Shown here one piece after another: positions 1 to 64,000 of a stretch of DNA of 64,000 nt. The notes under the pieces were generated by a model that was not told where the DNA came from, ran no database searches, and saw only the letters and a list, made by a program, of their open reading frames with translations. Made by a program: the position numbers and the translations under genes. The stretch comes from an uncultured Roseovarius sp. (GTDB lineage: Bacteria > Pseudomonadota > Alphaproteobacteria > Rhodobacterales > Rhodobacteraceae). Position 1 is the stretch's first letter. The number at the start of each line of letters is the position of its first letter. Location: positions 930,001-994,000 of the forward strand of contig CANMBU010000002.1 of assembly GCA_947496175.1 (NCBI GenBank). Direction: 5' to 3'.

Positions 1-290
1 CTGTTGGGGTCCATCGTGGTCAGATAGCCGTTCATCGCGATGCCCACAGGGATCATGAAACCAGCCGCAAAGAGGCCAGGGTCAAGTGTATCCGTTGTGG
101 CCCCATGGCCCAGACCCGCGCGCAGCGTACCACCGCGTTGCGGCGTTGCCGCATGCGCGCGATCCGCCAACGTTGTGGCCGCAGAAACTGTCAGCCCGGT
201 GGCAAGCACGCCGCGCATGAACTGACGACGGTCAATCTGGCGATTGATCAATTTGAGTTCCATCTTTTGGATGTATTCTTGCTTTTTCAT
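1..290 (-). CDS. ABC transporter substrate-binding protein, N-terminal part
   Basis: Only the first 96 codons are in the window; the gene runs off the left edge. The start is the ATG at 288-290. The N-terminus has a twin-arginine signal (DRRQFMRGVLATGL) followed by AHAATPQRGGTLRAGLGHGATTD, which is typical of family 5 (peptide, nickel or opine type) solute-binding proteins that begin the mature chain with RGGTLR. It should bind its ligand in the periplasm and deliver it to a permease encoded beyond the window. It is transcribed away from the HTH regulator at 434, which may control it. The ligand cannot be inferred. Confidence 0.8.
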   Translation of the reverse strand, partial: MKKQEYIQKMELKLINRQIDRRQFMRGVLATGLTVSAATTLADRAHAATPQRGGTLRAGLGHGATTDTLDPGLFAAGFMIPVGIAMNGYLTTMDPN

Positions 291-433
291 TCGGCTCTCT
301 CCCAGAAGCATGAATTCTTAGGTCTGGGCCGAAAACTTCCTGACCAGCTTGCATCAGGCAATTGTGCGAGTTTATGCTATTTTGAGTAACTTTATGCGAC
401 TTATGCCGCCGAAACAGGGAGGAGCTGGCGCCG

Positions 434-1213
434 GTGTTGTCAGATTTAGCACAAAACCTTAGGTTTCTTTGCTCGGAAAAACCCTCGGTTGCAATGGTTT
501 GCCGTGAAATCGGGATCAACCATCAGCAATTCAGCAAGTACCTTACAGATCGTTCCAAACCTTCCGCCCATAATTTGCGTCGCATCGCGCAGTACTTTGA
601 CTTGACCGAGCGCGCGCTATTGCAGTCGCACACAGAATTCGCCGACATCCATAGATATCGAAAGTCGCAACCCAACCAGAGTTGCCAGGACCCCCTGTCC
701 GGCGTGTTTCCAGGGGATATCGGCAAGTTGAGGCCGTTCCTCGGTGCCTACCAAATCTTTTTTCATGCGCCGGTGTCTGGCAGTGACATCATGGTCAACA
801 CCGTCTTTCTAGATGAACGTGACGGTATTGTTTACAGCCGACTTATCGAAGCCTTAAAAACGCATCGTGTAGGCCAAAGACGCTGGACGCGCTGCGATGG
901 GAAAGTATCGTATCAGAATGGCCGGATTTTTGTTGTAGACAATGAGCGCCGGAATGAAAGCACCTTGAGCATGCATATCCTGACGCCGCCACCCCGTCAG
1001 AAAAAGACATATCTCTTTGGCAGCATGTGTTTTCTGGCTTCGCTGCCGCGGCGCATCCCTTATGCCTCCAAAGTTGTTTGGAAGCGGTTCGACACTTATC
1101 GCTCTGTCCGTGAGTTGTTCAAAACCTGCGGCGTGTATTCGTCTGAAAGCCTTAAACTTGATCCGGTCGTCAGAAACTATTTGACGAAAGGGACTGATGA
1201 CAACTGGCTTTGA
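434..1213 (+). CDS. XRE-like helix-turn-helix transcriptional regulator
   Basis: A 259-aa protein starting with GTG at 434, preceded by a strong GGGAGGAG ribosome-binding site. Residues 1-60 form a helix-turn-helix of XRE/Cro type (VCREIGINHQQFSKYLTDRSKPSAHNL region) leading into a linker. The C-terminal 170 residues are beta-rich and resemble a ligand-sensing module, but I do not recognise the family. The gene diverges from the ABC substrate-binding gene, with 143 bp between the starts, so it is a plausible regulator of that transporter. This is inference from position. No operator was identified with confidence. Confidence 0.7.
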   Translation: MLSDLAQNLRFLCSEKPSVAMVCREIGINHQQFSKYLTDRSKPSAHNLRRIAQYFDLTERALLQSHTEFADIHRYRKSQPNQSCQDPLSGVFPGDIGKLRPFLGAYQIFFHAPVSGSDIMVNTVFLDERDGIVYSRLIEALKTHRVGQRRWTRCDGKVSYQNGRIFVVDNERRNESTLSMHILTPPPRQKKTYLFGSMCFLASLPRRIPYASKVVWKRFDTYRSVRELFKTCGVYSSESLKLDPVVRNYLTKGTDDNWL

Positions 1214-1612
1214 ATTTTCCAGGCAAGTTTGCGAAGCAGGCAGCCAAACGCCCGCGTGCCGAATGCTTCACACTGGATCTCGCAAGACGTTCCTGCGGAG
1301 TGGCTCGCAAGCGCGCAACCGTTTGTGAGCAACATGGGGCCTGAAAGCGCGTCATCGCGCCTTCATTCGCTATCGTACCACAGAGATCGTGGCTGCGAAT
1401 TGTTCGGACGAGTTGCAGGCAAATGGTCCAAAGACAGCACACGACAAGATGAACGCTCCTTGCATCGGGTCAAGAGTGAGGGGCATGCCCGTCCGGGGAT
1501 GTGCGGCTCAGAGCGGACATCAGAGGAGAGGTGTGGTGAACGTCGGGTTTCAAATTTTGCAGACACCTACCAGATGAGTTCAACTCACACATCGGGCACC
1601 GGTAACATCTTC
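1214..1612. other. intergenic region without a recognisable gene
   Basis: 399 bp between the end of the HTH regulator and the end of the efflux permease, which are convergent. Short open frames exist on both strands, but none has a ribosome-binding site or a recognisable product. I see no tRNA and no convincing terminator hairpin. Confidence 0.5.
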
Positions 1613-4600
1613 TCACGTCACGTCTGACCGAGACCGCCGGTAGGTGCGTCTGCACACGTAGTAAAATACGGGTGTAAACATCAAGCCAAACAAGGTCACG
1701 CCGAGCATTCCAAAGAACACAGCCGTTCCCAGTGCCTGGCGCATTTCCGCGCCGGCGCCGGTTGCGGTGATCAGGGGCACGACGCCCAAGATAAAGGCAA
1801 ATGATGTCATCAGAATTGGTCGCATACGCAGCCGGGCTGCTTCGATTGCTGCGTCAAAAGCGGAAGCGCCACGATCCTCCGCCTGTTTGGCAAATTCCAC
1901 GATCAGAATGGCATTTTTTGACGCCAATCCGACCAGCACCACCAATCCGATTTGCGTCAGGATATTGTTGTCCATGCCGCGCAGCAAAACGCCTGTGATG
2001 GCCGTGAGCAAACACATCGGCACAATGAGGATGACCGCCAATGGCAACACCCAGCTTTCGTATTGGGCCGCGAGGACCAGGAAAACCAGAACCACGGCAA
2101 GCGTGAAGATGATGACCAGACTGTTGCTTGCCAGCTTTTCCTGAAGCGCCAATTCGGTCCATTCAAAGCTAAACCCAGGCGGCAAATCCGCAGCCAGCGT
2201 CTCCATTTTCTCAAGCGCCTCTCCCGTTGAAACACCCGGCATGGCGGCACCTTGCACTGCGGCAGCCGGAAACAGGTTGTAGCGGACAACACGGTATGGA
2301 CCTGTTGTGTCCTCAAAAGTGGCCACCGAACCAATGGGCATCATGCCACCGGAGGCTGTTCTGGTTCGGAGGTTTTCGACATCGCGCTGCTGATCTCGAA
2401 ATTCTCCATCCGCCTGTGCCGTGACACGGAATGTGCGGCCCAGAAAGTTGAAGTCATTCACAAAGGCCGACCCAAGATAAATCTCCAGCGTTTCGAAGAT
2501 TTGGTCAGGCGTGACGCCCAATTGCTCGGCCTTGACCCGATCAATGTCGGCGAATACCCGTGGTGTCGCTGTGTTGAAAAGCGAAAAGGCGCGCGTCAGC
2601 CCTTCGGTCTGGTTCGCTTGGCCAGAGAGGTCTTGCGCCACGGTTTCGAGCGCGCGCAAGCCCCGGCCTCTTGTGTCCTGCACGAACATCTTCCAACCAC
2701 CCGCGGACCCGATCCCGCGGACAGGAGGCGGCGCGACAATGAAGATGAACGCCTCTTTGATCCCAAACAGAGACCCCTGAACCTCCTGCAAAATACTTTC
2801 CTGGGTCATACCCAATTGAGCGAGTTCGTCGAAATCTTTGAATGTAAAAAAGATAGCACCTGCGTTCGGTGCGTTGGTGAAGGTCGCGCCGTCAAACCCG
2901 GCAAACCCGGCCGTGTGCGCAACTCCTGGATGCTCAAGTATAATATCCGTTGCACGCTGAACCACTTTGTCGGTTCTATCCAAAGACGACCCTGCCGGGA
3001 GCTGGATCACCGTGATCAGGTATCCCTGATTTTGGTCTGGAATGAACCCTGTGGGTGCCTTTTGAAACTGTGCATATCCCAGATAGACCAGCCCGGCATA
3101 GGCGACCAGGACGACGACGCTGATTGACAACAGCATCTTGACCAAGATCGCATAGCCTTGGGACAACTTATCGAAGAGAAAGTTGAAGCCTTTGGCAAAC
3201 AGCCGAAATGGCCACATGATCAGATCAAGGATACGGCCAAAAAACCCTTTGGACTCTTTAACCCCAAGATCCCCTTTTAGGAACAAGGACGCCAAAGCAG
3301 GTGACAGGGTTAGCGAAATCAACGTAGAAATCGCCGTCGAAACTGCGATTGTGAGTGCGAACTGTCTGAAAAACTGACCGCTAATCCCACTTATGAACGA
3401 TGCAGGAATGAAGACAGCCATCATCACCAGGCTCGTTGCGATAAGAGCGCCTGACACTTCTGTCATACTTTTGTACGCCGCGTCTCTAGGGCTTAGTCCT
3501 TCGGCAATATAGCGGTCCACGTTTTCGACCACGACAATCGCGTCATCCACAACGATGCCAATCGCCAACACCAGCCCAAACAGCGTCAGGTTATTGAGCG
3601 AAAACCCAAATGCAGCCATGACCGCGAAAGTCGCGATAAGCGAGATCGGAATTGCCAGAACCGGGACAATCGCGGCCCGCCAGCTTTGCAGGAAGACAAG
3701 AATTACCAAGACAACCAGGATGACCGCCTCAAGTAACGTTTGATACACGGCTTCAACGGACTGTTCGATAAACTCCGTTGGGTTGTAAATTACATCAAAT
3801 GCAACGCCGGTTGGAAAATCCTGTGCCATCTCTTCCATCGCGCCCAGCACATTCGCAGCGGTTTCCAGAGCATTTGAACCCGGTCGTTGAAAGATCAGAA
3901 TGGGCAAAGCAGCTTTGTCATCGAGGTAGCCAATCGTCGAATAATCAAGTGAACCAAGTTCGACACGCGCCACGTCTCGCAGCCGAATTTGCGATCCATT
4001 GGCTTCTGTTCGGACAACAATGTCCTCAAACTGTTCCGGCTCTGTCAGCCTGCCTTGCGTTTGCACCGCGATTTCGTAGGCTGATGGTTTTGGAACGGGA
4101 AGACGATTGATGACGCCCGAGGCGACCTGAACATTATTAACACGCAATGCGTTCACAACCTCACCCGCGGTCATTCCCCGCGCGGCGATAAGCTGTGGGT
4201 CGAGCCATACGCGCATTGAATAGGCCCGCTCGGCAAACAAAGTCGCCTGTCCAACCCCGTCAATTCGGGCCAAGCGGTCTACAACCCGTGTTCGTGTGTA
4301 GTTGGATACGTAAAGTTGATCACGTGTCCCATCGTTGGAAAACATGTGAATGACCATCATGAGGTCGGGAGAGCTCTTTTGCGTTGTTATTCCCAATCGC
4401 CGAACTGGCTCGGGCAACCGCGGCTCTGCCGTCGTGACCCTGTTCTGGACAAGCACCTGCGCCTGATCGAGGTCTGTTCCAAGTTTGAACGTCACGGTTA
4501 TGGTCAAGCGCCCATCGCCCGTCGCTTGCGAGGTGATGTAGAGCATGTCCTCGACGCCGTTGATCGCCTGCTCAATTGGCGCAGCAACTGTCTCTGACAC

Positions 4601-4774
4601 GGTTTCTGCTGACGCGCCGGGGTAACTTGCCAACACCTGAATGGTAGGCGGCGCAATCTCGGGGTATTGGGCAACCGGTAGCGAAAAATAAGCCACGGCA
4701 CCGATAATCGTCATGATCACGGACAGAACAGTCGCAAAGATCGGCCGATCAATGAAGAAGTGCGCGAACTTCAT
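1613..4774 (-). CDS. RND efflux pump inner-membrane permease (HAE1 family)
   Basis: A 1053-aa protein, the usual length for AcrB/MexB/MexF transporters. It starts with the classic inner-membrane entry MKFAHFFIDRPIFATVLSVI. The transmembrane segment GIVVDDAIVVVENVDR (near residue 405) carries the paired aspartates of the proton relay. Two large periplasmic loops and a repeated 6+6 membrane topology are visible. It should act as a proton-driven trimer that exports drugs, solvents or metabolites together with the adaptor encoded 9 bp upstream. No outer-membrane channel gene is adjacent, so it probably borrows a TolC-like protein. Overall it looks closer to the MexF/VexF type than to AcrB. The substrate is unknown. 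Confidence 0.93.
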   Translation of the reverse strand: MKFAHFFIDRPIFATVLSVIMTIIGAVAYFSLPVAQYPEIAPPTIQVLASYPGASAETVSETVAAPIEQAINGVEDMLYITSQATGDGRLTITVTFKLGTDLDQAQVLVQNRVTTAEPRLPEPVRRLGITTQKSSPDLMMVIHMFSNDGTRDQLYVSNYTRTRVVDRLARIDGVGQATLFAERAYSMRVWLDPQLIAARGMTAGEVVNALRVNNVQVASGVINRLPVPKPSAYEIAVQTQGRLTEPEQFEDIVVRTEANGSQIRLRDVARVELGSLDYSTIGYLDDKAALPILIFQRPGSNALETAANVLGAMEEMAQDFPTGVAFDVIYNPTEFIEQSVEAVYQTLLEAVILVVLVILVFLQSWRAAIVPVLAIPISLIATFAVMAAFGFSLNNLTLFGLVLAIGIVVDDAIVVVENVDRYIAEGLSPRDAAYKSMTEVSGALIATSLVMMAVFIPASFISGISGQFFRQFALTIAVSTAISTLISLTLSPALASLFLKGDLGVKESKGFFGRILDLIMWPFRLFAKGFNFLFDKLSQGYAILVKMLLSISVVVLVAYAGLVYLGYAQFQKAPTGFIPDQNQGYLITVIQLPAGSSLDRTDKVVQRATDIILEHPGVAHTAGFAGFDGATFTNAPNAGAIFFTFKDFDELAQLGMTQESILQEVQGSLFGIKEAFIFIVAPPPVRGIGSAGGWKMFVQDTRGRGLRALETVAQDLSGQANQTEGLTRAFSLFNTATPRVFADIDRVKAEQLGVTPDQIFETLEIYLGSAFVNDFNFLGRTFRVTAQADGEFRDQQRDVENLRTRTASGGMMPIGSVATFEDTTGPYRVVRYNLFPAAAVQGAAMPGVSTGEALEKMETLAADLPPGFSFEWTELALQEKLASNSLVIIFTLAVVLVFLVLAAQYESWVLPLAVILIVPMCLLTAITGVLLRGMDNNILTQIGLVVLVGLASKNAILIVEFAKQAEDRGASAFDAAIEAARLRMRPILMTSFAFILGVVPLITATGAGAEMRQALGTAVFFGMLGVTLFGLMFTPVFYYVCRRTYRRSRSDVT

Positions 4775-4783
4775 GATTTAAGC

Positions 4784-5947
4784 CTACTCCGCTTCTGCAG
4801 TTTCAAGCTGCAACACTGTCTCCTGCGGAACCACTTTGCCGCCCGGACGCGCGCGCAAGACCCCGTTGACGATGACCTTGTCATCCGCGGTGACACCAGA
4901 CCGAATGACGCGTAGCCCCAAATGGAGCGGTCCAAGTTCCACCACTTTCGCGCTGACGGTTCCTTCGTCGTCCACAACAAGAACGATTTTGCGCGCCTGA
5001 TCAGACAAAATGGCCTCGTCAGGCAACAGCAACGCCTCATATTCCCCCGATCCAACCACTCTGAGACGCGCAAAGAGGCCGGGCGTCAGAAAGTCATTGG
5101 GATTTTCGAACACAGCCCGCGCACGGATGGTGCCGGAACCTGCATCCAACTCGTTGTCGACAAAATTCATCACACCGGTATGCGGCCACCCTTTTTCGTC
5201 AATCAACCGCGCCTGTACGGGATTGGCCGCCGTGCGAGAGCTTTCCCGATTGCCGTTCAATCCGAGCCTGGAATACTTCAGGAAATCTGCTTCCGACCCC
5301 GTGAAAACAAGGTGGATCGGGTCATTGGAAATCAGATTGGCAATCACCGTGGTGTTCTCTACGACCAGACCGCCGATGTTCACCTTGCGGTCCGAAATCC
5401 TGCCGTCAAATGGCGCGCGGACTTCGGTAAACTCCAAATTGAGTTCGGCAGCTCTGATCGCCGCTTCTGCGATGGTAATTTCTGCATCCGCTCTGAGTTT
5501 CGCGGCAAGCCGTTCGTCCAGAACCTGCACAGATAAGGTGCCTTTCTCAACCAGCTCTTCTCCGCGCTCTAGCTCAATGCTGGTGCGCGACTGTTCCGCC
5601 TTCGCTGCGGCCAACTGCGCCGTGGCACTGTCGAGTGCTGTCTGGAATGGCCTTGGGTCGATCACCAGCAGCAGGTCACCCTTCTTTACGAGTTGCCCAT
5701 CGTCAAAATTGATGGATTCGATGTAACCAGACACGCGCGGCCGGATTTCGACGCGCTGAACCGCCTCAAAGCGGCCTGTGTATTCGTCCCAGTCAACAAT
5801 GGTTCGCACCAAAGGCTGAGCGACATCCACCGGGAGCGGATCTTGTTGGGCGCTTGCAGGTAAGCCTGGGGACAAAAAAGAAAGGAAAAAAACAAGATAC
5901 ACAAGCCCAAGCCAGCCTGCGCGTCCAGAACTCCATCTGGAATTCAT
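4784..5947 (-). CDS. RND efflux periplasmic adaptor (membrane fusion protein)
   Basis: The partner of the permease immediately downstream. I prefer the ATG at 5945-5947 (387 aa) over the in-frame GTG at 5954-5956 because a GGAGAG site lies 8 nt before the ATG. The order is signal peptide (GLVYLVFFLSFLSPGLPASAQ), lipoyl/barrel-sandwich half (RPRVSGYIESINFDDGQLVKKGD), alpha-hairpin coiled coil (TAQLAAAKAEQSR region), second lipoyl half (FTEVRAPFDGRISDRKV) and beta-barrel domains. It is of AcrA/MexE type. It spans the periplasm and links the permease to an outer-membrane duct. No regulator gene is directly attached. Confidence 0.92.
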   Translation of the reverse strand: MNSRWSSGRAGWLGLVYLVFFLSFLSPGLPASAQQDPLPVDVAQPLVRTIVDWDEYTGRFEAVQRVEIRPRVSGYIESINFDDGQLVKKGDLLLVIDPRPFQTALDSATAQLAAAKAEQSRTSIELERGEELVEKGTLSVQVLDERLAAKLRADAEITIAEAAIRAAELNLEFTEVRAPFDGRISDRKVNIGGLVVENTTVIANLISNDPIHLVFTGSEADFLKYSRLGLNGNRESSRTAANPVQARLIDEKGWPHTGVMNFVDNELDAGSGTIRARAVFENPNDFLTPGLFARLRVVGSGEYEALLLPDEAILSDQARKIVLVVDDEGTVSAKVVELGPLHLGLRVIRSGVTADDKVIVNGVLRARPGGKVVPQETVLQLETAEAE

Positions 5948-6334
5948 ATGGCTCACTCTCCATCAATGAATTAGAAACTTTGTATGGTGATCCTAACGCC
6001 ATGATCGGAATTGGCAATGACACGAAATGGTAATGCTGACAGCGGGCCCTCTGGCTTAGTTTTGCCGCCCATATATTGAACATCTTCGCCACCAAGTAAC
6101 GGAGTGATGGACGGTTTAGGGTGTAGCTTTGTCAATCGAACGAAAAAGCTATTTGTGATGCCATCAAATGACTGCCTTATCAGTTTATGGACATTGGCGT
6201 CATACTTAGCGAAAGCGGGCTTTCCGTCCTCCGAGAGTGCTATAGCCGCGCCTCCACAGGAATTGTTCTTCTAGGCGAAACCGAAAATTCTTATGTTATG
6301 TCATACATAAGTAACTTGTTTCTTCCGGTCAGTA
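5948..6334. other. upstream region of the efflux operon, no gene seen
   Basis: This is AT-richer sequence between the adaptor start and the split tRNA. It should contain the efflux promoter. A 7-bp inverted repeat (CTTATGT, 8 nt, ACATAAG) lies at 6290-6311. It could be an operator, but its distance from the adaptor start (about 340 bp) makes this weak. No open frame has coding support. Confidence 0.4.
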
Positions 6335-6363
6335 TTGACCTTGGAAAATCAATGAAATAACAG
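6335..6363 (+). promoter_or_regulatory. promoter of the split tRNA-Gly
   Basis: TTGACC at 6335-6340, a 17-nt spacer and TAACAG at 6358-6363, ending 12 nt before the tRNA 5' end. The same arrangement, with a few substitutions, precedes the intact tRNA-Gly at 41304. Because the tRNA is cut off at 6414, transcription from here should continue towards the integrase at 6540. Confidence 0.6.
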
Positions 6364-6375
6364 GTTTCAGTGAGC

Positions 6376-6414
6376 GCGGGCGTTGTGTCGTGGTAAGACC
6401 TTAGCCTTCCAAGC
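6376..6414 (+). pseudogene. 5' half of a tRNA-Gly(TCC) interrupted by the island
   Basis: The sequence matches the intact tRNA-Gly at 41304 from the acceptor strand GCGGGCG through the D arm and 5' anticodon strand TTAGC to the anticodon loop CTTCCAA, then stops matching after GC at 6414. The missing 3' half is found 35 kb away at 41469-41514. Its anticodon-stem strand is GCTAA, the exact complement of TTAGC here. The intact copy instead has TCAGC/GCTGA. The two fragments are therefore the halves of one original host gene. Confidence 0.88.
6404..6414 (+). other. attL core of the island
   Basis: GCCTTCCAAGC, covering the anticodon loop and adjoining stem bases of the tRNA. It is repeated exactly at 41469-41479 (attR) and inside the intact tRNA at 41332-41342. 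Crossover in the anticodon loop is common for tyrosine integrases that use tRNA genes. Confidence 0.75.
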
Positions 6415-6539
6415 AATTGATGTTATTTCCAGGAGGTACCTGTAAGTACCTAAATATCTAATAATATTGATTTAGTTGCAGTTTTGAGTTCCATGAGGTA
6501 CCATGCTGTACAGAAATTTTCCGACAAAAAACTGACAAA
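6415..6539 (+). promoter_or_regulatory. attL-to-integrase leader with paired GGTACC repeats
   Basis: AGGTAC and GTACCT form a 6-bp stem with a 6-nt loop at 6434-6451. The octamer GAGGTACC occurs at 6433-6440 and again at 6495-6502. Such repeats next to an integrase may be arm-type binding sites for the integrase or its excisionase. This is suggested by position only. TTTTCCGACA at 6517-6526 recurs at the right end (41385-41394). Confidence 0.4.
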
Positions 6540-7616
6540 ATGCCAAAACTCACAGAAACCTTCGTTCGCAAAATTCCCCAGACCGTGGTAGGTACGGACA
6601 AGCATTGGGATAGTGAGGTGAAGGGCCTCGTGATGTTCGTCGGCAAGAAAGCCAAGACCTGGTATTACCAGCGTGATGTTGGAGGGCAGACGCGGCGCGT
6701 TCTGATTGGTCGGTATCCGGTTATCTCGGCAGATGTCGCACGGCAAACGGCATTGGGCTTTGCTCTGGAATGGGGCAGGGGAGCTGGCAAGCGCATTGCC
6801 ATTGGGGCGCCAACACTAGAGGCAGCGCTCGAGACCTATCTTTCACGTCCAAAGCTGCGCTCTGAAACCCACAAGATGAGTATGCGGCAACAGTTCGAGT
6901 TGCACCTGAAGGATTGGCTCCGACTGCCACTGGACGAAATTACAAAGTCGATGGTGGTAGACCGCCACAGGGCGCTGGGTAAGACGCCGTCAACCGCGAA
7001 CCATCTGCTCAAGTATTTCCGCACGGTCTGGAACCACGCGCGCCGGGTGCATGACCTGCCAGAGTCCCCGACCATGGCCATTAAATGGTATGAGGAAAAG
7101 CCGGAAGGCCAGATCATCGACAATCTCCGCAACTGGCGCGATGAAGTTGATGGGTTGCTCAATCCGATCCACAAGGTCTTTTATGAGCTTCTGCTGTTCA
7201 CAGGCTTCCGTAAAACCGAAGCGCTGACTTTAGAATGGAAGCATGTGCATGAAGATCACATTCATCTGCCCATGACCAAGAATGGCCGTAGCTTTGATCT
7301 GCCCATTCTGCAGCACCACCATGAGATCCTAGCGCCGGTAAGGGGACTGAGCACGACGTGGGTGTTTCCCTCCCCCAAAGCCCCTGGTGGGCACATTACC
7401 AACCCCCAGAGAATGACCTTCGGCCCACACGCGCATCGCCGGACCTTCGCCACAGTGGCGATGGAGGCGGGCGTCATGGAAGAGATCGTGGGGCGGCTGC
7501 TCAATCACACGCCGCTGTCCATCACAGGGCAGAGATACACGAAACCCTCTCTTGATGCTTTGCGACCGCACATGGAGACTGTGTGTGAAGAGCTTGAAAA
7601 TCGATTGGGGGTTTGA
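6540..7616 (+). CDS. int: tyrosine-type site-specific integrase
   Basis: A 358-aa recombinase that should catalyse integration and excision of the island at the tRNA-Gly anticodon loop. The N-terminal part (about 1-80) is an arm-binding domain of the type seen in tRNA-targeting integrases, followed by a core-binding helical domain (about 90-185). The catalytic domain keeps all the residues expected: R224 (TGFRKTEALTL), K247, H297 and R300 (HAHRRTF), H323 (LLNHTPLS) and the nucleophile Y333 (RYTKP). It is intact and lies in the usual place, just inside attL. It may be transcribed from the truncated tRNA promoter at 6335. Confidence 0.93.
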   Translation: MPKLTETFVRKIPQTVVGTDKHWDSEVKGLVMFVGKKAKTWYYQRDVGGQTRRVLIGRYPVISADVARQTALGFALEWGRGAGKRIAIGAPTLEAALETYLSRPKLRSETHKMSMRQQFELHLKDWLRLPLDEITKSMVVDRHRALGKTPSTANHLLKYFRTVWNHARRVHDLPESPTMAIKWYEEKPEGQIIDNLRNWRDEVDGLLNPIHKVFYELLLFTGFRKTEALTLEWKHVHEDHIHLPMTKNGRSFDLPILQHHHEILAPVRGLSTTWVFPSPKAPGGHITNPQRMTFGPHAHRRTFATVAMEAGVMEEIVGRLLNHTPLSITGQRYTKPSLDALRPHMETVCEELENRLGV

Positions 7617-7617
7617 A

Positions 7618-8688
7618 GTGTCACAACTGGTCAGGCTGATTGTATCTGAAACCTCTCACCCCCAGATGCGGCTAACAGAACGCAAAATCGATGTCGCGTC
7701 AGATCAAGTTCTGGACCTCTACAAAGATCCAAAGCATCGACTCTGCCTTCAATCTGAGGTTCCACCCATAGAGCTAGTTCATATGCTGCAGAAGAGGATT
7801 CAGGGCACGCGGTCAATTGGTCCAGGGCTTTGGACTACTCCAGAATACATAAACAAACTGTCGCCGCTGTTGATCGAAAACGGCAGAGTCCAAAACTGTG
7901 TCGAGGGCCACTTCGTCGTGTGGCTTGATGGGTGCAATGAGTTCCGCTCATGGTCCCACTCAAAGCTGTTCGCATTGGATAGTCAGCAAGTGAGGCTTGT
8001 TGGCGACTTAATCCGACGCAGAGATGAATACTATCATCAACGGCATGAAGAATGCATTTCCTCTGTAATGCTAGAGATGGCAGCGCAAAGAAAAGCTTTC
8101 CTGGTCAATCCTGTATCGCGAGATGGATTGGTTTTCTGGGTGAAACTGAAACCTGCTGAGTATGAGTTCGTTGAGGCCGTGGACGAGCTGAAGCGGTGCG
8201 TGAACACAGCATTGAAGGCTGCGTTGCAGGAGGGGCGAGTGGTTGTCGCCCCAAAAAGCTACAAGGGAGAAAAACCGATTGATCTAACGGATTTGCAAAG
8301 TTGCTGGAAAGATGGAGCTGTCCTGAGCTCTGATGTTCTTCTACTTCCCACGTCTGAGTTCAGCGAGCCTTGGTTGCTTAGCAAACTAAAAAGCCAGAAG
8401 TTGAAGAAGCAAGTGGCCGTGCGGCAGACGAAAGAGTTTTTGGAAGCGATTTACACATGGGGAGTCGCGCGAGGTCTGCAGGCTAGCAGAAAGGACCTCA
8501 GGGACTTTGTTATTAAAGAATGCAAGATATCAGGCGAAGCATTTGACGAAGCTTGGAGAACTGCCAATATTACAGAATGGAGCAAAAGTGGTCGCATTAA
8601 AGCGAAGTACAAAATTGATTATAATAAAATCAGCGATTTAAATAATAGGGGGGAGGTTCCGTGGCCAGATTCCGTCTATTTCCCCTAA
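7618..8688 (+). CDS. hypothetical protein of the island integration module
   Basis: A 356-aa protein starting with GTG at 7618, one base after the integrase stop, so probably co-transcribed. An upstream in-frame start would overlap the integrase by 65 bp and has no ribosome-binding site. I do not recognise a family. Visible features are tryptophan-rich segments (GLWTTPEYINKL, LDGCNEFRSWSHSKLF), a charged stretch LKSQKLKKQV near residue 260, and a C-terminal segment that could be a small winged helix. There is no signal peptide or membrane helix, so it is cytoplasmic. Codon use is AT-richer than in the iron genes. It could be a replication or regulatory factor of the element, but nothing in the sequence proves this. 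Confidence 0.7.
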   Translation: MSQLVRLIVSETSHPQMRLTERKIDVASDQVLDLYKDPKHRLCLQSEVPPIELVHMLQKRIQGTRSIGPGLWTTPEYINKLSPLLIENGRVQNCVEGHFVVWLDGCNEFRSWSHSKLFALDSQQVRLVGDLIRRRDEYYHQRHEECISSVMLEMAAQRKAFLVNPVSRDGLVFWVKLKPAEYEFVEAVDELKRCVNTALKAALQEGRVVVAPKSYKGEKPIDLTDLQSCWKDGAVLSSDVLLLPTSEFSEPWLLSKLKSQKLKKQVAVRQTKEFLEAIYTWGVARGLQASRKDLRDFVIKECKISGEAFDEAWRTANITEWSKSGRIKAKYKIDYNKISDLNNRGEVPWPDSVYFP

Positions 8689-8736
8689 GCGGCTGACTGC
8701 ATCCTGATGGTGTCAAACACCATTCGGAGCAGTCAA

Positions 8737-8937
8737 ATGCAAAAAGAGAACAAGTCCAAATTGCTGTCGCGCCAAGAGGTCGAGGAAGTCTACGGGATCT
8801 CAAAGCGGTACCTGGAAAAGGTCAGCGTTCAAGGAGGTGGTCCTACGGTCATTCGGTTTGGACGCCTGGTGCGCTATCGTGCCAAAGATATTGAGCTTTG
8901 GATCGAAGCAAACGCGCATAAGGGAGCCGAACAATGA
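8737..8937 (+). CDS. excisionase / AlpA-like HTH DNA-binding protein
   Basis: A small MerR/AlpA-like helix-turn-helix protein (66 aa). The core is LLSRQEVEEVYGISKRYLEKVSVQGGGPTV followed by the basic wing IRFGRLVRYRAKDIELWI, the arrangement seen in phage and island excisionases. I chose ATG 8737, preceded by GGAGC, over the earlier in-frame ATG at 8707. It overlaps the next gene by ATGA. Its position two genes after the integrase supports a role as recombination directionality factor or element regulator. Confidence 0.8.
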   Translation: MQKENKSKLLSRQEVEEVYGISKRYLEKVSVQGGGPTVIRFGRLVRYRAKDIELWIEANAHKGAEQ

Positions 8938-9590
8938 AAAAGGCTCAATACGATAAGTTTCGGTTCACGTGGAAACAGAGCATTTTGGAGAGTGTCACTG
9001 TTCCGAATGCAACGAAATCAGTGGCGGTTATAATCTGCGACAAGTTTGTGAATAAAGGCACGGGAATGTTTTTTGCAGGCAATGATGCCTTAGCCGACAG
9101 CATAAAGCGCGACGTACGTACTGTTCAAAGACATCTCAGGATATTGGTCGCAGCGGGTTATCTGAAAAGTGTACGAATTCCCCGAAGGCGTCGTGCATAT
9201 CTGATCACAAATCCAGGTTCGCCTGAACCCGACAGCAAACATGACATTCAACATGACAAAAGCACCGCTGCGAAGGTGACAAATCTGACGGCGGAAAACG
9301 ACAAAACTGTCGTTCCCAATAGTAACCAAGTATGTAACCAAGGAAAAAAGCCAGCACGCGTGCACGCCTCATATGTGTCGATCAATGCCGATGACACAGC
9401 TGTGGTCAATTCGTGGAAACGCAGGTTGCGAGACGAACCAGCATTCAAATTCGAAGTCTTGTTTCCTTTGCTGAGAAGAGGAGATCAATATCGGTTTCCA
9501 AGACGTTTCCCACGTGAAGAAGAGAAAGCCGAATATGCTATGTTTTTCGAAGACGTAATTCAATCGAAGGGCAAGAGCATCTGGGGTTAG
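8934..9590 (+). CDS. winged-helix protein, possible element replication or regulatory factor
   Basis: A 218-aa protein translationally coupled to the excisionase-like gene (ATGA). Residues 20-90 resemble a winged helix-turn-helix of the kind found in plasmid and phage replication initiators: FAGNDALADSIKRDVRTVQRHLRILVAAGYLKSVRIP. A polar linker follows, then a basic aromatic C-terminus (LLRRGDQYRFPRRFP). It probably binds DNA. Whether it starts replication of the excised element or controls transcription cannot be told from the sequence. Base composition is lower in GC than in the flanking chromosome, consistent with transfer. Confidence 0.65.
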   Translation: MKKAQYDKFRFTWKQSILESVTVPNATKSVAVIICDKFVNKGTGMFFAGNDALADSIKRDVRTVQRHLRILVAAGYLKSVRIPRRRRAYLITNPGSPEPDSKHDIQHDKSTAAKVTNLTAENDKTVVPNSNQVCNQGKKPARVHASYVSINADDTAVVNSWKRRLRDEPAFKFEVLFPLLRRGDQYRFPRRFPREEEKAEYAMFFEDVIQSKGKSIWG

Positions 9591-9909
9591 AAAACTGGAA
9601 GTGGAAACGCGCGGAAAGTTCAGACCATGAAGCCAAAAAAGACAAAAGCTCGGGAGTTTGATCCGACCACCGGGGGTGCCTAGAAAATCACATCAAACGT
9701 CATGACGACCGGTGCGGGTAGCTCTCTTTTTGCGCGCGCCTAATTGGAGAAAAAAGCCCGTTATGAGAAAAGGTTCAAAGTCTGCAATGCGAAGAAAGCC
9801 GCTAGGAAAACCATGACATCCAATGCCTGTTTTTGTGCAGATAGCGGCATGCTTGCAGCCTCTGTCCGAAACTCGCAGACCGTATTGGAGTCTCAGCCGC
9901 AAAAACTCA
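9591..9909. other. intergenic region between element module and iron cargo
   Basis: 319 bp between convergent genes. Tiny open frames (for example an 18-codon frame at 9627) have no homology that I recognise. I see no terminator with a clear T-tract. Confidence 0.4.
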
Positions 9910-10986
9910 TCAACCAATGGCGATCAAATGATTGTCCCATTGATATCCGGCATGACTGGTTTCTCCTGATGAATCTGCGGTGTCTCCGATAACCTCACCA
10001 AGGCCTGTCGTGAACAAAAAATCAGACGATGCGGGCGCAACTCCGCAGATATCCTTGGCCTTTACTACGCGTATTTGCTGCCCAAGACTGCCAAATACGA
10101 CGGCGAGATTGCCGCGTGGTCCTGTGACTGCGACCTGTCGTCCGTCTGCTGAGAATGCAACACTGCCTGCGTAACCTTGCATGCCGCGCTCCAATTGGTT
10201 CTCGGCGTGATGAAAGGTTAACGCCTTCCCAGGTCGGTGCGTTCCCAAGAGGGGTGGCGTGTCCTGCAAACTGCCCTCCCATTGGGTGGCGCACGCAACC
10301 AAGCCATCTGAGTGGACTGAGAGATGACGCAATGAGTTTTTGTGCCACGCCGCAGGCGGCGCGACTTGGTCAACCACAGAACCGTCAATCGCCAGATAAC
10401 TGAGGTTTGGGCGCATGGTTGGCAGGTTAAGCTTGGTGCGACCTGTCTCGGGATGTGTCTCAATACCGCCATTGGCCACGACAAGCGTTTCGCCATCTGG
10501 CATCAGCTTGATGTCATGTGGACCCACACCACCCGTTGGGAATTCCGCGATACGTTCAAAGTCGCGCGTCACATCCCATACGCCAACCATACCGCGCGCT
10601 TGGTCAAAATCGTTTTCGGTGGTGAACAGCAACTGGCCTTCAGGACCAAAGCAGCCATGACCACAGAAATGATGCGAGTGTGGTGTCTGAAGTTTTTTGA
10701 CAGCCGCGCCTGTCAGACAATCCACCACAAGTGCGTATGTGCCGGGCCGGCGCGCAAAGGCCACGGCCAGCGGGCGGGTCGGATGCGTAGCGGCCGCATG
10801 TCCTCTGTCTGGAAGAGGCACTTCAAAAAGCGCGCGGCCTTCGGTGGAAAGGCCAACCATGGCATACTGGCCATTTGGAAGCCTTGCCGCAGAGAGGTAA
10901 GACGGATGTCCCACATCCGCCCAGCTTGCGCGCGGCGCCACCCCCGTTGCCAAGAGACCTGCCACAAAGCTTCTGCGCGACGTCAT
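9910..10986 (-). CDS. DUF1513 family Tat-exported protein
   Basis: I chose ATG 10984-10986 (358 aa) because GGAG lies 6 nt upstream; a longer in-frame start at 10998 overlaps the imelysin stop. The N-terminus is a twin-arginine signal (MTSRRSFVAGLLATGVAPRASWA). The mature protein shows beta-propeller-like repeats (HPTRPLAVAFARRPG, PDGETLVVANGG, SADGRQVAVTG). DUF1513 proteins occur as the last gene of imelysin / di-heme oxidase clusters, which is exactly the position here. It is periplasmic, and its role in iron uptake is not established. It is the terminal gene of the hemP-led operon. Confidence 0.87.
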   Translation of the reverse strand: MTSRRSFVAGLLATGVAPRASWADVGHPSYLSAARLPNGQYAMVGLSTEGRALFEVPLPDRGHAAATHPTRPLAVAFARRPGTYALVVDCLTGAAVKKLQTPHSHHFCGHGCFGPEGQLLFTTENDFDQARGMVGVWDVTRDFERIAEFPTGGVGPHDIKLMPDGETLVVANGGIETHPETGRTKLNLPTMRPNLSYLAIDGSVVDQVAPPAAWHKNSLRHLSVHSDGLVACATQWEGSLQDTPPLLGTHRPGKALTFHHAENQLERGMQGYAGSVAFSADGRQVAVTGPRGNLAVVFGSLGQQIRVVKAKDICGVAPASSDFLFTTGLGEVIGDTADSSGETSHAGYQWDNHLIAIG

Positions 10987-10987
10987 A

Positions 10988-11998
10988 CTAGTCTCCATCC
11001 AACGAGTTAAAGCCAGCGCCTACGCCCAAGTGCCGCGCCAAATCTCCATCGACGATGGCTCTGAGTTGGTTGAGTGTCGTTTGCACGGCCTCCAGCCGGA
11101 TACGACCGCCTGGAGATTCGACCCCCGAAAAGTCTGGATCATTCAACTGGCGCAAACGCAGTTCTGCGGCTTTTTTCGACGTGGTCAGGCGATCTGATAC
11201 GCCTTGATCAGAGGACAGAGCCAAAGCCAAATCTGCGGCACTTTGAATTGCGGCCAATGCCAAATCTTGGCTTAGCCCTGATCGCCAAGCCTCGGCGCGC
11301 TTGGGTCTTGGTCGATCAAAACTGCCCAGTGGTCGGCCAAACCGCAGCTCAGATGTGAATTGCAGCCCGGTCGAGGCTGATTTGAACAAGACGGCGCTTA
11401 CTTCTTGCTCCGTTCTGTAGGCGCTGTCTTGGGTCGGTGATATCAGTGTTGGCGCAAATGCCTGCCACTCGGAGCTCAATGTGTCTGCGGTCTGCGCGAT
11501 GTCTTTCGCCAGAGCGCGAATGACGTCACAGCGATACGCGGGTGATCCGATCTCTGACAGCTCTGGATCAAAAAGCAGGTAATCCATCGCATAAAAACCA
11601 CGTTGCGCCACAGAGGCTTGCTGCATCTTTTCCGGTGTCAGAGCAGCGGCGTCTTCGGAAAGGATAAGTCCACGCAGAGCCTTGGGAGTTTTGCCACGCG
11701 GGTCTGGCCAGAACGCCAGCGCGAAGGCGCGGTTGTCTTCCTCGGAGGGCCCAAGGCGCAGATGGCTGACGCGGGCCCAACTGAGAAAGGCCTGACGATA
11801 CGCAGACCGGAGGTCTTCTGACTGGGGATTGCAATCATCTTGCGCGGTGCCTGCAAAATGCTGTGTCTGCACGGCGAGCTTTTCGAAGCCGGAAAGCACA
11901 TTCTCAGACACGATGGCTTCAATTTTGCTGCCTTGCGCAAAAGCCAGTCCTGTATGAGCAAAGGTGAGAACAACTGTCAGAACAATCATGCGTAGCAT
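10988..11998 (-). CDS. imelysin family protein (second of the operon)
   Basis: A 336-aa periplasmic protein with a signal peptide ending at GLAFAQ. It has the helical imelysin (M75-type) fold: RQAFLSWARVSHLRLGP and GFYAMDYLLFDPE correspond to conserved parts of the family. The GxHxxE motif of the iron-regulated IrpA branch is replaced here by GFYAMDY, so this is the divergent partner of the imelysin at 14760. Imelysins are linked to iron uptake in several bacteria, but the biochemistry is unclear. It sits between the di-heme oxidase (1 bp gap) and the DUF1513 gene, a widespread cluster order. Confidence 0.87.
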   Translation of the reverse strand: MLRMIVLTVVLTFAHTGLAFAQGSKIEAIVSENVLSGFEKLAVQTQHFAGTAQDDCNPQSEDLRSAYRQAFLSWARVSHLRLGPSEEDNRAFALAFWPDPRGKTPKALRGLILSEDAAALTPEKMQQASVAQRGFYAMDYLLFDPELSEIGSPAYRCDVIRALAKDIAQTADTLSSEWQAFAPTLISPTQDSAYRTEQEVSAVLFKSASTGLQFTSELRFGRPLGSFDRPRPKRAEAWRSGLSQDLALAAIQSAADLALALSSDQGVSDRLTTSKKAAELRLRQLNDPDFSGVESPGGRIRLEAVQTTLNQLRAIVDGDLARHLGVGAGFNSLDGD

Positions 11999-11999
11999 G

Positions 12000-13514
12000 C
12001 TACAAACTCTCCAGGAACCGTATCAGAGCGGCGCGATCCTCGGGGCCCATGCCAATCACTGCATCACGGTGTGCCTCGGCCTCTCCGCCATGCCACAGGA
12101 TCGCCTCCAGCAAAGATCGTGCGCGCCCGTCATGCAGGAAATAAGTGTGTCCACTCACCAGCTCGGTAAGCCCGATCCCCCACAGCGGCGGGGTCCGCCA
12201 TTCGCGACCGGTCGCGCGCGCTTCGGGGCGGTTGTCGGCAAGGCCTTCGCCCATATCGTGCAACAGCAAATCTGTGTAGGGCCAGATCAGTTGGAAGCTT
12301 TGTTCTGGCTGGTCCTCAAGCCGATGGGTGACAAAGGCAGGCGTGTGACAGGACACGCAGCCGGTCGTGTGGAACATTTCCTTACCGCGCAAAACAGTGG
12401 GATCTGACACGTCGCGTCGCATCGGTACCGCCAGGTTGCGGCTATAGAAGGTCACCAGATCGAGACCAACGTCATCCACTTCAAACTCACGCGCATCACC
12501 ATCGCCGTGAGGGGCGGCCCGGCAGTCCGCTTGCGCTTCGGTGCACTCACCCCAGGGAGATGGGAACAATGGGCTGGAAATTCCTATGTCGCCTGCAAAG
12601 GCCCCGGCGGATTGTTCTCGCACAGTTGGCGCGCCTGCTTTCAAACCGAAGCGACCCAACATGGGCCGCTGAAATTCAACCGACCAGACGATGTTTGGTC
12701 TTCCGGAAATGCCATCACCATCTTCATCACTTGGATCGGCATGCGCCAATATATCAGCGGCAGGAATGGCCTCTAACAGACCAAGGCCGATCATTTGGGG
12801 CGCAATGCGCGGGCTCAGCATCGCGTCGGGGTGCAACGGCCCATATCCAAGACTGTCCGCGGAATAGACAGGTTTGCGCAGGGTGACTGTTTCTCCCCCA
12901 GATAGAGCCACTTTGGTCTCTTCATAGGTGATCCCCAAGCTGTATTCAGCCGGGTGCCCGGCAAGGCCAAAGTCCTGAAGTTGGGTGCCGTAAACAGGGT
13001 CGGGTGCTGTGCCAATGTAGTCTTCGATTTGAGCCGTGTGTTCGGGCACATCCCCCGGAATTGAAACTCGAAGGAACATTGAAATCGACGTGTCGTCCGG
13101 CCCCTCTGGCGGGTGACCGCGACCATCCTTGATATGACAGCGTTGGCAGGATCGCGCGTTGTAAAGCGGCCCCAAACCGTCCGAGGCCAAAGTCGAAGAG
13201 GGGGCCGACACCCAAACCTTGCGGAAAAGCCCGTTCCCGACTTTGAAATCAAGCTCGTCCTCAAAAGCTATATTTCCCGATGGCTGCGAAAAGGCATCGG
13301 CGTTCTTGCGCGCCCGTACGGTCGCAGCTCCTGCCGACATTTGCTCAAACGCCTGCGGTTTTGAAAAATCCTCTGGTGGAGCAAGAACAGTTTCAATCCG
13401 AGCCTGCTCATCCGCTGTGCGGGGGACGATGTTCAGGTGTGGCTCATCCAGTGGCGCGGCACTCGCCGCCGAACCAATAAACAGAGCCAACAAAGAAATG
13501 CCGGCTTTGCTCAT
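12000..13514 (-). CDS. di-heme oxidoreductase family protein (DUF1111, thiol oxidoreductase)
   Basis: A 504-aa secreted c-type cytochrome starting at ATG 13512-13514 (signal peptide MSKAGISLLALFIGSAASAAP); an upstream in-frame start at 13589 would put 25 residues before the signal and is unlikely. Two heme-attachment motifs are present: CQRCH in the N-terminal half and CVSCH in the C-terminal half, followed by TPLWGIGLTELVSGHTYFLHDGRARSLLEAILWHGGEA, a hallmark of this family. It should transfer electrons in the periplasm. It is found with imelysins, and a part in iron redox chemistry during uptake is plausible but unproven. Confidence 0.9.
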   Translation of the reverse strand: MSKAGISLLALFIGSAASAAPLDEPHLNIVPRTADEQARIETVLAPPEDFSKPQAFEQMSAGAATVRARKNADAFSQPSGNIAFEDELDFKVGNGLFRKVWVSAPSSTLASDGLGPLYNARSCQRCHIKDGRGHPPEGPDDTSISMFLRVSIPGDVPEHTAQIEDYIGTAPDPVYGTQLQDFGLAGHPAEYSLGITYEETKVALSGGETVTLRKPVYSADSLGYGPLHPDAMLSPRIAPQMIGLGLLEAIPAADILAHADPSDEDGDGISGRPNIVWSVEFQRPMLGRFGLKAGAPTVREQSAGAFAGDIGISSPLFPSPWGECTEAQADCRAAPHGDGDAREFEVDDVGLDLVTFYSRNLAVPMRRDVSDPTVLRGKEMFHTTGCVSCHTPAFVTHRLEDQPEQSFQLIWPYTDLLLHDMGEGLADNRPEARATGREWRTPPLWGIGLTELVSGHTYFLHDGRARSLLEAILWHGGEAEAHRDAVIGMGPEDRAALIRFLESL

Positions 13515-13653
13515 GCCGTAATGGGTACTGGAACCGAGAGGCGGATGTGTGTGCGCCACGGTTCGTTGCCTCAGCCTTTTGGGTAACACCTAAGTTCTGC
13601 CTTCCTGTAAGATGTCCTGCTGTATCGGACGTTGTTTCCTGTCATCGCTGCCG

Positions 13654-14664
13654 TCAGAATTCATAGACCAGCAGGGTTCCGAAGGTATGCGTGTCATCTC
13701 CGCCTTCGTCGCCATAACGGTATCCAAGCGCGCCTGTCAGGCCGTCGAAAAGCTCCATCTCGGCTGAGACAGTGATCAGATCATCGGACGGTGCGCCAGA
13801 GACGTCGCGATGCGCATAGACACCCGATAACGTGACGGGACCGACGGGTACGGCGACCCCCAATGTGGTAAAGAAAGCTGAGCTTGTCGTACCATCAAAG
13901 TCGTCGAAAAACGCCAGCTCTCCGAGCAGTTCGATGCCATTGAATGTGTGCGTCACACCCGCAACATAGCCCAGTTGATCTGCCGTATCGCCTTGCCCGG
14001 CTTCCTGATGCTGAAAGCCCACATTGTAGGATGTGGCTCCAAGCTCGCCCGATATTGCGATGGAGATAGACTCCAGCCCATTGGTGTTGGAAGGGCCACC
14101 GGCCGGAAGGCTAAGTTGACCACGTTCCGTGAACAATGAATCGCTCAGGATCGTCCGATCTGCCTGAAAGACGGCGACCGAGATTTGATGATCATCGTTG
14201 AAAACAGGGAAGTTCACACCGACACCGATACGTTCAGTGATCTCGTAATCCTCGGCGAAATCAACGCCGTAAATGCCAGGCGCCACATCCCACGCCACGC
14301 CAAAGGCTGGGTTGAATTTTCCCAGAATGATTTCCACAGACCCAAACTCTTGCGCGAAGAAAAGCTCTTCTGCATAAAGACCGTGATCTTCCAGGAACCG
14401 GTCGCCGGTTGGGTCTTCTACTGGTTCAATCAACAAGGTTGCATTGATCGAGGAACCTTGACCGAAAGAATAGGATAAGGCGCCCTCAATCGTGGCGAAG
14501 GTGTCGTTGAACTCATTGTCCGGATTGGACGAGTCGAAATTGTAGTCATTTTGGAGCTCAATCACGAACTCTGCGGAAAACGGGCTGCTGCCCGCGTCCT
14601 GCGCCAAGGTGTAAGTTGGGAGCGCAATCGCCAGTGCTCCGGCTGTCATAGCCAGTTTGGTCAT
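13654..14664 (-). CDS. outer-membrane beta-barrel porin, possibly LbtU-like
   Basis: A 336-aa protein with a signal peptide ending at TYTLAQ, alternating amphipathic strands throughout and a C-terminal phenylalanine (GTLLVYEF), the outer-membrane insertion signal. The texture (FVIELQNDYNFDSSNPDNEFNDTFATIEG, VEIILGKFNPAFGVAWDVAPGIYG) resembles the LbtU-type siderophore porin family. The gene lies in the hemP-led iron operon between the two imelysins and the di-heme oxidase. It probably passes an iron chelate or a small solute through the outer membrane without TonB. The ligand is unknown. Confidence 0.75.
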   Translation of the reverse strand: MTKLAMTAGALAIALPTYTLAQDAGSSPFSAEFVIELQNDYNFDSSNPDNEFNDTFATIEGALSYSFGQGSSINATLLIEPVEDPTGDRFLEDHGLYAEELFFAQEFGSVEIILGKFNPAFGVAWDVAPGIYGVDFAEDYEITERIGVGVNFPVFNDDHQISVAVFQADRTILSDSLFTERGQLSLPAGGPSNTNGLESISIAISGELGATSYNVGFQHQEAGQGDTADQLGYVAGVTHTFNGIELLGELAFFDDFDGTTSSAFFTTLGVAVPVGPVTLSGVYAHRDVSGAPSDDLITVSAEMELFDGLTGALGYRYGDEGGDDTHTFGTLLVYEF

Positions 14665-14722
14665 TCTGTGTTGTCCTGAATAAGGTGCTGGCTAGACATC
14701 GCTTGGCTCGCAAGTTGAAAGT

Positions 14723-14745
14723 ACCGCGCCCTGGGGGAGCGCGGT
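14723..14745 (-). terminator. hairpin between imelysin and porin genes
   Basis: A perfect 7-bp stem (ACCGCGC / GCGCGGT) with a 9-nt loop. On the coding strand it is followed by ACTTTCAACTT, a weak T-tract. It lies inside the operon, so it may attenuate transcription or protect the upstream mRNA rather than end it. Confidence 0.4.
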
Positions 14746-14759
14746 CAGGGAAGTTCGTG

Positions 14760-16034
14760 TTACTGGAACACGGCCGTTGGGTTGTCGAGGCTGTCGGAGC
14801 CCTCAAATTCGATCTGATCCAATCCAAGTGCCGACACGACACGTTCGATGGACCGGGTCTGTTGAATGAGGCCATTTACGCCGCCCATGACGAGGGTTTC
14901 GCCAGCGGCGTTGCCTGCCTCCAGCATCTGGTCATAGGCAAAACCGGCTTCGGCTGCGGTTTTGATACGGCCCAGTGCCATCATCGTGGCCGAAAGGTCA
15001 GAGCGCATCTCTGCGTCAAGGGCAGCATCTTTAGAGGCCACCAGTTCCGACAGGGAATGCCCACTGACAACCGACCCGTCGATCCGCACATATTCACCCA
15101 GATAGACATTCTGAATGCCCAGGCCATCATAGAAGTGGCTGTTATGGGTGTTGTCCGAAAAGCAATCATGCTCTTCTTCGGGGTCGTTCAGCATCAGGCC
15201 GAGCCGCATGCGTTCACCCGCTTGCTCACCATAGGACAGAGACCCCATGCCGGTCAGGATTGCGGCAATCCCCGCGCTTTCGTCTGCGGTCAGTTGGGCG
15301 CGTGCGTCGCCGTCGCCCTGCCATTGCGCGACCATCCATTCCAAGTCAGACACCAGAAGATCAGTGGCTGCTTTGAGATATTCCGCGCGGCGGTCGCAGT
15401 TCCCGCCTGTGCAAGCGTCGCCCTGTGCGAAATCCGTCCACGGGCGATTGCCTGCACCGGGACCGTGACCGTTCAGATCCTGCCCCCAGAGAAGAAATTC
15501 AATGGCATGATAGCCTGTGGCCACATTGGCCTCGACCCCATCCGCCTCATGCAGCGTTTCCGCCAGCAATGCTGGCGTGATGGCGCTTGCATCGACGGTA
15601 TTGCCAGACAAGGAGAAAGACGCGTTGGCAACCACGTTGAGGACCGCAAACGCGTTCTCATCAGACGCCCCGCCATAAGCCGCATCGACATAGTCGATCA
15701 GACCTTCGTCCAAAGGCCAGGCGTTCACCTTGCCCTCCCAGTCATCCACGATGGCATTGCCAAAGCGATACACCTCGGTTTGCTGGTAAGGAACCCGCGC
15801 CGCCAGCCATGCGTGCTTGGCGGCCTGCAAAGCCTCTGCCGAAGGCTCCGCCACGAGCGCGTCCACCGCCGCCTGCAGCCTCTGCGCGGTGATCAGGCTG
15901 TCCTCGTACTTGGCCGCAGCAATATTGGCATATGTATCGAGCACGGATGCTTTGCTCAGGTTGCCATCGGCAAATGCAGTACCTGAAACAGTGCAGAGCA
16001 GGGCGCAAAGGGTAAGGTGAGAGGCTTTCTTCAT
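14760..16034 (-). CDS. imelysin family iron-regulated protein (IrpA-like)
   Basis: A 424-aa periplasmic or surface protein with a signal peptide ending at GTAFA. It carries the conserved GxHxxE motif as GYHAIEFLLWGQDLNG, followed by RPWTDF, and a second conserved helical repeat (LSYGEQAGERMRLGLMLNDPEEEHDCFSDNTH). This places it in the IrpA/ICMP branch of imelysins, known from cyanobacteria and others as iron-regulated. It is the third gene of the hemP operon. The GxHxxE site may bind a metal. Catalysis as a peptidase has not been shown for this family. Confidence 0.92.
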   Translation of the reverse strand: MKKASHLTLCALLCTVSGTAFADGNLSKASVLDTYANIAAAKYEDSLITAQRLQAAVDALVAEPSAEALQAAKHAWLAARVPYQQTEVYRFGNAIVDDWEGKVNAWPLDEGLIDYVDAAYGGASDENAFAVLNVVANASFSLSGNTVDASAITPALLAETLHEADGVEANVATGYHAIEFLLWGQDLNGHGPGAGNRPWTDFAQGDACTGGNCDRRAEYLKAATDLLVSDLEWMVAQWQGDGDARAQLTADESAGIAAILTGMGSLSYGEQAGERMRLGLMLNDPEEEHDCFSDNTHNSHFYDGLGIQNVYLGEYVRIDGSVVSGHSLSELVASKDAALDAEMRSDLSATMMALGRIKTAAEAGFAYDQMLEAGNAAGETLVMGGVNGLIQQTRSIERVVSALGLDQIEFEGSDSLDNPTAVFQ

Positions 16035-16049
16035 TCTATTTTGTCCTTT

Positions 16050-16544
16050 TCAATGAAGATGACGACGATCACGTGGTGCAAGTGGCACGACGGTGTTTTC
16101 AAATTGAGCGCTTGTCCGGGTCATCATGCGTTGAAGCGCATGGCCAAATTCCTCGGCGAGCGAGACCACGGCAGGTGCGATATCCGGCCGAACGAGATTG
16201 GCTGCCATGAGGAACGCGTCTTCCCGCTGGCCCTCGGCCGCATAGCCAATGATGTTGGCAAAACACGCCTCATCCCCGCCCAGACACTTGCACGACACAC
16301 TGTGCCGCATCAGGGGGCGCCGACCGTGCAGGCTGCACAGTTTCCAAAGGTGCTCGAAACTTCTCAGAGCGTTTCGTGCGTGATCCGGGCCAAGGGATTT
16401 GGCAAAATCGTTCCAGACCCGGCTTTGTTCTGCCGGACTGTCAAACCACATTCTCATGTAGACGACGGCGCTGGCTTCTACCGGATCAATCTCGGACAGA
16501 AATCCAACAGCGGCGCCACCTCTGCTATGTTGCCGCCCGCTCAT
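16050..16544 (-). CDS. conserved hypothetical protein coupled to hemP
   Basis: A 164-aa protein whose ATG overlaps the hemP stop (ATGA at 16541-16544). There is no signal peptide or membrane helix. It has two cysteines spaced as CKC and further single ones, several histidines at the C-terminus (RDRRHLH) and helical content (GPDHARNALRSFEHLWKLCSL). I do not recognise a described family. Its tight coupling to hemP and the imelysin operon suggests a cytoplasmic role in heme or iron handling, which is guilt by association only. Confidence 0.7.
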   Translation of the reverse strand: MSGRQHSRGGAAVGFLSEIDPVEASAVVYMRMWFDSPAEQSRVWNDFAKSLGPDHARNALRSFEHLWKLCSLHGRRPLMRHSVSCKCLGGDEACFANIIGYAAEGQREDAFLMAANLVRPDIAPAVVSLAEEFGHALQRMMTRTSAQFENTVVPLAPRDRRHLH

Positions 16545-16708
16545 TTTGTGAGGATCAACTTGCCGGCGCGGGTGATGCGCAGGGTGTAGACTTGGTCGTA
16601 AAGTCGAATATGCGCCAGAGCACCGCCTTCTGTCAGGTCGGTGGCGTAGTGAACCGGGTTTTCCTCTGGCTGAAGAACACTTGCCGTTTGTCGATCATGT
16701 AAGCCCAT
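16541..16708 (-). CDS. hemP: hemin uptake protein HemP (copy 1)
   Basis: A 55-aa protein; the start at ATG 16706-16708 is set by GGAGG five nt upstream, and a longer GTG frame lacks such a site. It ends in YTLRITRAGKLILTK, the diagnostic C-terminus of HemP, a small protein found in front of heme and siderophore genes. It heads a seven-gene operon (hemP, hypothetical, imelysin, porin, di-heme oxidase, imelysin, DUF1513). A likely iron-responsive operator lies 120 bp upstream. A second HemP is encoded at 25203. Confidence 0.9.
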   Translation of the reverse strand: MGLHDRQTASVLQPEENPVHYATDLTEGGALAHIRLYDQVYTLRITRAGKLILTK

Positions 16709-17087
16709 GCTGGCCTCCATCCGGCTGTGATTTGATCTGGCAAGGGCCAAATCCACAAAGCCTGTTCAGGTTGAACTTGATCGGGCTGCCCCAGAGGATT
16801 CGTCTTGGAGTGGCTGGATGAAATAATGCTGACTAAATTACTCAGATATGTCAACCTTAGTATTTTAGTAAGATAATTATTTGGCAGTCGGATTATGGTG
16901 AGCTCTCACAAACCGCACCTGCATCCACCTGTCCGCCTTGGGAACCTCCAGACATGAGGCGAGGCGATATTTCTAGGGTGGTTAGCCCCCTGTTTGACAG
17001 CCCTTCAAAGAGTGCGGATTTTGGTTATGCGTCTGTAAGGCTCAAGTGATGTACAACGGATCACATCCGGCACAAAAGGAGACAAGA
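16709..17087. other. divergent promoter region of hemP and the HAD gene
   Basis: 379 bp of AT-rich sequence containing the palindrome at 16830-16844 and other A/T repeats (TTAGTATTTTAGTAAG near 16857). No coding frame is supported; GTG-started extensions of hemP and of the HAD gene enter it but lack ribosome-binding sites. Confidence 0.5.
16830..16844. promoter_or_regulatory. putative iron-responsive operator upstream of hemP
   Basis: TGACTAA-A-TTACTCA, an imperfect palindrome with 7-bp arms and one mismatch. An almost identical site (one mismatch in the other arm) lies upstream of the heme receptor at 21810-21824. Both fit the ideal TGACTAA-A/T-TTAGTCA. I believe it corresponds to the iron-rhodo-box described for Rhodobacterales, but I quote that from memory; the repetition is what the sequence shows. 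Confidence 0.6.
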
Positions 17088-17753
17088 ATGCCCGCATCGC
17101 CCAGATGTATCACCTTTGATTGCTACGGCACGCTAACACGGTTTGACATGGCCGGAGCAACCCGCGCGCAATACGAAGGTGTCATTGCGCCGGACGCACT
17201 TGATGGTTTCATCTTGGATTTTGCCAACTTCCGCCGGGATGAGGTGATGGGGGCATGGAAACCCTATCAGGAGGTCGTCGCCAACGGGCTAATGCGGACA
17301 TGCGCGCATCACGGCATCCAGTTTGATCCAGCAGCAGCGGAAGCAATCTATGCATGTATACCGGGCTGGGGCCCACATGACGATGTGCCGGAAGGCTTGG
17401 CCAAGATCGCAGGCAAAGTCCCTTTGGTGATTTTGTCAAACTCGATGCGGGACTTGATCATGCACAATGTTGATCGGCTAGGGGCACCTTTCGCCCATGT
17501 TTTCACCGCAGAGGAGGCAGGAGCGTACAAACCTCAATTTCAGGCATTCGAATATATGCTCGATCAGTTGAACTGCCCGCCCGAAGAGATCATGCATGTG
17601 TCCTGTCACTATCGCTATGATCTGATGACTGCCTACGACATGGGCTTTGGGCGACGTGTCTTTGTGGACCGCGGTGTCGAGTTTCCGGCCAAAGGATACG
17701 AGACGGATACGATTGCGGATATCAGAGAGTTGGCAGGTTTGATCGGGCTTTGA
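17088..17753 (+). CDS. haloacid dehalogenase type II family hydrolase (HAD)
   Basis: A 221-aa protein; the start at ATG 17088 follows AAAGGAG, whereas the frame continues upstream to 17046 without support. HAD motifs are in order: motif I ITFDCYGTLT with the nucleophilic Asp, motif II VILSNS, motif III Lys in AGAYKPQ, motif IV in HVSCHYRYDLMTAYDMGF. This is the L-2-haloacid dehalogenase-like branch (DxYGT rather than DxDGT). It would hydrolyse a small substrate in the cytoplasm. It lies between hemP and hmuS in the island and has no obvious iron role; its natural substrate is unknown. Confidence 0.88.
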   Translation: MPASPRCITFDCYGTLTRFDMAGATRAQYEGVIAPDALDGFILDFANFRRDEVMGAWKPYQEVVANGLMRTCAHHGIQFDPAAAEAIYACIPGWGPHDDVPEGLAKIAGKVPLVILSNSMRDLIMHNVDRLGAPFAHVFTAEEAGAYKPQFQAFEYMLDQLNCPPEEIMHVSCHYRYDLMTAYDMGFGRRVFVDRGVEFPAKGYETDTIADIRELAGLIGL

Positions 17754-17813
17754 ACGGCAATGTTCAGAAACAGAAACTCGAACGCAATCCAAAGTCGCGC
17801 TTGCACCTTTTCT

Positions 17814-17825
17814 ATAGTATACTAT
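17814..17825. promoter_or_regulatory. 12-bp palindrome upstream of hmuS
   Basis: A perfect palindrome ATAGTATACTAT about 95 bp before the hmuS start. It may be an operator or part of the promoter of hmuSTUV. It does not match the TGACTAA box found upstream of hemP and the receptor. Confidence 0.35.
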
Positions 17826-17920
17826 TTTAATCGGAATTAGGAAGGCGCGTTACCAGCGCTGAAATCTAGCCAAGTTGCCATAGAGGCGACATAGCCAATC
17901 ATCAACCAGAAGAGATCGCT

Positions 17921-19006
17921 ATGGATGAGCTTGGCTTAACAAAACCGTCGAAAATTCGTGCAACGTTCGAAGACAATCCAAAACTTCGTGAAAGAGATAT
18001 TGCGCACAAGGCGGGCGTGTCCGAGGCTCAGTTGCTGGCCTCCTTGACGGGCAAGGGGGTCGCCGGTGTCAAAACCACCCGTATCCAGGCGCAGCCGGAT
18101 GACATCATGTCCGCAGCCATGGTACTGGGCGAGGTCATGGCGCTGACGCGAAACGAATCCTGTGTTCATGAAAAAGTGGGTGTGTATGAAAACTACCATT
18201 CTGGCGCACATGCCTCGATGGTTCTGAATGAGGATATTGATCTTCGGATGTTCCCCTCACACTGGCGCAGCGCGTTTGCGGTTGAAAAGGAAACCGACAA
18301 CGGGGCGCGCAAAAGCCTGCAGGTGTTTGATGCGGCTGGCGACTCGGTTCACAAGATTTTCCTGCGCGACGCCTCCAGTCACGAAGCGTGGCAAGACATC
18401 ATCGGTCGGTTGAGCTTGGATGACCAATCTGATCATTTGAACGTGTCAGAGCGCAAGCCAGCCGAAGCGCCAAAATATGATCTTTCCAAGCTGGATATCC
18501 TCAGGAAAGAATGGAAGCGCCTTACAGACACGCATCAATTCCTGCGCCTGACATCCAAGCTGAAAATGAACCGCTTGGGGGCGTATCGCATCGCCGGCGC
18601 GCCCTTTGTCCGGGAGTTGGCGACAGGCGCGGTTGATCAGGTGTTAAACCAGCTCACGCAATGCGACACCGAAGTGATGATCTTTGTGGGCAACAAAGGG
18701 TGCATCCAGATCCACAATGGGCGTATCGGTGATCTGCGACCCATGGGCCCGTGGCAGAACGTCATGGATCCGGGCTTCAATCTGCACTTGCGGCTCGATC
18801 ACATCAAGGAAGTCTGGGCCGTGGAAAAACCCACTCAGCGGGGTCCGGCGGTGTCGGTTGAGGCTTTCGATGCAGAGGGTGGTCTCATCTTGCAAATGTT
18901 TGGCGTGGGCAAGGAAGGGCGTGACAGCCGTCCGGCTTGGAAGGCTCTGGTGGATACGTTGCCTGATACAACCCACTCTCATGCTGTCGTTGCCGAGGCT
19001 TTATGA
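17921..19006 (+). CDS. hmuS: hemin-degrading factor HmuS
   Basis: A 361-aa cytoplasmic protein of the HemS/ChuS/HmuS family, made of two similar halves (about 30-180 and 200-350). Characteristic stretches are LGEVMALTRNESCVHEKVGVYEN in the first half and EVMIFVGNKGCIQIHNGRIGDLRPMGPWQNVMDPGFNLHLR in the second. It accepts heme arriving through HmuTUV and stores, traffics or degrades it to release iron. It is the first gene of hmuSTUV and overlaps hmuT by ATGA. Transcription may be governed by the palindrome upstream. Confidence 0.95.
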   Translation: MDELGLTKPSKIRATFEDNPKLRERDIAHKAGVSEAQLLASLTGKGVAGVKTTRIQAQPDDIMSAAMVLGEVMALTRNESCVHEKVGVYENYHSGAHASMVLNEDIDLRMFPSHWRSAFAVEKETDNGARKSLQVFDAAGDSVHKIFLRDASSHEAWQDIIGRLSLDDQSDHLNVSERKPAEAPKYDLSKLDILRKEWKRLTDTHQFLRLTSKLKMNRLGAYRIAGAPFVRELATGAVDQVLNQLTQCDTEVMIFVGNKGCIQIHNGRIGDLRPMGPWQNVMDPGFNLHLRLDHIKEVWAVEKPTQRGPAVSVEAFDAEGGLILQMFGVGKEGRDSRPAWKALVDTLPDTTHSHAVVAEAL

Positions 19007-19878
19007 TGATGCGCGTCCTGAGGCAGTCAACACGTGCTATTATCGCGGCCTTGATCCTCGTTGCAGGTCAGGCTTCCGCGCAAGAGGCGAGCAAAGATGC
19101 CACCCGCATTTTAAGTGTGGGCGGCACCGTAACCGAGATCATTTATGCACTCGGAGAAGAAGACCGACTGATCGCCAGAGACACGACTTCGACCTATCCC
19201 TCATCAGCCAATGAGTTGCCTGATGTTGGGTACATGCGTCAGCTCTCCCCCGAAGGCGTTTTGTCCGTGGCGCCCGACCTTATCATAGCCGTTGAGGAAG
19301 CCGGTCCGCCCGATACGCTTGACGTGTTAAAGGCCGCATCCATTCCCGTCGTTCTGGTTCCTTCGGATACAAGTAAAACAGGGATTGCCAAAAAGGTGCG
19401 CATGGTCGGCGATGCGATTGGCGTTTCAAAGAAAGCTGAGGCTTTGGCCAGAGATGTCGAGGCTCAGATGCAGGCCGCTCAAGCGCAGGTTGACGCGTTG
19501 GGAAATGTTGCGCGCAAACGCGTGCTGTTCGTCCTGAGCGCGCAGGGCGGGCGTATTCTTGCAGGCGGGCAAGACACTGCGGCCAACGCGATTATCGAGA
19601 TGGCGGGCGGGGTGAATGTCGCCGCTGACTTTACTGGGTACAAGCCTGTTTCTGATGAAGCCATCATCGAAGCCGCGCCAGATGTCATCTTGATGATGGA
19701 TCGAAGCGGCCACAATGAAATTACCGATGAAGTTTTGCTATCGATGCCAGCATTCAGTGTGACGCCCGCTGCGGAAGACGGCGGCGTTGTCAGAATGAAT
19801 GGCCTTTTGCTGCTAGGGTTCGGGCCTCGCACGCCCGAGGCGATCACCAAGCTGAACGCGCATCTCTACGGCTCTTGA
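19003..19878 (+). CDS. hmuT: heme ABC transporter periplasmic binding protein HmuT
   Basis: A 291-aa class III (helical-backbone) solute-binding protein with a signal peptide ending at GQASAQ. Family features are RILSVGGTVTEIIYALGEEDRLIARDTTSTYP and LPDVGYMRQLSPEGVLSVAPDLIIA, typical of heme-binding HmuT/PhuT. It captures heme released by the TonB receptor at 21912 and hands it to HmuU. Overlap with hmuS by ATGA indicates translational coupling. Confidence 0.95.
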   Translation: MMMRVLRQSTRAIIAALILVAGQASAQEASKDATRILSVGGTVTEIIYALGEEDRLIARDTTSTYPSSANELPDVGYMRQLSPEGVLSVAPDLIIAVEEAGPPDTLDVLKAASIPVVLVPSDTSKTGIAKKVRMVGDAIGVSKKAEALARDVEAQMQAAQAQVDALGNVARKRVLFVLSAQGGRILAGGQDTAANAIIEMAGGVNVAADFTGYKPVSDEAIIEAAPDVILMMDRSGHNEITDEVLLSMPAFSVTPAAEDGGVVRMNGLLLLGFGPRTPEAITKLNAHLYGS

Positions 19879-19881
19879 CCA

Positions 19882-20955
19882 ATGGTGTCCACGGCGGCTT
19901 CGCAACCAATTCCAGTGCCGCCACGCAAGTTGCGGTCGGCACGTCGCTGGCACATTTGGCTTGGCCTGTTGCTGCTTGGCTCATGTGTTGCCAGTATGAC
20001 GGTTGGGGCCACGGGAACACAGCCCTGGCCAGCGATTGGGCGCTTGCTTCGGGGTGAAGAGCTCAGCCTGGCAGAGTATGTCCTCTTGTGGGAAATTCGT
20101 TTGCCCAGAACGCTCCTTGGAGTACTCGTCGGGGCGGCGCTGGCCCTGTCCGGTGCTGTTATGCAGGGGTTGTTTCGCAACCCTCTGGCGGATCCGGGCA
20201 TTGTCGGCGTGAGCGCAGGAGCAGGTCTTGGCGCAATATCTGTCATCGTTTTGGGCGCATTGCTGCCGGTTTGGGTGCAGCAGGTCGTTGGGTCTTATCT
20301 CATTCCATTTGCCGCCTTCCTGGGGAGCTGGATCGTCGTGCTGTTGCTTTACGCCGTCGCCACGAAGCAAGGTCAGACCTCGGTCGCGACCATGCTTCTT
20401 GCCGGGATTGCCTTTGCTGCGCTTGCAGGCGCTGTAACCGGTATCCTGATCTACCTGTCTGATGATCAGCAATTGCGTGATCTGACGTTTTGGCAGTTGG
20501 GCTCATTGGGCGGGGCGACCTGGGCCAAGGTCTTGACGGCTGCGCCAATCATATTGCTCTCGATCATGGCCGCCGCCTTCCTCGGGCAAGGATTAAACGG
20601 GCTCGCAATGGGCGAAGCCACCGCGTTTCACCTGGGCATGCCGGTCCAGCGCATCAAGCGTGTGGCGGTTGTTGTGACGGCGGCTGGCACCGGGGCTGCT
20701 GTGGCCGTGGCGGGCACGATCGGCTTTGTCGGTATTGTCGTGCCGCATCTGCTTCGGTTGGCGACAGGTCCTGATCACGGTCCGTTGTTGATCAATTCCG
20801 CCCTCTTGGGCGGGGCGTTGCTTCTCTGGGCGGATGTGATCGCGCGTGTCGTGGTTGCCCCCGCGGAGCTTCCCATCGGAATTGTCACTGCCATCCTGGG
20901 CGCGCCGGTCTTTTTGTGGATTCTGCTGGGCCGTCGAAGCACGGGGTTTCTATGA
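19882..20955 (+). CDS. hmuU: heme ABC transporter permease HmuU
   Basis: A 357-aa FecCD/BtuC-type permease with about ten membrane helices. Diagnostic segments are RLPRTLLGVLVGAALALSGAVMQGLFRNPLADPGIVGVSAGAGLGA and GTIGFVGIVVPHLLRLATGPDHGPLL. It forms the homodimeric channel for heme through the inner membrane with HmuV as ATPase. The start ATG is 3 bp after the hmuT stop, and its own stop overlaps the hmuV start (ATGA at 20952-20955). Confidence 0.95.
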   Translation: MVSTAASQPIPVPPRKLRSARRWHIWLGLLLLGSCVASMTVGATGTQPWPAIGRLLRGEELSLAEYVLLWEIRLPRTLLGVLVGAALALSGAVMQGLFRNPLADPGIVGVSAGAGLGAISVIVLGALLPVWVQQVVGSYLIPFAAFLGSWIVVLLLYAVATKQGQTSVATMLLAGIAFAALAGAVTGILIYLSDDQQLRDLTFWQLGSLGGATWAKVLTAAPIILLSIMAAAFLGQGLNGLAMGEATAFHLGMPVQRIKRVAVVVTAAGTGAAVAVAGTIGFVGIVVPHLLRLATGPDHGPLLINSALLGGALLLWADVIARVVVAPAELPIGIVTAILGAPVFLWILLGRRSTGFL

Positions 20956-21740
20956 CCCTGCAGGCGCGTAATATTGCCTATGCTCTTTCTGGCAAAACCG
21001 TCCTCGATGCCGTGGATGTCGATGCGAAAGCAGGGCAGGTTACGGCTATAATTGGCCCCAATGGATCTGGGAAGACCAGCTTGCTGCGCGCAGTGACAGG
21101 CGAAGTTCCAGCATCGGGCGACATTTACTTGAACGACGTGCCGGTCACATCAAAAACCGGCCAACGTCTGGCAAGGTCACGCGCTGTGTTGCCGCAATCC
21201 TCGAATATTGCCTTCGACTTCAAGGTTGAAGACGTCGTGCATCTGGGCCTTTTGGCTGGCGTGCATGGGGCAACCCCTGCTGTTTTGACCGAAGCCCTGC
21301 GCTGTGTGGGTCTCGCCGGATATGAAGCACGATCCTATCAGGCCCTGTCCGGCGGCGAACAGCAGCGCGTTCAACTCGCCCGCGTTTTGGCGCAGGTCTG
21401 GCAGCCGCGGCTCGATGATGAACCGTGCTGGTTGTTCCTTGATGAACCAGTTGCCAGTCTTGATGTCGGGCATCAGCTGGAAGTCGTGGATGTGGTGAGG
21501 GACTACGCCAATAGAGGCGGAGGCGTGGTTCTGGTCATGCACGATTTGAACCTCACCATGATGATGGCGGATCATGTCATTTTGCTGCAACAGGGCAGGG
21601 TTCTCGCATCTGGCGCTCCTGAGGATGTCTTGCAGGATGAGGTTTTGTCGAAAGCCTATGGGTGTCAGCTTCGCATGGGACAAGTGCCGCAAGGGGCGGC
21701 GGGTCTGTTCATCCTGCCGCAATGTGCGACACGCGCCTGA
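20952..21740 (+). CDS. hmuV: heme ABC transporter ATP-binding protein HmuV
   Basis: A 262-aa ATPase; the start is the ATG at 20952 overlapping the hmuU stop. Motifs: Walker A GPNGSGKT (35-42), Q-loop at Q82, signature LSGGEQQRVQLARVLAQV (from 132), Walker B WLFLDEP with catalytic Glu165, and the switch His in VMHDLNLT. It powers heme import. The insertion RLDDEPCWLFLDEP before Walker B is typical of HmuV proteins. It is the last gene of hmuSTUV. Confidence 0.95.
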   Translation: MTLQARNIAYALSGKTVLDAVDVDAKAGQVTAIIGPNGSGKTSLLRAVTGEVPASGDIYLNDVPVTSKTGQRLARSRAVLPQSSNIAFDFKVEDVVHLGLLAGVHGATPAVLTEALRCVGLAGYEARSYQALSGGEQQRVQLARVLAQVWQPRLDDEPCWLFLDEPVASLDVGHQLEVVDVVRDYANRGGGVVLVMHDLNLTMMMADHVILLQQGRVLASGAPEDVLQDEVLSKAYGCQLRMGQVPQGAAGLFILPQCATRA

Positions 21741-21809
21741 TCTCACGGCCAAGACGCAAACGCTCTGTTTGAGACGTGTCGTTCTCGCGGCAGTTGATCG
21801 AAAATAACT

Positions 21810-21824
21810 TTACTAATTTAGTCA
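21810..21824. promoter_or_regulatory. putative iron-responsive operator upstream of the heme receptor
   Basis: TTACTAA-T-TTAGTCA, the counterpart of the site at 16830-16844 and about 90 bp upstream of the receptor start. The adjoining TATATAGCGATAG may contain the -10 region, so a bound repressor would cover the promoter. Confidence 0.6.
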
Positions 21825-21911
21825 ACTTATATAGCGATAGAGTTACGCATATAGGACCCACCCCTCGGCAGGCCTTGCAAGTGTTTGGCATGGCAAATGG
21901 GGGGCCTGATA

Positions 21912-23957
21912 ATGCGCAAATTTGCATTCTTTGTTACAACCGCTCTGGTGGCCAACGCGGCCTCTTCTCAAGAAGCGCCCGTAGAGCTTCCAACGCTCTT
22001 CCTGGACTCTGCCCTTCGTGATGAGCGCGCTTTGCAGGACACGCCCGTCGCCGCCTCAGTACGGCAGGGCGAAGCGCTGGAACGTCAGCAAGCCGACACG
22101 TTCGAAGAGCTTATTGGCGATATTCCGGGTGTCTCAATAGAAGGCGGTCCGCGCGCCATCGCGCAGGAACCCAACATTCGCGGATTTCAGGACGAACAAA
22201 TCGTGCTGCGGTTTGATGGCGCGAGATTCAATTTCAACCAGGCGCACAGAGGTCGGTTCTTTGTTGACCCGGATATCGTCGAGCGGATCGAAGTTGTAAG
22301 GGGCGGCGGCTCTACCTTGTTTGGGTCCGGTGCCATCGGCGGCGTGATATCCGTCGATACCAAGGATGCCCAAGACCTGCTTGGCCCCGGCCAAACGGTG
22401 GGCGCCCGTTTGCGGACAGGCGTGTCTACAAACGGCCTGGTCTTTAGCAACAGCGCAACAGTCTATGCCGACTGGGGCCAGATAGACGCGCTTGCCTTTC
22501 TGGGATCGCGAAATTTCTCTGAAGACTTGGAATCCGGTGACGGCGTGGACATCCGCAATTCGCGGCTTGATGTGTTGAACGGCCTTGTAAAGTTTGGATA
22601 CGAGCCGACGGATGAACACCGGTTAGAGTTTGCCTTCTCGCAATATGACGATGACGGCACCACACCCGCGAACTCCAGCTCGGCATCCACCGCAGATGAT
22701 GTTGATCGCGATGCCCGGGTGCAGACTGTCAGGCTGTCCTGGGATTACGCGCCAGAAGGGTCAAATCTCATTGATTTATCCGCAATAGTTTACGCCAATT
22801 TCCTTGAGATCACCGAAGATCGCTTTTCTGACGGTCGTGCAGATCAATCCAACTATGACACAATCGGGTTTGAGTTGGTCAACCGGTCGCGCTTTGGCGA
22901 GTTGATGCCAGTGGATCTTGTCTATGGGTTCGAGGTGCTGCGCGACACTCAGGACGGTCTTCGAGACGGCGCGCCCAGAGTGCAATTCCCGGACGCAGAA
23001 GCGACCACCATTGGTGTGTTTGCCGAGGCGACAGTCGCAGTTTCGGACCAATTGGATGTCATAGCAGGCCTGCGATACGACAACTACGAACGCGACGTCG
23101 ACAATCCGGCCTTAGCGGACGCCGAGGATGATTTTTTCTCTCCGCGTGTCGGATTCAGCTACCGACCCACACAAAGCTGGCAGATCTTCGGCAACGTGGC
23201 GCGGGCATTCCGTGCGCCGACTTTGACGGAACTCTACAATGATGGCGTTCATTTCTCGTCACCCGGCTTTCCGCTTGGTCCGGGCCAGTTTTTCAGCGGC
23301 GTCAACAACTTCGTGCCAAACCCCAATCTGCGCGAAGAGCGGTCAACGCAGATCGAGTTTGGCGCACGCTTTGAAGAAACCGATGTCTGGCAGGCGGGTG
23401 ACTCGCTCAGTTTTTCCGCCAATACCTACTATGCGGATGTTGAGGATTTCATAGACCAAGTGGTGACTTTCATTGACTTTACCACCGGAACTCCGGGTCC
23501 GGGCGGCGTAGTCTTTAATGGCACCACAACCACGCGAAACATTGATGCCGAACTATGGGGATTTGAAGCCGAAGTTGACTATGACGCTGGCAGTTGGTTC
23601 GCCTCCGCAGCGCTCAGCCTGCCAAGAGGAAGTGCCGCAGGCGGAGAAGAGCTTGGATCCATTCCGCAAGACAGATTGGTCACAACAGTAGGTCTGAGGC
23701 CAAATACCGCATGGACCTATGGCGCACGCCTCACGCTTGCTGGCGAACAGGATGATGTTCCTGAAGGTGTCACCCCGGGCGAGGCGTATCAATTGCTTGA
23801 TGTGTTTGCGACGTGGGTTCCTCAGAGCGGTCCGCTTGAGGATGTTGTAGTCCATATGGGGGTCGACAATGTGTTCGATGAAAACTATCAGATTTTTCCC
23901 AATGGATTGGCGCAACCGGGGCGGACCTTCAAAATCTCAGCTGCGATCACGTTCTAG
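21912..23957 (+). CDS. hmuR: TonB-dependent heme receptor
   Basis: A 681-aa outer-membrane receptor. I prefer ATG 21912 because a signal peptide (MRKFAFFVTTALVANAASSQ) then starts cleanly. The order is signal peptide, TonB-box/plug region (RQGEALERQQADTFEELIGDIPGV to VVRGGGSTLFGSGAIGGVISVDT), and a 22-strand barrel ending in aromatic F (FKISAAITF). FRAPTLTELYND followed by NPNLREERS matches the FRAP and NPNL boxes conserved in heme receptors. It lies between hmuV and a GNAT gene under its own putative iron box, and uses the TonB-ExbBD encoded at 26958-29332 or a host system. Confidence 0.92.
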   Translation: MRKFAFFVTTALVANAASSQEAPVELPTLFLDSALRDERALQDTPVAASVRQGEALERQQADTFEELIGDIPGVSIEGGPRAIAQEPNIRGFQDEQIVLRFDGARFNFNQAHRGRFFVDPDIVERIEVVRGGGSTLFGSGAIGGVISVDTKDAQDLLGPGQTVGARLRTGVSTNGLVFSNSATVYADWGQIDALAFLGSRNFSEDLESGDGVDIRNSRLDVLNGLVKFGYEPTDEHRLEFAFSQYDDDGTTPANSSSASTADDVDRDARVQTVRLSWDYAPEGSNLIDLSAIVYANFLEITEDRFSDGRADQSNYDTIGFELVNRSRFGELMPVDLVYGFEVLRDTQDGLRDGAPRVQFPDAEATTIGVFAEATVAVSDQLDVIAGLRYDNYERDVDNPALADAEDDFFSPRVGFSYRPTQSWQIFGNVARAFRAPTLTELYNDGVHFSSPGFPLGPGQFFSGVNNFVPNPNLREERSTQIEFGARFEETDVWQAGDSLSFSANTYYADVEDFIDQVVTFIDFTTGTPGPGGVVFNGTTTTRNIDAELWGFEAEVDYDAGSWFASAALSLPRGSAAGGEELGSIPQDRLVTTVGLRPNTAWTYGARLTLAGEQDDVPEGVTPGEAYQLLDVFATWVPQSGPLEDVVVHMGVDNVFDENYQIFPNGLAQPGRTFKISAAITF

Positions 23958-24021
23958 ACTGTGATGCTGTTTGCAAACCGGCCTCTTGTTTCTTTCAGCA
24001 TGCGAACCTCTCAAATTCTTA

Positions 24022-24855
24022 ATGATCACGCTCAGCAAACTTGATGAAAACCACATCGCGGCCGCCGCGCTGCTTTCACAGGAAGCCCGTTGGCCGCACC
24101 GTGAAAGTGATTGGACGTTTCTTCTGGCACAGGGGCAGGGGATCGGCGTGTTTGATGGCGCGTCCCTTGTGGGGACAACCATGTGGTGGCCGCAAGGGGA
24201 ACGACACGCGACACTGGGAATGGTGCTGGTCAAACGCAGTCATCAAAGAAAGGGTCTTGGCTCCAAAATGATGAGAGCGGCCTTGGAGGCAATGCCGCAG
24301 AACCACATTTTACTGCACGCGACGCAAGAGGGGGTCAGTCTTTACAAAAACATGGGCTTCCGTGACGTGGGCCGCATTGCGCAATGCCAAGGTGTGCCAA
24401 CGACTTTGCCGGATGTTCCGTCAGGGTTTGAGATCAAGCCAGCCGGCGAAGAAGACTGGCCCATCATTTTGGCAATGGACTATGCGGCGCGTGGTTGGAA
24501 TAGGTCCGAGCTACTGCGTGCTCTGGCCAAATGTGGTGGCGTCTATTGCGCCTTTGACCAAGACAACCTAGTCGGTTACGCGATTACCCGTCCGTTTGGG
24601 TTAGGGGCTATTATTGGCCCAATTGTCTCTGCAGATTTATCGGTTGCCAAAGCTCTGATCAGCCATTTGCTCAATTTGGAAGGCCCAGGTTTTATGCGTC
24701 TGGACGTCTTTCAATCCAGCGAATTGGTAGAGTGGTTGTCAGGTTTTGGCTTGGTACAAGTTGATCAAAGCGCAGTGATGGTGCGCGGCGAAGGATCTGC
24801 TATGGAAAATCATGCACATTCCCTACTCGTTTTGGCCAGCCATGCCCTGGGTTAG
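24022..24855 (+). CDS. GNAT family N-acetyltransferase, two-domain
   Basis: A 277-aa cytoplasmic enzyme starting at ATG 24022; the open frame extends upstream only with a TTG start and no signal. The first half is a clear GNAT fold: LGMVLVKRSHQRKGLGSKMMRAAL carries the acetyl-CoA pyrophosphate loop (Q-x-x-G-x-G), then GVSLYKNMGFRDVGR. The second half (about 150-277) is a degenerate GNAT-like domain. The gene follows the heme receptor by 64 bp and may be co-transcribed. The substrate is unknown, and association with heme uptake genes is positional. Confidence 0.85.
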   Translation: MITLSKLDENHIAAAALLSQEARWPHRESDWTFLLAQGQGIGVFDGASLVGTTMWWPQGERHATLGMVLVKRSHQRKGLGSKMMRAALEAMPQNHILLHATQEGVSLYKNMGFRDVGRIAQCQGVPTTLPDVPSGFEIKPAGEEDWPIILAMDYAARGWNRSELLRALAKCGGVYCAFDQDNLVGYAITRPFGLGAIIGPIVSADLSVAKALISHLLNLEGPGFMRLDVFQSSELVEWLSGFGLVQVDQSAVMVRGEGSAMENHAHSLLVLASHALG

Positions 24856-24957
24856 GTCTATACCGTGATCCAAGACCTGCTCCGCAAACCACTGATGTAG
24901 CGCTTCAAACTGCGCGAAAAATACTGGACACACCCTCCTTCAGCTCAAGATTGACTA

Positions 24958-24978
24958 TTCTGACAACTTCTGTCAGAA
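24958..24978. promoter_or_regulatory. inverted repeat upstream of the 50-aa gene and hemP2
   Basis: TTCTGACA, 5-nt spacer, TGTCAGAA: a perfect 8-bp inverted repeat about 70 bp before the start of the small operon. The left flank reads TTGACTATTCTGACA, loosely like the TGACTAA box. It could be an operator or an RNA hairpin. Confidence 0.45.
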
Positions 24979-25050
24979 ATAGGTTTATGGTCTCAGCCAA
25001 CCTTTGGTCAGGTAGCCACGACACTTCTCTCGGTTTTAGGAGAAAATCTG

Positions 25051-25203
25051 ATGGGCTACGAAGAAAGCGAACGGTCTTTGAAAGAGCGAGCAGGAAATGA
25101 AGTACCCTGTAGAAAGGAAATACTCGACGCCGCGATGGCTGGCCTATCTCCGAAGGATCAGCAATTGGAGTATGTCCTCGACCGCTTGGAGCGACGTCAG
25201 TAA
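25051..25203 (+). CDS. small hypothetical protein coupled to hemP2
   Basis: A 50-aa protein. It starts at ATG 25051 after TTAGGAG, and its stop overlaps the next start as TAATG (25201-25205), so translation of hemP2 probably depends on it. The product is charged and helical (ERSLKERAGNEVPCRKEI, then GLSPKDQQLEYVLDRLERR), with one cysteine and no membrane segment. I do not recognise the family. Its linkage to HemP suggests a heme- or iron-related accessory, unproven. Confidence 0.65.
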   Translation: MGYEESERSLKERAGNEVPCRKEILDAAMAGLSPKDQQLEYVLDRLERRQ

Positions 25204-25373
25204 TGTCTGTCGCCAAGCTACCCAGCAAATCGCCCACGACGCCGTCAGTGGAAATGGACACATACGATGCACGAGACCTGATCAAAAACGGCAATCAAAC
25301 CTGCATCGTGTTGGACGAGCAAGTCTATTACTTGCGGATCACACGGGCCGGAAAACTAATTTTGACCAAGTAA
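25203..25373 (+). CDS. hemP: hemin uptake protein HemP (copy 2)
   Basis: A 56-aa protein ending in YYLRITRAGKLILTK, almost the same C-terminal 14 residues as HemP copy 1 (16541-16708), while the N-terminal part (MSVAKLPSKSPTTPSVEMDTY) differs. It starts by TAATG coupling to the 50-aa gene. It lies between the heme receptor/GNAT unit and the DUF1289/dps genes. Two HemP copies in one island suggest either merging of two iron loci or separate control of heme and siderophore uptake. Confidence 0.85.
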   Translation: MSVAKLPSKSPTTPSVEMDTYDARDLIKNGNQTCIVLDEQVYYLRITRAGKLILTK

Positions 25374-25471
25374 ATCCAGCCTTTGGGTGGCGTAGCAAGC
25401 TTCGAATTACTGCACGCTCAGCTCAATATCCAGAGACGGCATGCCGCGGCATCGCATGCGCAAGGTAGGTT

Positions 25472-25729
25472 ATGTCCAAAACACCCAGCCCCTGTATTGA
25501 TGTCTGCAAGTACAAACGCCAAGGCCATTGCATTGGATGTTCCATGACAAAGGCGCAAAAGTCTTTGTTCAAGCAGCTAAAGCGGGACAAGCACCGGGAG
25601 GCGTTTGTCGAAATGCTGATCGGCCAGCAGTCGAAGTTGGGAAAGTATTCGCATTGGGCGCCGAAATACCTGCGCAAATGCTTAAAGAAAAAGGTCAAGC
25701 CAATCTCTGCTGTGAAAGACGTGGCTTGA
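25472..25729 (+). CDS. DUF1289 domain-containing protein
   Basis: An 85-aa cytoplasmic protein. The N-terminal cysteine cluster CIDVCKYKRQGHCIGC (C-x3-C-x7-C-x2-C) is the DUF1289 signature and could bind iron-sulfur or zinc. The C-terminal half is very basic (KYLRKCLKKKVKP). The molecular role of the family is not known. It follows hemP2 by 98 bp and is convergent with dps. Confidence 0.87.
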   Translation: MSKTPSPCIDVCKYKRQGHCIGCSMTKAQKSLFKQLKRDKHREAFVEMLIGQQSKLGKYSHWAPKYLRKCLKKKVKPISAVKDVA

Positions 25730-25817
25730 CCCCGCTTAGGTGGCTGCCTGACCGCATGGCTTTCCCTCTCGGGATGGCGAGCGGTTAGGTGGCTCCCTTT
25801 GCCTCTTACCTGCTTCT

Positions 25818-26288
25818 CTAGCTCAGGTGCGAGCGTAGGAACCAGGCAAATTTCTCATGTGTCTGACCGCGTGCGATACACAAATCCTCAGTCAGCGTAT
25901 CGCCGTGATCTGCCGCAATCTGACCCGCACCCGCGAGCGTCGCGGCAAGTGTTTCCTGCGCGTCCTGCATGGCTTTGATCATTTGCTTGTCGGTCGCATC
26001 ACCATCATGCTCAGAAACTTTTGAACGTTTCAGCATGCCGGCGAGTGTCCCTTCGGCATGCGCATCCAATGCTTTGATACGTTCCGCCAGATCGTCCTGA
26101 GCAACGAAATGATCTTCGTAAATTTTCTGAAATAGGTCATGCAAAGGCCCAAAGGCCATTCCGGTTACGTTCCAATGAAAGTTTTGCGCAAGCATGGTCG
26201 TCACGGCGGTCTCCGCAACGGCTTGGTTCAACGCTTCGGCAATCGCAGTACGCGCGTCAGTTGACAGCGCAACGGCTGTTTGAGTCAT
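25818..26288 (-). CDS. dps: Dps family DNA-binding ferritin-like protein
   Basis: A 156-aa protein of typical Dps length. The intersubunit ferroxidase site is recognisable: AQNFHWNVTG with the His, then HFVAQDDLAERIKALD with His, Asp and Glu ligands. It assembles as a 12-mer that oxidises Fe(II) with peroxide and stores iron, protecting DNA. In this iron island it would buffer imported iron. An Irr-like box lies about 100 bp upstream (26389-26405), suggesting iron-dependent control. Confidence 0.95.
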   Translation of the reverse strand: MTQTAVALSTDARTAIAEALNQAVAETAVTTMLAQNFHWNVTGMAFGPLHDLFQKIYEDHFVAQDDLAERIKALDAHAEGTLAGMLKRSKVSEHDGDATDKQMIKAMQDAQETLAATLAGAGQIAADHGDTLTEDLCIARGQTHEKFAWFLRSHLS

Positions 26289-26388
26289 TCCTGGCTCCTG
26301 GTTTAACTGTTTAGATTGCTGGCTTGCATAAATGCTGGCTGGCTGACGCTTTAAGAAATAAGCGGCCAGTTCCAGATGGCAAGAACTT

Positions 26389-26405
26389 TTTAGAATAATT
26401 CTAAT
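26389..26405. promoter_or_regulatory. Irr-box (ICE-like) site upstream of dps
   Basis: TTTAGAA-TAA-TTCTAAT, matching the Irr iron-control element pattern TTTAGAA-N3-TTCTAAA at all but the last base. It overlaps the stop codon of the hypothetical gene at 26401 and is placed to control dps transcription. The family pattern is from general knowledge of Irr in alphaproteobacteria. Confidence 0.6.
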
Positions 26406-26823
26406 TCAGAGAAAAATACTCAGAAACACGCGCAACCAAAAACCGCACCAAGCGACGGTGTTCATGAGCCACACGTGAGTTCATCAGAAAGCTGATGCTG
26501 GCATAGTCATCCTGTGCTGTTGCGATGCCAAGCTGCACCAGCCAGGATTCATCAAATGTCAGCTCCGACGTCCCCGGTGCCAGAAAACGCACCGGCTTTC
26601 CCAGTGCTTCGCTCAGGCAGCGCATTAAAGCGTCTGCATGAGCTTCCTGCGACGCTGACTTTTCAACTTGAAGCAGGGCACAAGCCTGAAAAAGATCCGT
26701 CCTCGGCTTTGCACGGCAACTCATCGATGTGAATCTCAGGTAGTTGAGGAATCCCATTGAACCAGCGGACAACGTGTTGACCGGCTTGACCTCTACCCAG
26801 TGCTCTAAACGAAGGGGCACCAT
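26401..26823 (-). CDS. hypothetical protein between tonB and dps
   Basis: A 140-aa protein; the start ATG 26821-26823 is set by AAGGAG nine nt upstream, although the frame is open to 26862. There is no signal peptide or membrane helix. Visible stretches are LRLEHWVEVKPVNTLSAGSMGFLNYLRF and a C-terminus rich in Arg and aromatic residues (RRLVRFLVARVSEYFSLN). No known family recognised. It has its own 134-bp upstream region after tonB. A role in iron metabolism is suggested only by position. Confidence 0.65.
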   Translation of the reverse strand: MVPLRLEHWVEVKPVNTLSAGSMGFLNYLRFTSMSCRAKPRTDLFQACALLQVEKSASQEAHADALMRCLSEALGKPVRFLAPGTSELTFDESWLVQLGIATAQDDYASISFLMNSRVAHEHRRLVRFLVARVSEYFSLN

Positions 26824-26957
26824 CTTTGTTAACTCCTTGGTGGGGCGCAGGCGCGATTCCACCCTTGAACATGATCATGACTACACGGTCTATGGGAATT
26901 CTCAAGACAAAACTTACTATTTTACTTGGTTTTAATTGTCACAGGGTGGTGAAACAT

Positions 26958-27923
26958 TTAACGCCCTTGAATCTTAATCGAAAAACTCTGTCTTGCGCCT
27001 GCTGGTGGAGGTGGAAATGGCGCAGCGCGTTGGATAACCCGCAGCGCGGCCTGATCAAGTTTGGACGAACCCGAACTTTTGGCAAGGGAAACGCCCGCCA
27101 GTGCACCGTTGGAGCCAATACGAAACGCGACCACTGCCGTCCCTTTGGTGCCAACACGTGGTCGCGGTACGCGCGATATACGCTTCATGACCTTTCCAGG
27201 ATAGTTGCTGGCAGCGGCATTCCCGGTTGCGCGTGTTGTGCCGCTTCCGGATGCGTTTGTGTTGCTTTCCTGCTTGGTTGCCGTGGTAGCCCCCTGCGTG
27301 GCGTTTTGATTTGAGTTTCCACGGGCCACCTTTGGTTTGGCCGGCTGAGCGGTGGGTTTCGGTTTGTGCCGTTTCTCAAAATCCGCAGAGCGTTGTGTCG
27401 GTCGCAGCGATCTTGTGACTGCCGTGGTGTCCGCTTCATCTGCCGTTAACTGCGATGGTGTTTGTGCTTCAACCTGTTCAGGCGACGCGTCAGGGGCAAG
27501 TGCCGCGACTTGTGGTGTCTGCAGGTCTTTCGGCTCGATTGTTTCAGTGATTTCCGGGGTCGGAACGCGCGGCACATCTTCAACAACCGGGGCTATAGAT
27601 TGAACCGGCTCTGACGCTGTGGTTTGTTCCGGTTTGACAGGGTCTACCGGTTCTGGTGCCTGAGGTTGCAATGCGTCTTTTGCGCTATCGGTCTCCAGGA
27701 CCTCCTGGTCCGCAGTCTCGACTGGAAGGTCATCAACAGTTTCGGGCACCAACGTCCCGGCAGACAGATCCGCAAAGCTTGTGCCGATTTTGGCCTCGTT
27801 GCTCCCAGCGGAGCCTTCCATTTCGATTGGGGTCGGGCTCCAAAATCCCATAAGAGATGCGACATGCAAGCTGATCGCGATCACCAACGCACCTGCCTTC
27901 ATACCTGGGGAAGACAGGATCAT
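26958..27923 (-). CDS. tonB: TonB family energy transducer
   Basis: A 321-aa protein with one N-terminal membrane helix (KAGALVIAISLHVASLMGFW, with the conserved His of the SHLS-type motif), a long periplasmic Pro/Glu/Thr-rich linker (about 50-220) and a C-terminal TonB domain with RVPRPRVGTKGTAVVAFRIGSNGALAGVSLAKSSGSSKLDQAALRVIQRAAPFPPPP. It transmits proton-motive force from ExbBD to receptors such as those at 21912 and 30120. It is the last gene of the receptor-exbB-exbD-exbD-tonB operon, overlapping exbD by ATGA. Confidence 0.94.
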   Translation of the reverse strand: MILSSPGMKAGALVIAISLHVASLMGFWSPTPIEMEGSAGSNEAKIGTSFADLSAGTLVPETVDDLPVETADQEVLETDSAKDALQPQAPEPVDPVKPEQTTASEPVQSIAPVVEDVPRVPTPEITETIEPKDLQTPQVAALAPDASPEQVEAQTPSQLTADEADTTAVTRSLRPTQRSADFEKRHKPKPTAQPAKPKVARGNSNQNATQGATTATKQESNTNASGSGTTRATGNAAASNYPGKVMKRISRVPRPRVGTKGTAVVAFRIGSNGALAGVSLAKSSGSSKLDQAALRVIQRAAPFPPPPAGARQSFSIKIQGR

Positions 27924-28309
27924 GGCAATCCTCTTTGTGTCACCACCAGCACACGTTCGGCCCCTGCCGCGCGCAGTTCGTTTGCCAGATTGACCAGCGT
28001 GGCGGCTGGCAGATCCTGATCGGGAACGATACGCGCGATATCTTGCTCTACATCGCCCCTACGTTCCAGGAATTCTGCAACCGTATCAATTACTTCGCCA
28101 CGAAATCCAAGTCGCCCATCTGCATGCACGACAAGCGTATCTGGCGGCGCGCGCCCTTCCAAGTCCGCCGTGCGCACCAGTTTCAGCTCTTTCTCCAGCG
28201 GTTGTGAAAGCGTGCCCGCCACCATGAAAAAGACCAGCATCAGGAACACGATATTGATCAACGCAATGGTTGGTTCACGTCTGGATTTGGCCCTGACTTT
28301 GCGCATCAC
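27920..28309 (-). CDS. exbD: ExbD/TolR family protein (second copy)
   Basis: A 129-aa protein with a single N-terminal membrane helix (ALINIVFLMLVFFMVAGTLSQPLEKELKLV) and a periplasmic domain. The helix shows an asparagine (INIVFL) where ExbD family members normally have the proton-carrying Asp (D-x-x-F/L-x-L-L), whereas copy 1 keeps it. This suggests a heteromeric ExbD pair with one catalytic subunit. It overlaps both neighbours by ATGA. Confidence 0.9.
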   Translation of the reverse strand: MMRKVRAKSRREPTIALINIVFLMLVFFMVAGTLSQPLEKELKLVRTADLEGRAPPDTLVVHADGRLGFRGEVIDTVAEFLERRGDVEQDIARIVPDQDLPAATLVNLANELRAAGAERVLVVTQRGLP

Positions 28310-28686
28310 GACCCCAGCACGTTAATGATTAACTGATCTATGGCCTTCAAAACGACAAGCAAGTCAGTCAATCTTTGAGAGCTGACATCGTCCTTCAGGC
28401 TGACAACAACCGAGACCTCATCAGTATCTTGCAACAGCGATTGAATGGCGTCCTCAATACTGTCCAGCGTTTCATCTTTGCCATTCACCGAAAGACTGTC
28501 TTCCCCGAGCTGAAGAAAGGTCAAAGCGGTGTCTGACGGCCCGGTTCCGCCCGCGCTTGCACTGGACAGTTCCACTTCGGCAAATCGCGAAAAGGTCGAT
28601 GACAGCATGAAAAACAGCAAAAGAAGGAAGATGACATCAATCAGGGATGTCATCGACAAACGTCTGCGCTGGGCGCGTCTACGCAC
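28306..28686 (-). CDS. exbD: ExbD/TolR family protein (first copy)
   Basis: A 126-aa protein if the GTG at 28684-28686 is used; GGAG lies 9 nt before it and the overlap with exbB is only 8 bp, against 74 bp for the longest frame. It has a basic cytoplasmic N-terminus (RRRAQRRRLSMTS) and a membrane helix LIDVIFLLLLFFMLSSTF that holds the conserved Asp of the proton pathway. The periplasmic domain ends in LLVVLKAIDQLIINVLGS. It works with ExbB to energise TonB. The neighbouring ExbD lacks this Asp. Confidence 0.9.
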   Translation of the reverse strand: MRRRAQRRRLSMTSLIDVIFLLLLFFMLSSTFSRFAEVELSSASAGGTGPSDTALTFLQLGEDSLSVNGKDETLDSIEDAIQSLLQDTDEVSVVVSLKDDVSSQRLTDLLVVLKAIDQLIINVLGS

Positions 28687-29332
28687 GGCTCGGCTCCATA
28701 CCGGGGTTTGCAATGTCTGGCTGTCGAACCTGCGGGTGTAAAATCGCGGCAATGGCTTTTTCAGCGGTCACGCGTTCATTGTCCATGCGCCCTTCAAGCC
28801 AACTTAGCACCATCGCCGTGGGCATCGCCACGGCCAGGCCTGCCGCAGTGGTCAAGAGAGCCACCCAAATGCCCCCGGCCAGAAGGGAAGGGTCCACTTG
28901 CGAACCGGCCTCTTGCAGAGACTGGAACGCTTCGATCATACCGAGGACCGTGCCGAATAGCCCCAAAAGCGGCGCCAGCTGCGCCACACTGTCCAGAAAC
29001 CGAAATCCGCTCTCAAGACGCGCGAAACGCACCTCGGCCTCAGCCTCCAAACGTTTGCTATCGCTGTCCTTTGCGCCGAAAGCCATATCAACGACGGGGG
29101 CAAGGTAACTCTTTGAAGTTTGCAAGGCGGTACGGGCCGAGGCGCGATTACCCGCGTCCCATTCTGACACCGCTTGCGTCAGGGCATGATGCCGCCCAAC
29201 CCCCGCTTTTGAAAACTGCCAGAGTTTGTAAAGAACGGTGGCCAGCGTCAGAATCGAAACCGCTATCAGGATAAGAACCACGGGCCCGCCAAGGTCTGCA
29301 ATCTGACGCAAGCTGTCCAAAAGCGCATTCAT
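28679..29332 (-). CDS. exbB: ExbB / MotA-TolQ-ExbB family proton channel
   Basis: A 217-aa inner-membrane protein with three helices: LGGPVVLILIAVSILTLATVLYKLW near the N-terminus, then LDSVAQLAPLLGLFGTVLGMIEAFQ and VALLTTAAGLAVAMPTAMVLSWL, which carry the family signature. It forms the pentameric channel with ExbD subunits that converts proton flow into TonB work. It overlaps the upstream hypothetical gene by ATGA and exbD downstream. Confidence 0.94.
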   Translation of the reverse strand: MNALLDSLRQIADLGGPVVLILIAVSILTLATVLYKLWQFSKAGVGRHHALTQAVSEWDAGNRASARTALQTSKSYLAPVVDMAFGAKDSDSKRLEAEAEVRFARLESGFRFLDSVAQLAPLLGLFGTVLGMIEAFQSLQEAGSQVDPSLLAGGIWVALLTTAAGLAVAMPTAMVLSWLEGRMDNERVTAEKAIAAILHPQVRQPDIANPGMEPSRA

Positions 29333-29763
29333 CCGATCACCTCAATGTCTGTGCGTGTGTCAACAACAAGTCCGGCTTCGCATGCACTTGCATCAAGCTC
29401 TGCCGCGTCGCAGGCATGGGCGCCATTGATCAGGATTCGCCCCAGGTTTTCGCAGGTCAGCCCAGGCACTGTGAACTGCCGCACACGCGGACGCCCGGGG
29501 GGAAGTGCCCCGAAATCAAAGAGCGTCAACCGATCAACCTGACCGGAAGTATTGAAAAGCACCGTCTCATAGACGGCCTTTGAGATTTCCGTTTCATGGC
29601 CATTCAGGACAAGAAACGTCAGGGTACAGGTGGTCTCGGCGGATTTTACGGCGTTAAGTTCGACCAAAACTGCCGCACCCAGATCAGTTTCATCCGCCAA
29701 TCCCAAACTCGGCGCGCACCACCCGCAAACACCCGCAGCGCATAGTTTCAAAGCTTGTTTCAT
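29329..29763 (-). CDS. secreted hypothetical protein of the TonB operon
   Basis: A 144-aa protein with a signal peptide (MKQALKLCAAGVCGWCAPSLGLA) and a beta-rich mature region containing four cysteines at CTLTFL, TCENLG, HACDAA and SACEAG, probably forming two disulfides in the periplasm. It is coupled to exbB by ATGA. Similar small secreted proteins occur next to exbB in related bacteria as far as I recall, but no function is known. It may be an assembly factor or sensor for the TonB complex. Confidence 0.7.
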   Translation of the reverse strand: MKQALKLCAAGVCGWCAPSLGLADETDLGAAVLVELNAVKSAETTCTLTFLVLNGHETEISKAVYETVLFNTSGQVDRLTLFDFGALPPGRPRVRQFTVPGLTCENLGRILINGAHACDAAELDASACEAGLVVDTRTDIEVIG

Positions 29764-29788
29764 TGAGCGTTCCTCTGCAATTTTGCCA

Positions 29789-30109
29789 CTACCTGAAGCG
29801 CCGAAGGCAGGCCGCCTCGAACCTTTGTCCTTGATCCTCCAGCCAGTCCCTTACACGCGCCCAGCCCTTGGGTGTGATCGCAACCAGCATCCAGCCAAAG
29901 CTGCATACGCCACCCATCCAGTTGACAACGTCCGCAGGCGTTCCAAACACGACGAGCCAAACGAAAGGTGCCGCAAAAACAAGCCATGCGGGCCGGGTGG
30001 CGATTTTGACGTCGGCCATGGGCAGTTCGAGAACCCGTCTTCGTTTTGCATTCTGCTGTGCGATCCAAAGCAGGCTTACGACCGAGACCGAGATCGCAAT
30101 CCACACCAT
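29789..30109 (-). CDS. small membrane protein following the TonB receptor
   Basis: A 106-aa protein starting at ATG 30107-30109, six nt after the AGGGGG that ends the receptor gene; a longer frame to 30148 overlaps the receptor. There are three predicted helices (VWIAISVSVVSLLWIA, PAWLVFAAPFVWLVVF, WMGGVCSFGWMLVAIT) and a charged cytoplasmic tail. No family recognised. The position between receptor and exbB genes suggests an inner-membrane accessory of siderophore uptake. Confidence 0.65.
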   Translation of the reverse strand: MVWIAISVSVVSLLWIAQQNAKRRRVLELPMADVKIATRPAWLVFAAPFVWLVVFGTPADVVNWMGGVCSFGWMLVAITPKGWARVRDWLEDQGQRFEAACLRRFR

Positions 30110-30119
30110 AGCCATCCCC

Positions 30120-32228
30120 CTAGAAAGACTTGGTGACGAACGCACCAACCGTCAGAGGCTCGCCCGCGCGGACCTGAGTTCCCATGCCCCCAATGCCAAC
30201 CGTCCGCTGCAATGCATAATCTTCGTCCAGCAGGTTGCGCGCATAGACACCGGCAAGCCACCCATCTTTGTGTTCGTAAGTCACCTGCGCATTGAGAAGA
30301 AACCTGTCATCCCCGCGCTCAATCGGATTGTTGTCTGCGTCAAAAAACGACGCCGCTGTGTAAGACATATCGACACCGGCGCTGAACCCATTGTCCCATG
30401 TGTAGGTTCCGCCCAACGCCAGCGTCAAATCCGGCGCATTCGGAAATTCGTTGCCGGAAAAATCCGTGGTGCCGTCAGTAAAGGTGAGGAATCTGGTCTG
30501 AACGTACCCCACAGACCCGAACAGGCTTAGATTGGCGGTTGGCTCGCCTTCGACGGTCAACTCACCGCCCCATAACTCAGACTCTCCGGCGTTCAGGACA
30601 TTGCTGTCAAAGAGGTTGCCGGAGGGACCGGGGACGCGAACCTGCTGGTCTTCCCAGAACGTGTAAAACACGTTAGCGGCAACGCGCAAACTATCGTCGT
30701 AGAAAGATCCACGATACGCAAATTCGTAATTTGTGGTAAACTCAGGATCAAACTCGTTCAGCGCGCCGGTGAACGAATTGATTTGTGCACCTCCGGCCCG
30801 GTAGCCGCGTTGAATGGTAAGGTTAACAGACTGGTCTTCACTAAAGTCATAGGTCGCACCAACCTTTGGCAAAAACGCTTGGTAATCTGTCTGACCACTT
30901 TCATTGATTGGCGGTAGCAAGGGCGGTGTGGTCACGGACGTATTTGAAAACGTGAAACGCTCATAGTCATACCGCGCGCCAACCGTAAATGTCAGGCCCT
31001 GCAAGAGAGCGTCGGCAGGAATATCCACTTCGCCGAAGATGGCGATGTTTTCAATGGTGGTGGGAAACGTGTCTGTACGCGTGGCAAAGATACCGTTTGG
31101 AACGCCAGTTGCGAAGAACCCTGAGTCAACTGTTGCCACCGAGGGGCGGTTGTCGTCAATATTGGTGTAAAACAGCCCGATGACACCGTTGATTGTGCCG
31201 GTATCAAAGCGAAGCCTGAAATCCTGCTCGATGGATGTGGACCGCCCTGTTGCGCTTAGAAACCCAAGATCAAGCGCAGAAAAGTCAATGTCTTCTATGC
31301 GCTCATAGTCATGCACATAGTAGTTGGTCTCGGATTCAAATTGCAGCGTCTCGCTGATGTCCCAATTTACGCGCACGCCAAAGATGTTGTGTTCAGACCC
31401 TTCACGCGACGGCACGTTGGAGAAATTGAACCGCTCAGACGGGAAGGGAGGTTCGTTGATGAAATCCTCGCCCCCAAAGTTTTCGGTGAAGGAATATGAA
31501 AACACTACCTCCACGTCTTCAGTAGCTTGCCAAAGAAGTTTCGCGCGATACGCGTTGAGTTCCCGGCCATCAAAATCGTCGATGCCCAGGGTTGGGTTGT
31601 CGATAAACCCATCGTTGCTTGCGTGTTCAGCCGAAAAGCGAAACGCCAGCTTGTCTTCGATCAGGGGTGTATTCGCCACAAGGCCAAATCTCTGATGGTC
31701 GCGTGATCCGGCCTCGACGTGAAGTTTGAACTCCGGTTCAAAGATTGGATCTTTTGTGCGGATTACGATGGCACCTGCCAGCGCATTGCGCCCCTGCTGT
31801 GTAGATTGTGGACCACGAAGCACCTCCACCTGGTCCACATCCCAGTTTGAATAGGGGCCGAAGAACGTGGCTTGGTTGCTTGGCAGCGCAGCACCATCCA
31901 CTTGCGTCGATACCAACAGGCCCTGGCCCCCGCCAGTGCCGCGTTGATCCACGCCGCGGATGGAAAACCCCTTCTCACCGAAAGACGAAGACACGTTCGG
32001 TGTCCGCTCAATCACATCGTAAAGATCTGGATCACCACGCTTTTCCAGGGCCTCACCAGTTTCCACGGCCGCAGACGTTGGACTGTCCTGAAGCGTTCGC
32101 GCCTGAAGTTCCCCACGCAGAACAATCGTGCCCAGATCAAAAGCATCATCTTTCGCCTGCGCATCTGCACGATGCGTGTTCAGCGCGATAAGCGACACGC
32201 CACACAGCAGCCATATTGAAAACTTCAT
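30120..32228 (-). CDS. TonB-dependent siderophore-type receptor
   Basis: A 702-aa outer-membrane receptor: signal peptide (LIALNTHRADAQ), plug domain with TSAAVETGEALEKRGDPDLYDVIERTPNV and VDQVEVLRGPQSTQQGRNALAGAIVIRT, then a 22-strand barrel ending in F (GAFVTKSF). It lacks the FRAP/NPNL heme boxes of the receptor at 21912 (it has IQRGYRAGGAQ and VYARNLLDEDYAL), so a ferric siderophore or other chelate is the more likely ligand. It leads the operon that supplies exbB-exbD-exbD-tonB and diverges from the PepSY-TM gene. Confidence 0.92.
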   Translation of the reverse strand: MKFSIWLLCGVSLIALNTHRADAQAKDDAFDLGTIVLRGELQARTLQDSPTSAAVETGEALEKRGDPDLYDVIERTPNVSSSFGEKGFSIRGVDQRGTGGGQGLLVSTQVDGAALPSNQATFFGPYSNWDVDQVEVLRGPQSTQQGRNALAGAIVIRTKDPIFEPEFKLHVEAGSRDHQRFGLVANTPLIEDKLAFRFSAEHASNDGFIDNPTLGIDDFDGRELNAYRAKLLWQATEDVEVVFSYSFTENFGGEDFINEPPFPSERFNFSNVPSREGSEHNIFGVRVNWDISETLQFESETNYYVHDYERIEDIDFSALDLGFLSATGRSTSIEQDFRLRFDTGTINGVIGLFYTNIDDNRPSVATVDSGFFATGVPNGIFATRTDTFPTTIENIAIFGEVDIPADALLQGLTFTVGARYDYERFTFSNTSVTTPPLLPPINESGQTDYQAFLPKVGATYDFSEDQSVNLTIQRGYRAGGAQINSFTGALNEFDPEFTTNYEFAYRGSFYDDSLRVAANVFYTFWEDQQVRVPGPSGNLFDSNVLNAGESELWGGELTVEGEPTANLSLFGSVGYVQTRFLTFTDGTTDFSGNEFPNAPDLTLALGGTYTWDNGFSAGVDMSYTAASFFDADNNPIERGDDRFLLNAQVTYEHKDGWLAGVYARNLLDEDYALQRTVGIGGMGTQVRAGEPLTVGAFVTKSF

Positions 32229-32472
32229 CCCCCAGCTCCGCTTTTACGGTTTGTAAATTCGCGAGCCTGGCGGGAGTGGCTACTCTGCTGGGGTGGCCAA
32301 CAAACATGATCATATTTGCCAAAACAGATCAATACCCAATAAAAATGATCGGGAATCCCCAATTTGTTATTGAAGCACAGCAGTATGGGTGGCATCAAAT
32401 ACCCTTAGGTCAGCCAAGAAACGTGTCTTTTAGCCAGCCGTCGCTGTCGTCATCATTTGCTGGATTGACCTT
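32229..32472. promoter_or_regulatory. divergent promoter region between receptor and PepSY genes
   Basis: 244 bp, AT-rich. Three similar short words (ATGATC near 32308, AGATCA near 32328, ATGATC near 32347) occur about 20 bp apart, which could reflect regulator binding. The TGACTAA box was not found here. No gene seen. Confidence 0.35.
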
Positions 32473-32757
32473 ATGTCTCACTCTCGTTTTGCGCGCAGTA
32501 GCCTCTTGCGTTGGCTTTTGGCCGGGCCCGGCGCGTTTGTGCTGGCCGTTTTACTGATGGCATTTTTGCCGCTGGTTTTGCCCGCCGGGGCGGGTGGCGT
32601 GAACCACATGGTCTTGCCCGCGCTTTTGTTCCCACTTCTTTGGGCCATACTGGCAATAGCCCCAGTGATGTCGCTGGATGGCCGAAAAACCGGTCTGGTT
32701 TACGGCGGGCTCTGCGTTGCCGCGATCATCATCATCGGTTTGTCGATTGTGTTCTGA
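32473..32757 (+). CDS. small iron-locus membrane protein
   Basis: A 94-aa protein with three hydrophobic segments (WLLAGPGAFVLAVLLMAFLPLVL, HMVLPALLFPLLWAILAIAPV, GLVYGGLCVAAIIIIGLSIVF). Small proteins of this kind precede PepSY-TM proteins in siderophore loci (DUF3649-like), and the next gene is indeed PepSY-TM, 9 bp downstream. It is probably an inner-membrane partner of ferric-siderophore reduction or processing. The family assignment is tentative. Confidence 0.65.
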   Translation: MSHSRFARSSLLRWLLAGPGAFVLAVLLMAFLPLVLPAGAGGVNHMVLPALLFPLLWAILAIAPVMSLDGRKTGLVYGGLCVAAIIIIGLSIVF

Positions 32758-32766
32758 GCTCGTCTT

Positions 32767-34329
32767 ATGGCGTTGATCGCAGAGCAAACCAAGCGACTGA
32801 TCAATCTCCACGGATGGTTGGCCGTAAGCCTTTCGATTTTGCTCTATACGGTCATGTTGACTGGCACGGTCGTTGTCTTTTCCCATGAAATTGGCCACTG
32901 GGCAGAAGGCAAGACAGGCGAAGCAGGGCCACTAAGCAAACCGCTCAACCGTCACTTTCAGAGGCTTGCGGCACAAGTCCCCGTCGAGCTTCAGGAAGAC
33001 ATCATCGTGGGCGAAGGGCCGAACGGCACCTTGAGGTTTTTCTTTGGGTCGTCACAAGTGCGCATCGAGGCGGGTCGCAGTATCTTTGGAAGGCAGTTTC
33101 TCGTCGATCCTGCGTCCGGGCGTGTCGTAAAAGCGCAGGCAGGCCTTTTGGAGGATCTTGGCACTGGCATAGCGGATCGCGCGTTAGAGGACTTTCTGGT
33201 CGACCTGCATGTTAGACTGCATGTTCCAGGGCGCTGGGGGCTTTACATCACCGGCACGCTGGGTGTCGTGATGCTCATATCGGCGATCACCGGCGTTCTG
33301 ATCCACCGCAACATCTTCCGCGATTTCTTTGTGACCGAACGGCCGGGCGACCGCGTGGTGTCTATTCGAGATCGTCACAACCTGGCGGGTGTCTGGTCAC
33401 TGCCGTTTGCCATATTGCTGTCCTTCACCGGGGCGTTCTTGAGTTTTGCAGTCTCCTTGGGTCTTCCGATATTGGCCATGGTGGCGTTCGGCGGCGATCA
33501 GGAGGCGGCCTTGGAGGCCGTTATTGGGGTGCCGGTCATCGAAGAGCCACAACCGGCAAACCTTGCAAATCTGGACCCCATTGTCGCCGAAGCCGAGAAG
33601 ATCGCAAAAGCCCCCATTACGGTAATCAACATTCACCGCGGCGGTCGTGCTGACGCCATCGTGGAAACATTCCACGCCCAAGCTCCCGGCGCTTTGAGAG
33701 GAACATCGCTGGAATTCAAAGGACCAAGCGGCGCGTTTTTGGGGCACACCCATCTGGTTGGCACGCAAGCCTCAGTGGGATCAACGCTAGCCGAACTCAC
33801 CGCGCCTCTGCATTTCGGCGACTTCGCCGGAAAGACATCACGCCTCGTGTGGGCCGCATTGGGTGCGGCCATGACCTTTACCATCGTGTCGGGGATGCAA
33901 CTTTGGGTGCGCAGACGACATGACGATCCGTTCTGGAACTTCGCAGGGCGGGTGTTTTCAATCTCCACTTGGGTCGTGCCACTTGCCATGTTGGGCGCGG
34001 TCTATGGCTATTTCCTGACAAAGTTGGGGGGCAATCCAAGCTTGTGGACGGCGCGGGCATTCCTTCTCGCCTTGTGCGCCAGCCTGCTGGTCGCCGCGTG
34101 GTGGTGGGTCGCGCCAGTCAAAGAGCAAAACAAACGGTTTGGCAGAATACTAGCCGTGGGTGTTCTTCTCTTGCCTATCCTGCGTACACAGACAGGCGGG
34201 CTTTCCATTGGCGAAGCTCTTGCCACATGCTCACTCGACGTTTTGTTTATTGATGCGCTCTGTGTTTTGGTTGGAGCAGCAGTTTGGGCAGCTATACGCT
34301 CTAAAACTGGTCAAGTTAGTGTTGCCTAG
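32767..34329 (+). CDS. PepSY-associated TM helix protein (iron-uptake reductase type)
   Basis: A 520-aa inner-membrane protein. The N-terminal helix INLHGWLAVSLSILLYTVMLTGTVVVFSHEI carries the conserved His; a second helix pair LHVRLHVPGRWGLYITGTLGVVMLISAITGVLIHRNIF and DRHNLAGVWSLPFAILLSFTGAFLSF follows, with PepSY-like periplasmic regions between, and four or five more helices at the C-terminus. Such proteins are encoded beside siderophore receptors and some act as heme-bearing ferric-siderophore reductases. Operon with the 94-aa membrane protein, divergent from the receptor at 30120. Confidence 0.87.
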   Translation: MALIAEQTKRLINLHGWLAVSLSILLYTVMLTGTVVVFSHEIGHWAEGKTGEAGPLSKPLNRHFQRLAAQVPVELQEDIIVGEGPNGTLRFFFGSSQVRIEAGRSIFGRQFLVDPASGRVVKAQAGLLEDLGTGIADRALEDFLVDLHVRLHVPGRWGLYITGTLGVVMLISAITGVLIHRNIFRDFFVTERPGDRVVSIRDRHNLAGVWSLPFAILLSFTGAFLSFAVSLGLPILAMVAFGGDQEAALEAVIGVPVIEEPQPANLANLDPIVAEAEKIAKAPITVINIHRGGRADAIVETFHAQAPGALRGTSLEFKGPSGAFLGHTHLVGTQASVGSTLAELTAPLHFGDFAGKTSRLVWAALGAAMTFTIVSGMQLWVRRRHDDPFWNFAGRVFSISTWVVPLAMLGAVYGYFLTKLGGNPSLWTARAFLLALCASLLVAAWWWVAPVKEQNKRFGRILAVGVLLLPILRTQTGGLSIGEALATCSLDVLFIDALCVLVGAAVWAAIRSKTGQVSVA

Positions 34330-34614
34330 TGTTCGAGGTTCCCGTGTCGGCCCAAAAGAGACACTCGGCAGGATCCTACGATGCTGCGGTCGCAGGCCGC
34401 TTTCCAGCCGTTCGCTGCGAAGGCGGTCTTTTCGGAGGGTCGAACTCGCCAAATGCTGACTTTACGACCTTCATTGCGTTTGCACCAAGTACTGCTTGCT
34501 ATAGTTGCGAAAGCTCACGGCGCTATGGCTTGCTTGAGTTTTTTTGGCCTTTAGGATGAGCACACATAAGATTTGGGCATTTTGCGAATAGCTCGTTTAC
34601 AAGGAGGCGTTTCC
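34330..34614. other. intergenic region before the peptidase gene
   Basis: 285 bp with short inverted words (TCGCAGGCCGC, CTGCGAAGGCGG). No gene is supported. The peptidase ribosome-binding site AAGGAGG is at 34601-34607. Confidence 0.4.
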
Positions 34615-36606
34615 ATGAAGAAAACATGCTCAAGGTACTCGGCTACTTTGATGGTCGCTTTGTTTTGCTTGCCATCTTATTCAGTTGCGGATTCCTCAAA
34701 CCCATTCATCCTAACTTACCAAGGACGCAGCATTGACAGTGCACCGTATTCCTTTGCCTTTCCTTACCGAATAGAACTCGCAGCGATTGAACATCAAAAG
34801 ATTTACTTCAGCCGTCACGTGGAAGGGGAAGGTAAACATCTCTTCGTCACGGATTGGGATCCTTCAAAATCAATATCACTCGATAGTCAGTCAGCCACGA
34901 AAGTCACCAATACCAACCTGAATTCGATTAACTTCTGGCGCAGATATCTCAACACGCGCCTTGGCGGACTGGTTGCCGAAGCGGATGAGGACAAAGCCGA
35001 ACGAATAAACCTTTGGCTTTTCGCAGACGGAACGGACAAGCCGCGCAAGTTGACGGATGTGGATTACGTCTACGAATTTACTCAATCAAAAGATCACAGC
35101 GCGATTTATTATACCACTCGATATGGATCGTCAGATGCGGCCAAAGGGTGCTTAGAAGAGCTGACAATCGAAGAGGATGGCAGCACGCAAACCCGTCAAC
35201 TTATATGCGACGATAATCCAGCAATGCCAGCACGCATCAACTGGTGGACAAAACTCCGGGCAGACTCTGAGCGCGTGGTGTTTCCTGCGCTCAAAGATGG
35301 CGATCGTAACAAACAAGAACTTTACGCCTACAATTTGTCTGATGGTTCCGTTTCCCTGATGTTCGAAGGCCATGGAAAAGGTTGGGTGGAAGTGCGGCAT
35401 GGTTGGGGTGATGAATCACAAGCACTATTTTCAGCTGACCGTGATCTGTACCGCTACGATTTCGAAGCGGATGAGGCGGTTTTGTTACACCGCTTTGATC
35501 GCACCCTTTCTGGGTTTCAACCTGCGGGCTCGGGTGAAACTCCTAATATCATGGTCACAACCGAAACGCCCTTTGAGACAAAACTAGAGGTATTTACCGT
35601 CGAATCTGACCGATTGACACCTCTGTCAATGACCACTCTGCCGGAAGATGTTTGGCTTGCTGATGGTTACGACGGCCAAGTTATGGTCGGCAAGTTTTCC
35701 CCAGAAACATACGCTGCATTCGATGTGCTGACTGTAATGCATGATGGCGGCTTCACGTCACAGAGCGTAATCAAAGGTCTAGCAGAGATCAATGATCAAC
35801 TCAGCCAGTGTAATGTCGAACGGGTGCAAATCACTCATGAGGACAAAAGCAGTCAATCGCCAGGTACCCAAACTCTAGATGTGTTTGTTTACCGCCCAAG
35901 AGACCTGCCTCCCATCGAAGAACAGAAATTTATTATAACCGCTTACTATGGCGGTAAGAATGAGTTTTCGTCCTACCATCATCTTTTTTGCGCTTTAGGT
36001 TTGACCACAGTCAGCCCCGCCGTGCGCGGGGATTGGCGGTATGGAACAGAGTTTGCCAACAGCAACGATCGTGAAAAAGCTGATGCACCTATCCGGGATA
36101 CTCTCGCCGTCGCACGCTATCTTGTAGAACGGTACGAAATTCCAAACAGTAGGCAGATCGGCACAACCGGATACAGTCATGGCGGATGGGCAGCGGTTCG
36201 CGCACTCAGCTACCCAGGGCCAGAACGGCTTGATCTGGGCTTTGCCATAGCAGGCGGTGGATTTTACGACCTACCCGCTGTCGTTGATCCTTCAAAAAAT
36301 GGTGAGACAAATATCCATGGCTGGTTCGACAAGGAATTTGGGCCTGCCGATCAGCAGGAGCTATTGCGCGCTCTGTCACCTATCGCGCACGTTGACGAGA
36401 TTTCAGCGCCAATATTCCTTTATCACGCAGACCGCGATACTCGCGTCTCTCCGAACCAATCTTACGACTTTTCGGAACGCTTGGCCGAAGCCGGTAAATC
36501 TTACGAGTTGATGATAATTCCCGACCAAGGTCATAGCATCCGTGGCCCCGAAATCTGGGCTGAAATCCGGCAGCGCCTGTTGGATTTTGTCTCCCAAACT
36601 CCGTGA
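34615..36606 (+). CDS. secreted prolyl-oligopeptidase-type serine hydrolase
   Basis: A 663-aa protein; the start at ATG 34615 follows AAGGAGG and begins a signal peptide (MKKTCSRYSATLMVALFCLPSYSVA), so the enzyme is periplasmic or secreted. The first 400 residues look like a seven-bladed beta-propeller; the alpha/beta hydrolase domain follows. The catalytic triad is visible: Ser521 in GYSHGG, Asp608 in HADRDTRV and His640 in DQGHSI. It is an S9-family peptidase or esterase. GC content is lower than in its neighbours and it has no link to iron, so it was probably acquired separately. The substrate is unknown. Confidence 0.88.
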   Translation: MKKTCSRYSATLMVALFCLPSYSVADSSNPFILTYQGRSIDSAPYSFAFPYRIELAAIEHQKIYFSRHVEGEGKHLFVTDWDPSKSISLDSQSATKVTNTNLNSINFWRRYLNTRLGGLVAEADEDKAERINLWLFADGTDKPRKLTDVDYVYEFTQSKDHSAIYYTTRYGSSDAAKGCLEELTIEEDGSTQTRQLICDDNPAMPARINWWTKLRADSERVVFPALKDGDRNKQELYAYNLSDGSVSLMFEGHGKGWVEVRHGWGDESQALFSADRDLYRYDFEADEAVLLHRFDRTLSGFQPAGSGETPNIMVTTETPFETKLEVFTVESDRLTPLSMTTLPEDVWLADGYDGQVMVGKFSPETYAAFDVLTVMHDGGFTSQSVIKGLAEINDQLSQCNVERVQITHEDKSSQSPGTQTLDVFVYRPRDLPPIEEQKFIITAYYGGKNEFSSYHHLFCALGLTTVSPAVRGDWRYGTEFANSNDREKADAPIRDTLAVARYLVERYEIPNSRQIGTTGYSHGGWAAVRALSYPGPERLDLGFAIAGGGFYDLPAVVDPSKNGETNIHGWFDKEFGPADQQELLRALSPIAHVDEISAPIFLYHADRDTRVSPNQSYDFSERLAEAGKSYELMIIPDQGHSIRGPEIWAEIRQRLLDFVSQTP

Positions 36607-36866
36607 GGCTCAACGACGTGTAGAGCTGTTCCTGGCAACCAGATCGATCTCAGCATATTAGCTGCTCTCTTTTGGTTGCATTTGCAAAGACGGCCATCAG
36701 TGGACCTTGGGCTACGTATACGGCGCTGCAGTGCAGCTTCCTAAAAGCAGTCGTTCGCTGATTAACGCCCTTTGACCGCCGCCAAGTCATCGAAAACTGG
36801 TGATTGCAGGCTCATCATCCCTATTCACCTGACAAGTGCGCTTGAGAACGGACTTCCATTCGGATG

Positions 36867-39800
36867 TTAGTATCGCATGCGCCTACGGATCATTGCCTCA
36901 TTGTCCTGCCACTCGGCCTCAGCGATATACTTGCGAACCATCTCACGCAGGATTCTCGCCATGCGAGGATGCTCGAACTCGCAAGCTTTAGCCCAGCCCT
37001 CGTATTGATCCGCCAGCTCTCGCTCTTGCGCTCCGCCTTCACCCCGCCAAGTCACACCGCGAGCATTGTAGCGCCCGATTGTGATGCCGCGCTCAATCTC
37101 GACGCTATAAAGATCATTGACGGCTTCCCGTACAGATTCACAAGGCCATGATCCATCTTCTCCCAAAGGGGCGTGTGCGAGGATTTCGCCGATCTGATAA
37201 TCAAGCATGGCGCGATGACCTGTTGGCTCACTGATGCGCCTTGCCTCGATAATCCATTCCTTCAGTTTCTGCGCCTGGATGACACCGTGTTCATCAACTC
37301 CAGGCACTGAAGAAAGTGCATCAATAAAGGTGTTAGCGTTTCTGGCGGCCGTCTTCTGTTCATCGGTAGGTTCCACATCCCTGGGTTCGTTCTTTCCCCT
37401 GTAGGCCATGCGAATGGCCTCGCAGAAAAGAGACGGGTTGTCGTTTACCTCGGCCTCAAGGTTAGGAATACGTCCCCTATCGAACCGGAAGACCTCCAGA
37501 TACAAGAACTCGAGACTCGCCATCCTCTCACGACTAATTGTGCCGCGCGAATTGAGGATCTTGAACACCTCCTCAATGGAATGTCGATCCATCGAGGATG
37601 CTCCCCGCTCAGCTTCATCGCTTCGGGGAAGAGCCTGCAGGATCTCGTAGAGCTGTTCGGACGCGATGCTTTTCAGGTCCAGATGGACAAATTGCAGCGC
37701 CGTTAGACCGCGTCGGGCTTCAATGAGTTTTGCGACGGCGTAGCGCAGCTCATCTTCTGTCTGCCTCGCCCAGGGTGCGGACACAGTTTTCCAGTACACT
37801 TCGGACACTGCCCCGCTTGAAGCCTCCACAGCGTCCCAAACTGTCTGCCCAAACCGGCAAAGGCAGAAGAGGCGCACCAGCTGATCACTGGTCAGTTCGC
37901 CGCGCAATCTGTTGATAAAGCCAACCGAATTCTTGTCTCCCAGCGAGAAAAAGAAGCCATCCAGCAGGAACTGTAGCTTGGTCGAAATCAGGAACTCGGG
38001 ATCGCCTACGATTCGCCGGATAAAGGCGAGCTGGTCCGCCTCGGAGCTCATGATCTGCCCGAGAATATTACCCACTATGTGCGAAGCATTCCCAGATAGA
38101 GCAAGGCGTACGGCACCAGTAACACTTTCCTGCGCCAACACCGCTTCGACGCCCGCCTTTCGTTGTTTGGCGATGCGCACGTCTCGCGCTTCAAAGTCGT
38201 GTTCATCGTCGTGGATATCTTCCCACGAGTTCTCTACCCATGAATTCTTGAACAGCCACGCGTGCTTCCAGACGATATCGCTGGGTTCCAACTCGTCATA
38301 GATATCGCGCGCCTTGTTTATGTTGGTTTTCGTAGCCGTCTTCGGCGCTCCCTTCTTGCTCAGGCGGCGGGCACTTCTACTAACACCCACGCGGATTTGC
38401 TCCCTTAACCAGGCCCGATCCTCGTCGGTGGCCGCTTTTGCCCAGTCGACAACGCGATCCCACACGCGAGCGCGATAGTCGTCTCCAAAACCCTCCAGGC
38501 TATCCACCAAATCAGCAAGTTTCTCTCTTGTCATTGGCGTCCAAGAAAGGGCTACCTCAAGGCAGTATTCTTCAAATTTCCAGCGCTCTCCGTTGGTCAC
38601 CACTTCGCCACTACCAAAGGCATAGTCCCTCCATTTCGGCTTGACGCTGTAATGGCCAGTCCGGGACCGTAAGTCATACTGGTCCCTCGCAACCGTCCAT
38701 CCGACTTCAGGAAAGTGCTTCACCAATTGTTCCAAGGCTGCAATCCGCTGCTCTACGTTGGCTGAAGTTTGCGGCATCCAGCTACGGAAGATCGAAAGCA
38801 GGCTTTGCATCGCGTTGTTGCCGCTACGATCCTCAGGCTCTAGTTCGGAAAGCTTTGCAAGCACATCCACGACACGCGGGAGATATTCCGGCGACCATGC
38901 CAACAAATCCAGCGCCCACAGCAGTCCAACTCGTGGATTACTGGAAAACAGGGGGTCACCGACCGGGCGCATCAAGGCTTGTGTGCTCGGATCATTTCTA
39001 GCCAAGTCCCGCTCAATAATGCCCAGGAACTCTTCTGGCGCGGCCTCAGCATACCGCTGGAATGCATCGGATTGAGACTCCATCGTTTCGCCGTCCATAT
39101 TTGCGAAAAGCTTTCTCACCAGCAGCGTTGCCTGAGATTGCGTATCCACACCCAGCTTGCTCCTGAAGAGCCCGTTACCGTGCATCGCCAGAATAACCAA
39201 GCTGTCGGCGATGCCCTCTCGCAGCGTAGAAGATATGTCGCGGGTCTTGCCGTGGATACTCGCTGCCCAGCGTTCACTTTCCGGAAGGTCGAGTGAAGGA
39301 TCGGGCTCCGAAAGCACAAGGTCTGCAGCCTGATAGTAGCGTTCAAGGTCCTCCGGCGTCACCCATTGATGCACCGCGTAGAGGGCGTCAATCTTGGACA
39401 CGATCCCTCGGAAGGAACCTATGGACCAAACGGGCGAACTCTCGATTGGTAGCAGATCGCCGAACTCCCTCTCGACTTCCGCATATCGGTCCTCACCCAT
39501 TAAATGGCAAAGGACAAATCGGTCAGCTTCGTTGTCATTCTTCCATGCGCCTGCCAGCATGAACGGAAATACTGAGCGCGCAAGCGCCTTGTCAGCGCTC
39601 CATGCCGGTGACTTGATTGCCTGATCTCGTGCAAGGCGGCGGCGCAGCACCGTGAGAGACCGGCCCGACTCCTCCTTGAGGCGTTCTATCGCATCGCCGC
39701 CCAGCCCCATTGTTTCGAGGCCTTTTCGGAATGCTTCTCCGCTGAGGGGATCAAGAACAATATCAGCCTCGCTTTGTACCATCGTGCGCGGCACGATTGA

Positions 39801-40943
39801 AATTCCACCAAGACGCGTTCCCGTCTCAGCCAGCTCAACCTCGGTTTCGCGGTTTGTAACGATCGGTATGAAGCGGGATGACTTGTTGGCGAGTTCGGTT
39901 AGTGGCCCGGCTTCGGAGAAGACGACCACGCGGTCGCGTATCGCTGAAAGTTCAGGGTCGTCTTCGCTCAACATCGCGTAAACAAACGCAAGACCTTCAA
40001 GCACGGAGTCCGACGCGATCCGAAGCGCTCGATCCTCCCCTCGCAAATGTGCAAGGAGCTTCTTGCCAGCAATAATCGACGCTTCGTCAAATATGTGCGG
40101 CGTAAAGGCTGGGTCGCAATCCGCATTCCACTTCACCCAGCAGCGTTCAAGTGACTTCGTGCCACGGAAATCTTTGCCGTTCTCGTTGGCGAACCAAACC
40201 TGAGCAGGAATAGACTGTTCCATCCATTGCTCAAGGTTGCTGGCGTCCAGAACGACGACATCTTTCCATTGCTTCTTGGACAGTTGTGCCGTTTGCCAGG
40301 CATCCTTTCCTGACCAACGTCGGGGCGTAACGAAGACAAACGTCGTTTTGAGCCTCTCGGCTTTGGAGATGGCTTTCACGCTCTTGGAAAAGTCACCGTC
40401 GGCTTTCTCTTTGATATTTTTGTTTGTTCCGAACTCCCAGCCGGACGCGCCAGTAGGTATCCACGGATTTCCTGCCAGCGTCTCGACCTCTCCATCCCAG
40501 CCGGGACGCTGAGAGTCATCATGAGCGGGGAAGTCCACTTTCTGAAGACCGTCACAGGTTGAGTGAACCAGTATCCTCAACAACGCAGCTAACTTGGCGC
40601 GTGAATCCACGCTACTTGCCCACTGCTCCATGTCATTTGCCTTCGGGGCAGCAAAAGGCGGCACGAAGCTCCTTACAGCGGTCATGTTTGTCGTCGACGC
40701 ACTAATGCCGGCATCGAAAACACTCTGCATCGCAAGCAGTTCACTCGCGCTCACGCCAAATGCTTTTTCAAGCTTCATGGCCATTTCACTTGAAAGGCTT
40801 GCGTTACCGTTCAGAAGATTCGACAGGGCGGGCCGTCCGACGCCAATCGCCTTGGCGGCTTGAGTTACATTCATCCCCTTTGGGATGACATTGCTCTTGA
40901 TGTATGGACCGGGATGGTCCGCGTTTGTGATTTTGCTCGACAT
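36867..40943 (-). CDS. HigA-type HTH fused to a giant protein with a possible nuclease-like segment
   Basis: A 1358-aa protein starting at ATG 40941-40943 after AGGGG. Residues 10-78 form a HigA/VapI-type antitoxin domain: HPGPYIKSNVIPKGMNVTQAA, then IGVGRPALSNLLNGNASLSS and EMAMKLEKAFGVSASELLAMQ. Residues 130-250 contain GWDGEVE (D150), GWEFGTNK (E170) and nearby lysines (K178, K180), reminiscent of a PD-(D/E)XK nuclease, then TTFVFVTPRRWSGKDAW and WKDVVVLDASNLEQWMEQ. From about 300 to the end it is mostly helical. A segment RIASDSVLEGLAFVYAML occupies the place of a P-loop but has no Walker A. No separate toxin gene adjoins. I believe I have seen similar large proteins without described function. 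Defence is an inference. Confidence 0.75.
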   Translation of the reverse strand: MSSKITNADHPGPYIKSNVIPKGMNVTQAAKAIGVGRPALSNLLNGNASLSSEMAMKLEKAFGVSASELLAMQSVFDAGISASTTNMTAVRSFVPPFAAPKANDMEQWASSVDSRAKLAALLRILVHSTCDGLQKVDFPAHDDSQRPGWDGEVETLAGNPWIPTGASGWEFGTNKNIKEKADGDFSKSVKAISKAERLKTTFVFVTPRRWSGKDAWQTAQLSKKQWKDVVVLDASNLEQWMEQSIPAQVWFANENGKDFRGTKSLERCWVKWNADCDPAFTPHIFDEASIIAGKKLLAHLRGEDRALRIASDSVLEGLAFVYAMLSEDDPELSAIRDRVVVFSEAGPLTELANKSSRFIPIVTNRETEVELAETGTRLGGISIVPRTMVQSEADIVLDPLSGEAFRKGLETMGLGGDAIERLKEESGRSLTVLRRRLARDQAIKSPAWSADKALARSVFPFMLAGAWKNDNEADRFVLCHLMGEDRYAEVEREFGDLLPIESSPVWSIGSFRGIVSKIDALYAVHQWVTPEDLERYYQAADLVLSEPDPSLDLPESERWAASIHGKTRDISSTLREGIADSLVILAMHGNGLFRSKLGVDTQSQATLLVRKLFANMDGETMESQSDAFQRYAEAAPEEFLGIIERDLARNDPSTQALMRPVGDPLFSSNPRVGLLWALDLLAWSPEYLPRVVDVLAKLSELEPEDRSGNNAMQSLLSIFRSWMPQTSANVEQRIAALEQLVKHFPEVGWTVARDQYDLRSRTGHYSVKPKWRDYAFGSGEVVTNGERWKFEEYCLEVALSWTPMTREKLADLVDSLEGFGDDYRARVWDRVVDWAKAATDEDRAWLREQIRVGVSRSARRLSKKGAPKTATKTNINKARDIYDELEPSDIVWKHAWLFKNSWVENSWEDIHDDEHDFEARDVRIAKQRKAGVEAVLAQESVTGAVRLALSGNASHIVGNILGQIMSSEADQLAFIRRIVGDPEFLISTKLQFLLDGFFFSLGDKNSVGFINRLRGELTSDQLVRLFCLCRFGQTVWDAVEASSGAVSEVYWKTVSAPWARQTEDELRYAVAKLIEARRGLTALQFVHLDLKSIASEQLYEILQALPRSDEAERGASSMDRHSIEEVFKILNSRGTISRERMASLEFLYLEVFRFDRGRIPNLEAEVNDNPSLFCEAIRMAYRGKNEPRDVEPTDEQKTAARNANTFIDALSSVPGVDEHGVIQAQKLKEWIIEARRISEPTGHRAMLDYQIGEILAHAPLGEDGSWPCESVREAVNDLYSVEIERGITIGRYNARGVTWRGEGGAQERELADQYEGWAKACEFEHPRMARILREMVRKYIAEAEWQDNEAMIRRRMRY

Positions 40944-41255
40944 AATCCACCCCTGAAGCAAGTCGCCTTAGGCAACTGTATCGTGTAGCGCTACACAATA
41001 CAACTCGTTTGTGGATCGCATTCTTCATACCTCGGCGCATCGCGCCTTTGCTCGAGAATAGCGCTCAGTTGGAGGGCGGCTTTTACAGTCGGCACGGAAT
41101 GCGTTCGCACGTGCGGTGAACTTCGGCTTTCCGCCCTTAGTGAGTGGTTACAGCCTGTGTTTTCAGTACCGTCCACCTTTAGTTTTGGACCGAACTTAAG
41201 TTTCTGGGCAGCAATTCCTATATAGATCGTGAGATAGGTTTGTTGTTTCTTGCTG
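40944..41255. other. upstream region of the HigA-fused gene
   Basis: 312 bp including the operator at 40977-41002. Beyond it, towards the tRNA, I see no gene; the reverse-strand frame across 40804-41040 is a shadow of the large gene and does not read as a HigB toxin. Confidence 0.5.
40977..41002. promoter_or_regulatory. HigA-like palindromic operator
   Basis: A 26-bp inverted repeat pairing 12 of 13 positions: TGTAT-C-GTGTAGC on the left and GCTACAC-A-ATACA on the right, with the perfect core GTGTAGCGCTACAC at 40983-40996. It ends 34 bp upstream of the ATG of the HigA-fused gene, overlapping its likely promoter. GTGTAGC-GCTACAC palindromes are, as I recall, common in front of higBA loci. Autoregulation through the fused HTH is the natural reading. 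Confidence 0.65.
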
Positions 41256-41261
41256 TCAGTA

Positions 41262-41290
41262 TTGACCTTGGAAAACCAATGAAATAACAG
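41262..41290 (+). promoter_or_regulatory. promoter of the intact tRNA-Gly
   Basis: TTGACC at 41262-41267, 17-nt spacer, TAACAG at 41285-41290, ending 13 nt before the tRNA. The 48 bp before this tRNA differ from those before the split tRNA (6329-6375) by only four positions, so the two share ancestry including the promoter. Confidence 0.65.
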
Positions 41291-41303
41291 GTTCCAGAGA
41301 GCA

Positions 41304-41377
41304 GCGGGCGTTGTGTAGTGGTAAGACCTCAGCCTTCCAAGCTGATGACGCGGGTTCGATTCCCGCCGCCCGCTCCA
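41304..41377 (+). tRNA. tRNA-Gly, anticodon TCC
   Basis: The complete cloverleaf can be read: acceptor GCGGGCG / CGCCCGC, D arm with AGTGGTAA, anticodon stem TCAGC / GCTGA enclosing loop CTTCCAA (anticodon TCC at 41336-41338), T stem GCGGG / CCCGC with loop TTCGATT, discriminator T and encoded CCA at 41375-41377. It lies within the island, about 90 bp from the right attachment core. It should replace the host gene whose halves are at 6376 and 41469. A run of T (41383-41388) follows and may end the transcript. Confidence 0.95.
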
Positions 41378-41468
41378 AAAACTTTTTTCCGACACGATGC
41401 CGACAAAAGCCACTCTATGATACTTCTAAGCTATTGAAGTAAAAAAGTAGAATTGAATTTGCATACGT

Positions 41469-41479
41469 GCCTTCCAAGC
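41469..41479 (+). other. attR core of the island
   Basis: GCCTTCCAAGC, an exact copy of the core at 6404-6414. Recombination between the two would excise about 35 kb and rebuild the host tRNA-Gly. Confidence 0.75.
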
Positions 41480-41514
41480 TAATGACGCGGGTTCGATTCC
41501 CGCCGCCCGCACCA
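41469..41514 (+). pseudogene. 3' half of the split host tRNA-Gly(TCC)
   Basis: Begins in the anticodon loop (CCTTCCAA), continues with stem strand GCTAA, T arm, acceptor strand CGCCCGC, discriminator A and CCA at 41512-41514. It differs from the intact tRNA in the stem (GCTAA, not GCTGA) and discriminator (A, not T). GCTAA pairs perfectly with TTAGC in the 5' half at 6376-6414, which identifies the pair. Confidence 0.88.
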
Positions 41515-41628
41515 ATCTTCTCTTACCGATAAAAACAAAGCGCTCCAGCGGCCGAATGCTGCATTGAGCGATTGCAGTGGCACTTGGTGCTGCGTAAATC
41601 TTGTTGTGTCTTTGGCGAGAGGTGGCGC

Positions 41629-42951
41629 ATGGCAAAGCAAACAGATTTGACTGGCAGCGCTCCCTGGGGGCGGCCGTACTGGTGGGAAGAGGCAGAGCCA
41701 AAAGCAACCGACGATGAGTTGCCTGACACAGCGGATGTTTTGATCGTGGGTGCGGGCTACACGGGCTTGTCTGCGGCCATCGCTGCGCATGACAGCGGGG
41801 CGCGTGTTGTGGTGGTCGAGGCTGGCATCCCGGGCGAGGGGGCGTCATCGCGCAATGGCGGGATGGTTGGCGCGCATCCTCGTCTGAGCTGGGAAAAACT
41901 GGCCTCCAGTTTCGGCCCCGACGTGGCCGATGGTGTCTTTGCCGAAGCCTCATCTGCGTTGGCGTGGGCGCGGGAATTCATCGAAGATGAGAGCATCGCG
42001 TGTGACTTTCAGCAGACGGGCCGCATTCAACTGGCCTGGACCGGGTCGCACTATGCCACCCAGCAGCGGCTGGCAGAGAGGGTGAGCGCCAAGAGCAAAG
42101 TCGAGGTGTCACTTGTGCCGCGCGAAAATCTGGGGCGTGAGATTGATACCGGGTGCTATCAAGGGGGGCTTCTCTTCCCTGAGCATGGCGGTCTGCACCC
42201 GGCCAAATATCATGCTGGCATGCTGGCGGCTGTTCAGAGGCGTAACATTCCTGTCGTGAGCCATGCGCGTGTCGAGCGCCTTGAGCGTGACGGCACGCGC
42301 CACCGCGCAGTGACCTCCAAAGGGCAGATCACGGCCGATAAGCTTGTTCTGGCCACGAATGGCTACACCACGCGACCTTTTCGTTGGCATGTGGCGCGGG
42401 TGTTTCCGTTGCCGTCCTTTTTGATTGCCACCGAAGAATTGCCCGCCAACCAGATTGGTCATTTGGCGCCGGGGCGACGGATGATGGTCGAAACCCGCGC
42501 GCGGCATAGCTACTTTCGTGTATCTCCAGATGGCAAGAGGATCCTTTTTGGTGGACGTTCGTCGATGCGCGCTATCCCTTTGGATGTGGCAGCCGAGCGG
42601 TTGCGCCAAACCATGGTGGAAGTCTGGCCAGAGCTCGAGGGAACAAAGCTCACCCATGCCTGGACCGGCAACACCGGGTTCAGCTTTGCGCAGATGCCCC
42701 ATGTGGGTGAACAGGATGGCGTATGCTTTGCCATGGGTTATAGCGGGTCCGGCACCGTGATGGCGCCCTATTTAGGGGCCAAGGCGGGGTATCTGGCCGT
42801 GGGCGATGCGCGCGCTGAAACAGCGTACCGGTATACAAGGTTTTCGCGCAACCTGTTGCATCCGTTTGAGAAACCGCATTTTCTGAAGGCCGCGGATGTT
42901 TGGTACCGTCAGTGGGTGGATCGGTGGGAGAACTGGCAGGCGCGGTCGTGA
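41629..42951 (+). CDS. FAD-dependent oxidoreductase (DAO family, PuuB-like)
   Basis: A 440-aa enzyme; the start at ATG 41629 follows GAGAGGTGG. The Rossmann motif is DVLIVGAGYTGLSAAIAAHDSGARVVVVEA, then GEGASSRNGGMVG, a pattern of gamma-glutamylputrescine oxidases and related amine oxidoreductases; C-terminal ATNGYT and GYSGSGTVMAPYLGAKAGYL close the FAD fold. It probably oxidises a secondary amine or amino acid with production of aldehyde and peroxide. It is the first host gene right of the island. Substrate not determined. Confidence 0.88.
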   Translation: MAKQTDLTGSAPWGRPYWWEEAEPKATDDELPDTADVLIVGAGYTGLSAAIAAHDSGARVVVVEAGIPGEGASSRNGGMVGAHPRLSWEKLASSFGPDVADGVFAEASSALAWAREFIEDESIACDFQQTGRIQLAWTGSHYATQQRLAERVSAKSKVEVSLVPRENLGREIDTGCYQGGLLFPEHGGLHPAKYHAGMLAAVQRRNIPVVSHARVERLERDGTRHRAVTSKGQITADKLVLATNGYTTRPFRWHVARVFPLPSFLIATEELPANQIGHLAPGRRMMVETRARHSYFRVSPDGKRILFGGRSSMRAIPLDVAAERLRQTMVEVWPELEGTKLTHAWTGNTGFSFAQMPHVGEQDGVCFAMGYSGSGTVMAPYLGAKAGYLAVGDARAETAYRYTRFSRNLLHPFEKPHFLKAADVWYRQWVDRWENWQARS

Positions 42952-42954
42952 AAA

Positions 42955-42986
42955 GACCGCGGTCCGAAATCTTTCAATGATTTCGG
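42955..42986. terminator. bidirectional hairpin between convergent genes
   Basis: The palindrome GACCGCGGTC (42955-42964) runs into an 8-bp stem CCGAAATC / GATTTCGG with a 7-nt loop (42964-42986). It lies between the stops of the convergent oxidoreductase and cupin genes. T-tracts are short, so its efficiency is uncertain. Confidence 0.5.
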
Positions 42987-42993
42987 CATCCCA

Positions 42994-43365
42994 TTAATAC
43001 CCATCTGCCTTGAACCCGAAAAACGCCTTGGTCAGCACCTCTTTGATTTCCCAGATGGCTTGCATGCCGTCCTTGATGAAAATCGTGTCGCCCGGCGTCA
43101 GCTCCTGCACAGCACCAGTCTCTATATCTGTGAGCGTACCGCGCCCCGACAGCACGGTCATCATCTCATCACCCTGTTCGATGCAGGCAAACCGACCCTC
43201 CGTACAGCGCCAGATGCCGGACCGGGTGGGGTGTCCAGATCCGCCCATATCCAGCCTGCCAGACGCACGAGGTGTGCCTGACAAGATCTTGTAATCACTC
43301 AGTGGATTGTCAAACGGCCAGTCCTCTAGCGGGCCGGGATCCTGACCGATCTGGTAGTGCCGCAT
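42994..43365 (-). CDS. cupin domain-containing protein
   Basis: A 123-aa protein starting at ATG 43363-43365, which overlaps the SDR stop as TGATG. It belongs to the small cupin family that resembles the (S)-ureidoglycine/EutQ-like fold: SGIWRCTEGRFACIEQGDEMMTVLSGRGTLTD and LTPGDTIFIKDGMQAIWEIKEVLTKAFF. The usual paired histidines of metal cupins are absent (EQGDEMM instead of HxH), so it may not be a metalloenzyme. Cotranscribed with the SDR. Confidence 0.8.
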   Translation of the reverse strand: MRHYQIGQDPGPLEDWPFDNPLSDYKILSGTPRASGRLDMGGSGHPTRSGIWRCTEGRFACIEQGDEMMTVLSGRGTLTDIETGAVQELTPGDTIFIKDGMQAIWEIKEVLTKAFFGFKADGY

Positions 43366-44120
43366 CACTGCAGCCTCATCGCGCCGTCGATCCGTATGAC
43401 CTCGCCATTGAGGTAGTCGCATTCGACAATGAACCGGGCAAGCGCCGCGAACTCTGCCGGATCGCCCAGCCTCTTGGGAAAGGTCACGTCCTGCGCCAGG
43501 CTGTCCTGTACCTCCTGTGGCAACCCGCGCAGCATAGGTGTGCCGAAAACGCCCGGGGCTATCGCCATCACCCGGATACCTTCGCGCGACAGGTCCCGCG
43601 CCATGGGAAGTGAGAGGCCAAATATCCCACCCTTTGACGCGCCGTAGGCTGTCTGGCCTTTCTGGGCTTCAAAGGCCGCGATTGAGGCCGTGTTGATGAT
43701 CACGCCGCGCGTGCCATCCGGGGCAGGGGTGTTCTGGGCGATTTTCTCTGCGGCCAGACGTGCCACGTTGAAACTGCCCACCAGATTGATGTCGATCACT
43801 TTCTGGAACAACTCAAGCCGATGTGGGCCGTCCTTACCCAAAGTGCGCTCTGCCGGTGCGATGCCTGCGCAGTTCACAGCGGCTGTAATGCGTCCCATGG
43901 CATCTTTGGCAGCATTAATTGCGGTTTGCACTGATGTCTCATCCGTCACGTCGGTTTCTGCGAAAGTTGCGCCGATCTCATCCGCAACCTGCGGTCCGCG
44001 CTCTGTGTCTCGGTCCAGAAGCGTCACTGCCGCACCCATCTCACGGAAATGCCGGGCTGTGGCTTCCCCAAGGCCAGAGGCGCCTCCGGTGATGATCGCG
44101 GCTGTTTCGGATAGGTGCAT
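43365..44120 (-). CDS. SDR family oxidoreductase (3-hydroxyacyl-CoA dehydrogenase type 2-like)
   Basis: A 251-aa classical short-chain dehydrogenase; the start at ATG 44118-44120 is preferred over a longer frame. Motifs: cofactor loop TGGASGLGEATA, NCAG (NCAGIAPAE), catalytic Ser in NTASIAAFEA, and YGASK with Tyr and Lys. The stretches GDGPHRLE-like (KDGPHRLELFQKVIDINLVGSFN) and APGVFGTPML resemble HSD17B10-type 3-hydroxy-2-methylbutyryl-CoA dehydrogenases. It uses NAD and acts in the cytoplasm, possibly in branched-chain or short-chain acyl-CoA oxidation. Confidence 0.88.
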   Translation of the reverse strand: MHLSETAAIITGGASGLGEATARHFREMGAAVTLLDRDTERGPQVADEIGATFAETDVTDETSVQTAINAAKDAMGRITAAVNCAGIAPAERTLGKDGPHRLELFQKVIDINLVGSFNVARLAAEKIAQNTPAPDGTRGVIINTASIAAFEAQKGQTAYGASKGGIFGLSLPMARDLSREGIRVMAIAPGVFGTPMLRGLPQEVQDSLAQDVTFPKRLGDPAEFAALARFIVECDYLNGEVIRIDGAMRLQ

Positions 44121-44178
44121 GGGTGGCTCCGTTTCAGGAAATGAACATTTGTTCAGATAACGGGGATCATGCGGCCTG

Positions 44179-45255
44179 TCAAAGCCGGGCGCGCAGCCAC
44201 CTGGCACTGAGACCCAGACCGACCACCGTGATCAGAATTCGAAAAATATGGTGCAATGTGACAAAAGCCGGGTTCGCCGACAGGCTGAGGGCCACCAGAG
44301 ACATTTCCGTCACTCCGCCTGGGGCAAAGCTGATGAGCAGGACATCAAAAGGCTGATCCAGTGGCCCCATCAGAGCCATGGCAAATCCAGCGGCGATGGC
44401 CAGCATCCCACCGACCGATAAAGCCGTCAGCCATAGGCCTTTAAACAGCAAGGCTTTGGTAAGTCCGGTGAACCGCATGCCAAGGGCCGTGCCTACGATA
44501 ATCTGGGCCGTGTCCACCAACCACTGTGGCACATCGAGATGCAAGAGGCCGGTGAGCGACAGGATCGCAGCGATGGCCATCGGGCCGGTCAGTTGCTTGG
44601 CAGGAAGACGCAGGACCTGCCCCAAAACGATCCCTGTGATACCTGCCAGCGCAATCCAGGGGAGGGCGGACCACGGCACATTTGGCCGGGCCAGTGTCAT
44701 ACCCGCTGAACTTCCAACGGGTTCGCCCAACCAGAGCGACAACCCGATGGGTAAGAGCGTCACCACGGCGACAACACGCAGGAATTGCTGCAACGTCAGG
44801 CGGGCCGCATCTGCTCCGGCGTCTTCTCCCATGGCGATGGATTCAAAAAGTCCGCCCGGAGCGGCGCCGTAAAACGCTGTGGGCCTGTCATAGCCGCCGA
44901 AATGGTGCAGGATGACATACCCAAACCCGTGTGCCAGAACGACAAAAGCGGTCAGAGCGGCAAAGCTCAGCATCAGCTGCGGCGCATCAGAAAACAGCTC
45001 CGGCGTAACCTGTGCGCCGATCATCAGGCCGATGATGGCAATGAAAGCAAGCCGCAGCCAGGATGGGAACTGGTAATCAGATGGCAGATGTTGGGGCCCA
45101 AGCGTCGCCACCAAAGATGCTGCCAGCAACGGCCCAAGAAGATATGGCAAGGGAAGGTTGAGCGCCACGGCAGCAAACGCAGAACATGCCCCAAGGGCCA
45201 AAAGGATCAAAGTGGTGAGGGAATGTCCCATTCCCCTTTCAAGCACCGCCAACAT
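44179..45255 (-). CDS. AbrB family membrane protein
   Basis: A 358-aa protein with about ten membrane helices arranged as two similar halves, typical of the AbrB duplication family (formerly labelled ammonia monooxygenase). Family features are LPLPYLLGPLLAAS and GLFESIAMGEDAGADAARLTLQQFLRVVAVV in the first half, and FAPGGVTEMSLVALSLSANPAFVTLHHIFRILI in the second. The first possible ATG is used; an alternative lies at 45231. The transport substrate or role is unknown. It stands alone between the SDR and the molybdenum hydroxylase genes. Confidence 0.85.
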   Translation of the reverse strand: MLAVLERGMGHSLTTLILLALGACSAFAAVALNLPLPYLLGPLLAASLVATLGPQHLPSDYQFPSWLRLAFIAIIGLMIGAQVTPELFSDAPQLMLSFAALTAFVVLAHGFGYVILHHFGGYDRPTAFYGAAPGGLFESIAMGEDAGADAARLTLQQFLRVVAVVTLLPIGLSLWLGEPVGSSAGMTLARPNVPWSALPWIALAGITGIVLGQVLRLPAKQLTGPMAIAAILSLTGLLHLDVPQWLVDTAQIIVGTALGMRFTGLTKALLFKGLWLTALSVGGMLAIAAGFAMALMGPLDQPFDVLLISFAPGGVTEMSLVALSLSANPAFVTLHHIFRILITVVGLGLSARWLRARL

Positions 45256-45303
45256 GGCAGGGCAAGAGGCGACACTAAGCTTGCATCACAACGCCTTAAA
45301 ATC

Positions 45304-47544
45304 TCACGCAAATTGAACGAATTCTGAGAATGGCATTTCACGCATGCGTTCTCCGGTCAGCGCAAAGATTGCGGATGCAAGGGCCGGGGCCGCGGGGGGC
45401 ACGGGTGGCTCGCCGACACCCAGGACTCTGTCTCCGTTCTCAAGACCTCGCACGGTGATCTCGGGGCACTGGTTGATCCGCATGGAGGGGTAGAGGTCGT
45501 AATTTTCCTGCTCGGCCACACCATCTTCATAGGTGATTTCGCCAAACATTGCGTGGCCCAGCCCAAAGATGACGCCACCTGCGACGTTGTTCTCAAAATT
45601 CACGGGGTCTACAACTGTGCCCACTTCGGCGGCCACCCAGACGTCAGTGATGCGCAGGCCGTCTTCGGTTTGCCTGACGTCAACAACTTCGGCACAGGGC
45701 ACGCCAAATGATTTGGTGAAGGCCACGCCGCGACCTGTGCCAGCGCTGGGAACGGGGCCAGACCAGTTTGACATTTCGCCAATGGCTTCGAGCACTTTTT
45801 GAGACAACGGATCATTGCAAAGCCGGAGCCGTTCTTCCAGCGGATCAGCCCCCGCCGCATGGATTAACTCATCCAGCCCCGCATTGTAGAAAAACCCGTT
45901 GGAGGACGCCCCCACAGACCGCCACGAACTGATCGGAGCCAGCTCTGGGGCGCGGTACCCGGTGACGCGATGATGCGGTATTGCGAAGGGTTGTTCAAAG
46001 GCCCCGGCCACAATCTGGCTGTCGGGTCCGGGCACAGTCTGGTTCTGGCGCGCCATTTGCGATCCGGTCACTGAGGGCATGGCAATGGAGAGGTCATAAG
46101 CCTCGACCTTGCCCTCTTTCACCGATCCACGCATCCGGGCCATGGCGACCTGACGCGGGAAGTCATGCAACATATCTTCTTCGCGCGAATAGGTGAGCTT
46201 GACCGGCGTACCCTTCAATTGCATCGCGATTTCAGTGGCTTGTTTGACAACTTCATCTTCAAGCCGATGCCCGAAACTGCCGCCGATCATCTGTCCATGC
46301 ACTTTGATCTGATCAGGCGACAGCCCGGTAAGACGCGCCACGTTGGCCTGAAGGAAGCGCGGCACCTGTGTGCCAGTCCACACCTCAGCGCCATCGTTAT
46401 CCACACGCACAACCGCATTGAGCGGCTCCAGCGGCGCATGGGCGAGATACGGAGCGCGGTATTCGGCAGTCATCGCATCGGACCCCAAAGCGGTGTCCAC
46501 GTCGCCGTCATCGCGTTTGCGGCTGTCTGCTGCGCTATCGTTGAAACTGTCGGAGAGCGCCTGCCAATGCGCCTCCATCGTGTCGGGCATCGGACCTTTG
46601 GGCCAGCTTGCCTCTATCGCACGCGCCCCTTGGATGGCGCGCCAGGTGTTGTCGGCGATGATGCCAAGGCCCCCGGTGATTTCGACCACCGAACTCACAC
46701 CTCGGATCTTGAACGCCTCAGAGGTATCATATTTGCCCAAACCACCCCCCTGCGACGGGTTCATCAAGACGGTGGCATGCACCATGCCGGGCATGGACAT
46801 GTCGATGCCGTAGTCCTGAGTGCCGGTAGATTTGGGCAAGATGTCGAGCCTTTGTGTCTCTTTGCCGATCAACCGCCACTCAGACGGCTCCCGCAGCGGC
46901 ACGTCCTGTACCGGGTCCAGGGTTGCGGCACGGGCGGCAAGCTCGGTGTAGGGCAGGCGGCTGTCATCGGGCAGGATCACGGCACCAGACTGCGTGCGCA
47001 AGTCAGATACAGGCACGCCGCTTTGCTCTGCCGCGGCCAGTTTGAGCGTTTCGCGAGCCGAGGCCCCCGCCGCGCGCAGTTTGTCAAAGCCGTCAGGAAT
47101 GGTGGTTGATCCGCCCGTGATCTGCAGGCCGATGAATTTCGAAGCAGCAGAGACAGCGATTTGTGCCGTGTCCTGCATAAACCCGCCTGCTGGCACGAGA
47201 AACTCAGAGGCTTCTTCTGCCAAAGCCTTGTTCCAGTAGGCCATATCCGGAGCGCCTGGAGTGACCGAAATCTGATCCAGCTCCACGTCAAGTTCCTCGG
47301 CAATCAATAGCGCCTGCGCATGGTAAGCGCCCTGGCCCTTATCTGCGCGCGGTGTGATCAAAGTGATCCCATCCGGCGTGATCAAAACATAGGGCGACAG
47401 AGCCGCGTCACCTTTGTTGAGGTTGGCCAGAAGCGGGTTCTTGTAAGGAGTCCTGTACCGCCATGTGCCAAAGGCCACACCGCCCGCCACAGCCACCGCT
47501 CCGACAAGAAGCGTCCGACGCGTGATCTTTTCCAAACGGCTCAT
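45304..47544 (-). CDS. molybdopterin-binding aldehyde/isoquinoline oxidoreductase, large subunit
   Basis: A 746-aa protein starting at ATG 47542-47544, directly after the small-subunit stop. A Tat signal (RRTLLVGAVAVAGGVAFG) indicates export. It belongs to the xanthine dehydrogenase family, IorB-like branch: the repeated MoCo regions are recognisable (GIDMSMPGMVHATVLMNPSQGG, GQMIGGSFGHRLEDEVVKQA, SWRSVGASSNGFFYNAGLDEL, and GVGEPPVPPAAPALASAIFALTGERMR with the Glu of the active site). It should hydroxylate an aldehyde or N-heterocycle in the periplasm with its [2Fe-2S] partner. No cytochrome gene adjoins. Confidence 0.9.
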   Translation of the reverse strand: MSRLEKITRRTLLVGAVAVAGGVAFGTWRYRTPYKNPLLANLNKGDAALSPYVLITPDGITLITPRADKGQGAYHAQALLIAEELDVELDQISVTPGAPDMAYWNKALAEEASEFLVPAGGFMQDTAQIAVSAASKFIGLQITGGSTTIPDGFDKLRAAGASARETLKLAAAEQSGVPVSDLRTQSGAVILPDDSRLPYTELAARAATLDPVQDVPLREPSEWRLIGKETQRLDILPKSTGTQDYGIDMSMPGMVHATVLMNPSQGGGLGKYDTSEAFKIRGVSSVVEITGGLGIIADNTWRAIQGARAIEASWPKGPMPDTMEAHWQALSDSFNDSAADSRKRDDGDVDTALGSDAMTAEYRAPYLAHAPLEPLNAVVRVDNDGAEVWTGTQVPRFLQANVARLTGLSPDQIKVHGQMIGGSFGHRLEDEVVKQATEIAMQLKGTPVKLTYSREEDMLHDFPRQVAMARMRGSVKEGKVEAYDLSIAMPSVTGSQMARQNQTVPGPDSQIVAGAFEQPFAIPHHRVTGYRAPELAPISSWRSVGASSNGFFYNAGLDELIHAAGADPLEERLRLCNDPLSQKVLEAIGEMSNWSGPVPSAGTGRGVAFTKSFGVPCAEVVDVRQTEDGLRITDVWVAAEVGTVVDPVNFENNVAGGVIFGLGHAMFGEITYEDGVAEQENYDLYPSMRINQCPEITVRGLENGDRVLGVGEPPVPPAAPALASAIFALTGERMREMPFSEFVQFA

Positions 47545-47545
47545 C

Positions 47546-48004
47546 CTAGACCTCCCGCAGTTTCGACGCCGCTGTCTTGATCGCCGCGCTGATGCGGGGG
47601 TAGGTGCCACAGCGACAGAGGTTGCCAGACATGGCGTCGTCGATATCCTGATCCGAGGGGTTTGGCGTTTCTGCAAGCAGCGCGGCGGCCTGCATGATCT
47701 GACCAGACTGACAATACCCACATTGTGCCACCTGATGGTCGATCCAGGCGGATTGCACTGCGTGCAAAGCCTCTGGCGTGCCAAGCCCCTGAATGGTTGT
47801 CACATCCCCCCAGACGTCGCCTGCCAGCACTTGGCAAGAGCGCACGGCTTCGCCATCAATATGTACTGTACAGGCACCACATTGCGCGATGCCACAGCCA
47901 TATTTGACACCTGTGATGCCAAGCTCATCTCGCAAAACCCAAAGAAGCGGCATGTCGTCTTCGACATCCACTTCATGACGTTTTCCATCAACGGTGATCT
48001 GCAT
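47546..48004 (-). CDS. [2Fe-2S] subunit of the molybdenum hydroxylase
   Basis: A 152-aa protein; the start at ATG 48002-48004 has AGGAG six nt upstream, while the frame runs on to 48058. The N-terminal plant-ferredoxin-type cluster is [21 protein letters not shown]; the C-terminal helical cluster domain has QCGYCQSGQ and [10 protein letters not shown]. It transfers electrons from the molybdenum centre of the subunit encoded 1 bp downstream. No signal peptide; such subunits are exported bound to the Tat-dependent large subunit. Confidence 0.93.
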
Positions 48005-48146
48005 GGCGGTCTCCTGAACACCACCCCCGTGCCCGGACTGAGACATGAACGATACCATGTCTCACTATCGGCACGAAGCTGTTTCTGAACCATTTAGTTT
48101 AGAGGGCGAAGTTTCGCCAGCTTAAACGAAGAAAAGTGATGCTGCG

Positions 48147-49049
48147 TCACCGCGCGCGCACCAAAAGGATAAGCCCCAAAGACACAAGCCCGATCCCGGC
48201 CCATTCCAGGGGCACGGGAATTTCTCCTAACACCGGTATGGCGAGGACAGCCGCCGTGGCAGGCACAGCGGCGGAAAACCCGGCCGTGCAATTCGGGCCA
48301 AGGTGATTGGCGGCCAGCGAAAAGAGGATAACGGCGAGAAACCCCGGTCCCAACCCTTGGAACAAAGCCTGGCCGAGGATTGTGCTAAACGGCGTTTCTG
48401 CCATGCCGCTGGGTAGGAAGAGGGCCCAGATCGGCAAGAAGAGCAAGGCGTTTGGAATATTGACCAGCACCAGTGCCTGACGCGGTTTCACCTTCCAGTG
48501 TCTCAGGCTGAAAATATAGATGGACTGTATGGCGGCGGATGTGAGGAACAAGGCAATGCCGAGCCACACATTGCCGTTCCCGGCCCCGACCCCGGTTGAG
48601 CCGACCAAAACAGCGCCGATAACGATCATGGCCAGTGCCGCAGCCTGCATCCGGCCCGGCAATTGATGGCTGACATAGGCAACCAAAGCGCCAGTGAAGA
48701 TGGGCAGTGCGCCATTCGAAAAGACACCTGCATACGCAACCGAGGCCTCGCTCAGGCCAAGATACATACACATCGTGTAGATCATGCCCGGCCCGGTCAT
48801 CGACAGCAACGCCGCTGCCCAGATCGGTAGGTGACGTGGCCACCAGGCCCACAGGAAAGGCAGGCAGATGACTCCCGCCACAGTGAAACGCAGCGCCGCA
48901 ATATCACCCGCAGTCAGAGTGGTTTGCACGCCAGCGCGGGAAAACACGAAAAACGCGGACCAGATAATCAAAACCGCCACCGCACTGGCAATGCCAAGCG
49001 ATACGTTCTGCACCTGATCTGCGTTGGGTTGGGATTGGAGCTGCGCCAT
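48147..49049 (-). CDS. EamA/DMT family transporter
   Basis: A 300-aa protein with ten membrane helices in two EamA repeats (FFVFSRAGVQTTLTAGDIAALRFTVAGVI in the first, YIFSLRHWKVKPRQALVLVNIPNALLFLP in the second). It probably exports or imports a metabolite; the family does not allow substrate prediction. It stands alone on the minus strand. Confidence 0.88.
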   Translation of the reverse strand: MAQLQSQPNADQVQNVSLGIASAVAVLIIWSAFFVFSRAGVQTTLTAGDIAALRFTVAGVICLPFLWAWWPRHLPIWAAALLSMTGPGMIYTMCMYLGLSEASVAYAGVFSNGALPIFTGALVAYVSHQLPGRMQAAALAMIVIGAVLVGSTGVGAGNGNVWLGIALFLTSAAIQSIYIFSLRHWKVKPRQALVLVNIPNALLFLPIWALFLPSGMAETPFSTILGQALFQGLGPGFLAVILFSLAANHLGPNCTAGFSAAVPATAAVLAIPVLGEIPVPLEWAGIGLVSLGLILLVRAR

Positions 49050-49104
49050 GCGCCACCAGTGTCAGACGGTTCTGGGACTGTCCAGCCTCTGAAAACTGAC
49101 GGGT

Positions 49105-49140
49105 GACAAAAGAAACGCGCCGGCGGAGGGGCCGGCGCGT
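49105..49140 (-). terminator. rho-independent terminator of the Amt operon
   Basis: A perfect 10-bp GC-rich stem (49115-49124 with 49131-49140) and a 6-nt loop. On the minus strand it is followed by TTTCTTTTGTC. It lies 23 bp after the stop of the 76-aa membrane protein gene. Confidence 0.85.
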
Positions 49141-49162
49141 CCGAGGGCGATAAGACGGTCGC

Positions 49163-49393
49163 CTATTCGTGCGCTTCTTCTTCAAAAACGCGCTTTAGCC
49201 TCTCCGGACTTTTTGCGGCAGCCTCATCCGCCTCCATCTCACGTCTTTCAATCCCGGCCTGCACGATGTGAAACAGAAGCCAGAGTGCCACTCCGACGAT
49301 CACAAGGATCATTTCTGTGCCCACCATTGGATAGATTGGGCCGATTTGCGACAGGTCTGCACCTGCCCAGGTTTCAACTGAAGTTGTAGACAT
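49163..49393 (-). CDS. small single-helix membrane partner of the Amt transporter
   Basis: A 76-aa protein starting at the second of two adjacent ATGs (49391-49393), better spaced from AGGAG. It has a periplasmic N-terminus (WAGADLSQIGPIYPMVGT), one membrane helix (EMILVIVGVALWLLFHIV) and a charged cytoplasmic tail (IERREMEADEAAAKSPERLKRVFEEEA). It is the only other gene of the Amt operon, in the place where glnK usually sits. No named family recognised. It could be a subunit or regulator of the transporter. Confidence 0.7.
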   Translation of the reverse strand: MSTTSVETWAGADLSQIGPIYPMVGTEMILVIVGVALWLLFHIVQAGIERREMEADEAAAKSPERLKRVFEEEAHE

Positions 49394-49406
49394 CATTCGC
49401 TCCTAT

Positions 49407-50843
49407 CTATGTTAGCAGTCCGAGACGCTTGGCCTCTTCGATATCAGCCTGCGAGATTGCAATCGCGTCCATTTCCTCGGCGATTTCCTCGCTCATATCG
49501 AGACCGACAAGTTCAACCGCTGGCGGCACACGCAGCATGCCGAGCCCCATCAGGATTTTTGAGACGATCCACGCTGGAATAAAGCCCAGAACGATGAACA
49601 TGATGCACGCGCCCATGAACTGACCCCACGGTGTGATGACCGCAACGGTTTCATGATAGGCCGCTGTTGCTGGGTGACCCCAAAGCATGAAGCCACAGAT
49701 CACGAGGCCGATGAAGCCTGCGTAGCCGTGCACGGCGATCGCACCAACCGGATCGTCGATCTTGAACTTGCGCTCGACCCAGAAGTGAAGCTTGTAGGCA
49801 CAGACCGCGCCGATACCACCAATGATCATGGCTTGGATCGGGTGATAAAGGTCATTGCCCGCCGAGGCTGTGATCACCCCTGCCAGACCGGCCGAATAGG
49901 TCCAGAATGCTTCGCCCTTAGATACCACATATCCCGCCAACAGGCCGCCGGATAGAGACATCAGGAAGTTGAAGACAATCGCGGAAAGTGTTGTTGGTGT
50001 TAAGTAAATCGTTGTCGCAGTAAAGTTCACGACACCTTCGGCTCCGCCCAGTGACTGGTGGTCGATGATCGGCACGTTACAGGCCACGTAGAAGCCCCAG
50101 AACCCGCAATAAATCAGGAAAAGACCGATTGTGACCAGCCACTTGTTGTGCGGGTTGATGTTGCGTGGGGTGCCATCAGGGGCAAACTTGCCGATCCTCG
50201 GCCCCAACACACAGACCACACCGAGGGCGAAACCGCCTGCGATGGCATGGATTACACCAGATGCATAGGCATCGTGATAGCCCAGTTGCGTGACCATCCA
50301 GCCATCTGGGTGCCAGCCCCAGGCCGCGTCGATGATCCAAGTGCATGAACCGATGACAACGGCAAGGATCCAGAAGGCTGATGGCCGGATACGTTCTATG
50401 GTCGCGCCAGAAACAATGGAGGCTGCGGTCCATGAAAAGAGCAAGAATGCCGCCCAGAACACACCGTTGAGACGGTTCCAGAAGCCATTGCCAAGTTCAA
50501 CGCCATATCCTTGTGCGGACTCCAGTGCCGGTCCAGGGCCACCTAGGTGCGTGCCCATCAACTCTGACCACGGCACAGCATTGTCAGACTGTGTTATGCC
50601 GCCTGTGATGCCAGGCCCGTTTGGGAAGGCAAAGTAAATCCACCACCCAAAGAAGAAGAACGTCACCGTCACCAGCGGAATGAGCATGGTGTTCTTCATC
50701 AAAGTGTGAACGTGATTTTTGTGACGTGTCGCGCCGACCTCATACATACAAAAGCCGACGTGAATCAAAAACATCAGCGGAATGGTGATCCAGTAGTAAA
50801 ATTCGGTAAAGATCACCGTAAGCGCACCGATATCGGTATCCAT
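49407..50843 (-). CDS. ammonium/methylammonium transporter (Amt family)
   Basis: A 478-aa protein with eleven helices. The twin-histidine pore motif is present: first His in YASGVIHAIAGGFALG, second in AVHGYAGFIGL. The conserved Asp precedes it (YHDAYASGVIH). It begins with MDTDIGALTVIFTEFYYWITIPLMFLIHVGF, unlike the cleaved N-terminus of AmtB, and the C-terminal tail is long (EEIAEEMDAIAISQADIEEAKRLGLLT). It belongs to a divergent Amt branch, and whether it moves ammonium, methylamine or another cation is open. It is operonic with a small single-helix protein instead of GlnK. Confidence 0.88.
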   Translation of the reverse strand: MDTDIGALTVIFTEFYYWITIPLMFLIHVGFCMYEVGATRHKNHVHTLMKNTMLIPLVTVTFFFFGWWIYFAFPNGPGITGGITQSDNAVPWSELMGTHLGGPGPALESAQGYGVELGNGFWNRLNGVFWAAFLLFSWTAASIVSGATIERIRPSAFWILAVVIGSCTWIIDAAWGWHPDGWMVTQLGYHDAYASGVIHAIAGGFALGVVCVLGPRIGKFAPDGTPRNINPHNKWLVTIGLFLIYCGFWGFYVACNVPIIDHQSLGGAEGVVNFTATTIYLTPTTLSAIVFNFLMSLSGGLLAGYVVSKGEAFWTYSAGLAGVITASAGNDLYHPIQAMIIGGIGAVCAYKLHFWVERKFKIDDPVGAIAVHGYAGFIGLVICGFMLWGHPATAAYHETVAVITPWGQFMGACIMFIVLGFIPAWIVSKILMGLGMLRVPPAVELVGLDMSEEIAEEMDAIAISQADIEEAKRLGLLT

Positions 50844-51342
50844 TAACTGTCCTCCTGTTTGCGGGGCGTTTGCTGATGTTTTAGGGGTTCGCTTTCGAAC
50901 CAGAGCAAATCGCCCGTGTCTTGTGTCCCGGCTCGATCGAGCCTCATTCGCCCCGTCTTTGCTTGGGGGAAGACAAGGCGAACGCAGAGCAAGTTTGCCT
51001 ATTAAATATGCAGTTAGCTAGAAAAAAGAGCAGATTTGAAAAATTTTCTTCCCTAAATGAATAAAATATTCCCTGTTTGCAAAGCCTTGCGCTGCGCGGC
51101 TCAAAGTTCCGGTGTCGTCCGGCACGACCTTACAGTGACGCTTTCAACTTGAGTTTTGGCGGATTTCAAAATGCGTAACGCCATTTTTCCGCGACGCGCC
51201 TCGTCCAAGGAAGACCTGAAAAAGCGCTTAAAAGCGTTCGACCCAAAACCTGCATCACAGCTTTGGGTCGAATGCAGCGCAAGATATGCGTGTCGCGTGC
51301 GCTTTGCCTTTATCTGATGTCTCAGGTTAAAGTCAGGACGCT
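50844..51342. other. 499-bp intergenic region upstream of the Amt operon
   Basis: It holds the Amt promoter and a 14-bp palindrome GGCTCGATCGAGCC at 50930-50943. An AT-rich stretch lies at 51000-51080. No coding frame is supported, and no tRNA or known riboswitch was recognised. Confidence 0.45.
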
Positions 51343-52707
51343 TTAGGGCTGATAGTGTTCGTCCGCGATCTCGAGCGTTCGATCAAGTATGTCCAACCCG
51401 AGATCCAGATCCTCACGACTAATATTCAATGGTGGTGTGAGGCGAATGCAGTTCGAAAAGAATGACAGATAAAGCCCTTCATTCATTGCAAATTTCATCA
51501 TCTCGGACATGGGCGCAGCAGCGTCTCCCTTGGCTGCGAAGGGCACCAGCATCTCGCGGGTGTCTCGGTTTTTGACCAACTCGATCGCGTTGAACATGCC
51601 CTTGCCACGAATGTCGCCAATGCAAGGATGCTTGTCGGCCAGCTTGGCCAGTTCTGCCCGCAGATAGTCTCCAGAAGCGGTCGCTTGCGCCAGAGTGCCT
51701 TCTTCCTGCATGGCGCGAATGGCCGCGACGCCAGAGGCACAGGCGAGTGGGTGACCGGCATAGGTCAGACCGCCGGGAAGAGGATAGTCCTTCAGCCAGT
51801 CGGCCAGTGCTTTGGAGACAGACATCGTGCCCAATGGGACATAGCCCGAATTGATCCCCTTGGCGGAGCTGAGGATATCCGGTGCTACGTCCCAGTGATC
51901 GCAGGCAAACCATTTTCCGGTGCGTCCAAACCCGGCCATAACCTCATCAAAGATTAGCAAAATCCCATGACGGTCACAGGTCTCTCGGATGGATTGCAAA
52001 TAGCCATCGGGGGGTACAAGAATGCCGTTGGTGCCCACAATCGGCTCCAAAATCACCGCGGCCACAGTTTGCGGGTTTTCGTACATCAATAGCTCTTCAA
52101 GATGCGGCCCCCCCTGGCTCACCGGGCAGTTTGCGCTGTCGGTGTGTCCCATTGGGCAGCGATAGCAGTAGGGGTCCAGCATGCGCACCACGCCCGGCAT
52201 GTCGCCACGGGTCAGATGGTGGCGCGGATCGCCCGTCAGGCTCAGCGTGCCGCCGGTGGCGCCGTGATAGCTGCGATAGCGCGCGATGATCTTGGAGCGG
52301 CCTGTGTAGTGCCGCGCCAGCCGGATCGCCAATTCATTGGCCGCAGAACCGCCTGTGGTGAAAAAGGTGGAGGTGATCGGCTCTGGCGTGATCTCGGTCA
52401 TGAGGGCTGCCAGCTCTGAGCGCACATCTGACCCCATGGCCGGGCCGATATAGCATAGTTTGTTCGCCTGATCCTTGATCGCCTGCACGATCTTGGGGTG
52501 CTGATGGCCCAGGTTGGCGTTCACCAGTTGCGATTGGAAATCCAAGTAACGCTTGCCTGTGCTGTCCCAGAACCAGCTTCCTTCAGCGCCTGTAATCACC
52601 GGCGGCTTGCTGCCTTGCTTGGACCAGCTTTGCAGATAGTGATTGGCGTGCATCTCCTGCACCCAGTCGGGATCATGCGTCGGATATTCATTTGAAAATT
52701 CAGACAT
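51343..52707 (-). CDS. class III aminotransferase (aspartate aminotransferase family)
   Basis: A 454-aa PLP enzyme starting at ATG 52705-52707. Family features: TGGSAANELAIRLARHYTGRSKIIARYRSYHGAT, the PLP-ring Asp in LLIFDEVMAGFGRTGKWFA, and the Schiff-base Lys in LSSAKGINSGYVPLG. It transfers an amino group between an omega-amine or amino acid and a keto acid. The closest known types include beta-alanine and taurine aminotransferases. It is the last gene of the operon of enolases and DddQ-like cupins (21 bp gap), so it may process an amino product from that pathway. Confidence 0.9.
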   Translation of the reverse strand: MSEFSNEYPTHDPDWVQEMHANHYLQSWSKQGSKPPVITGAEGSWFWDSTGKRYLDFQSQLVNANLGHQHPKIVQAIKDQANKLCYIGPAMGSDVRSELAALMTEITPEPITSTFFTTGGSAANELAIRLARHYTGRSKIIARYRSYHGATGGTLSLTGDPRHHLTRGDMPGVVRMLDPYCYRCPMGHTDSANCPVSQGGPHLEELLMYENPQTVAAVILEPIVGTNGILVPPDGYLQSIRETCDRHGILLIFDEVMAGFGRTGKWFACDHWDVAPDILSSAKGINSGYVPLGTMSVSKALADWLKDYPLPGGLTYAGHPLACASGVAAIRAMQEEGTLAQATASGDYLRAELAKLADKHPCIGDIRGKGMFNAIELVKNRDTREMLVPFAAKGDAAAPMSEMMKFAMNEGLYLSFFSNCIRLTPPLNISREDLDLGLDILDRTLEIADEHYQP

Positions 52708-52728
52708 GTCAGGGGTCCTCAACAGGGG

Positions 52729-53832
52729 TCAATCAAAGATATGGGCAGGCGTGCCCAGAACGGCGTCATCCACGGTGATCCCAAGGCCGGGGCCTTCGGG
52801 CACAGCAATGCGGCCACCCTGACGCACGGGCGCATCGGGTGCGATGCGGGGGGCGACGTAGTGGTTGAGATCGCAGGTGTTCATCAAGCCGCGCGCCGGA
52901 GTGGAGGCGGCCAGATGCAGGCTCGCGGCGGTGGCGATGTCGCTGCCCCAGCAATCTTCGATACACATCTGAGTGCCTTGGATCAGACACATCTCACGCG
53001 CCGCGCGAATGACGGAGATTCCGCCAAATTTCGACAGTTTCAGCGCCACAGCATCCATACAACCTCTGGCATGACCTTCCAACAGTGTCGGGATATCATG
53101 CGCCGTTTCATCTAGTTTCATTGGAAGACCTGTGGCGCGGCGCACATGGGCGCATTCCTCAATCGTCGCACAGGGCTGTTCGAGCATCACGTCCAGATCG
53201 CGCACGGCCCGGCCAACGCGCGTGGCCTCAAGCGCGCTCGCCCCGCAATTCCAGTCGCCATAGACCAACGGTCCGGCTCCGACTTCGGCGCGCACCGCTT
53301 TGAGGCGCTCAACATCCGCTTGCCAATCGGCATCCGCGCCAAGCTTGACCTGAAACTGGGTGATGCCCTCATCCTGCGCGTCGCGGGCCATGCGGGCCAT
53401 CTCTTCTGGGGCCACGCAGGTGATGGAATGATAAACCGGCATATCCGCCACCATGCGCCCGCCCAAAAGTGCATAGAGCGGAAGATTGGCGGCCTTGCCC
53501 GTCAGATCCCAAAGCGCCATGTCGATGAGCGATTTGGCATAAGGGTGGCCTGGCAGATATGCGTTGAGCCGGTCCATCACCGCCGCGGGGCCAATGGGAT
53601 CAGCCCCAAGCAGAACCGGCGCCACTTCTTCAACCGCGGGGGCCGTGCCGCGCCAATAGGCCGGCAAGTACCCTGGGATTGCGCAATATTCCCCCCAGCC
53701 CTGGAGGCCGGTATCTGTTTCAATGCACAGGATCACCGACGGGGTGTCATCGCATGTTTTGCCATCCGCCATGTAGTAGGTTTCATGCGCCGTCAGAGGC
53801 ACGTTCCAGAGCGTGAGCTTGGTGATCTTCAT
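52729..53832 (-). CDS. enolase-superfamily dehydratase/racemase, paralogue 1
   Basis: A 367-aa mandelate racemase/muconate lactonizing enzyme subgroup member; the start ATG 53830-53832 overlaps the stop of the upstream cupin (ATGA). Catalytic residues: K163 (FQVKLG), metal ligands D193 (YGDWN), E218 (LEQPC) and D241/E242 (KLDET), and a lysine on the other face in LKLSKFGG. Gln in place of the first Lys of KxK, and EDCWGSDIATAASLHLAASTP, point to the cis-3-hydroxyproline dehydratase or hydroxyproline-betaine epimerase neighbourhood. The substrate is not proven. One of four paralogues in this operon. Confidence 0.87.
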   Translation of the reverse strand: MKITKLTLWNVPLTAHETYYMADGKTCDDTPSVILCIETDTGLQGWGEYCAIPGYLPAYWRGTAPAVEEVAPVLLGADPIGPAAVMDRLNAYLPGHPYAKSLIDMALWDLTGKAANLPLYALLGGRMVADMPVYHSITCVAPEEMARMARDAQDEGITQFQVKLGADADWQADVERLKAVRAEVGAGPLVYGDWNCGASALEATRVGRAVRDLDVMLEQPCATIEECAHVRRATGLPMKLDETAHDIPTLLEGHARGCMDAVALKLSKFGGISVIRAAREMCLIQGTQMCIEDCWGSDIATAASLHLAASTPARGLMNTCDLNHYVAPRIAPDAPVRQGGRIAVPEGPGLGITVDDAVLGTPAHIFD

Positions 53833-54422
53833 GACGCTCCTCCATAAAACGTCGATGTGTCCATAAGACCATTCCCGCGCCAATAAGCGGCCGCCAAGAG
53901 TGGTCCGGGGTCCATGCGCGCCGAATGCCTTTGCCAGGGCGTGTGATGCGCGATCTCACCAGCGCGCAGAACGCGGGTACCAACGCCATCGCTTGTCAGG
54001 GTGCAGGACCCGGCCAGCATCACGTACCACTCCTCGGGTTGGTGGGCGTGATCCGGGTATATGAGCCCTTCGCCCCAGAACCCCACAGAGATGCGCATGT
54101 CGTCCGACAGGTAGAGTCCGCTCGGCGAGACCACGTTCACAAAGGCATAATTAGCGAGGTAATGCGCGTCGAACCCATCGGTTTCGGTATAGCTTTGCGT
54201 CCAGGGCAGATGCGGGACCGCGCGCATCAGCGCCTGTGTCGTGGGGGCCGTAAGGTCCGAAGTCTCGCGGCACCGCGCGGGTAATGTATCACATACAGGA
54301 TGTGGCATAGGTCGTGCTTTGGGAGACATCTCAAGCCCCTCCATGCGATTGGCAAACCACGTCAGGTCTCCGCCAATGTGTCGCGCCAACTGCGTCAAAG
54401 CTGAAAAGAGGGCCGTCGTCAT
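53829..54422 (-). CDS. DddQ-family cupin, paralogue 1 (divergent)
   Basis: A 197-aa protein of the DMSP-lyase cupin family (DddQ-like). The metal site is visible: H125-x-H127 and E131 with Y133 in DHAHQPEEWY, and H160/H166 in the second cupin motif. The family signature YWRG (AAYWRGNGL) follows. Compared with paralogues 2 and 3 the motif region is more divergent (EEWYVML instead of EELYxV). DddQ cleaves dimethylsulfoniopropionate to DMS and acrylate; whether this copy does so is unknown. Coupled to enolase 1. Confidence 0.78.
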   Translation of the reverse strand: MTTALFSALTQLARHIGGDLTWFANRMEGLEMSPKARPMPHPVCDTLPARCRETSDLTAPTTQALMRAVPHLPWTQSYTETDGFDAHYLANYAFVNVVSPSGLYLSDDMRISVGFWGEGLIYPDHAHQPEEWYVMLAGSCTLTSDGVGTRVLRAGEIAHHTPWQRHSARMDPGPLLAAAYWRGNGLMDTSTFYGGAS

Positions 54423-54425
54423 CGA

Positions 54426-55535
54426 TTACCCCTCAAAGACAGCCACAGGCTGGCCGAGAATGTCCGGCGCTGGAACAACCCCCAATCCGGGCGCGCTGGG
54501 CGGGGTGGCAAAACCGCTTTGGTTGCGCGCGCCTTGTTCCGGCACAGGATCATCGCTCAGGTGGTAGTGACAGAGCCATGACGCCAAGCGGTTTTCGTCC
54601 GGCGTGGAGGCGGCGAGATGAATGGCAGCGGTGTCAGCCAGAGCAGACCCGCCCACATCCTCGATATGCATCTGCCAACCCACCGAGACGCCAAAATCCC
54701 GGATCTGACGCGCGCGGGTCAGACCGCCTACACGGTTGGGCTTGACCTTGACCCCTTCGCAAGCGCCACGTTTCCACGCTTCTAGATGATCCTGAAACGT
54801 TAACATGCACTCGTCCAGCATGATCGGATTTTGCACCCGTCTGGCCACATGCGCACATTGATCGAGCGTCTCACAAGGCTGCTCGACCCAGTCGCGCGCG
54901 GCAACCGAGTTGAGAACTTCAACGGCCATGGCGGGCGTCCAGGCCCGGTTGACGTCAAAGGTGAGACGGTGACCCTGGGGCAGGGCGCTTGATATGCCCT
55001 CAATGCGTGCGATGTCTATGTCAGGTTCACTGCCGCCAACCTTGGCGGAATGCACGGTGTAGCCCTTGGCCGCCGCTTTTTCGATGAGGGCTATCATCTC
55101 CTCGGGTGTGCCGGTGGAGATAGAGGAATTGACCGCCACCGGGGTCGCCTCTGCACCGCCCAGTAGTTGCCAGACCGGCAGGCCTGCGACTTGTCCCAGA
55201 ATGTCCCAACAGGCGATATCGATCGGCGACTTGGCATAGGGATGCCCCGGAAGTTGCGTGTCCATCACTTTGTTCACATGATCCAGACTGCGCGGATCAC
55301 ACCCCAGAAGCGCGGGAGCCAGTGTTTCGATACCCGCTCGTAACCCAGGGCCATGTGCCGGTAGGTAGGTATGCCCCCAGGGACACCCCTCTCCCCAGCC
55401 GCTAAGACCCTCATCGGTGTCGATGCGCACAAATGTGCTGTCGAGCCGGTCAAACCGCAAGCGCCCGCCAGACAGAAAGTAGGGTTCGGCAAGCGGCAGA
55501 TCGCGCTGCCAGACGGTGATGCGGGTGATTTTCAT
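54426..55535 (-). CDS. enolase-superfamily protein, paralogue 2
   Basis: A 369-aa enolase-superfamily protein with K165 (HSAKVGG), D194 (TFDVNRAW), E218 (WVEQPC), D241/E242 (MLDEC) and a second-face lysine in VKVKPNRVGG. GGRLRFDRLDSTFVRIDTDEGLSGWGEG is the capping loop region. It shares gene order and general pattern with paralogues 1 and 3, but the active-site loops (SSISTG, KPNRVGG) differ, so the substrate probably differs. It overlaps the small cupin gene by ATGA and lies 3 bp from the DddQ-like gene at 53829. Confidence 0.86.
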   Translation of the reverse strand: MKITRITVWQRDLPLAEPYFLSGGRLRFDRLDSTFVRIDTDEGLSGWGEGCPWGHTYLPAHGPGLRAGIETLAPALLGCDPRSLDHVNKVMDTQLPGHPYAKSPIDIACWDILGQVAGLPVWQLLGGAEATPVAVNSSISTGTPEEMIALIEKAAAKGYTVHSAKVGGSEPDIDIARIEGISSALPQGHRLTFDVNRAWTPAMAVEVLNSVAARDWVEQPCETLDQCAHVARRVQNPIMLDECMLTFQDHLEAWKRGACEGVKVKPNRVGGLTRARQIRDFGVSVGWQMHIEDVGGSALADTAAIHLAASTPDENRLASWLCHYHLSDDPVPEQGARNQSGFATPPSAPGLGVVPAPDILGQPVAVFEG

Positions 55536-55816
55536 TTGAGTTCAACCTCAACGAACGACATTTGTGTTTCCCCGGAGTTGATAACGTTGTGCTCGATGCC
55601 CTTGTCTCTTGCATAGGCCGTACCACCAGGCACCGTGACCTCACGCGAGGTGCCGCCGGGTTCTTCGAGGCGCATGTGGCAATCGGTGAGCGCGGTGATC
55701 ACATAGTCCATCCCGTGTGTATGCCAGCCGGTTTGCTGACCCGGTTCGAAATCAAATCGCGTGACGCGCGTGCGGTCATCATCGATCAGTAGGGTGGCGG
55801 TGCAAGTCATAGTCAT
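55532..55816 (-). CDS. small cupin protein in the enolase operon
   Basis: A 94-aa single-domain cupin, start ATG 55814-55816 (a longer frame begins at 55831). Metal-type motif GQQTGWHTHGMDYVITALTD and the second motif with EHNVINSGETQMSFVEVEL. It overlaps both neighbouring enolase genes by ATGA, so it is an integral part of the operon. Its reaction is unknown; in such operons small cupins may isomerise or bind a pathway intermediate. Confidence 0.82.
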   Translation of the reverse strand: MTMTCTATLLIDDDRTRVTRFDFEPGQQTGWHTHGMDYVITALTDCHMRLEEPGGTSREVTVPGGTAYARDKGIEHNVINSGETQMSFVEVELK

Positions 55817-56925
55817 ATTGCGTCTCCCCAAGTCGCGACTGGCTCACCAAGGGCCTTGAAATCTGGTGTGACGCCAAGACCTGGCGTGTCCGTCGCATAA
55901 AGCTTGCCGTCTTTGGCGGTTGGGCCACCGATGCCGGTGGGGCGTGTGTTGTAGTTCATAAGATCGGTGGAATTGATCAGGTATTCCTCAGGCGTAGAGG
56001 CGGCGAAATGCGCCACTGCCGCGGTGGCGATCTGACCACCCCAAGTATCCTCAGAGACCACAGGAATTCGGTTTTCCACCAAAAAGTCCCGCACGCGGCG
56101 AGCCTTGGACAAGCCACCCAGGTTGGAAATTTTCAAGCAGCAGATTTCAGCACCGCGATCGGCCACGATGCGCTGGGCCACGCGCAGATCGGTGACACAT
56201 TCATCGAGTTTCATTGGCTGGTTGGCCACGTGGCGCACCTGTTGGCATTCCTCGTACGTCTTGCAGGGCTGTTCGAGGATGAAATCAAGATCGCGGGTCG
56301 CGCGGGCCACGCGAATGGCATTGTCGACCCGCCAGCCCTGATTGGCATCCGCCATGGCCTTTTCGCCGGGTTTTAGCAGCGGCACAGTGGCGTGGATGCG
56401 CTCGATATCCTCGGCCCAGTCCGCCCCGACCTTGATCTGAAACTGCCGGTAGCCTGCGGTCCGGTGGCGCTCCATCTCGGCGATGGTCTCCTCGCGTGGC
56501 CGTTGGGGTGCCACGCGATACATAGGCGCCCCGTCTGTCAGCTTTCCGCCCATCAGCATCCAGACCGGTTGATCCGTTGCTTGCCCCAGTATGTCCCAGA
56601 AGGCTGCATCAAAAGGGGCCTTGGCATACCCATGTCCCTGAACGATGTGATCCATCAACCGTTCCATTCGCGTGACCTGGCGGGGGTCTTCACCGAGCAG
56701 GCGCGGCGCTGCGAGCCGGGCAAAGGCTTCAACCCCTTCGGAATGGGCGACCATGTAGTTTTCACCGCAGGGCGTGAATTCACCACAGCCCTGAAACCCG
56801 GCATCTGTGTCGATGACAATGACGGAGGCTTTTGCCACGGAAATCGCGTTGCCCGCGCCCCAGATATAGGCCCCATCCACATAAGGTAGTTCGGTTTTGT
56901 AAAGACGAATGCGGGTGATTTTCAT
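55813..56925 (-). CDS. enolase-superfamily dehydratase, paralogue 3 (cis-3-hydroxyproline dehydratase-like)
   Basis: A 370-aa protein with K165 (FQIKVGADW), D193 (MADANQGW), E218 (LEQPC), D241/E242 (KLDEC) and K265 (CLKISNLGG). The sequence order FQIKVG, DANQGW, LEQPC, TYEEC, LKISNLGGLSKAR, SEDTWGGQIATAAVAHFAASTPEEYL closely matches cis-3-hydroxy-L-proline dehydratases. It is the best candidate among the four for that reaction, which would produce an imine that opens to an amino acid product. It is coupled to the small cupin gene. Confidence 0.88.
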   Translation of the reverse strand: MKITRIRLYKTELPYVDGAYIWGAGNAISVAKASVIVIDTDAGFQGCGEFTPCGENYMVAHSEGVEAFARLAAPRLLGEDPRQVTRMERLMDHIVQGHGYAKAPFDAAFWDILGQATDQPVWMLMGGKLTDGAPMYRVAPQRPREETIAEMERHRTAGYRQFQIKVGADWAEDIERIHATVPLLKPGEKAMADANQGWRVDNAIRVARATRDLDFILEQPCKTYEECQQVRHVANQPMKLDECVTDLRVAQRIVADRGAEICCLKISNLGGLSKARRVRDFLVENRIPVVSEDTWGGQIATAAVAHFAASTPEEYLINSTDLMNYNTRPTGIGGPTAKDGKLYATDTPGLGVTPDFKALGEPVATWGDAI

Positions 56926-56971
56926 GAAGCAAATCTCAGTGTTTGCGCCGCCTTCGGCGTCGCGTTGAGTA

Positions 56972-56988
56972 GGGGGCTGTCTGCCCCC
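56972..56988. terminator. GC hairpin inside the enolase operon
   Basis: GGGGGC, 5-nt loop, GCCCCC in the 120-bp gap between enolases 3 and 4. It is followed at 57009-57040 by a CCCCGAGGATATTTTTAGC element of a kind that I recall as frequent in Rhodobacterales intergenic regions. It could terminate, attenuate or process the long transcript. Confidence 0.5.
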
Positions 56989-57045
56989 TCTTGACCTGCG
57001 GTCAATTCACCCCCGAGGATATTTTTAGCAAGAAGAAGCGGAGCG

Positions 57046-58167
57046 TCAGGCATAAACGGCCACCGGCGCGCCGAGCGCGTCCATGTTCGGCGTGACACCA
57101 AGGCCATAGGCCGTGGGAGCTTCGGCACCTCCATCTGCAACCGGCGCGTCGAACCTGCCAAGCCGGACTGTGGTCATGGATCTTGTGTCCAGTGCGCAAC
57201 GCAGAAGGTGGCGTGGGGTCGACTGGGCGATGTGCAAAAGGGCGGCAAAGGCAATCTCGGAGCCAACTGTATCTTGAATGGACATCACCAGTCCTGCGCC
57301 GGATGCGATGCTGCGCTGTCGGAGCATTGGCGTGATGCCGCCCTGTTTGGACATTTTCAGTCCAACGCCATCGCACAGGTCGCCTGAAATGGCCTGGATC
57401 AGGTCGGCCTCGGACTGCACCAGTTCGTCGAGCAGAATGGGCACAGAACACCGTGCGCGCAGGTTTTGTGTTTCGTGCCAAGTTGCACATGGGGCTTCGA
57501 GCACGAAATCCAGCCCATCGGGAAGCAAGGATAAGAGGCGAAGCGCATGTTCGACGCTAAGCCCGCCATTGGCATCCGCAAGGAACCATTCACCTTGTTC
57601 GCGATCCGCCAAACAAGCTTTGATCCGTTCTGCATCCAGAGCGGGTCCGCCCTTGGCCTCAGTGGCCCCGATTTTGACGGAATGTCCCCGAAATCCCTGG
57701 GCACGGTGCGCCGCCACCTTGGCACGCATCGTCTCTGGTGTGTCGCCGCCGATAGACGAGATCACCGGCACAGGGCCGGGGATACGACCGCCGATATGAT
57801 CGCAGAGGGCCTGACCCGCAGCCTTGGCGGAGATGTCCCAGCAGGCGACATCCAAAGCGCAGCGCGCATCTCGGTGCCCTTTGAGCGTCCTAGCCATCAG
57901 ATCCCATAGCCGGTCATGATGTCGTGGGTCGTGACCCAGAAGTGCCGGGGCCAGAGCGGCGATGCCTGCGCGCGTACCTGGCGCATGGGCGGCGATGTAG
58001 CTGGACCCGAATGGGGTGGATTCCCCCCATCCTTCCTGGCCGTTATCGGCAATCATCCGGGCGATTGTGGCATCATAACTTGTGTATTCCCGCCCGCCCG
58101 AAAGCCGATAGACACCGCCGGCCACCGGCAGATCCACCTGGTACATCTCGATGCGGGCAATCTTCAT
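57046..58167 (-). CDS. enolase-superfamily protein, paralogue 4
   Basis: A 373-aa enolase-superfamily member: K165 (HSVKIGATE), D198 (LADANGG), E224 (LEAPC rather than LEQPC), D247/E248 (LLDEL) and K271 (LKMSKQGG). The Ala after the Glu and a five-residue insertion before the first Asp set it apart from paralogues 1-3, so a different substrate is likely. The start codon overlaps the upstream DddQ-like gene (ATGA at 58164-58167). Confidence 0.86.
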   Translation of the reverse strand: MKIARIEMYQVDLPVAGGVYRLSGGREYTSYDATIARMIADNGQEGWGESTPFGSSYIAAHAPGTRAGIAALAPALLGHDPRHHDRLWDLMARTLKGHRDARCALDVACWDISAKAAGQALCDHIGGRIPGPVPVISSIGGDTPETMRAKVAAHRAQGFRGHSVKIGATEAKGGPALDAERIKACLADREQGEWFLADANGGLSVEHALRLLSLLPDGLDFVLEAPCATWHETQNLRARCSVPILLDELVQSEADLIQAISGDLCDGVGLKMSKQGGITPMLRQRSIASGAGLVMSIQDTVGSEIAFAALLHIAQSTPRHLLRCALDTRSMTTVRLGRFDAPVADGGAEAPTAYGLGVTPNMDALGAPVAVYA

Positions 58168-58769
58168 ACCGACACCTCTTGCGCAGTCATTTTTGGCGCC
58201 TCCGCAAGGCCATCGCCGCGCCAGAACACCAACGTCAAGATAGGGCTATCCGTCGTGGTGAGCGCATGGGACCGGTTGGAGGCGTGAAACCGCGTGTGTC
58301 CTGCGCAGAGCGTCAAATCAGAGGCATCATCCAGATGAAAGATCCCATGGCCAGCCACCACCGTGTAAAGCTCCTCTGCGTCATGATGGTGACGTCCGTA
58401 GTGCAGTCCGGAGCCCCAATACCCGACGGTAATTCGGGTTTTCTGGGTCACGAAATGCCCCGTCGGCCCGGCCAGTTCGAACCAGCCGAAATGATCCAGA
58501 AAATGCTGACCAACTTCATCGGCGGTGTAAGTGTGCCGCCACTCCAGATGGGGTGCCAGAGCTTGCAGAGCCGACAGGAGCGGCGCAGATGCACGGCTGG
58601 GCGCACCTGGCGCGGTTTGAAGCTGATTGGTTGCGTTGAGGTGATAGGGCGTACGGTCATCATATCTCAGGTCGTCTGGCCAGTCACAGAACGCCACGGC
58701 CTCGGGCAGGGCGGCATGCCATGCTTTCGCTTTGGCCAAGGCGGCCTCAAAGACCGGCGGCGCGGTCAA
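58164..58769 (-). CDS. DddQ-family cupin, paralogue 2
   Basis: A 201-aa protein of the DMSP-lyase cupin family. The metal motif HHHDAEELYTVVAGHGIFH gives H127, H129, E132/E133 and Y135; the second motif FHASNRSHAL gives H162/H168. The C-terminal LVFWRGDGL matches the family signature. It is closer to described DddQ proteins than paralogue 1. It is the second of three in the operon and is coupled to enolase 4 and to paralogue 3 by ATGA overlaps. Confidence 0.83.
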   Translation of the reverse strand: MTAPPVFEAALAKAKAWHAALPEAVAFCDWPDDLRYDDRTPYHLNATNQLQTAPGAPSRASAPLLSALQALAPHLEWRHTYTADEVGQHFLDHFGWFELAGPTGHFVTQKTRITVGYWGSGLHYGRHHHDAEELYTVVAGHGIFHLDDASDLTLCAGHTRFHASNRSHALTTTDSPILTLVFWRGDGLAEAPKMTAQEVSV

Positions 58770-59365
58770 GACAACTCCTCGGGATAGGTCCAGACCGGCT
58801 TGGTTCCCAGATCCCCGCGCCAGAGCACATAGGCCATGATTGGGGTATCATGGGTGGTCAGCGCATGGGGGACGTTGGACGGATGAAAGGCCGTGTCGCC
58901 CGGCTGCAGCTGTCGCGAGGGCTGTCCCTCCATGTGAAATTCGCCTTCCCCGGCAATCACGAGGTACAGTTCCTCTGCCGGATGGTGGTGCATGGGATAA
59001 TGAAAGTGAGGCTTTTGGTAGATGACAAAGCTGCGCATCGTGGTTGCCTGCAGCGGGGTGTCGGCACCGATTACTTCGTAACAGCCAAAATGTGCGTGCA
59101 ACGTTTCACCAAAGTCTGTGTCGCGATAGGTTTCGCGCCATTTGGCATCAGCCGCAGTGGCGCACAATGCATCGCGAAACGGGACAAGTTCATCGGATGC
59201 AAAGAGACCTTTGTCAGCCTGCATCCTGTCACTCAGAGGGTCGTGATGCGGTGCGCAGTCTTTCCGATGCACAGCGTCCGGAAAGGCGCAGAAATTCTGA
59301 AGCGCCGATATGCGGTTATGGGCCGCTTGCGCCTCTGAGAGCAGCTGATCCCAGGCGTCACTCAT
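58766..59365 (-). CDS. dddQ: DddQ-family cupin, paralogue 3 (closest to DMSP lyase)
   Basis: A 199-aa protein. The metal motif YPMHHHPAEELYLVIAGEGEFHMEG gives H126, H128, E131/E132 and Y134; the second motif is FHPSNVPHALTTHDTPIMAYVLWRGD with H161/H167. This is the copy that best fits DddQ dimethylsulfoniopropionate lyases of marine roseobacters, which release DMS and acrylate. The gene symbol is given for family membership; activity on DMSP is not shown. Coupled by ATGA to the MDR oxidoreductase upstream. Confidence 0.8.
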   Translation of the reverse strand: MSDAWDQLLSEAQAAHNRISALQNFCAFPDAVHRKDCAPHHDPLSDRMQADKGLFASDELVPFRDALCATAADAKWRETYRDTDFGETLHAHFGCYEVIGADTPLQATTMRSFVIYQKPHFHYPMHHHPAEELYLVIAGEGEFHMEGQPSRQLQPGDTAFHPSNVPHALTTHDTPIMAYVLWRGDLGTKPVWTYPEELS

Positions 59366-60447
59366 GGCACCACAACAATATTGCCAGTGTGTTCTTTGGC
59401 AATGAAAGCGGCTTGGGCTTTGGCGTAATCCCTGAGCGGATATGTGGCCGCAAGCATCGGTTTAATCTCACCCCGTTCGATGTATTTCACGACATCGTGG
59501 AACACATGCTGAGGGATGACGGTAGAGCCGGTGAAGGTCAGATCGCGCAGATAAAATGTGCGCAGATCAAGCTCGACCATCGGCCCGGCAATGGCCCCCG
59601 AGCATGTATAGCGCCCGCCGCGTTCCAGCACATCTATCAGCGCAGGCCACCCGTCGCCGCCGACGATATCCGCCACCACGGTGATCTTTTCATCGCCCAG
59701 TGCCGTGCGCAGGTCCTCTGGCGCGCGAGGCAATATCCTGTCTGGCCCCATCTTGGCCACTTGCGCATGCTTGGCCTCGGACGCCATGGCAATCACCCGC
59801 GCGCCGCGCCGCTTGGCCAGTTGAATGAGCGCGCCGCCCACACCACCCGAGGCGCCGGGGATGAGCACTGTATCCTCACGGCTCACCTGCGCGCGCGCCA
59901 ACATGCCCTCGGCGGTGGAGTAGCTGCATTGAAACGTGGCGAGTTCCGCGTCGCTCAGCGGGCTTTCTACCACAGCCACGTCGCGTATATCGGCCATGGT
60001 GTATTCCGCATAACCACCGTCTTTCTCGCTGCCGAAATAGCCGGTTTTGTCCTTGTTGTCGGGGTCAGACCAGTCGCGGACCCAGCCGTCGATCAGCACA
60101 CGCTTGCCCATAAGCGACGCGTCGGCCTGAGCGCCTAAGGCCACGACGCGGCCCACCGCATCCGCGCCCTGAATACGCGGGAAGGTCAGGGGACGTCCGC
60201 CCCATGTGGGGTCTTCTCCGTCCACCTCTTCAAAGGTCCCGCCGGTGGTGGCCTCATCCACCGCCTTGGAGTACCAGCCAGAGCGGGTGTTCACATCGGT
60301 ATTGTTGAGCCCGCAGGCCCCCACCTTGATCACCACATCCGTGGGGCCGGGTTGCGGGGTGGGCCAGTCCTCGTGCCATGCATACATGTCCAGATCGCCG
60401 TGGCCGGTCAGTACCATGGCTTTCATTGTGGCTGGCAGGGCGGTCAT
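59362..60447 (-). CDS. MDR-family zinc-free oxidoreductase (quinone oxidoreductase-like)
   Basis: A 361-aa alcohol dehydrogenase superfamily protein. GACGLNNTDVNTRSGWY and PRIQGADAVGRVVALG correspond to the catalytic half but lack the zinc-binding GHE motif; the nucleotide-binding motif is LIPGASGGVGGALIQLAKRRGARV, suited to NADPH. It probably reduces an enone or acryloyl-type intermediate, which would fit a neighbour of a DMSP lyase (acrylate branch). It is the first gene of the operon that runs down to the aminotransferase. Confidence 0.87.
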   Translation of the reverse strand: MTALPATMKAMVLTGHGDLDMYAWHEDWPTPQPGPTDVVIKVGACGLNNTDVNTRSGWYSKAVDEATTGGTFEEVDGEDPTWGGRPLTFPRIQGADAVGRVVALGAQADASLMGKRVLIDGWVRDWSDPDNKDKTGYFGSEKDGGYAEYTMADIRDVAVVESPLSDAELATFQCSYSTAEGMLARAQVSREDTVLIPGASGGVGGALIQLAKRRGARVIAMASEAKHAQVAKMGPDRILPRAPEDLRTALGDEKITVVADIVGGDGWPALIDVLERGGRYTCSGAIAGPMVELDLRTFYLRDLTFTGSTVIPQHVFHDVVKYIERGEIKPMLAATYPLRDYAKAQAAFIAKEHTGNIVVVP

Positions 60448-60471
60448 GGGCGTGTCCTTTCAGGGGATAAT

Positions 60472-60514
60472 CGGAAAATTGCAATTTTCCGAGACGTTTT
60501 CTTGCAAGAAAACG
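60472..60514. repeat. two adjacent perfect 20-bp palindromes
   Basis: CGGAAAATTGCAATTTTCCG at 60472-60491 and CGTTTTCTTGCAAGAAAACG at 60495-60514, three bases apart, each centred on TTGCAA. They separate the GcvT-family gene (ends 60522) from the MDR gene (starts 60447) on the same strand. They could be a double operator, a pair of RNA hairpins, or a repetitive extragenic element. Confidence 0.75.
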
Positions 60515-60521
60515 ACATGGC

Positions 60522-62972
60522 TCATACCTCCGTCATCTGCGCATCCGTACGCGGTAAGAGGCTCTCGGGGTCATAGGCCGGTGCGCCAAGGATGCGGCCC
60601 TTGCGGGGGGTTCCGGCGATCACGACTTCGACCTGAGTGCCCGGCACGTTGGCGTGCGGCTTGATGTAAGCAAAGGCCAGAATCTTGCCCACCGTATGCC
60701 CGTAGGCGACAGAGGCTGTTGATCCCACGACCTTTCCGTCCAGAAGCACCGCTTCGCCGCCATGGCCATCCTCGATCCCGTCCGGCTCAATCTCAAGATA
60801 GGCGCAGACCCAGGGCAAGTCTGTGTTGAGCGTCTTGTTGCGGCCCAGATAGTCCTTGTCTGTGCGCGCAAAACGCAGCACGTCGGCCTCGGCCAGAGTG
60901 ACTTCGTTGGTCAGCTCACCCGCACCCTTGAAGCCCTTTTCCATGCGCATCGCGTTCATAGCAAAGCTGCCGTAATCGGCGATGCCATGCGGCCCTCCGG
61001 CGGCCCAAAGCGCGTCGTAAACATCCAAACAGGCGGCGTCGGGCATGTGCAGCTCCCAGCCCAGCTCTCCGGCATAGGACATCCGGAACGCCCATACCTT
61101 ATGCCCGGCCAAAGTGATTTCCTGTGCTGAGAGCCAGCGAAAGGCGGCGTTGGACAGGTCCGCGTCTGTGCAGGCGGCCAAAACGTCACGAGACCTTGGA
61201 CCATTGAGAGAAAGCGCCGACCACCCCTGTGACAGGGCTGTGATGGTGACATCTTCACCGTCGCGCTGCTGGGTCAAGTGGTCCAGCAGGCGTTGCTCAA
61301 AGAAAGCCGCACACACGAGGTAAAAACGATCCTCGGCCATGCGCACGATTGTCGTCTCAAGCTCAATCCGTCCGCGCCGGTTGAGCATATGGGTGAGCGT
61401 GATGGAGCCCACCATCTGCGGCATGCGGTTGGCTGTCAGGCGGTCAAGAAGCGCATAGGCGTCTGGACCGGAGACCTCGACTTTCGTGAAGGCGGTCACA
61501 TCCATGATGCCGACGCTCTCGCGCACGGCGCGCACTTCTGCGCCCACCATGTCGTGCACCGCGTTGCGTTTGAAGGAATAGTTATCTGTCTGTGCCACGT
61601 CTCCTCTTGCAAACCAGCGAGGGCGTTCAAAACCGTAGACCTCTTCATAAACCGCGCCTTTGGCCTTGAGGCGTTCATAAAGCGGTGAGGGTTTGATGGG
61701 GCGCCCGGCGAGACGGTTGAAATGCGGGAAAGGGATTTCATGGCGCAGGCAGTAATCTTCTTTGGCTTTAATGACTTGCCATTCTTTGTTCGCGTAAGCT
61801 CCGAACCGGCGCGGATCGTACTCGCGCATCGAAATATCCGCTGCGCCATGCACTATCCAGTGTGCCAGCTCGCGGGTCAGCCCCGGCCCCCAGCCAATGC
61901 CAATCTGCGTGCCGCAACAGCACCAGTAATTTTTGACCCCCGGTGCCGGTCCGATCATCGGGTTGCCGTCGGGCGGGTGTGAAATGGCCCCGTGCACTTC
62001 GCGCTGAATGCCAAGTTCTGCAAAGATCGGCATCCGGTTCAGGCTTTCCTCCAGCCACGGCATGATCCGGTCGTAATCCGCATCAAAAAGCCAGTTTTCA
62101 TAGTGCCACGGGCATTCATCGAGCCAGACCGCGTTGGGGTTTTCCTTTTCGTAAATGCCGATGAGACCGCGCTTTTGTTCCATCCGGATATAGCCCGAAA
62201 CTTTCTTGTCATCGCGAATGACGGGCAATTCGTGCTCGAGCGCCTCAAACTCGGGCACAGGCTCGGTGACGAAGTAATGATGCGTCATCGACGTCATGGG
62301 CAGTTGAAGGCCCGACCACTCGCCCATTTGCCGTGCATAGGTGCCGCCTGCATTGACCACATGTTCACAAGTGATCGTGCCGTGCTCGCTCTCCACCACC
62401 CATTCACCGGCGGCGTTCTGCGTGATGTTTGTGGCGCGGCAGTTGCGGATGATCCGCGCGCCCAGCTGACGCGCACCGGCGGCCATGGCCATAGTAACGT
62501 TGGTGGGATCCACATGGCCATCATCGGGCGTGTAAAGCGCACCAATGACGCCGTCGAGATTGTAGAAGGGGTGATTTTTGCGGATATGGTCCGGACCCAC
62601 CAGCTCGATATTGAACCCAAGCGACCGGCCGACCGACAGCGTATGACGCAGCCAGTCCATTTCATCCTCAGTATAAGCCAGCCGGTAGGACCCGCAGCCA
62701 TGCCATGTCACTGCCTGACCGGTCTCGGCCTCCAGGGCCCCGGAATAGAGGCCAATATTATAGTCCACGCATTTGCCCAACCCGATAGAAGAGGTGGAAT
62801 GCGTGATCTGCCCCGCCGCATGCCAGGTAGACCCCGATGTTAGCTCTGCCTTTTCAAGCAAAACCAAATCAGACCAGCCCTCATGCGCCAGATGATAGGT
62901 CAAGCCCACCCCCATAACGCCGCCGCCAACGATGACCACGCGGGCGTGGCTTGGGAAGGATTTATCCGACAT
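60522..62972 (-). CDS. GcvT-family FAD-dependent demethylase (dimethylglycine/sarcosine dehydrogenase-like)
   Basis: An 816-aa protein from ATG 62970-62972 (an ATG two codons upstream is equally possible). Residues 1-400 are a DAO-type FAD domain: RVVIVGGGVMGVGLTYHLA, and GSTWHAAGQITHS, whose His is the site of covalent flavin attachment in dimethylglycine and sarcosine dehydrogenases. The second half is a GcvT folate-binding domain (NAVHDMVGAEVRAVRESVGIMDVTAFTKVEVSGPDA and FRMSYAGELGWELH). It would oxidatively remove an N-methyl group and pass it to tetrahydrofolate. With the Rieske gene at 63928 it suggests betaine or N-methylated proline breakdown. Confidence 0.9.
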   Translation of the reverse strand: MSDKSFPSHARVVIVGGGVMGVGLTYHLAHEGWSDLVLLEKAELTSGSTWHAAGQITHSTSSIGLGKCVDYNIGLYSGALEAETGQAVTWHGCGSYRLAYTEDEMDWLRHTLSVGRSLGFNIELVGPDHIRKNHPFYNLDGVIGALYTPDDGHVDPTNVTMAMAAGARQLGARIIRNCRATNITQNAAGEWVVESEHGTITCEHVVNAGGTYARQMGEWSGLQLPMTSMTHHYFVTEPVPEFEALEHELPVIRDDKKVSGYIRMEQKRGLIGIYEKENPNAVWLDECPWHYENWLFDADYDRIMPWLEESLNRMPIFAELGIQREVHGAISHPPDGNPMIGPAPGVKNYWCCCGTQIGIGWGPGLTRELAHWIVHGAADISMREYDPRRFGAYANKEWQVIKAKEDYCLRHEIPFPHFNRLAGRPIKPSPLYERLKAKGAVYEEVYGFERPRWFARGDVAQTDNYSFKRNAVHDMVGAEVRAVRESVGIMDVTAFTKVEVSGPDAYALLDRLTANRMPQMVGSITLTHMLNRRGRIELETTIVRMAEDRFYLVCAAFFEQRLLDHLTQQRDGEDVTITALSQGWSALSLNGPRSRDVLAACTDADLSNAAFRWLSAQEITLAGHKVWAFRMSYAGELGWELHMPDAACLDVYDALWAAGGPHGIADYGSFAMNAMRMEKGFKGAGELTNEVTLAEADVLRFARTDKDYLGRNKTLNTDLPWVCAYLEIEPDGIEDGHGGEAVLLDGKVVGSTASVAYGHTVGKILAFAYIKPHANVPGTQVEVVIAGTPRKGRILGAPAYDPESLLPRTDAQMTEV

Positions 62973-63043
62973 CTGCATTTTCCTGTGAACCGAGTCGTAA
63001 ATTTGCTCGACAGCGTATGCGTACATCTGTACCGTCGTCAATC

Positions 63044-63931
63044 ATGAATGAAACAAATGTATCATCATCAGTTCTCGACCGCCTCTCAGAAGAGTGGGAC
63101 GCCCTGACGCCCGAGGCGCAAAAGGCCGCGCGCTATGTGCTTGAAAACCCAACAGATGTTGGCGTCTCAACCGTGCGTGAGATTGCCGAAGCAGCCAAGG
63201 TTAAGCCCAACACATTCGTGCGTATGGCCCGCCAGGTGGGATTCGAGGGCTATGACGATTTCCGCGAACCGTTCCGCGATGCCATCCGGCGTGGGCAGGT
63301 GTCGTTTCCCGACCGCGCCCGCTGGCTGCAAAGCATTTCGCGTTCCGGCGATCTGGGCGGGCTTTATGCCGATATGGTGGGTGCCGCGATCCGCAATCTG
63401 GAAGACACGTTTGGCGGGATCAGCGCCGAAGACCTCAAGTCTGCCGCAGAGGCGATCTGGAACTCGCGTCAGGTCTTTACCCTTGGTGTGGGTGTCAACA
63501 ATGCCAACGCCCGAAATTTCACCTATCTTGCCAGCACGGGCATGACGCAGTTCCATGCCATTCCGCGCCCTGGGTCTGTGGCAGTGGATGATCTGGCCTG
63601 GGCGGATGAACGCGATGTGCTGATCGCCATGACGTGCCGCCCCTATCGCACCGAAGTGATCGAGACCGTAAAGCTGGCGCGCGCACAGGGTATGACAATC
63701 GTCGGCATCTCTGACAGTCCCGCCAGCCCGGTCGTGCTCTCGGCGCATCACGGGTTTGTCGTGGCCGCAGACACACCGCAATTCTTTCCATCCTCTGTTT
63801 CGACGATCACGCTTTTGGAAACATTGCTGAGCTTCGTCATAGCTGTGGCCAGCGATGAGATCGTCGAACGCGTCGCACAGTTTCACAAACGCCGCCATCA
63901 ACTTGGCATTTATCAGGAGGAGCCGGAATGA
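63044..63931 (+). CDS. RpiR/MurR family transcriptional regulator
   Basis: A 295-aa protein starting at ATG 63044. The N-terminal RpiR HTH (about 20-90) reads ALTPEAQKAARYVLENPTDVGVSTVREIAEAAKVKPNTFVRMARQVGFEGYDDFR; the SIS sugar-isomerase-like domain (about 125-280) contains VFTLGVGVNNANARNF and GMTIVGISDSPASPV, where it senses a ligand. It diverges from the GcvT-family gene across a 71-bp promoter region and overlaps the Rieske gene by ATGA, so it is the likely regulator of both. Confidence 0.92.
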   Translation: MNETNVSSSVLDRLSEEWDALTPEAQKAARYVLENPTDVGVSTVREIAEAAKVKPNTFVRMARQVGFEGYDDFREPFRDAIRRGQVSFPDRARWLQSISRSGDLGGLYADMVGAAIRNLEDTFGGISAEDLKSAAEAIWNSRQVFTLGVGVNNANARNFTYLASTGMTQFHAIPRPGSVAVDDLAWADERDVLIAMTCRPYRTEVIETVKLARAQGMTIVGISDSPASPVVLSAHHGFVVAADTPQFFPSSVSTITLLETLLSFVIAVASDEIVERVAQFHKRRHQLGIYQEEPE

Positions 63932-64000
63932 ACGCCCCCTTGGTCAAATCCCTGGACGCCCGCTACTACACGGACCCCGCCATTTTTGCGCAGGAAGTGA
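63928..64000 (+). CDS. Rieske-type ring-hydroxylating / N-demethylating oxygenase, N-terminal part
   Basis: Only the first 24 codons are in the window (MNAPLVKSLDARYYTDPAIF), the usual opening of Rieske oxygenase alpha subunits (ARYYTDPAIF before the helix leading to the Rieske centre). The start overlaps the regulator stop as ATGA. Relatives act on aromatic rings or on betaines such as stachydrine and carnitine; the GcvT-family neighbour makes a quaternary amine the more likely substrate. The truncation by the window end prevents checking the cluster ligands. Confidence 0.65.
   Translation, partial: MNAPLVKSLDARYYTDPAIFAQEV

Follow-up and report, generated by a model that had tools for sequence, protein, structure and literature searches.

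A Roseovarius island that splits tRNA-Gly(TCC) in the anticodon loop and carries an intact replacement

A tRNA-Gly(TCC) gene of a Roseovarius genome is interrupted in its anticodon loop by a 35-kb island, and its two halves remain at the two ends of the island. We consider it very probable that this is an integrative element using tRNA-dependent integration, carrying a whole tRNA-Gly gene beside its attP arm. The features are numbered along the window, that is, the whole stretch of 64,000 nucleotides that was analysed.

6376..6414, + strand: host tRNA-Gly(TCC) 5′ half at attL, tRNA positions 1-39 (39 nt; direct reading, DNA search)
6404..6414, + strand: attL copy of the core, GCCTTCCAAGC, with the crossover assigned to the anticodon loop (CTTCCAA)
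6521..6537, + strand: pair of arm-like repeats, CCGACA (19 bp upstream of the integrase start) and CTGACA (8 bp upstream); putative binding sites
6540..7616, + strand: tyrosine integrase (Arm-DNA-bind_3 and Phage_integrase)
7552..8688, + strand: protein without family match
8934..9590, + strand: HTH_36 protein, weakly like replication initiators
9910..36606, no single strand given: cargo, mainly iron/haem uptake (DUF1513, two imelysins, di-haem oxidoreductase, porin, HAD, HemS, periplasmic binding protein, FecCD, ABC ATPase, two TonB receptors, GNAT, ferritin, TonB/ExbD/ExbD/ExbB, PepSY_TM, S9 peptidase)
36867..40961, - strand: 1364-aa protein with a HigA-like N-terminal HTH and a phrog_18693 body
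41118..41303, + strand: region upstream of the replacement tRNA, also in genome G075; probable -35 box (TTGACC) at 41262
41304..41377, + strand: intact replacement tRNA-Gly(TCC) (ARAGORN; Rfam, 61.8 bits; genome searches)
41378..41468, + strand: spacer, 91 bp, with arm-like repeats CCGACA at 41389 and 41400
41469..41514, + strand: host tRNA-Gly(TCC) 3′ half at attR, tRNA positions 29-74 (46 nt; direct reading, DNA search)
41572..42951, + strand: host right flank, FAD oxidoreductase, which adjoins the uninterrupted tRNA in genome G031

The split gene and its replacement

The 5′ and 3′ halves have the exact 11-mer GCCTTCCAAGC in common. Once the intact gene was masked, the best matches to the tRNA in the window were 37 of 39 positions at 6376 for its 5′ part and 44 of 46 at 41469 for its 3′ part; since the next best matches reached only 22/39 and 28/46, neither can be put down to chance. 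No tRNA was called from either half alone and the target is not rebuilt at either junction, whereas the outer flanks joined in silico at the core give a 74-nt tRNA-Gly(TCC) by ARAGORN. The initial annotation had proposed that the island split a host gene that neither end rejoins, and this stands, as does its view that the halves belong together and the intact gene is distinct. Between the joined halves and the intact copy there are 4 differences, namely the compensated stem pair C27-G41 (T27-A41 in the halves), which the initial annotation had already pointed out, A14 replaced by C, and the discriminator T replaced by A. From the common Roseovarius TTAGC/GCTAA allele the halves differ at A14C and T71A only, and because both columns are invariant across 13 intact copies, these two changes look like decay following the split.

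The gene at 41304-41377 is the sole tRNA gene found in the window by ARAGORN and by Rfam, and it is part of the island, with 91 bp between it and the right core. In the genome itself (3.85 Mb, 13 contigs, 99.96% complete), a DNA search returned one intact Gly-TCC gene and the two halves, plus Gly-CCC, and the Rfam search returned 41 tRNAs, among them a single Gly-TCC, a single Gly-CCC and a single Gly-GCC. As that list has no Tyr, Ile or Ala-TGC tRNA, the list or the assembly must be incomplete, and a further Gly-TCC gene could lie outside the assembly; within these limits the disrupted host tRNA is non-redundant, and the earlier claim of a whole replacement at the right end, with no other Gly-TCC gene to be found, agrees with both searches. 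tRNA-Gly(TCC) should be the sole reader of GGA codons and is presumably essential.

In the mechanism we propose, the tyrosine integrase would recombine attP with the 7-nt anticodon loop of tRNA-Gly(TCC). In the predicted circle, the promoter would be followed by the tRNA, about 11 bp, arm repeats, the core, further arm repeats and the integrase, so that upon integration the working copy would end up at the right end. The cell would survive because the element brings a complete tRNA-Gly gene abutting the attP arm, and since this gene keeps the CTTCCAA loop, it could in turn be the next target. Integrase activity, arm binding, excision and expression are what we infer from sequence. Among the window proteins scanned there was no phage structural family and, in a scan that left out some small ORFs, no relaxase or type IV secretion family. 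The integrase reached 24-27% both with relatives in phage records (best 15 of 16 matches) and, as protein, with plasmids (best 15 of 22 matches); no relatives were confirmed in IMG/VR, and the DNA of the integrase region had no match in plasmids.

Recurrence of the module and the unoccupied site

The initial annotation had set this arrangement apart from most tRNA-integrating islands; it is not peculiar to this genome, as the layout recurs across the family and the principle has already been published for phages. All 10 close copies of the integrase, in 9 of the 84 genomes of the genus, lie directly downstream of a 5′ half, and the Rhodobacteraceae integrase family adjoins a tRNA-Gly 5′ half in 73 of the 79 named loci, 68 of them recognised by blastn and 5 by eye; of the six without one, four start inside the protein, one has 106 bp of upstream sequence and one (L224) is unexplained. 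The module consisting of an intact tRNA, a spacer of 89-93 nt and a 3′ half was found at 48 of 114 distinct Gly-tRNA loci, with a spacer of exactly 91 nt in 40. Among loci from integrase-bearing genomes, a tRNA followed after 90-93 nt by a 3′ half occurs in 25 of 30, and no 3′ half was found at L249, L253, L254, L261 and L272. In one genome (G083) a 5′ half and the integrase are present, but the intact tRNA there has neither a spacer nor a 3′ half. The motif CYKRCA lies within 45 bp of the integrase start in 68/69 loci, against 2/69 for a control stretch; arm repeats flank both sides, and the crossover is confined to the anticodon loop. Upstream of the tRNA, TTGAC at -47 to -38 is present in 46 of the 48 modules, yet 55 of 66 Gly tRNAs outside modules have it as well, and a consensus promoter and terminator scan found nothing.

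An uninterrupted locus in a relative had been anticipated, and G031 supplies it: a single-copy site without spacer or tandem duplication, collinear with both outer flanks of the window (87% over 365 columns against the joined flanks; 88.9% over 6 kb on the right flank). The refuting condition set by the initial annotation, an uninterrupted ancestral locus with tandem duplication, is thereby answered. The allele predicted for the empty site, TTAGC/GCTAA with discriminator A, was not the one encountered, G031 having TCAGC/GCTGA and discriminator T; TTAGC/GCTAA is common in the genus, but with discriminator T.

Stability of the island and alternative explanations

The earlier suggestion that imprecise loss would be lethal, making the island self-stabilising, goes too far and is only partly right. 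Homologous recombination across a direct repeat of 100 columns (92%; 6316-6414 against 41243-41342) would presumably delete the island and leave the intact replacement. Such a case may be at hand in G075, which has 186 bp of island-type DNA (96%) upstream of its tRNA, lacks a spacer, a 3′ half and any island worth the name, and has an IS3-type transposase further left. On account of those 186 bp G075 was dropped as a clean empty site; it appears to have shed the island and retained the tRNA, although the reverse direction, in which the island took tRNA and upstream DNA from a G075-like chromosome, may also apply. Three other genomes (G001, G006 and G009) were considered as possible scars of homologous deletion, though the left flank varies too much across the genus for a firm assignment. 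A second intact copy in G101 was discounted: the two copies match at 98% over 626 bp on the upstream side and 567 bp on the downstream side, and both are less than 800 bp from contig ends, which makes an assembly overlap probable.

That the carried tRNA is mainly an addiction device, killing cells whose deletions remove it, would fit its being the only such gene found, but we think this unlikely. Precise excision would restore the host gene, the repeat permits deletions that spare the tRNA, and, besides G075, 6 of at least 14 module-bearing genomes of the genus have, by our reading, no intact close integrase. Selection should hold the tRNA rather than the cargo, and stabilisation is at most a side effect at the right end.

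The intact copy might instead be the host's own, one member of a tandem duplication whose other member was truncated, with an unrelated island landing there later. The window's two copies do share about 60 bp of upstream sequence, and in 18 of the 48 modules the intact tRNA and the 3′ half agree at 97% or more, a near-identity that a duplication would also produce. However, G031 has one copy and no spacer, the 91-nt spacer and arm repeats recur with the integrase family, in 15 of the 48 the intact copy resembles the broken 3′ part at below 90%, and in G124 and G130 its tRNA body is a different one; with the single copy of G031 and these differing bodies we rejected duplication, which is very improbable. 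Nor is an ordinary restoring island, with its restored tRNA later displaced by rearrangement, at all credible. Anticodon-centred attP sites are common in that class, to judge from the Islander account (PMC4383910), but attP and attB here share 11 bp, neither junction yields a tRNA, the attL core is followed by the element's own bases in 36 of 68 loci (in no more than 7 of which they might be host bases), and the same non-restoring layout is found across genera. This, too, was therefore rejected, and tRNA-dependent integration remains our reading.

Possible serial replacement and related systems

Compensatory changes have preserved the stems of the carried tRNA: across 13 carried copies, 95.6% of cells are paired and 12 of 21 pairs have changed on both sides, with 0/500 shuffles as high, while a measure of further pair types in the same copies was not above shuffles (85/500). 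Islands splitting Gly-CCC in G122 and G536 come with a Gly-CCC module, which suggests that the carried tRNA may follow a change of target from Gly-TCC to Gly-CCC; for a third Gly-CCC integrase (G124, L225) no such module was found. In the integrase tree, target types do not cluster, there being only two Gly-CCC rows, of which L191 stands among Gly-TCC rows under an open fork and L225 on a long branch. A second 3′ half at the predicted offset is present in 5 of the 48 modules (three clear, two degenerate), where newer elements seem to have broken an earlier replacement. We lean, with some reserve, towards the view that these apparently non-phage islands have made an essential tRNA a self-renewing site, with serial breaking and replacement, swaps of foreign tRNAs and fossil rows of 3′ fragments separated by attP arms of about 91 bp. 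Some of the tRNA-Gly versions swapped in under serial replacement would be only distantly related.

In the tRNA-dependent lysogeny of actinobacteriophages, need for the carried tRNA has been proven by experiment (Guerrero-Bustamante & Hatfull 2024, PMC10865867). The island would work in the same way, with attB in a tRNA gene, though lysogen status is not supported, in line with the lack of phage structural families among the scanned proteins. As that report presents them, the actinobacteriophage elements are phages, whereas here we have apparent Rhodobacteraceae cargo islands with the tRNA at a fixed place beside attP and replacements that appear re-targeted. In the account of vTRX32-1-like Rhizobium prophages (PMC8631192), a 12-bp core disrupts tRNA-Leu and a whole tRNA-Leu is carried, much as here; that tRNA lacks the core, which its authors read as preventing super-integration, while here the target loop is kept. 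For Sinorhizobium meliloti, a broken tRNA-Leu replaced by one more like those of other alphaproteobacteria is described, as are islands carrying tRNAs, and that report states that nothing points to carried tRNAs serving as new integration sites (PMC11476347), a use which the stacked 3′ halves suggest for the present family. Canonical tDNA islands, in the terms of the Islander account, likewise have a tyrosine integrase and an anticodon-centred crossover, but their attP identity block rebuilds the target at one junction (PMC4383910), unlike either junction here. Since the principle was published for phages in 2024, what is new is its use by apparently non-phage islands with a fixed tRNA-attP-integrase module, an island family of which we found no description among open-licence PMC titles.

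Tools for finding islands that expect a rebuilt target would misread such replacements, as an intact tRNA standing alone near the end of an island can be foreign. Tentatively, tRNA-dependent integration, as shown in actinophages, extends to a widespread island family of marine Rhodobacteraceae and offers a route for horizontal, perhaps serial, replacement of an essential tRNA gene, so that tRNA-gene histories here may record mobile elements and not descent.

Split tRNA-Gly gene and unoccupied site

The positions proposed in the initial annotation proved exact: the 5′ half (39 nt) lies at 6376 and the 3′ half (46 nt) at 41469, the two share a core of 11 bp, and an intact tRNA-Gly(TCC) stands at 41304; runner-up matches in the window reach 22/39 for the 5′ half and 28/46 for the 3′ half. 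It had been argued that the island would be self-stabilising if the genome held no other Gly-TCC gene, and the count run on the genome itself detected one intact gene. An empty site with a TTAGC/GCTAA allele and discriminator A had also been expected in relatives. A single uninterrupted tRNA-Gly gene is indeed found in G031, where 156 bp on the left match the window left flank (84%) and 6 kb on the right match the right flank (88.9%), and where the joined window flanks align collinearly at 87% over 365 columns; the allele there is, however, TCAGC/GCTGA, and its discriminator is T. When joined, the window halves correspond to the common TTAGC/GCTAA allele, apart from A14 and the discriminator.

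Tyr, Ile and Ala-TGC are absent from the list of 41 tRNAs of this genome, and were either missed in a first look or lie within collapsed rRNA regions. The genome also holds a tRNA-like gene (L036:101-175, at C2:786683) with a 6-nt anticodon loop, CTTTAA, to which ARAGORN assigns no amino acid.

Integrase family, recurrent module and strand exchange

The tyrosine integrase beside attL has a match at 1e-20 in 17 of the 84 genus genomes, and its close copies, 10 in 9 genomes at 73-100% identity, are all located directly downstream of a 5′ half. Scanning of genome contigs found 87 integrase relatives, from which the 79 distinct loci underlying the family counts were listed. A 5′ half was found by blastn in 68 of these and by eye in five further loci, and none in six; among the 68 measured loci, 43 have a core-to-integrase distance of 128 bp. 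G027 carries the integrase twice, on separate contigs (L139, L137) and with 5′ halves that are nearly identical, perhaps two islands within one genome.

5′ halves recognised by eye
L191, L225, L245: Gly-CCC
L228, L240: TTTTCCAA variant of Gly-TCC

At the other end, the module of intact tRNA, 90-93 nt and 3′ half occurs in 25 of 30 loci listed from the 36 genomes searched, out of 38 named. Defined as a 3′ half lying 86-96 nt downstream of the tRNA with an identity of 65% or more, it is present in 48 of 114 distinct Gly-TCC/CCC genes examined in short loci, a non-random set drawn mostly from searches for these tRNAs, the integrase or the arm motif; the spacer is exactly 91 nt in 40 of the 48. 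The pattern that combines tRNA end and arm motif matches 46 of 394 family genomes and its reversed control none, and since only 13 of 30 checked pattern loci have a 3′ half, the 46 include chance matches or decayed modules.

In 68 of 69 loci the arm-like motif CYKRCA occurs no more than 45 bp ahead of the integrase start, mostly at -19 and -8, as against 2/69 in a control stretch within the gene; the 69 are the window and 68 of the 79 named loci, the other 11 having been dropped as Gly-CCC cases, for a truncated integrase or a contig edge, or, in one instance, for duplicating a genus genome. The module spacer consensus contains TTTCCGACA and CCTACAAA, and a related motif stands directly 3′ of the tRNA in 46/48 modules versus 21/66 non-module genes, many of which had been selected by the tRNA-end and arm-motif pattern, i.e. 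for that very motif. We infer that the arm-like repeats are integrase binding sites. At attR, 20 of the 46 Gly-TCC modules have the T of the element, not C, as the base preceding the anticodon loop CTTCCAA; at attL, the dinucleotide following TTCCAA differs from GC in 36 of 68 loci, at most seven of which may be the host's own AC (the TTTTCCAA variant). Element bases on either side of the loop thus place strand exchange within CTTCCAA.

Carried tRNA and cargo

In an alignment of 13 of the 18 distinct carried tRNA copies, 95.6% of cells are paired, both sides have changed in 12 of 21 pairs, and the covariation score of 0.391 is equalled in 0/500 shuffles; pairing falls to 40-55% when partners are slid. 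The 'further pair types' measure was not above shuffles (85/500), and one pair of the D stem is not formed in 7 of the 13 copies. Judged from sequence, the carried tRNA looks functional. Carried copy and broken 3′ half show an identity of 0.97 or more in 18 of 48 modules, 0.90-0.97 in 15 and below 0.90 in 15; G124 combines halves and a replacement that differ in the tRNA body, both with anticodon TCC. The islands of G122 and G536 split Gly-CCC, and both genomes have a Gly-CCC module; in G124, which has the third Gly-CCC integrase, no such module was found. TTGAC at -47 to -38 precedes 46/48 modules and also 55/66 non-module genes, which makes it a common feature of tRNA-Gly promoters and no hallmark of the island; a consensus promoter scan found no promoter.

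The cargo of the window island includes genes for iron and haem uptake and one large protein whose body matches phrog_18693, of unknown function (1.4e-147), with a weak match to PADLOC PD-Lambda-4_A (2.6e-6); it is possibly a defence or addiction protein.

36867-40961, minus strand: 1364-aa protein, N-terminal HigA-like HTH (TIGR02607, above cut-off), body phrog_18693

Among the ORFs scanned in sister islands (10/11 in G131, 10/12 of the examined stretch in G027, 10/29 in G130) were transposases, HTH_36, SIR2-like and SMC-like proteins, HerA/TrwB-like ATPases, a C5 methylase and a second integrase, and no phage structural families. SIR2-like proteins adjoin HerA-like or SMC-like ATPases at L283:1878-4986 (G130) and L281:4990-9724 (G027), sets that resemble anti-phage defence cargo. 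Since the biggest protein cluster directly behind the integrase, an HTH protein, occurs in only 14 of 63 loci, the common core of the islands is integrase plus tRNA.

Stacked 3′ halves, probable island loss and known systems

In 5 of 48 modules another 3′ half follows at 225-230 nt, the offset expected for a further spacer and half, by a cut-off chosen after the first matches had been noticed. Neither of two control offsets reaches 0.62 in any of the 48, nor does the predicted offset in any of the 66 non-modules.

Second 3′ halves, identity
L277: 0.80
L248: 0.72
L318: 0.70
L300 (repeats L258): 0.67
L335: 0.66

By eye, the second half is clear in L277, L318 and L335 and degenerate in L248 and L258, and of the five only L318 and L335 have visible arm-like repeats in the second spacer. 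In G130, the replacement and the first and second 3′ halves are three different tRNA bodies, and the first 3′ half shares its allele with the 5′ half at the other island end; our reading is that a second element would have broken the replacement tRNA of the first.

In G075, 186 bp of island-type DNA (96%) lie upstream of the tRNA, and an IS3-type transposase stands to its left; the host left flank resumes at the homologue of window position 2878, and the right flank begins directly after the tRNA. Gly-TCC gave one match and one 76% match there among the matches listed. The likely history is IS-linked deletion of the island, with the spacer and 3′ half lost as well. G083 has an intact tRNA with neither spacer nor 3′ half, of an allele differing from its 5′ half. 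On our reading, at least 14 of the 84 genus genomes have the module, and in six of these (G001, G006, G008, G009, G070, G107) no intact close integrase was found among the matches listed. In the one-contig genome G105, the left end (L142, 5′ half and integrase) lies at 1.08 Mb and the right end (L143, tRNA and 3′ half) at 4.30 Mb on the same strand, which suggests rearrangement through the island.

The mechanism predicted here for Rhodobacteraceae islands matches that of tRNA-dependent lysogeny in actinobacteriophages (PMC10865867), and there are rhizobial precedents (PMC8631192, PMC11476347). Tested for being a phage, the island does not come out as one, the window proteins scanned including no phage structural family. 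Within the open-licence literature, as far as searched, the island setting, the fixed module, the matched target change and the stacks of 3′ halves are new.
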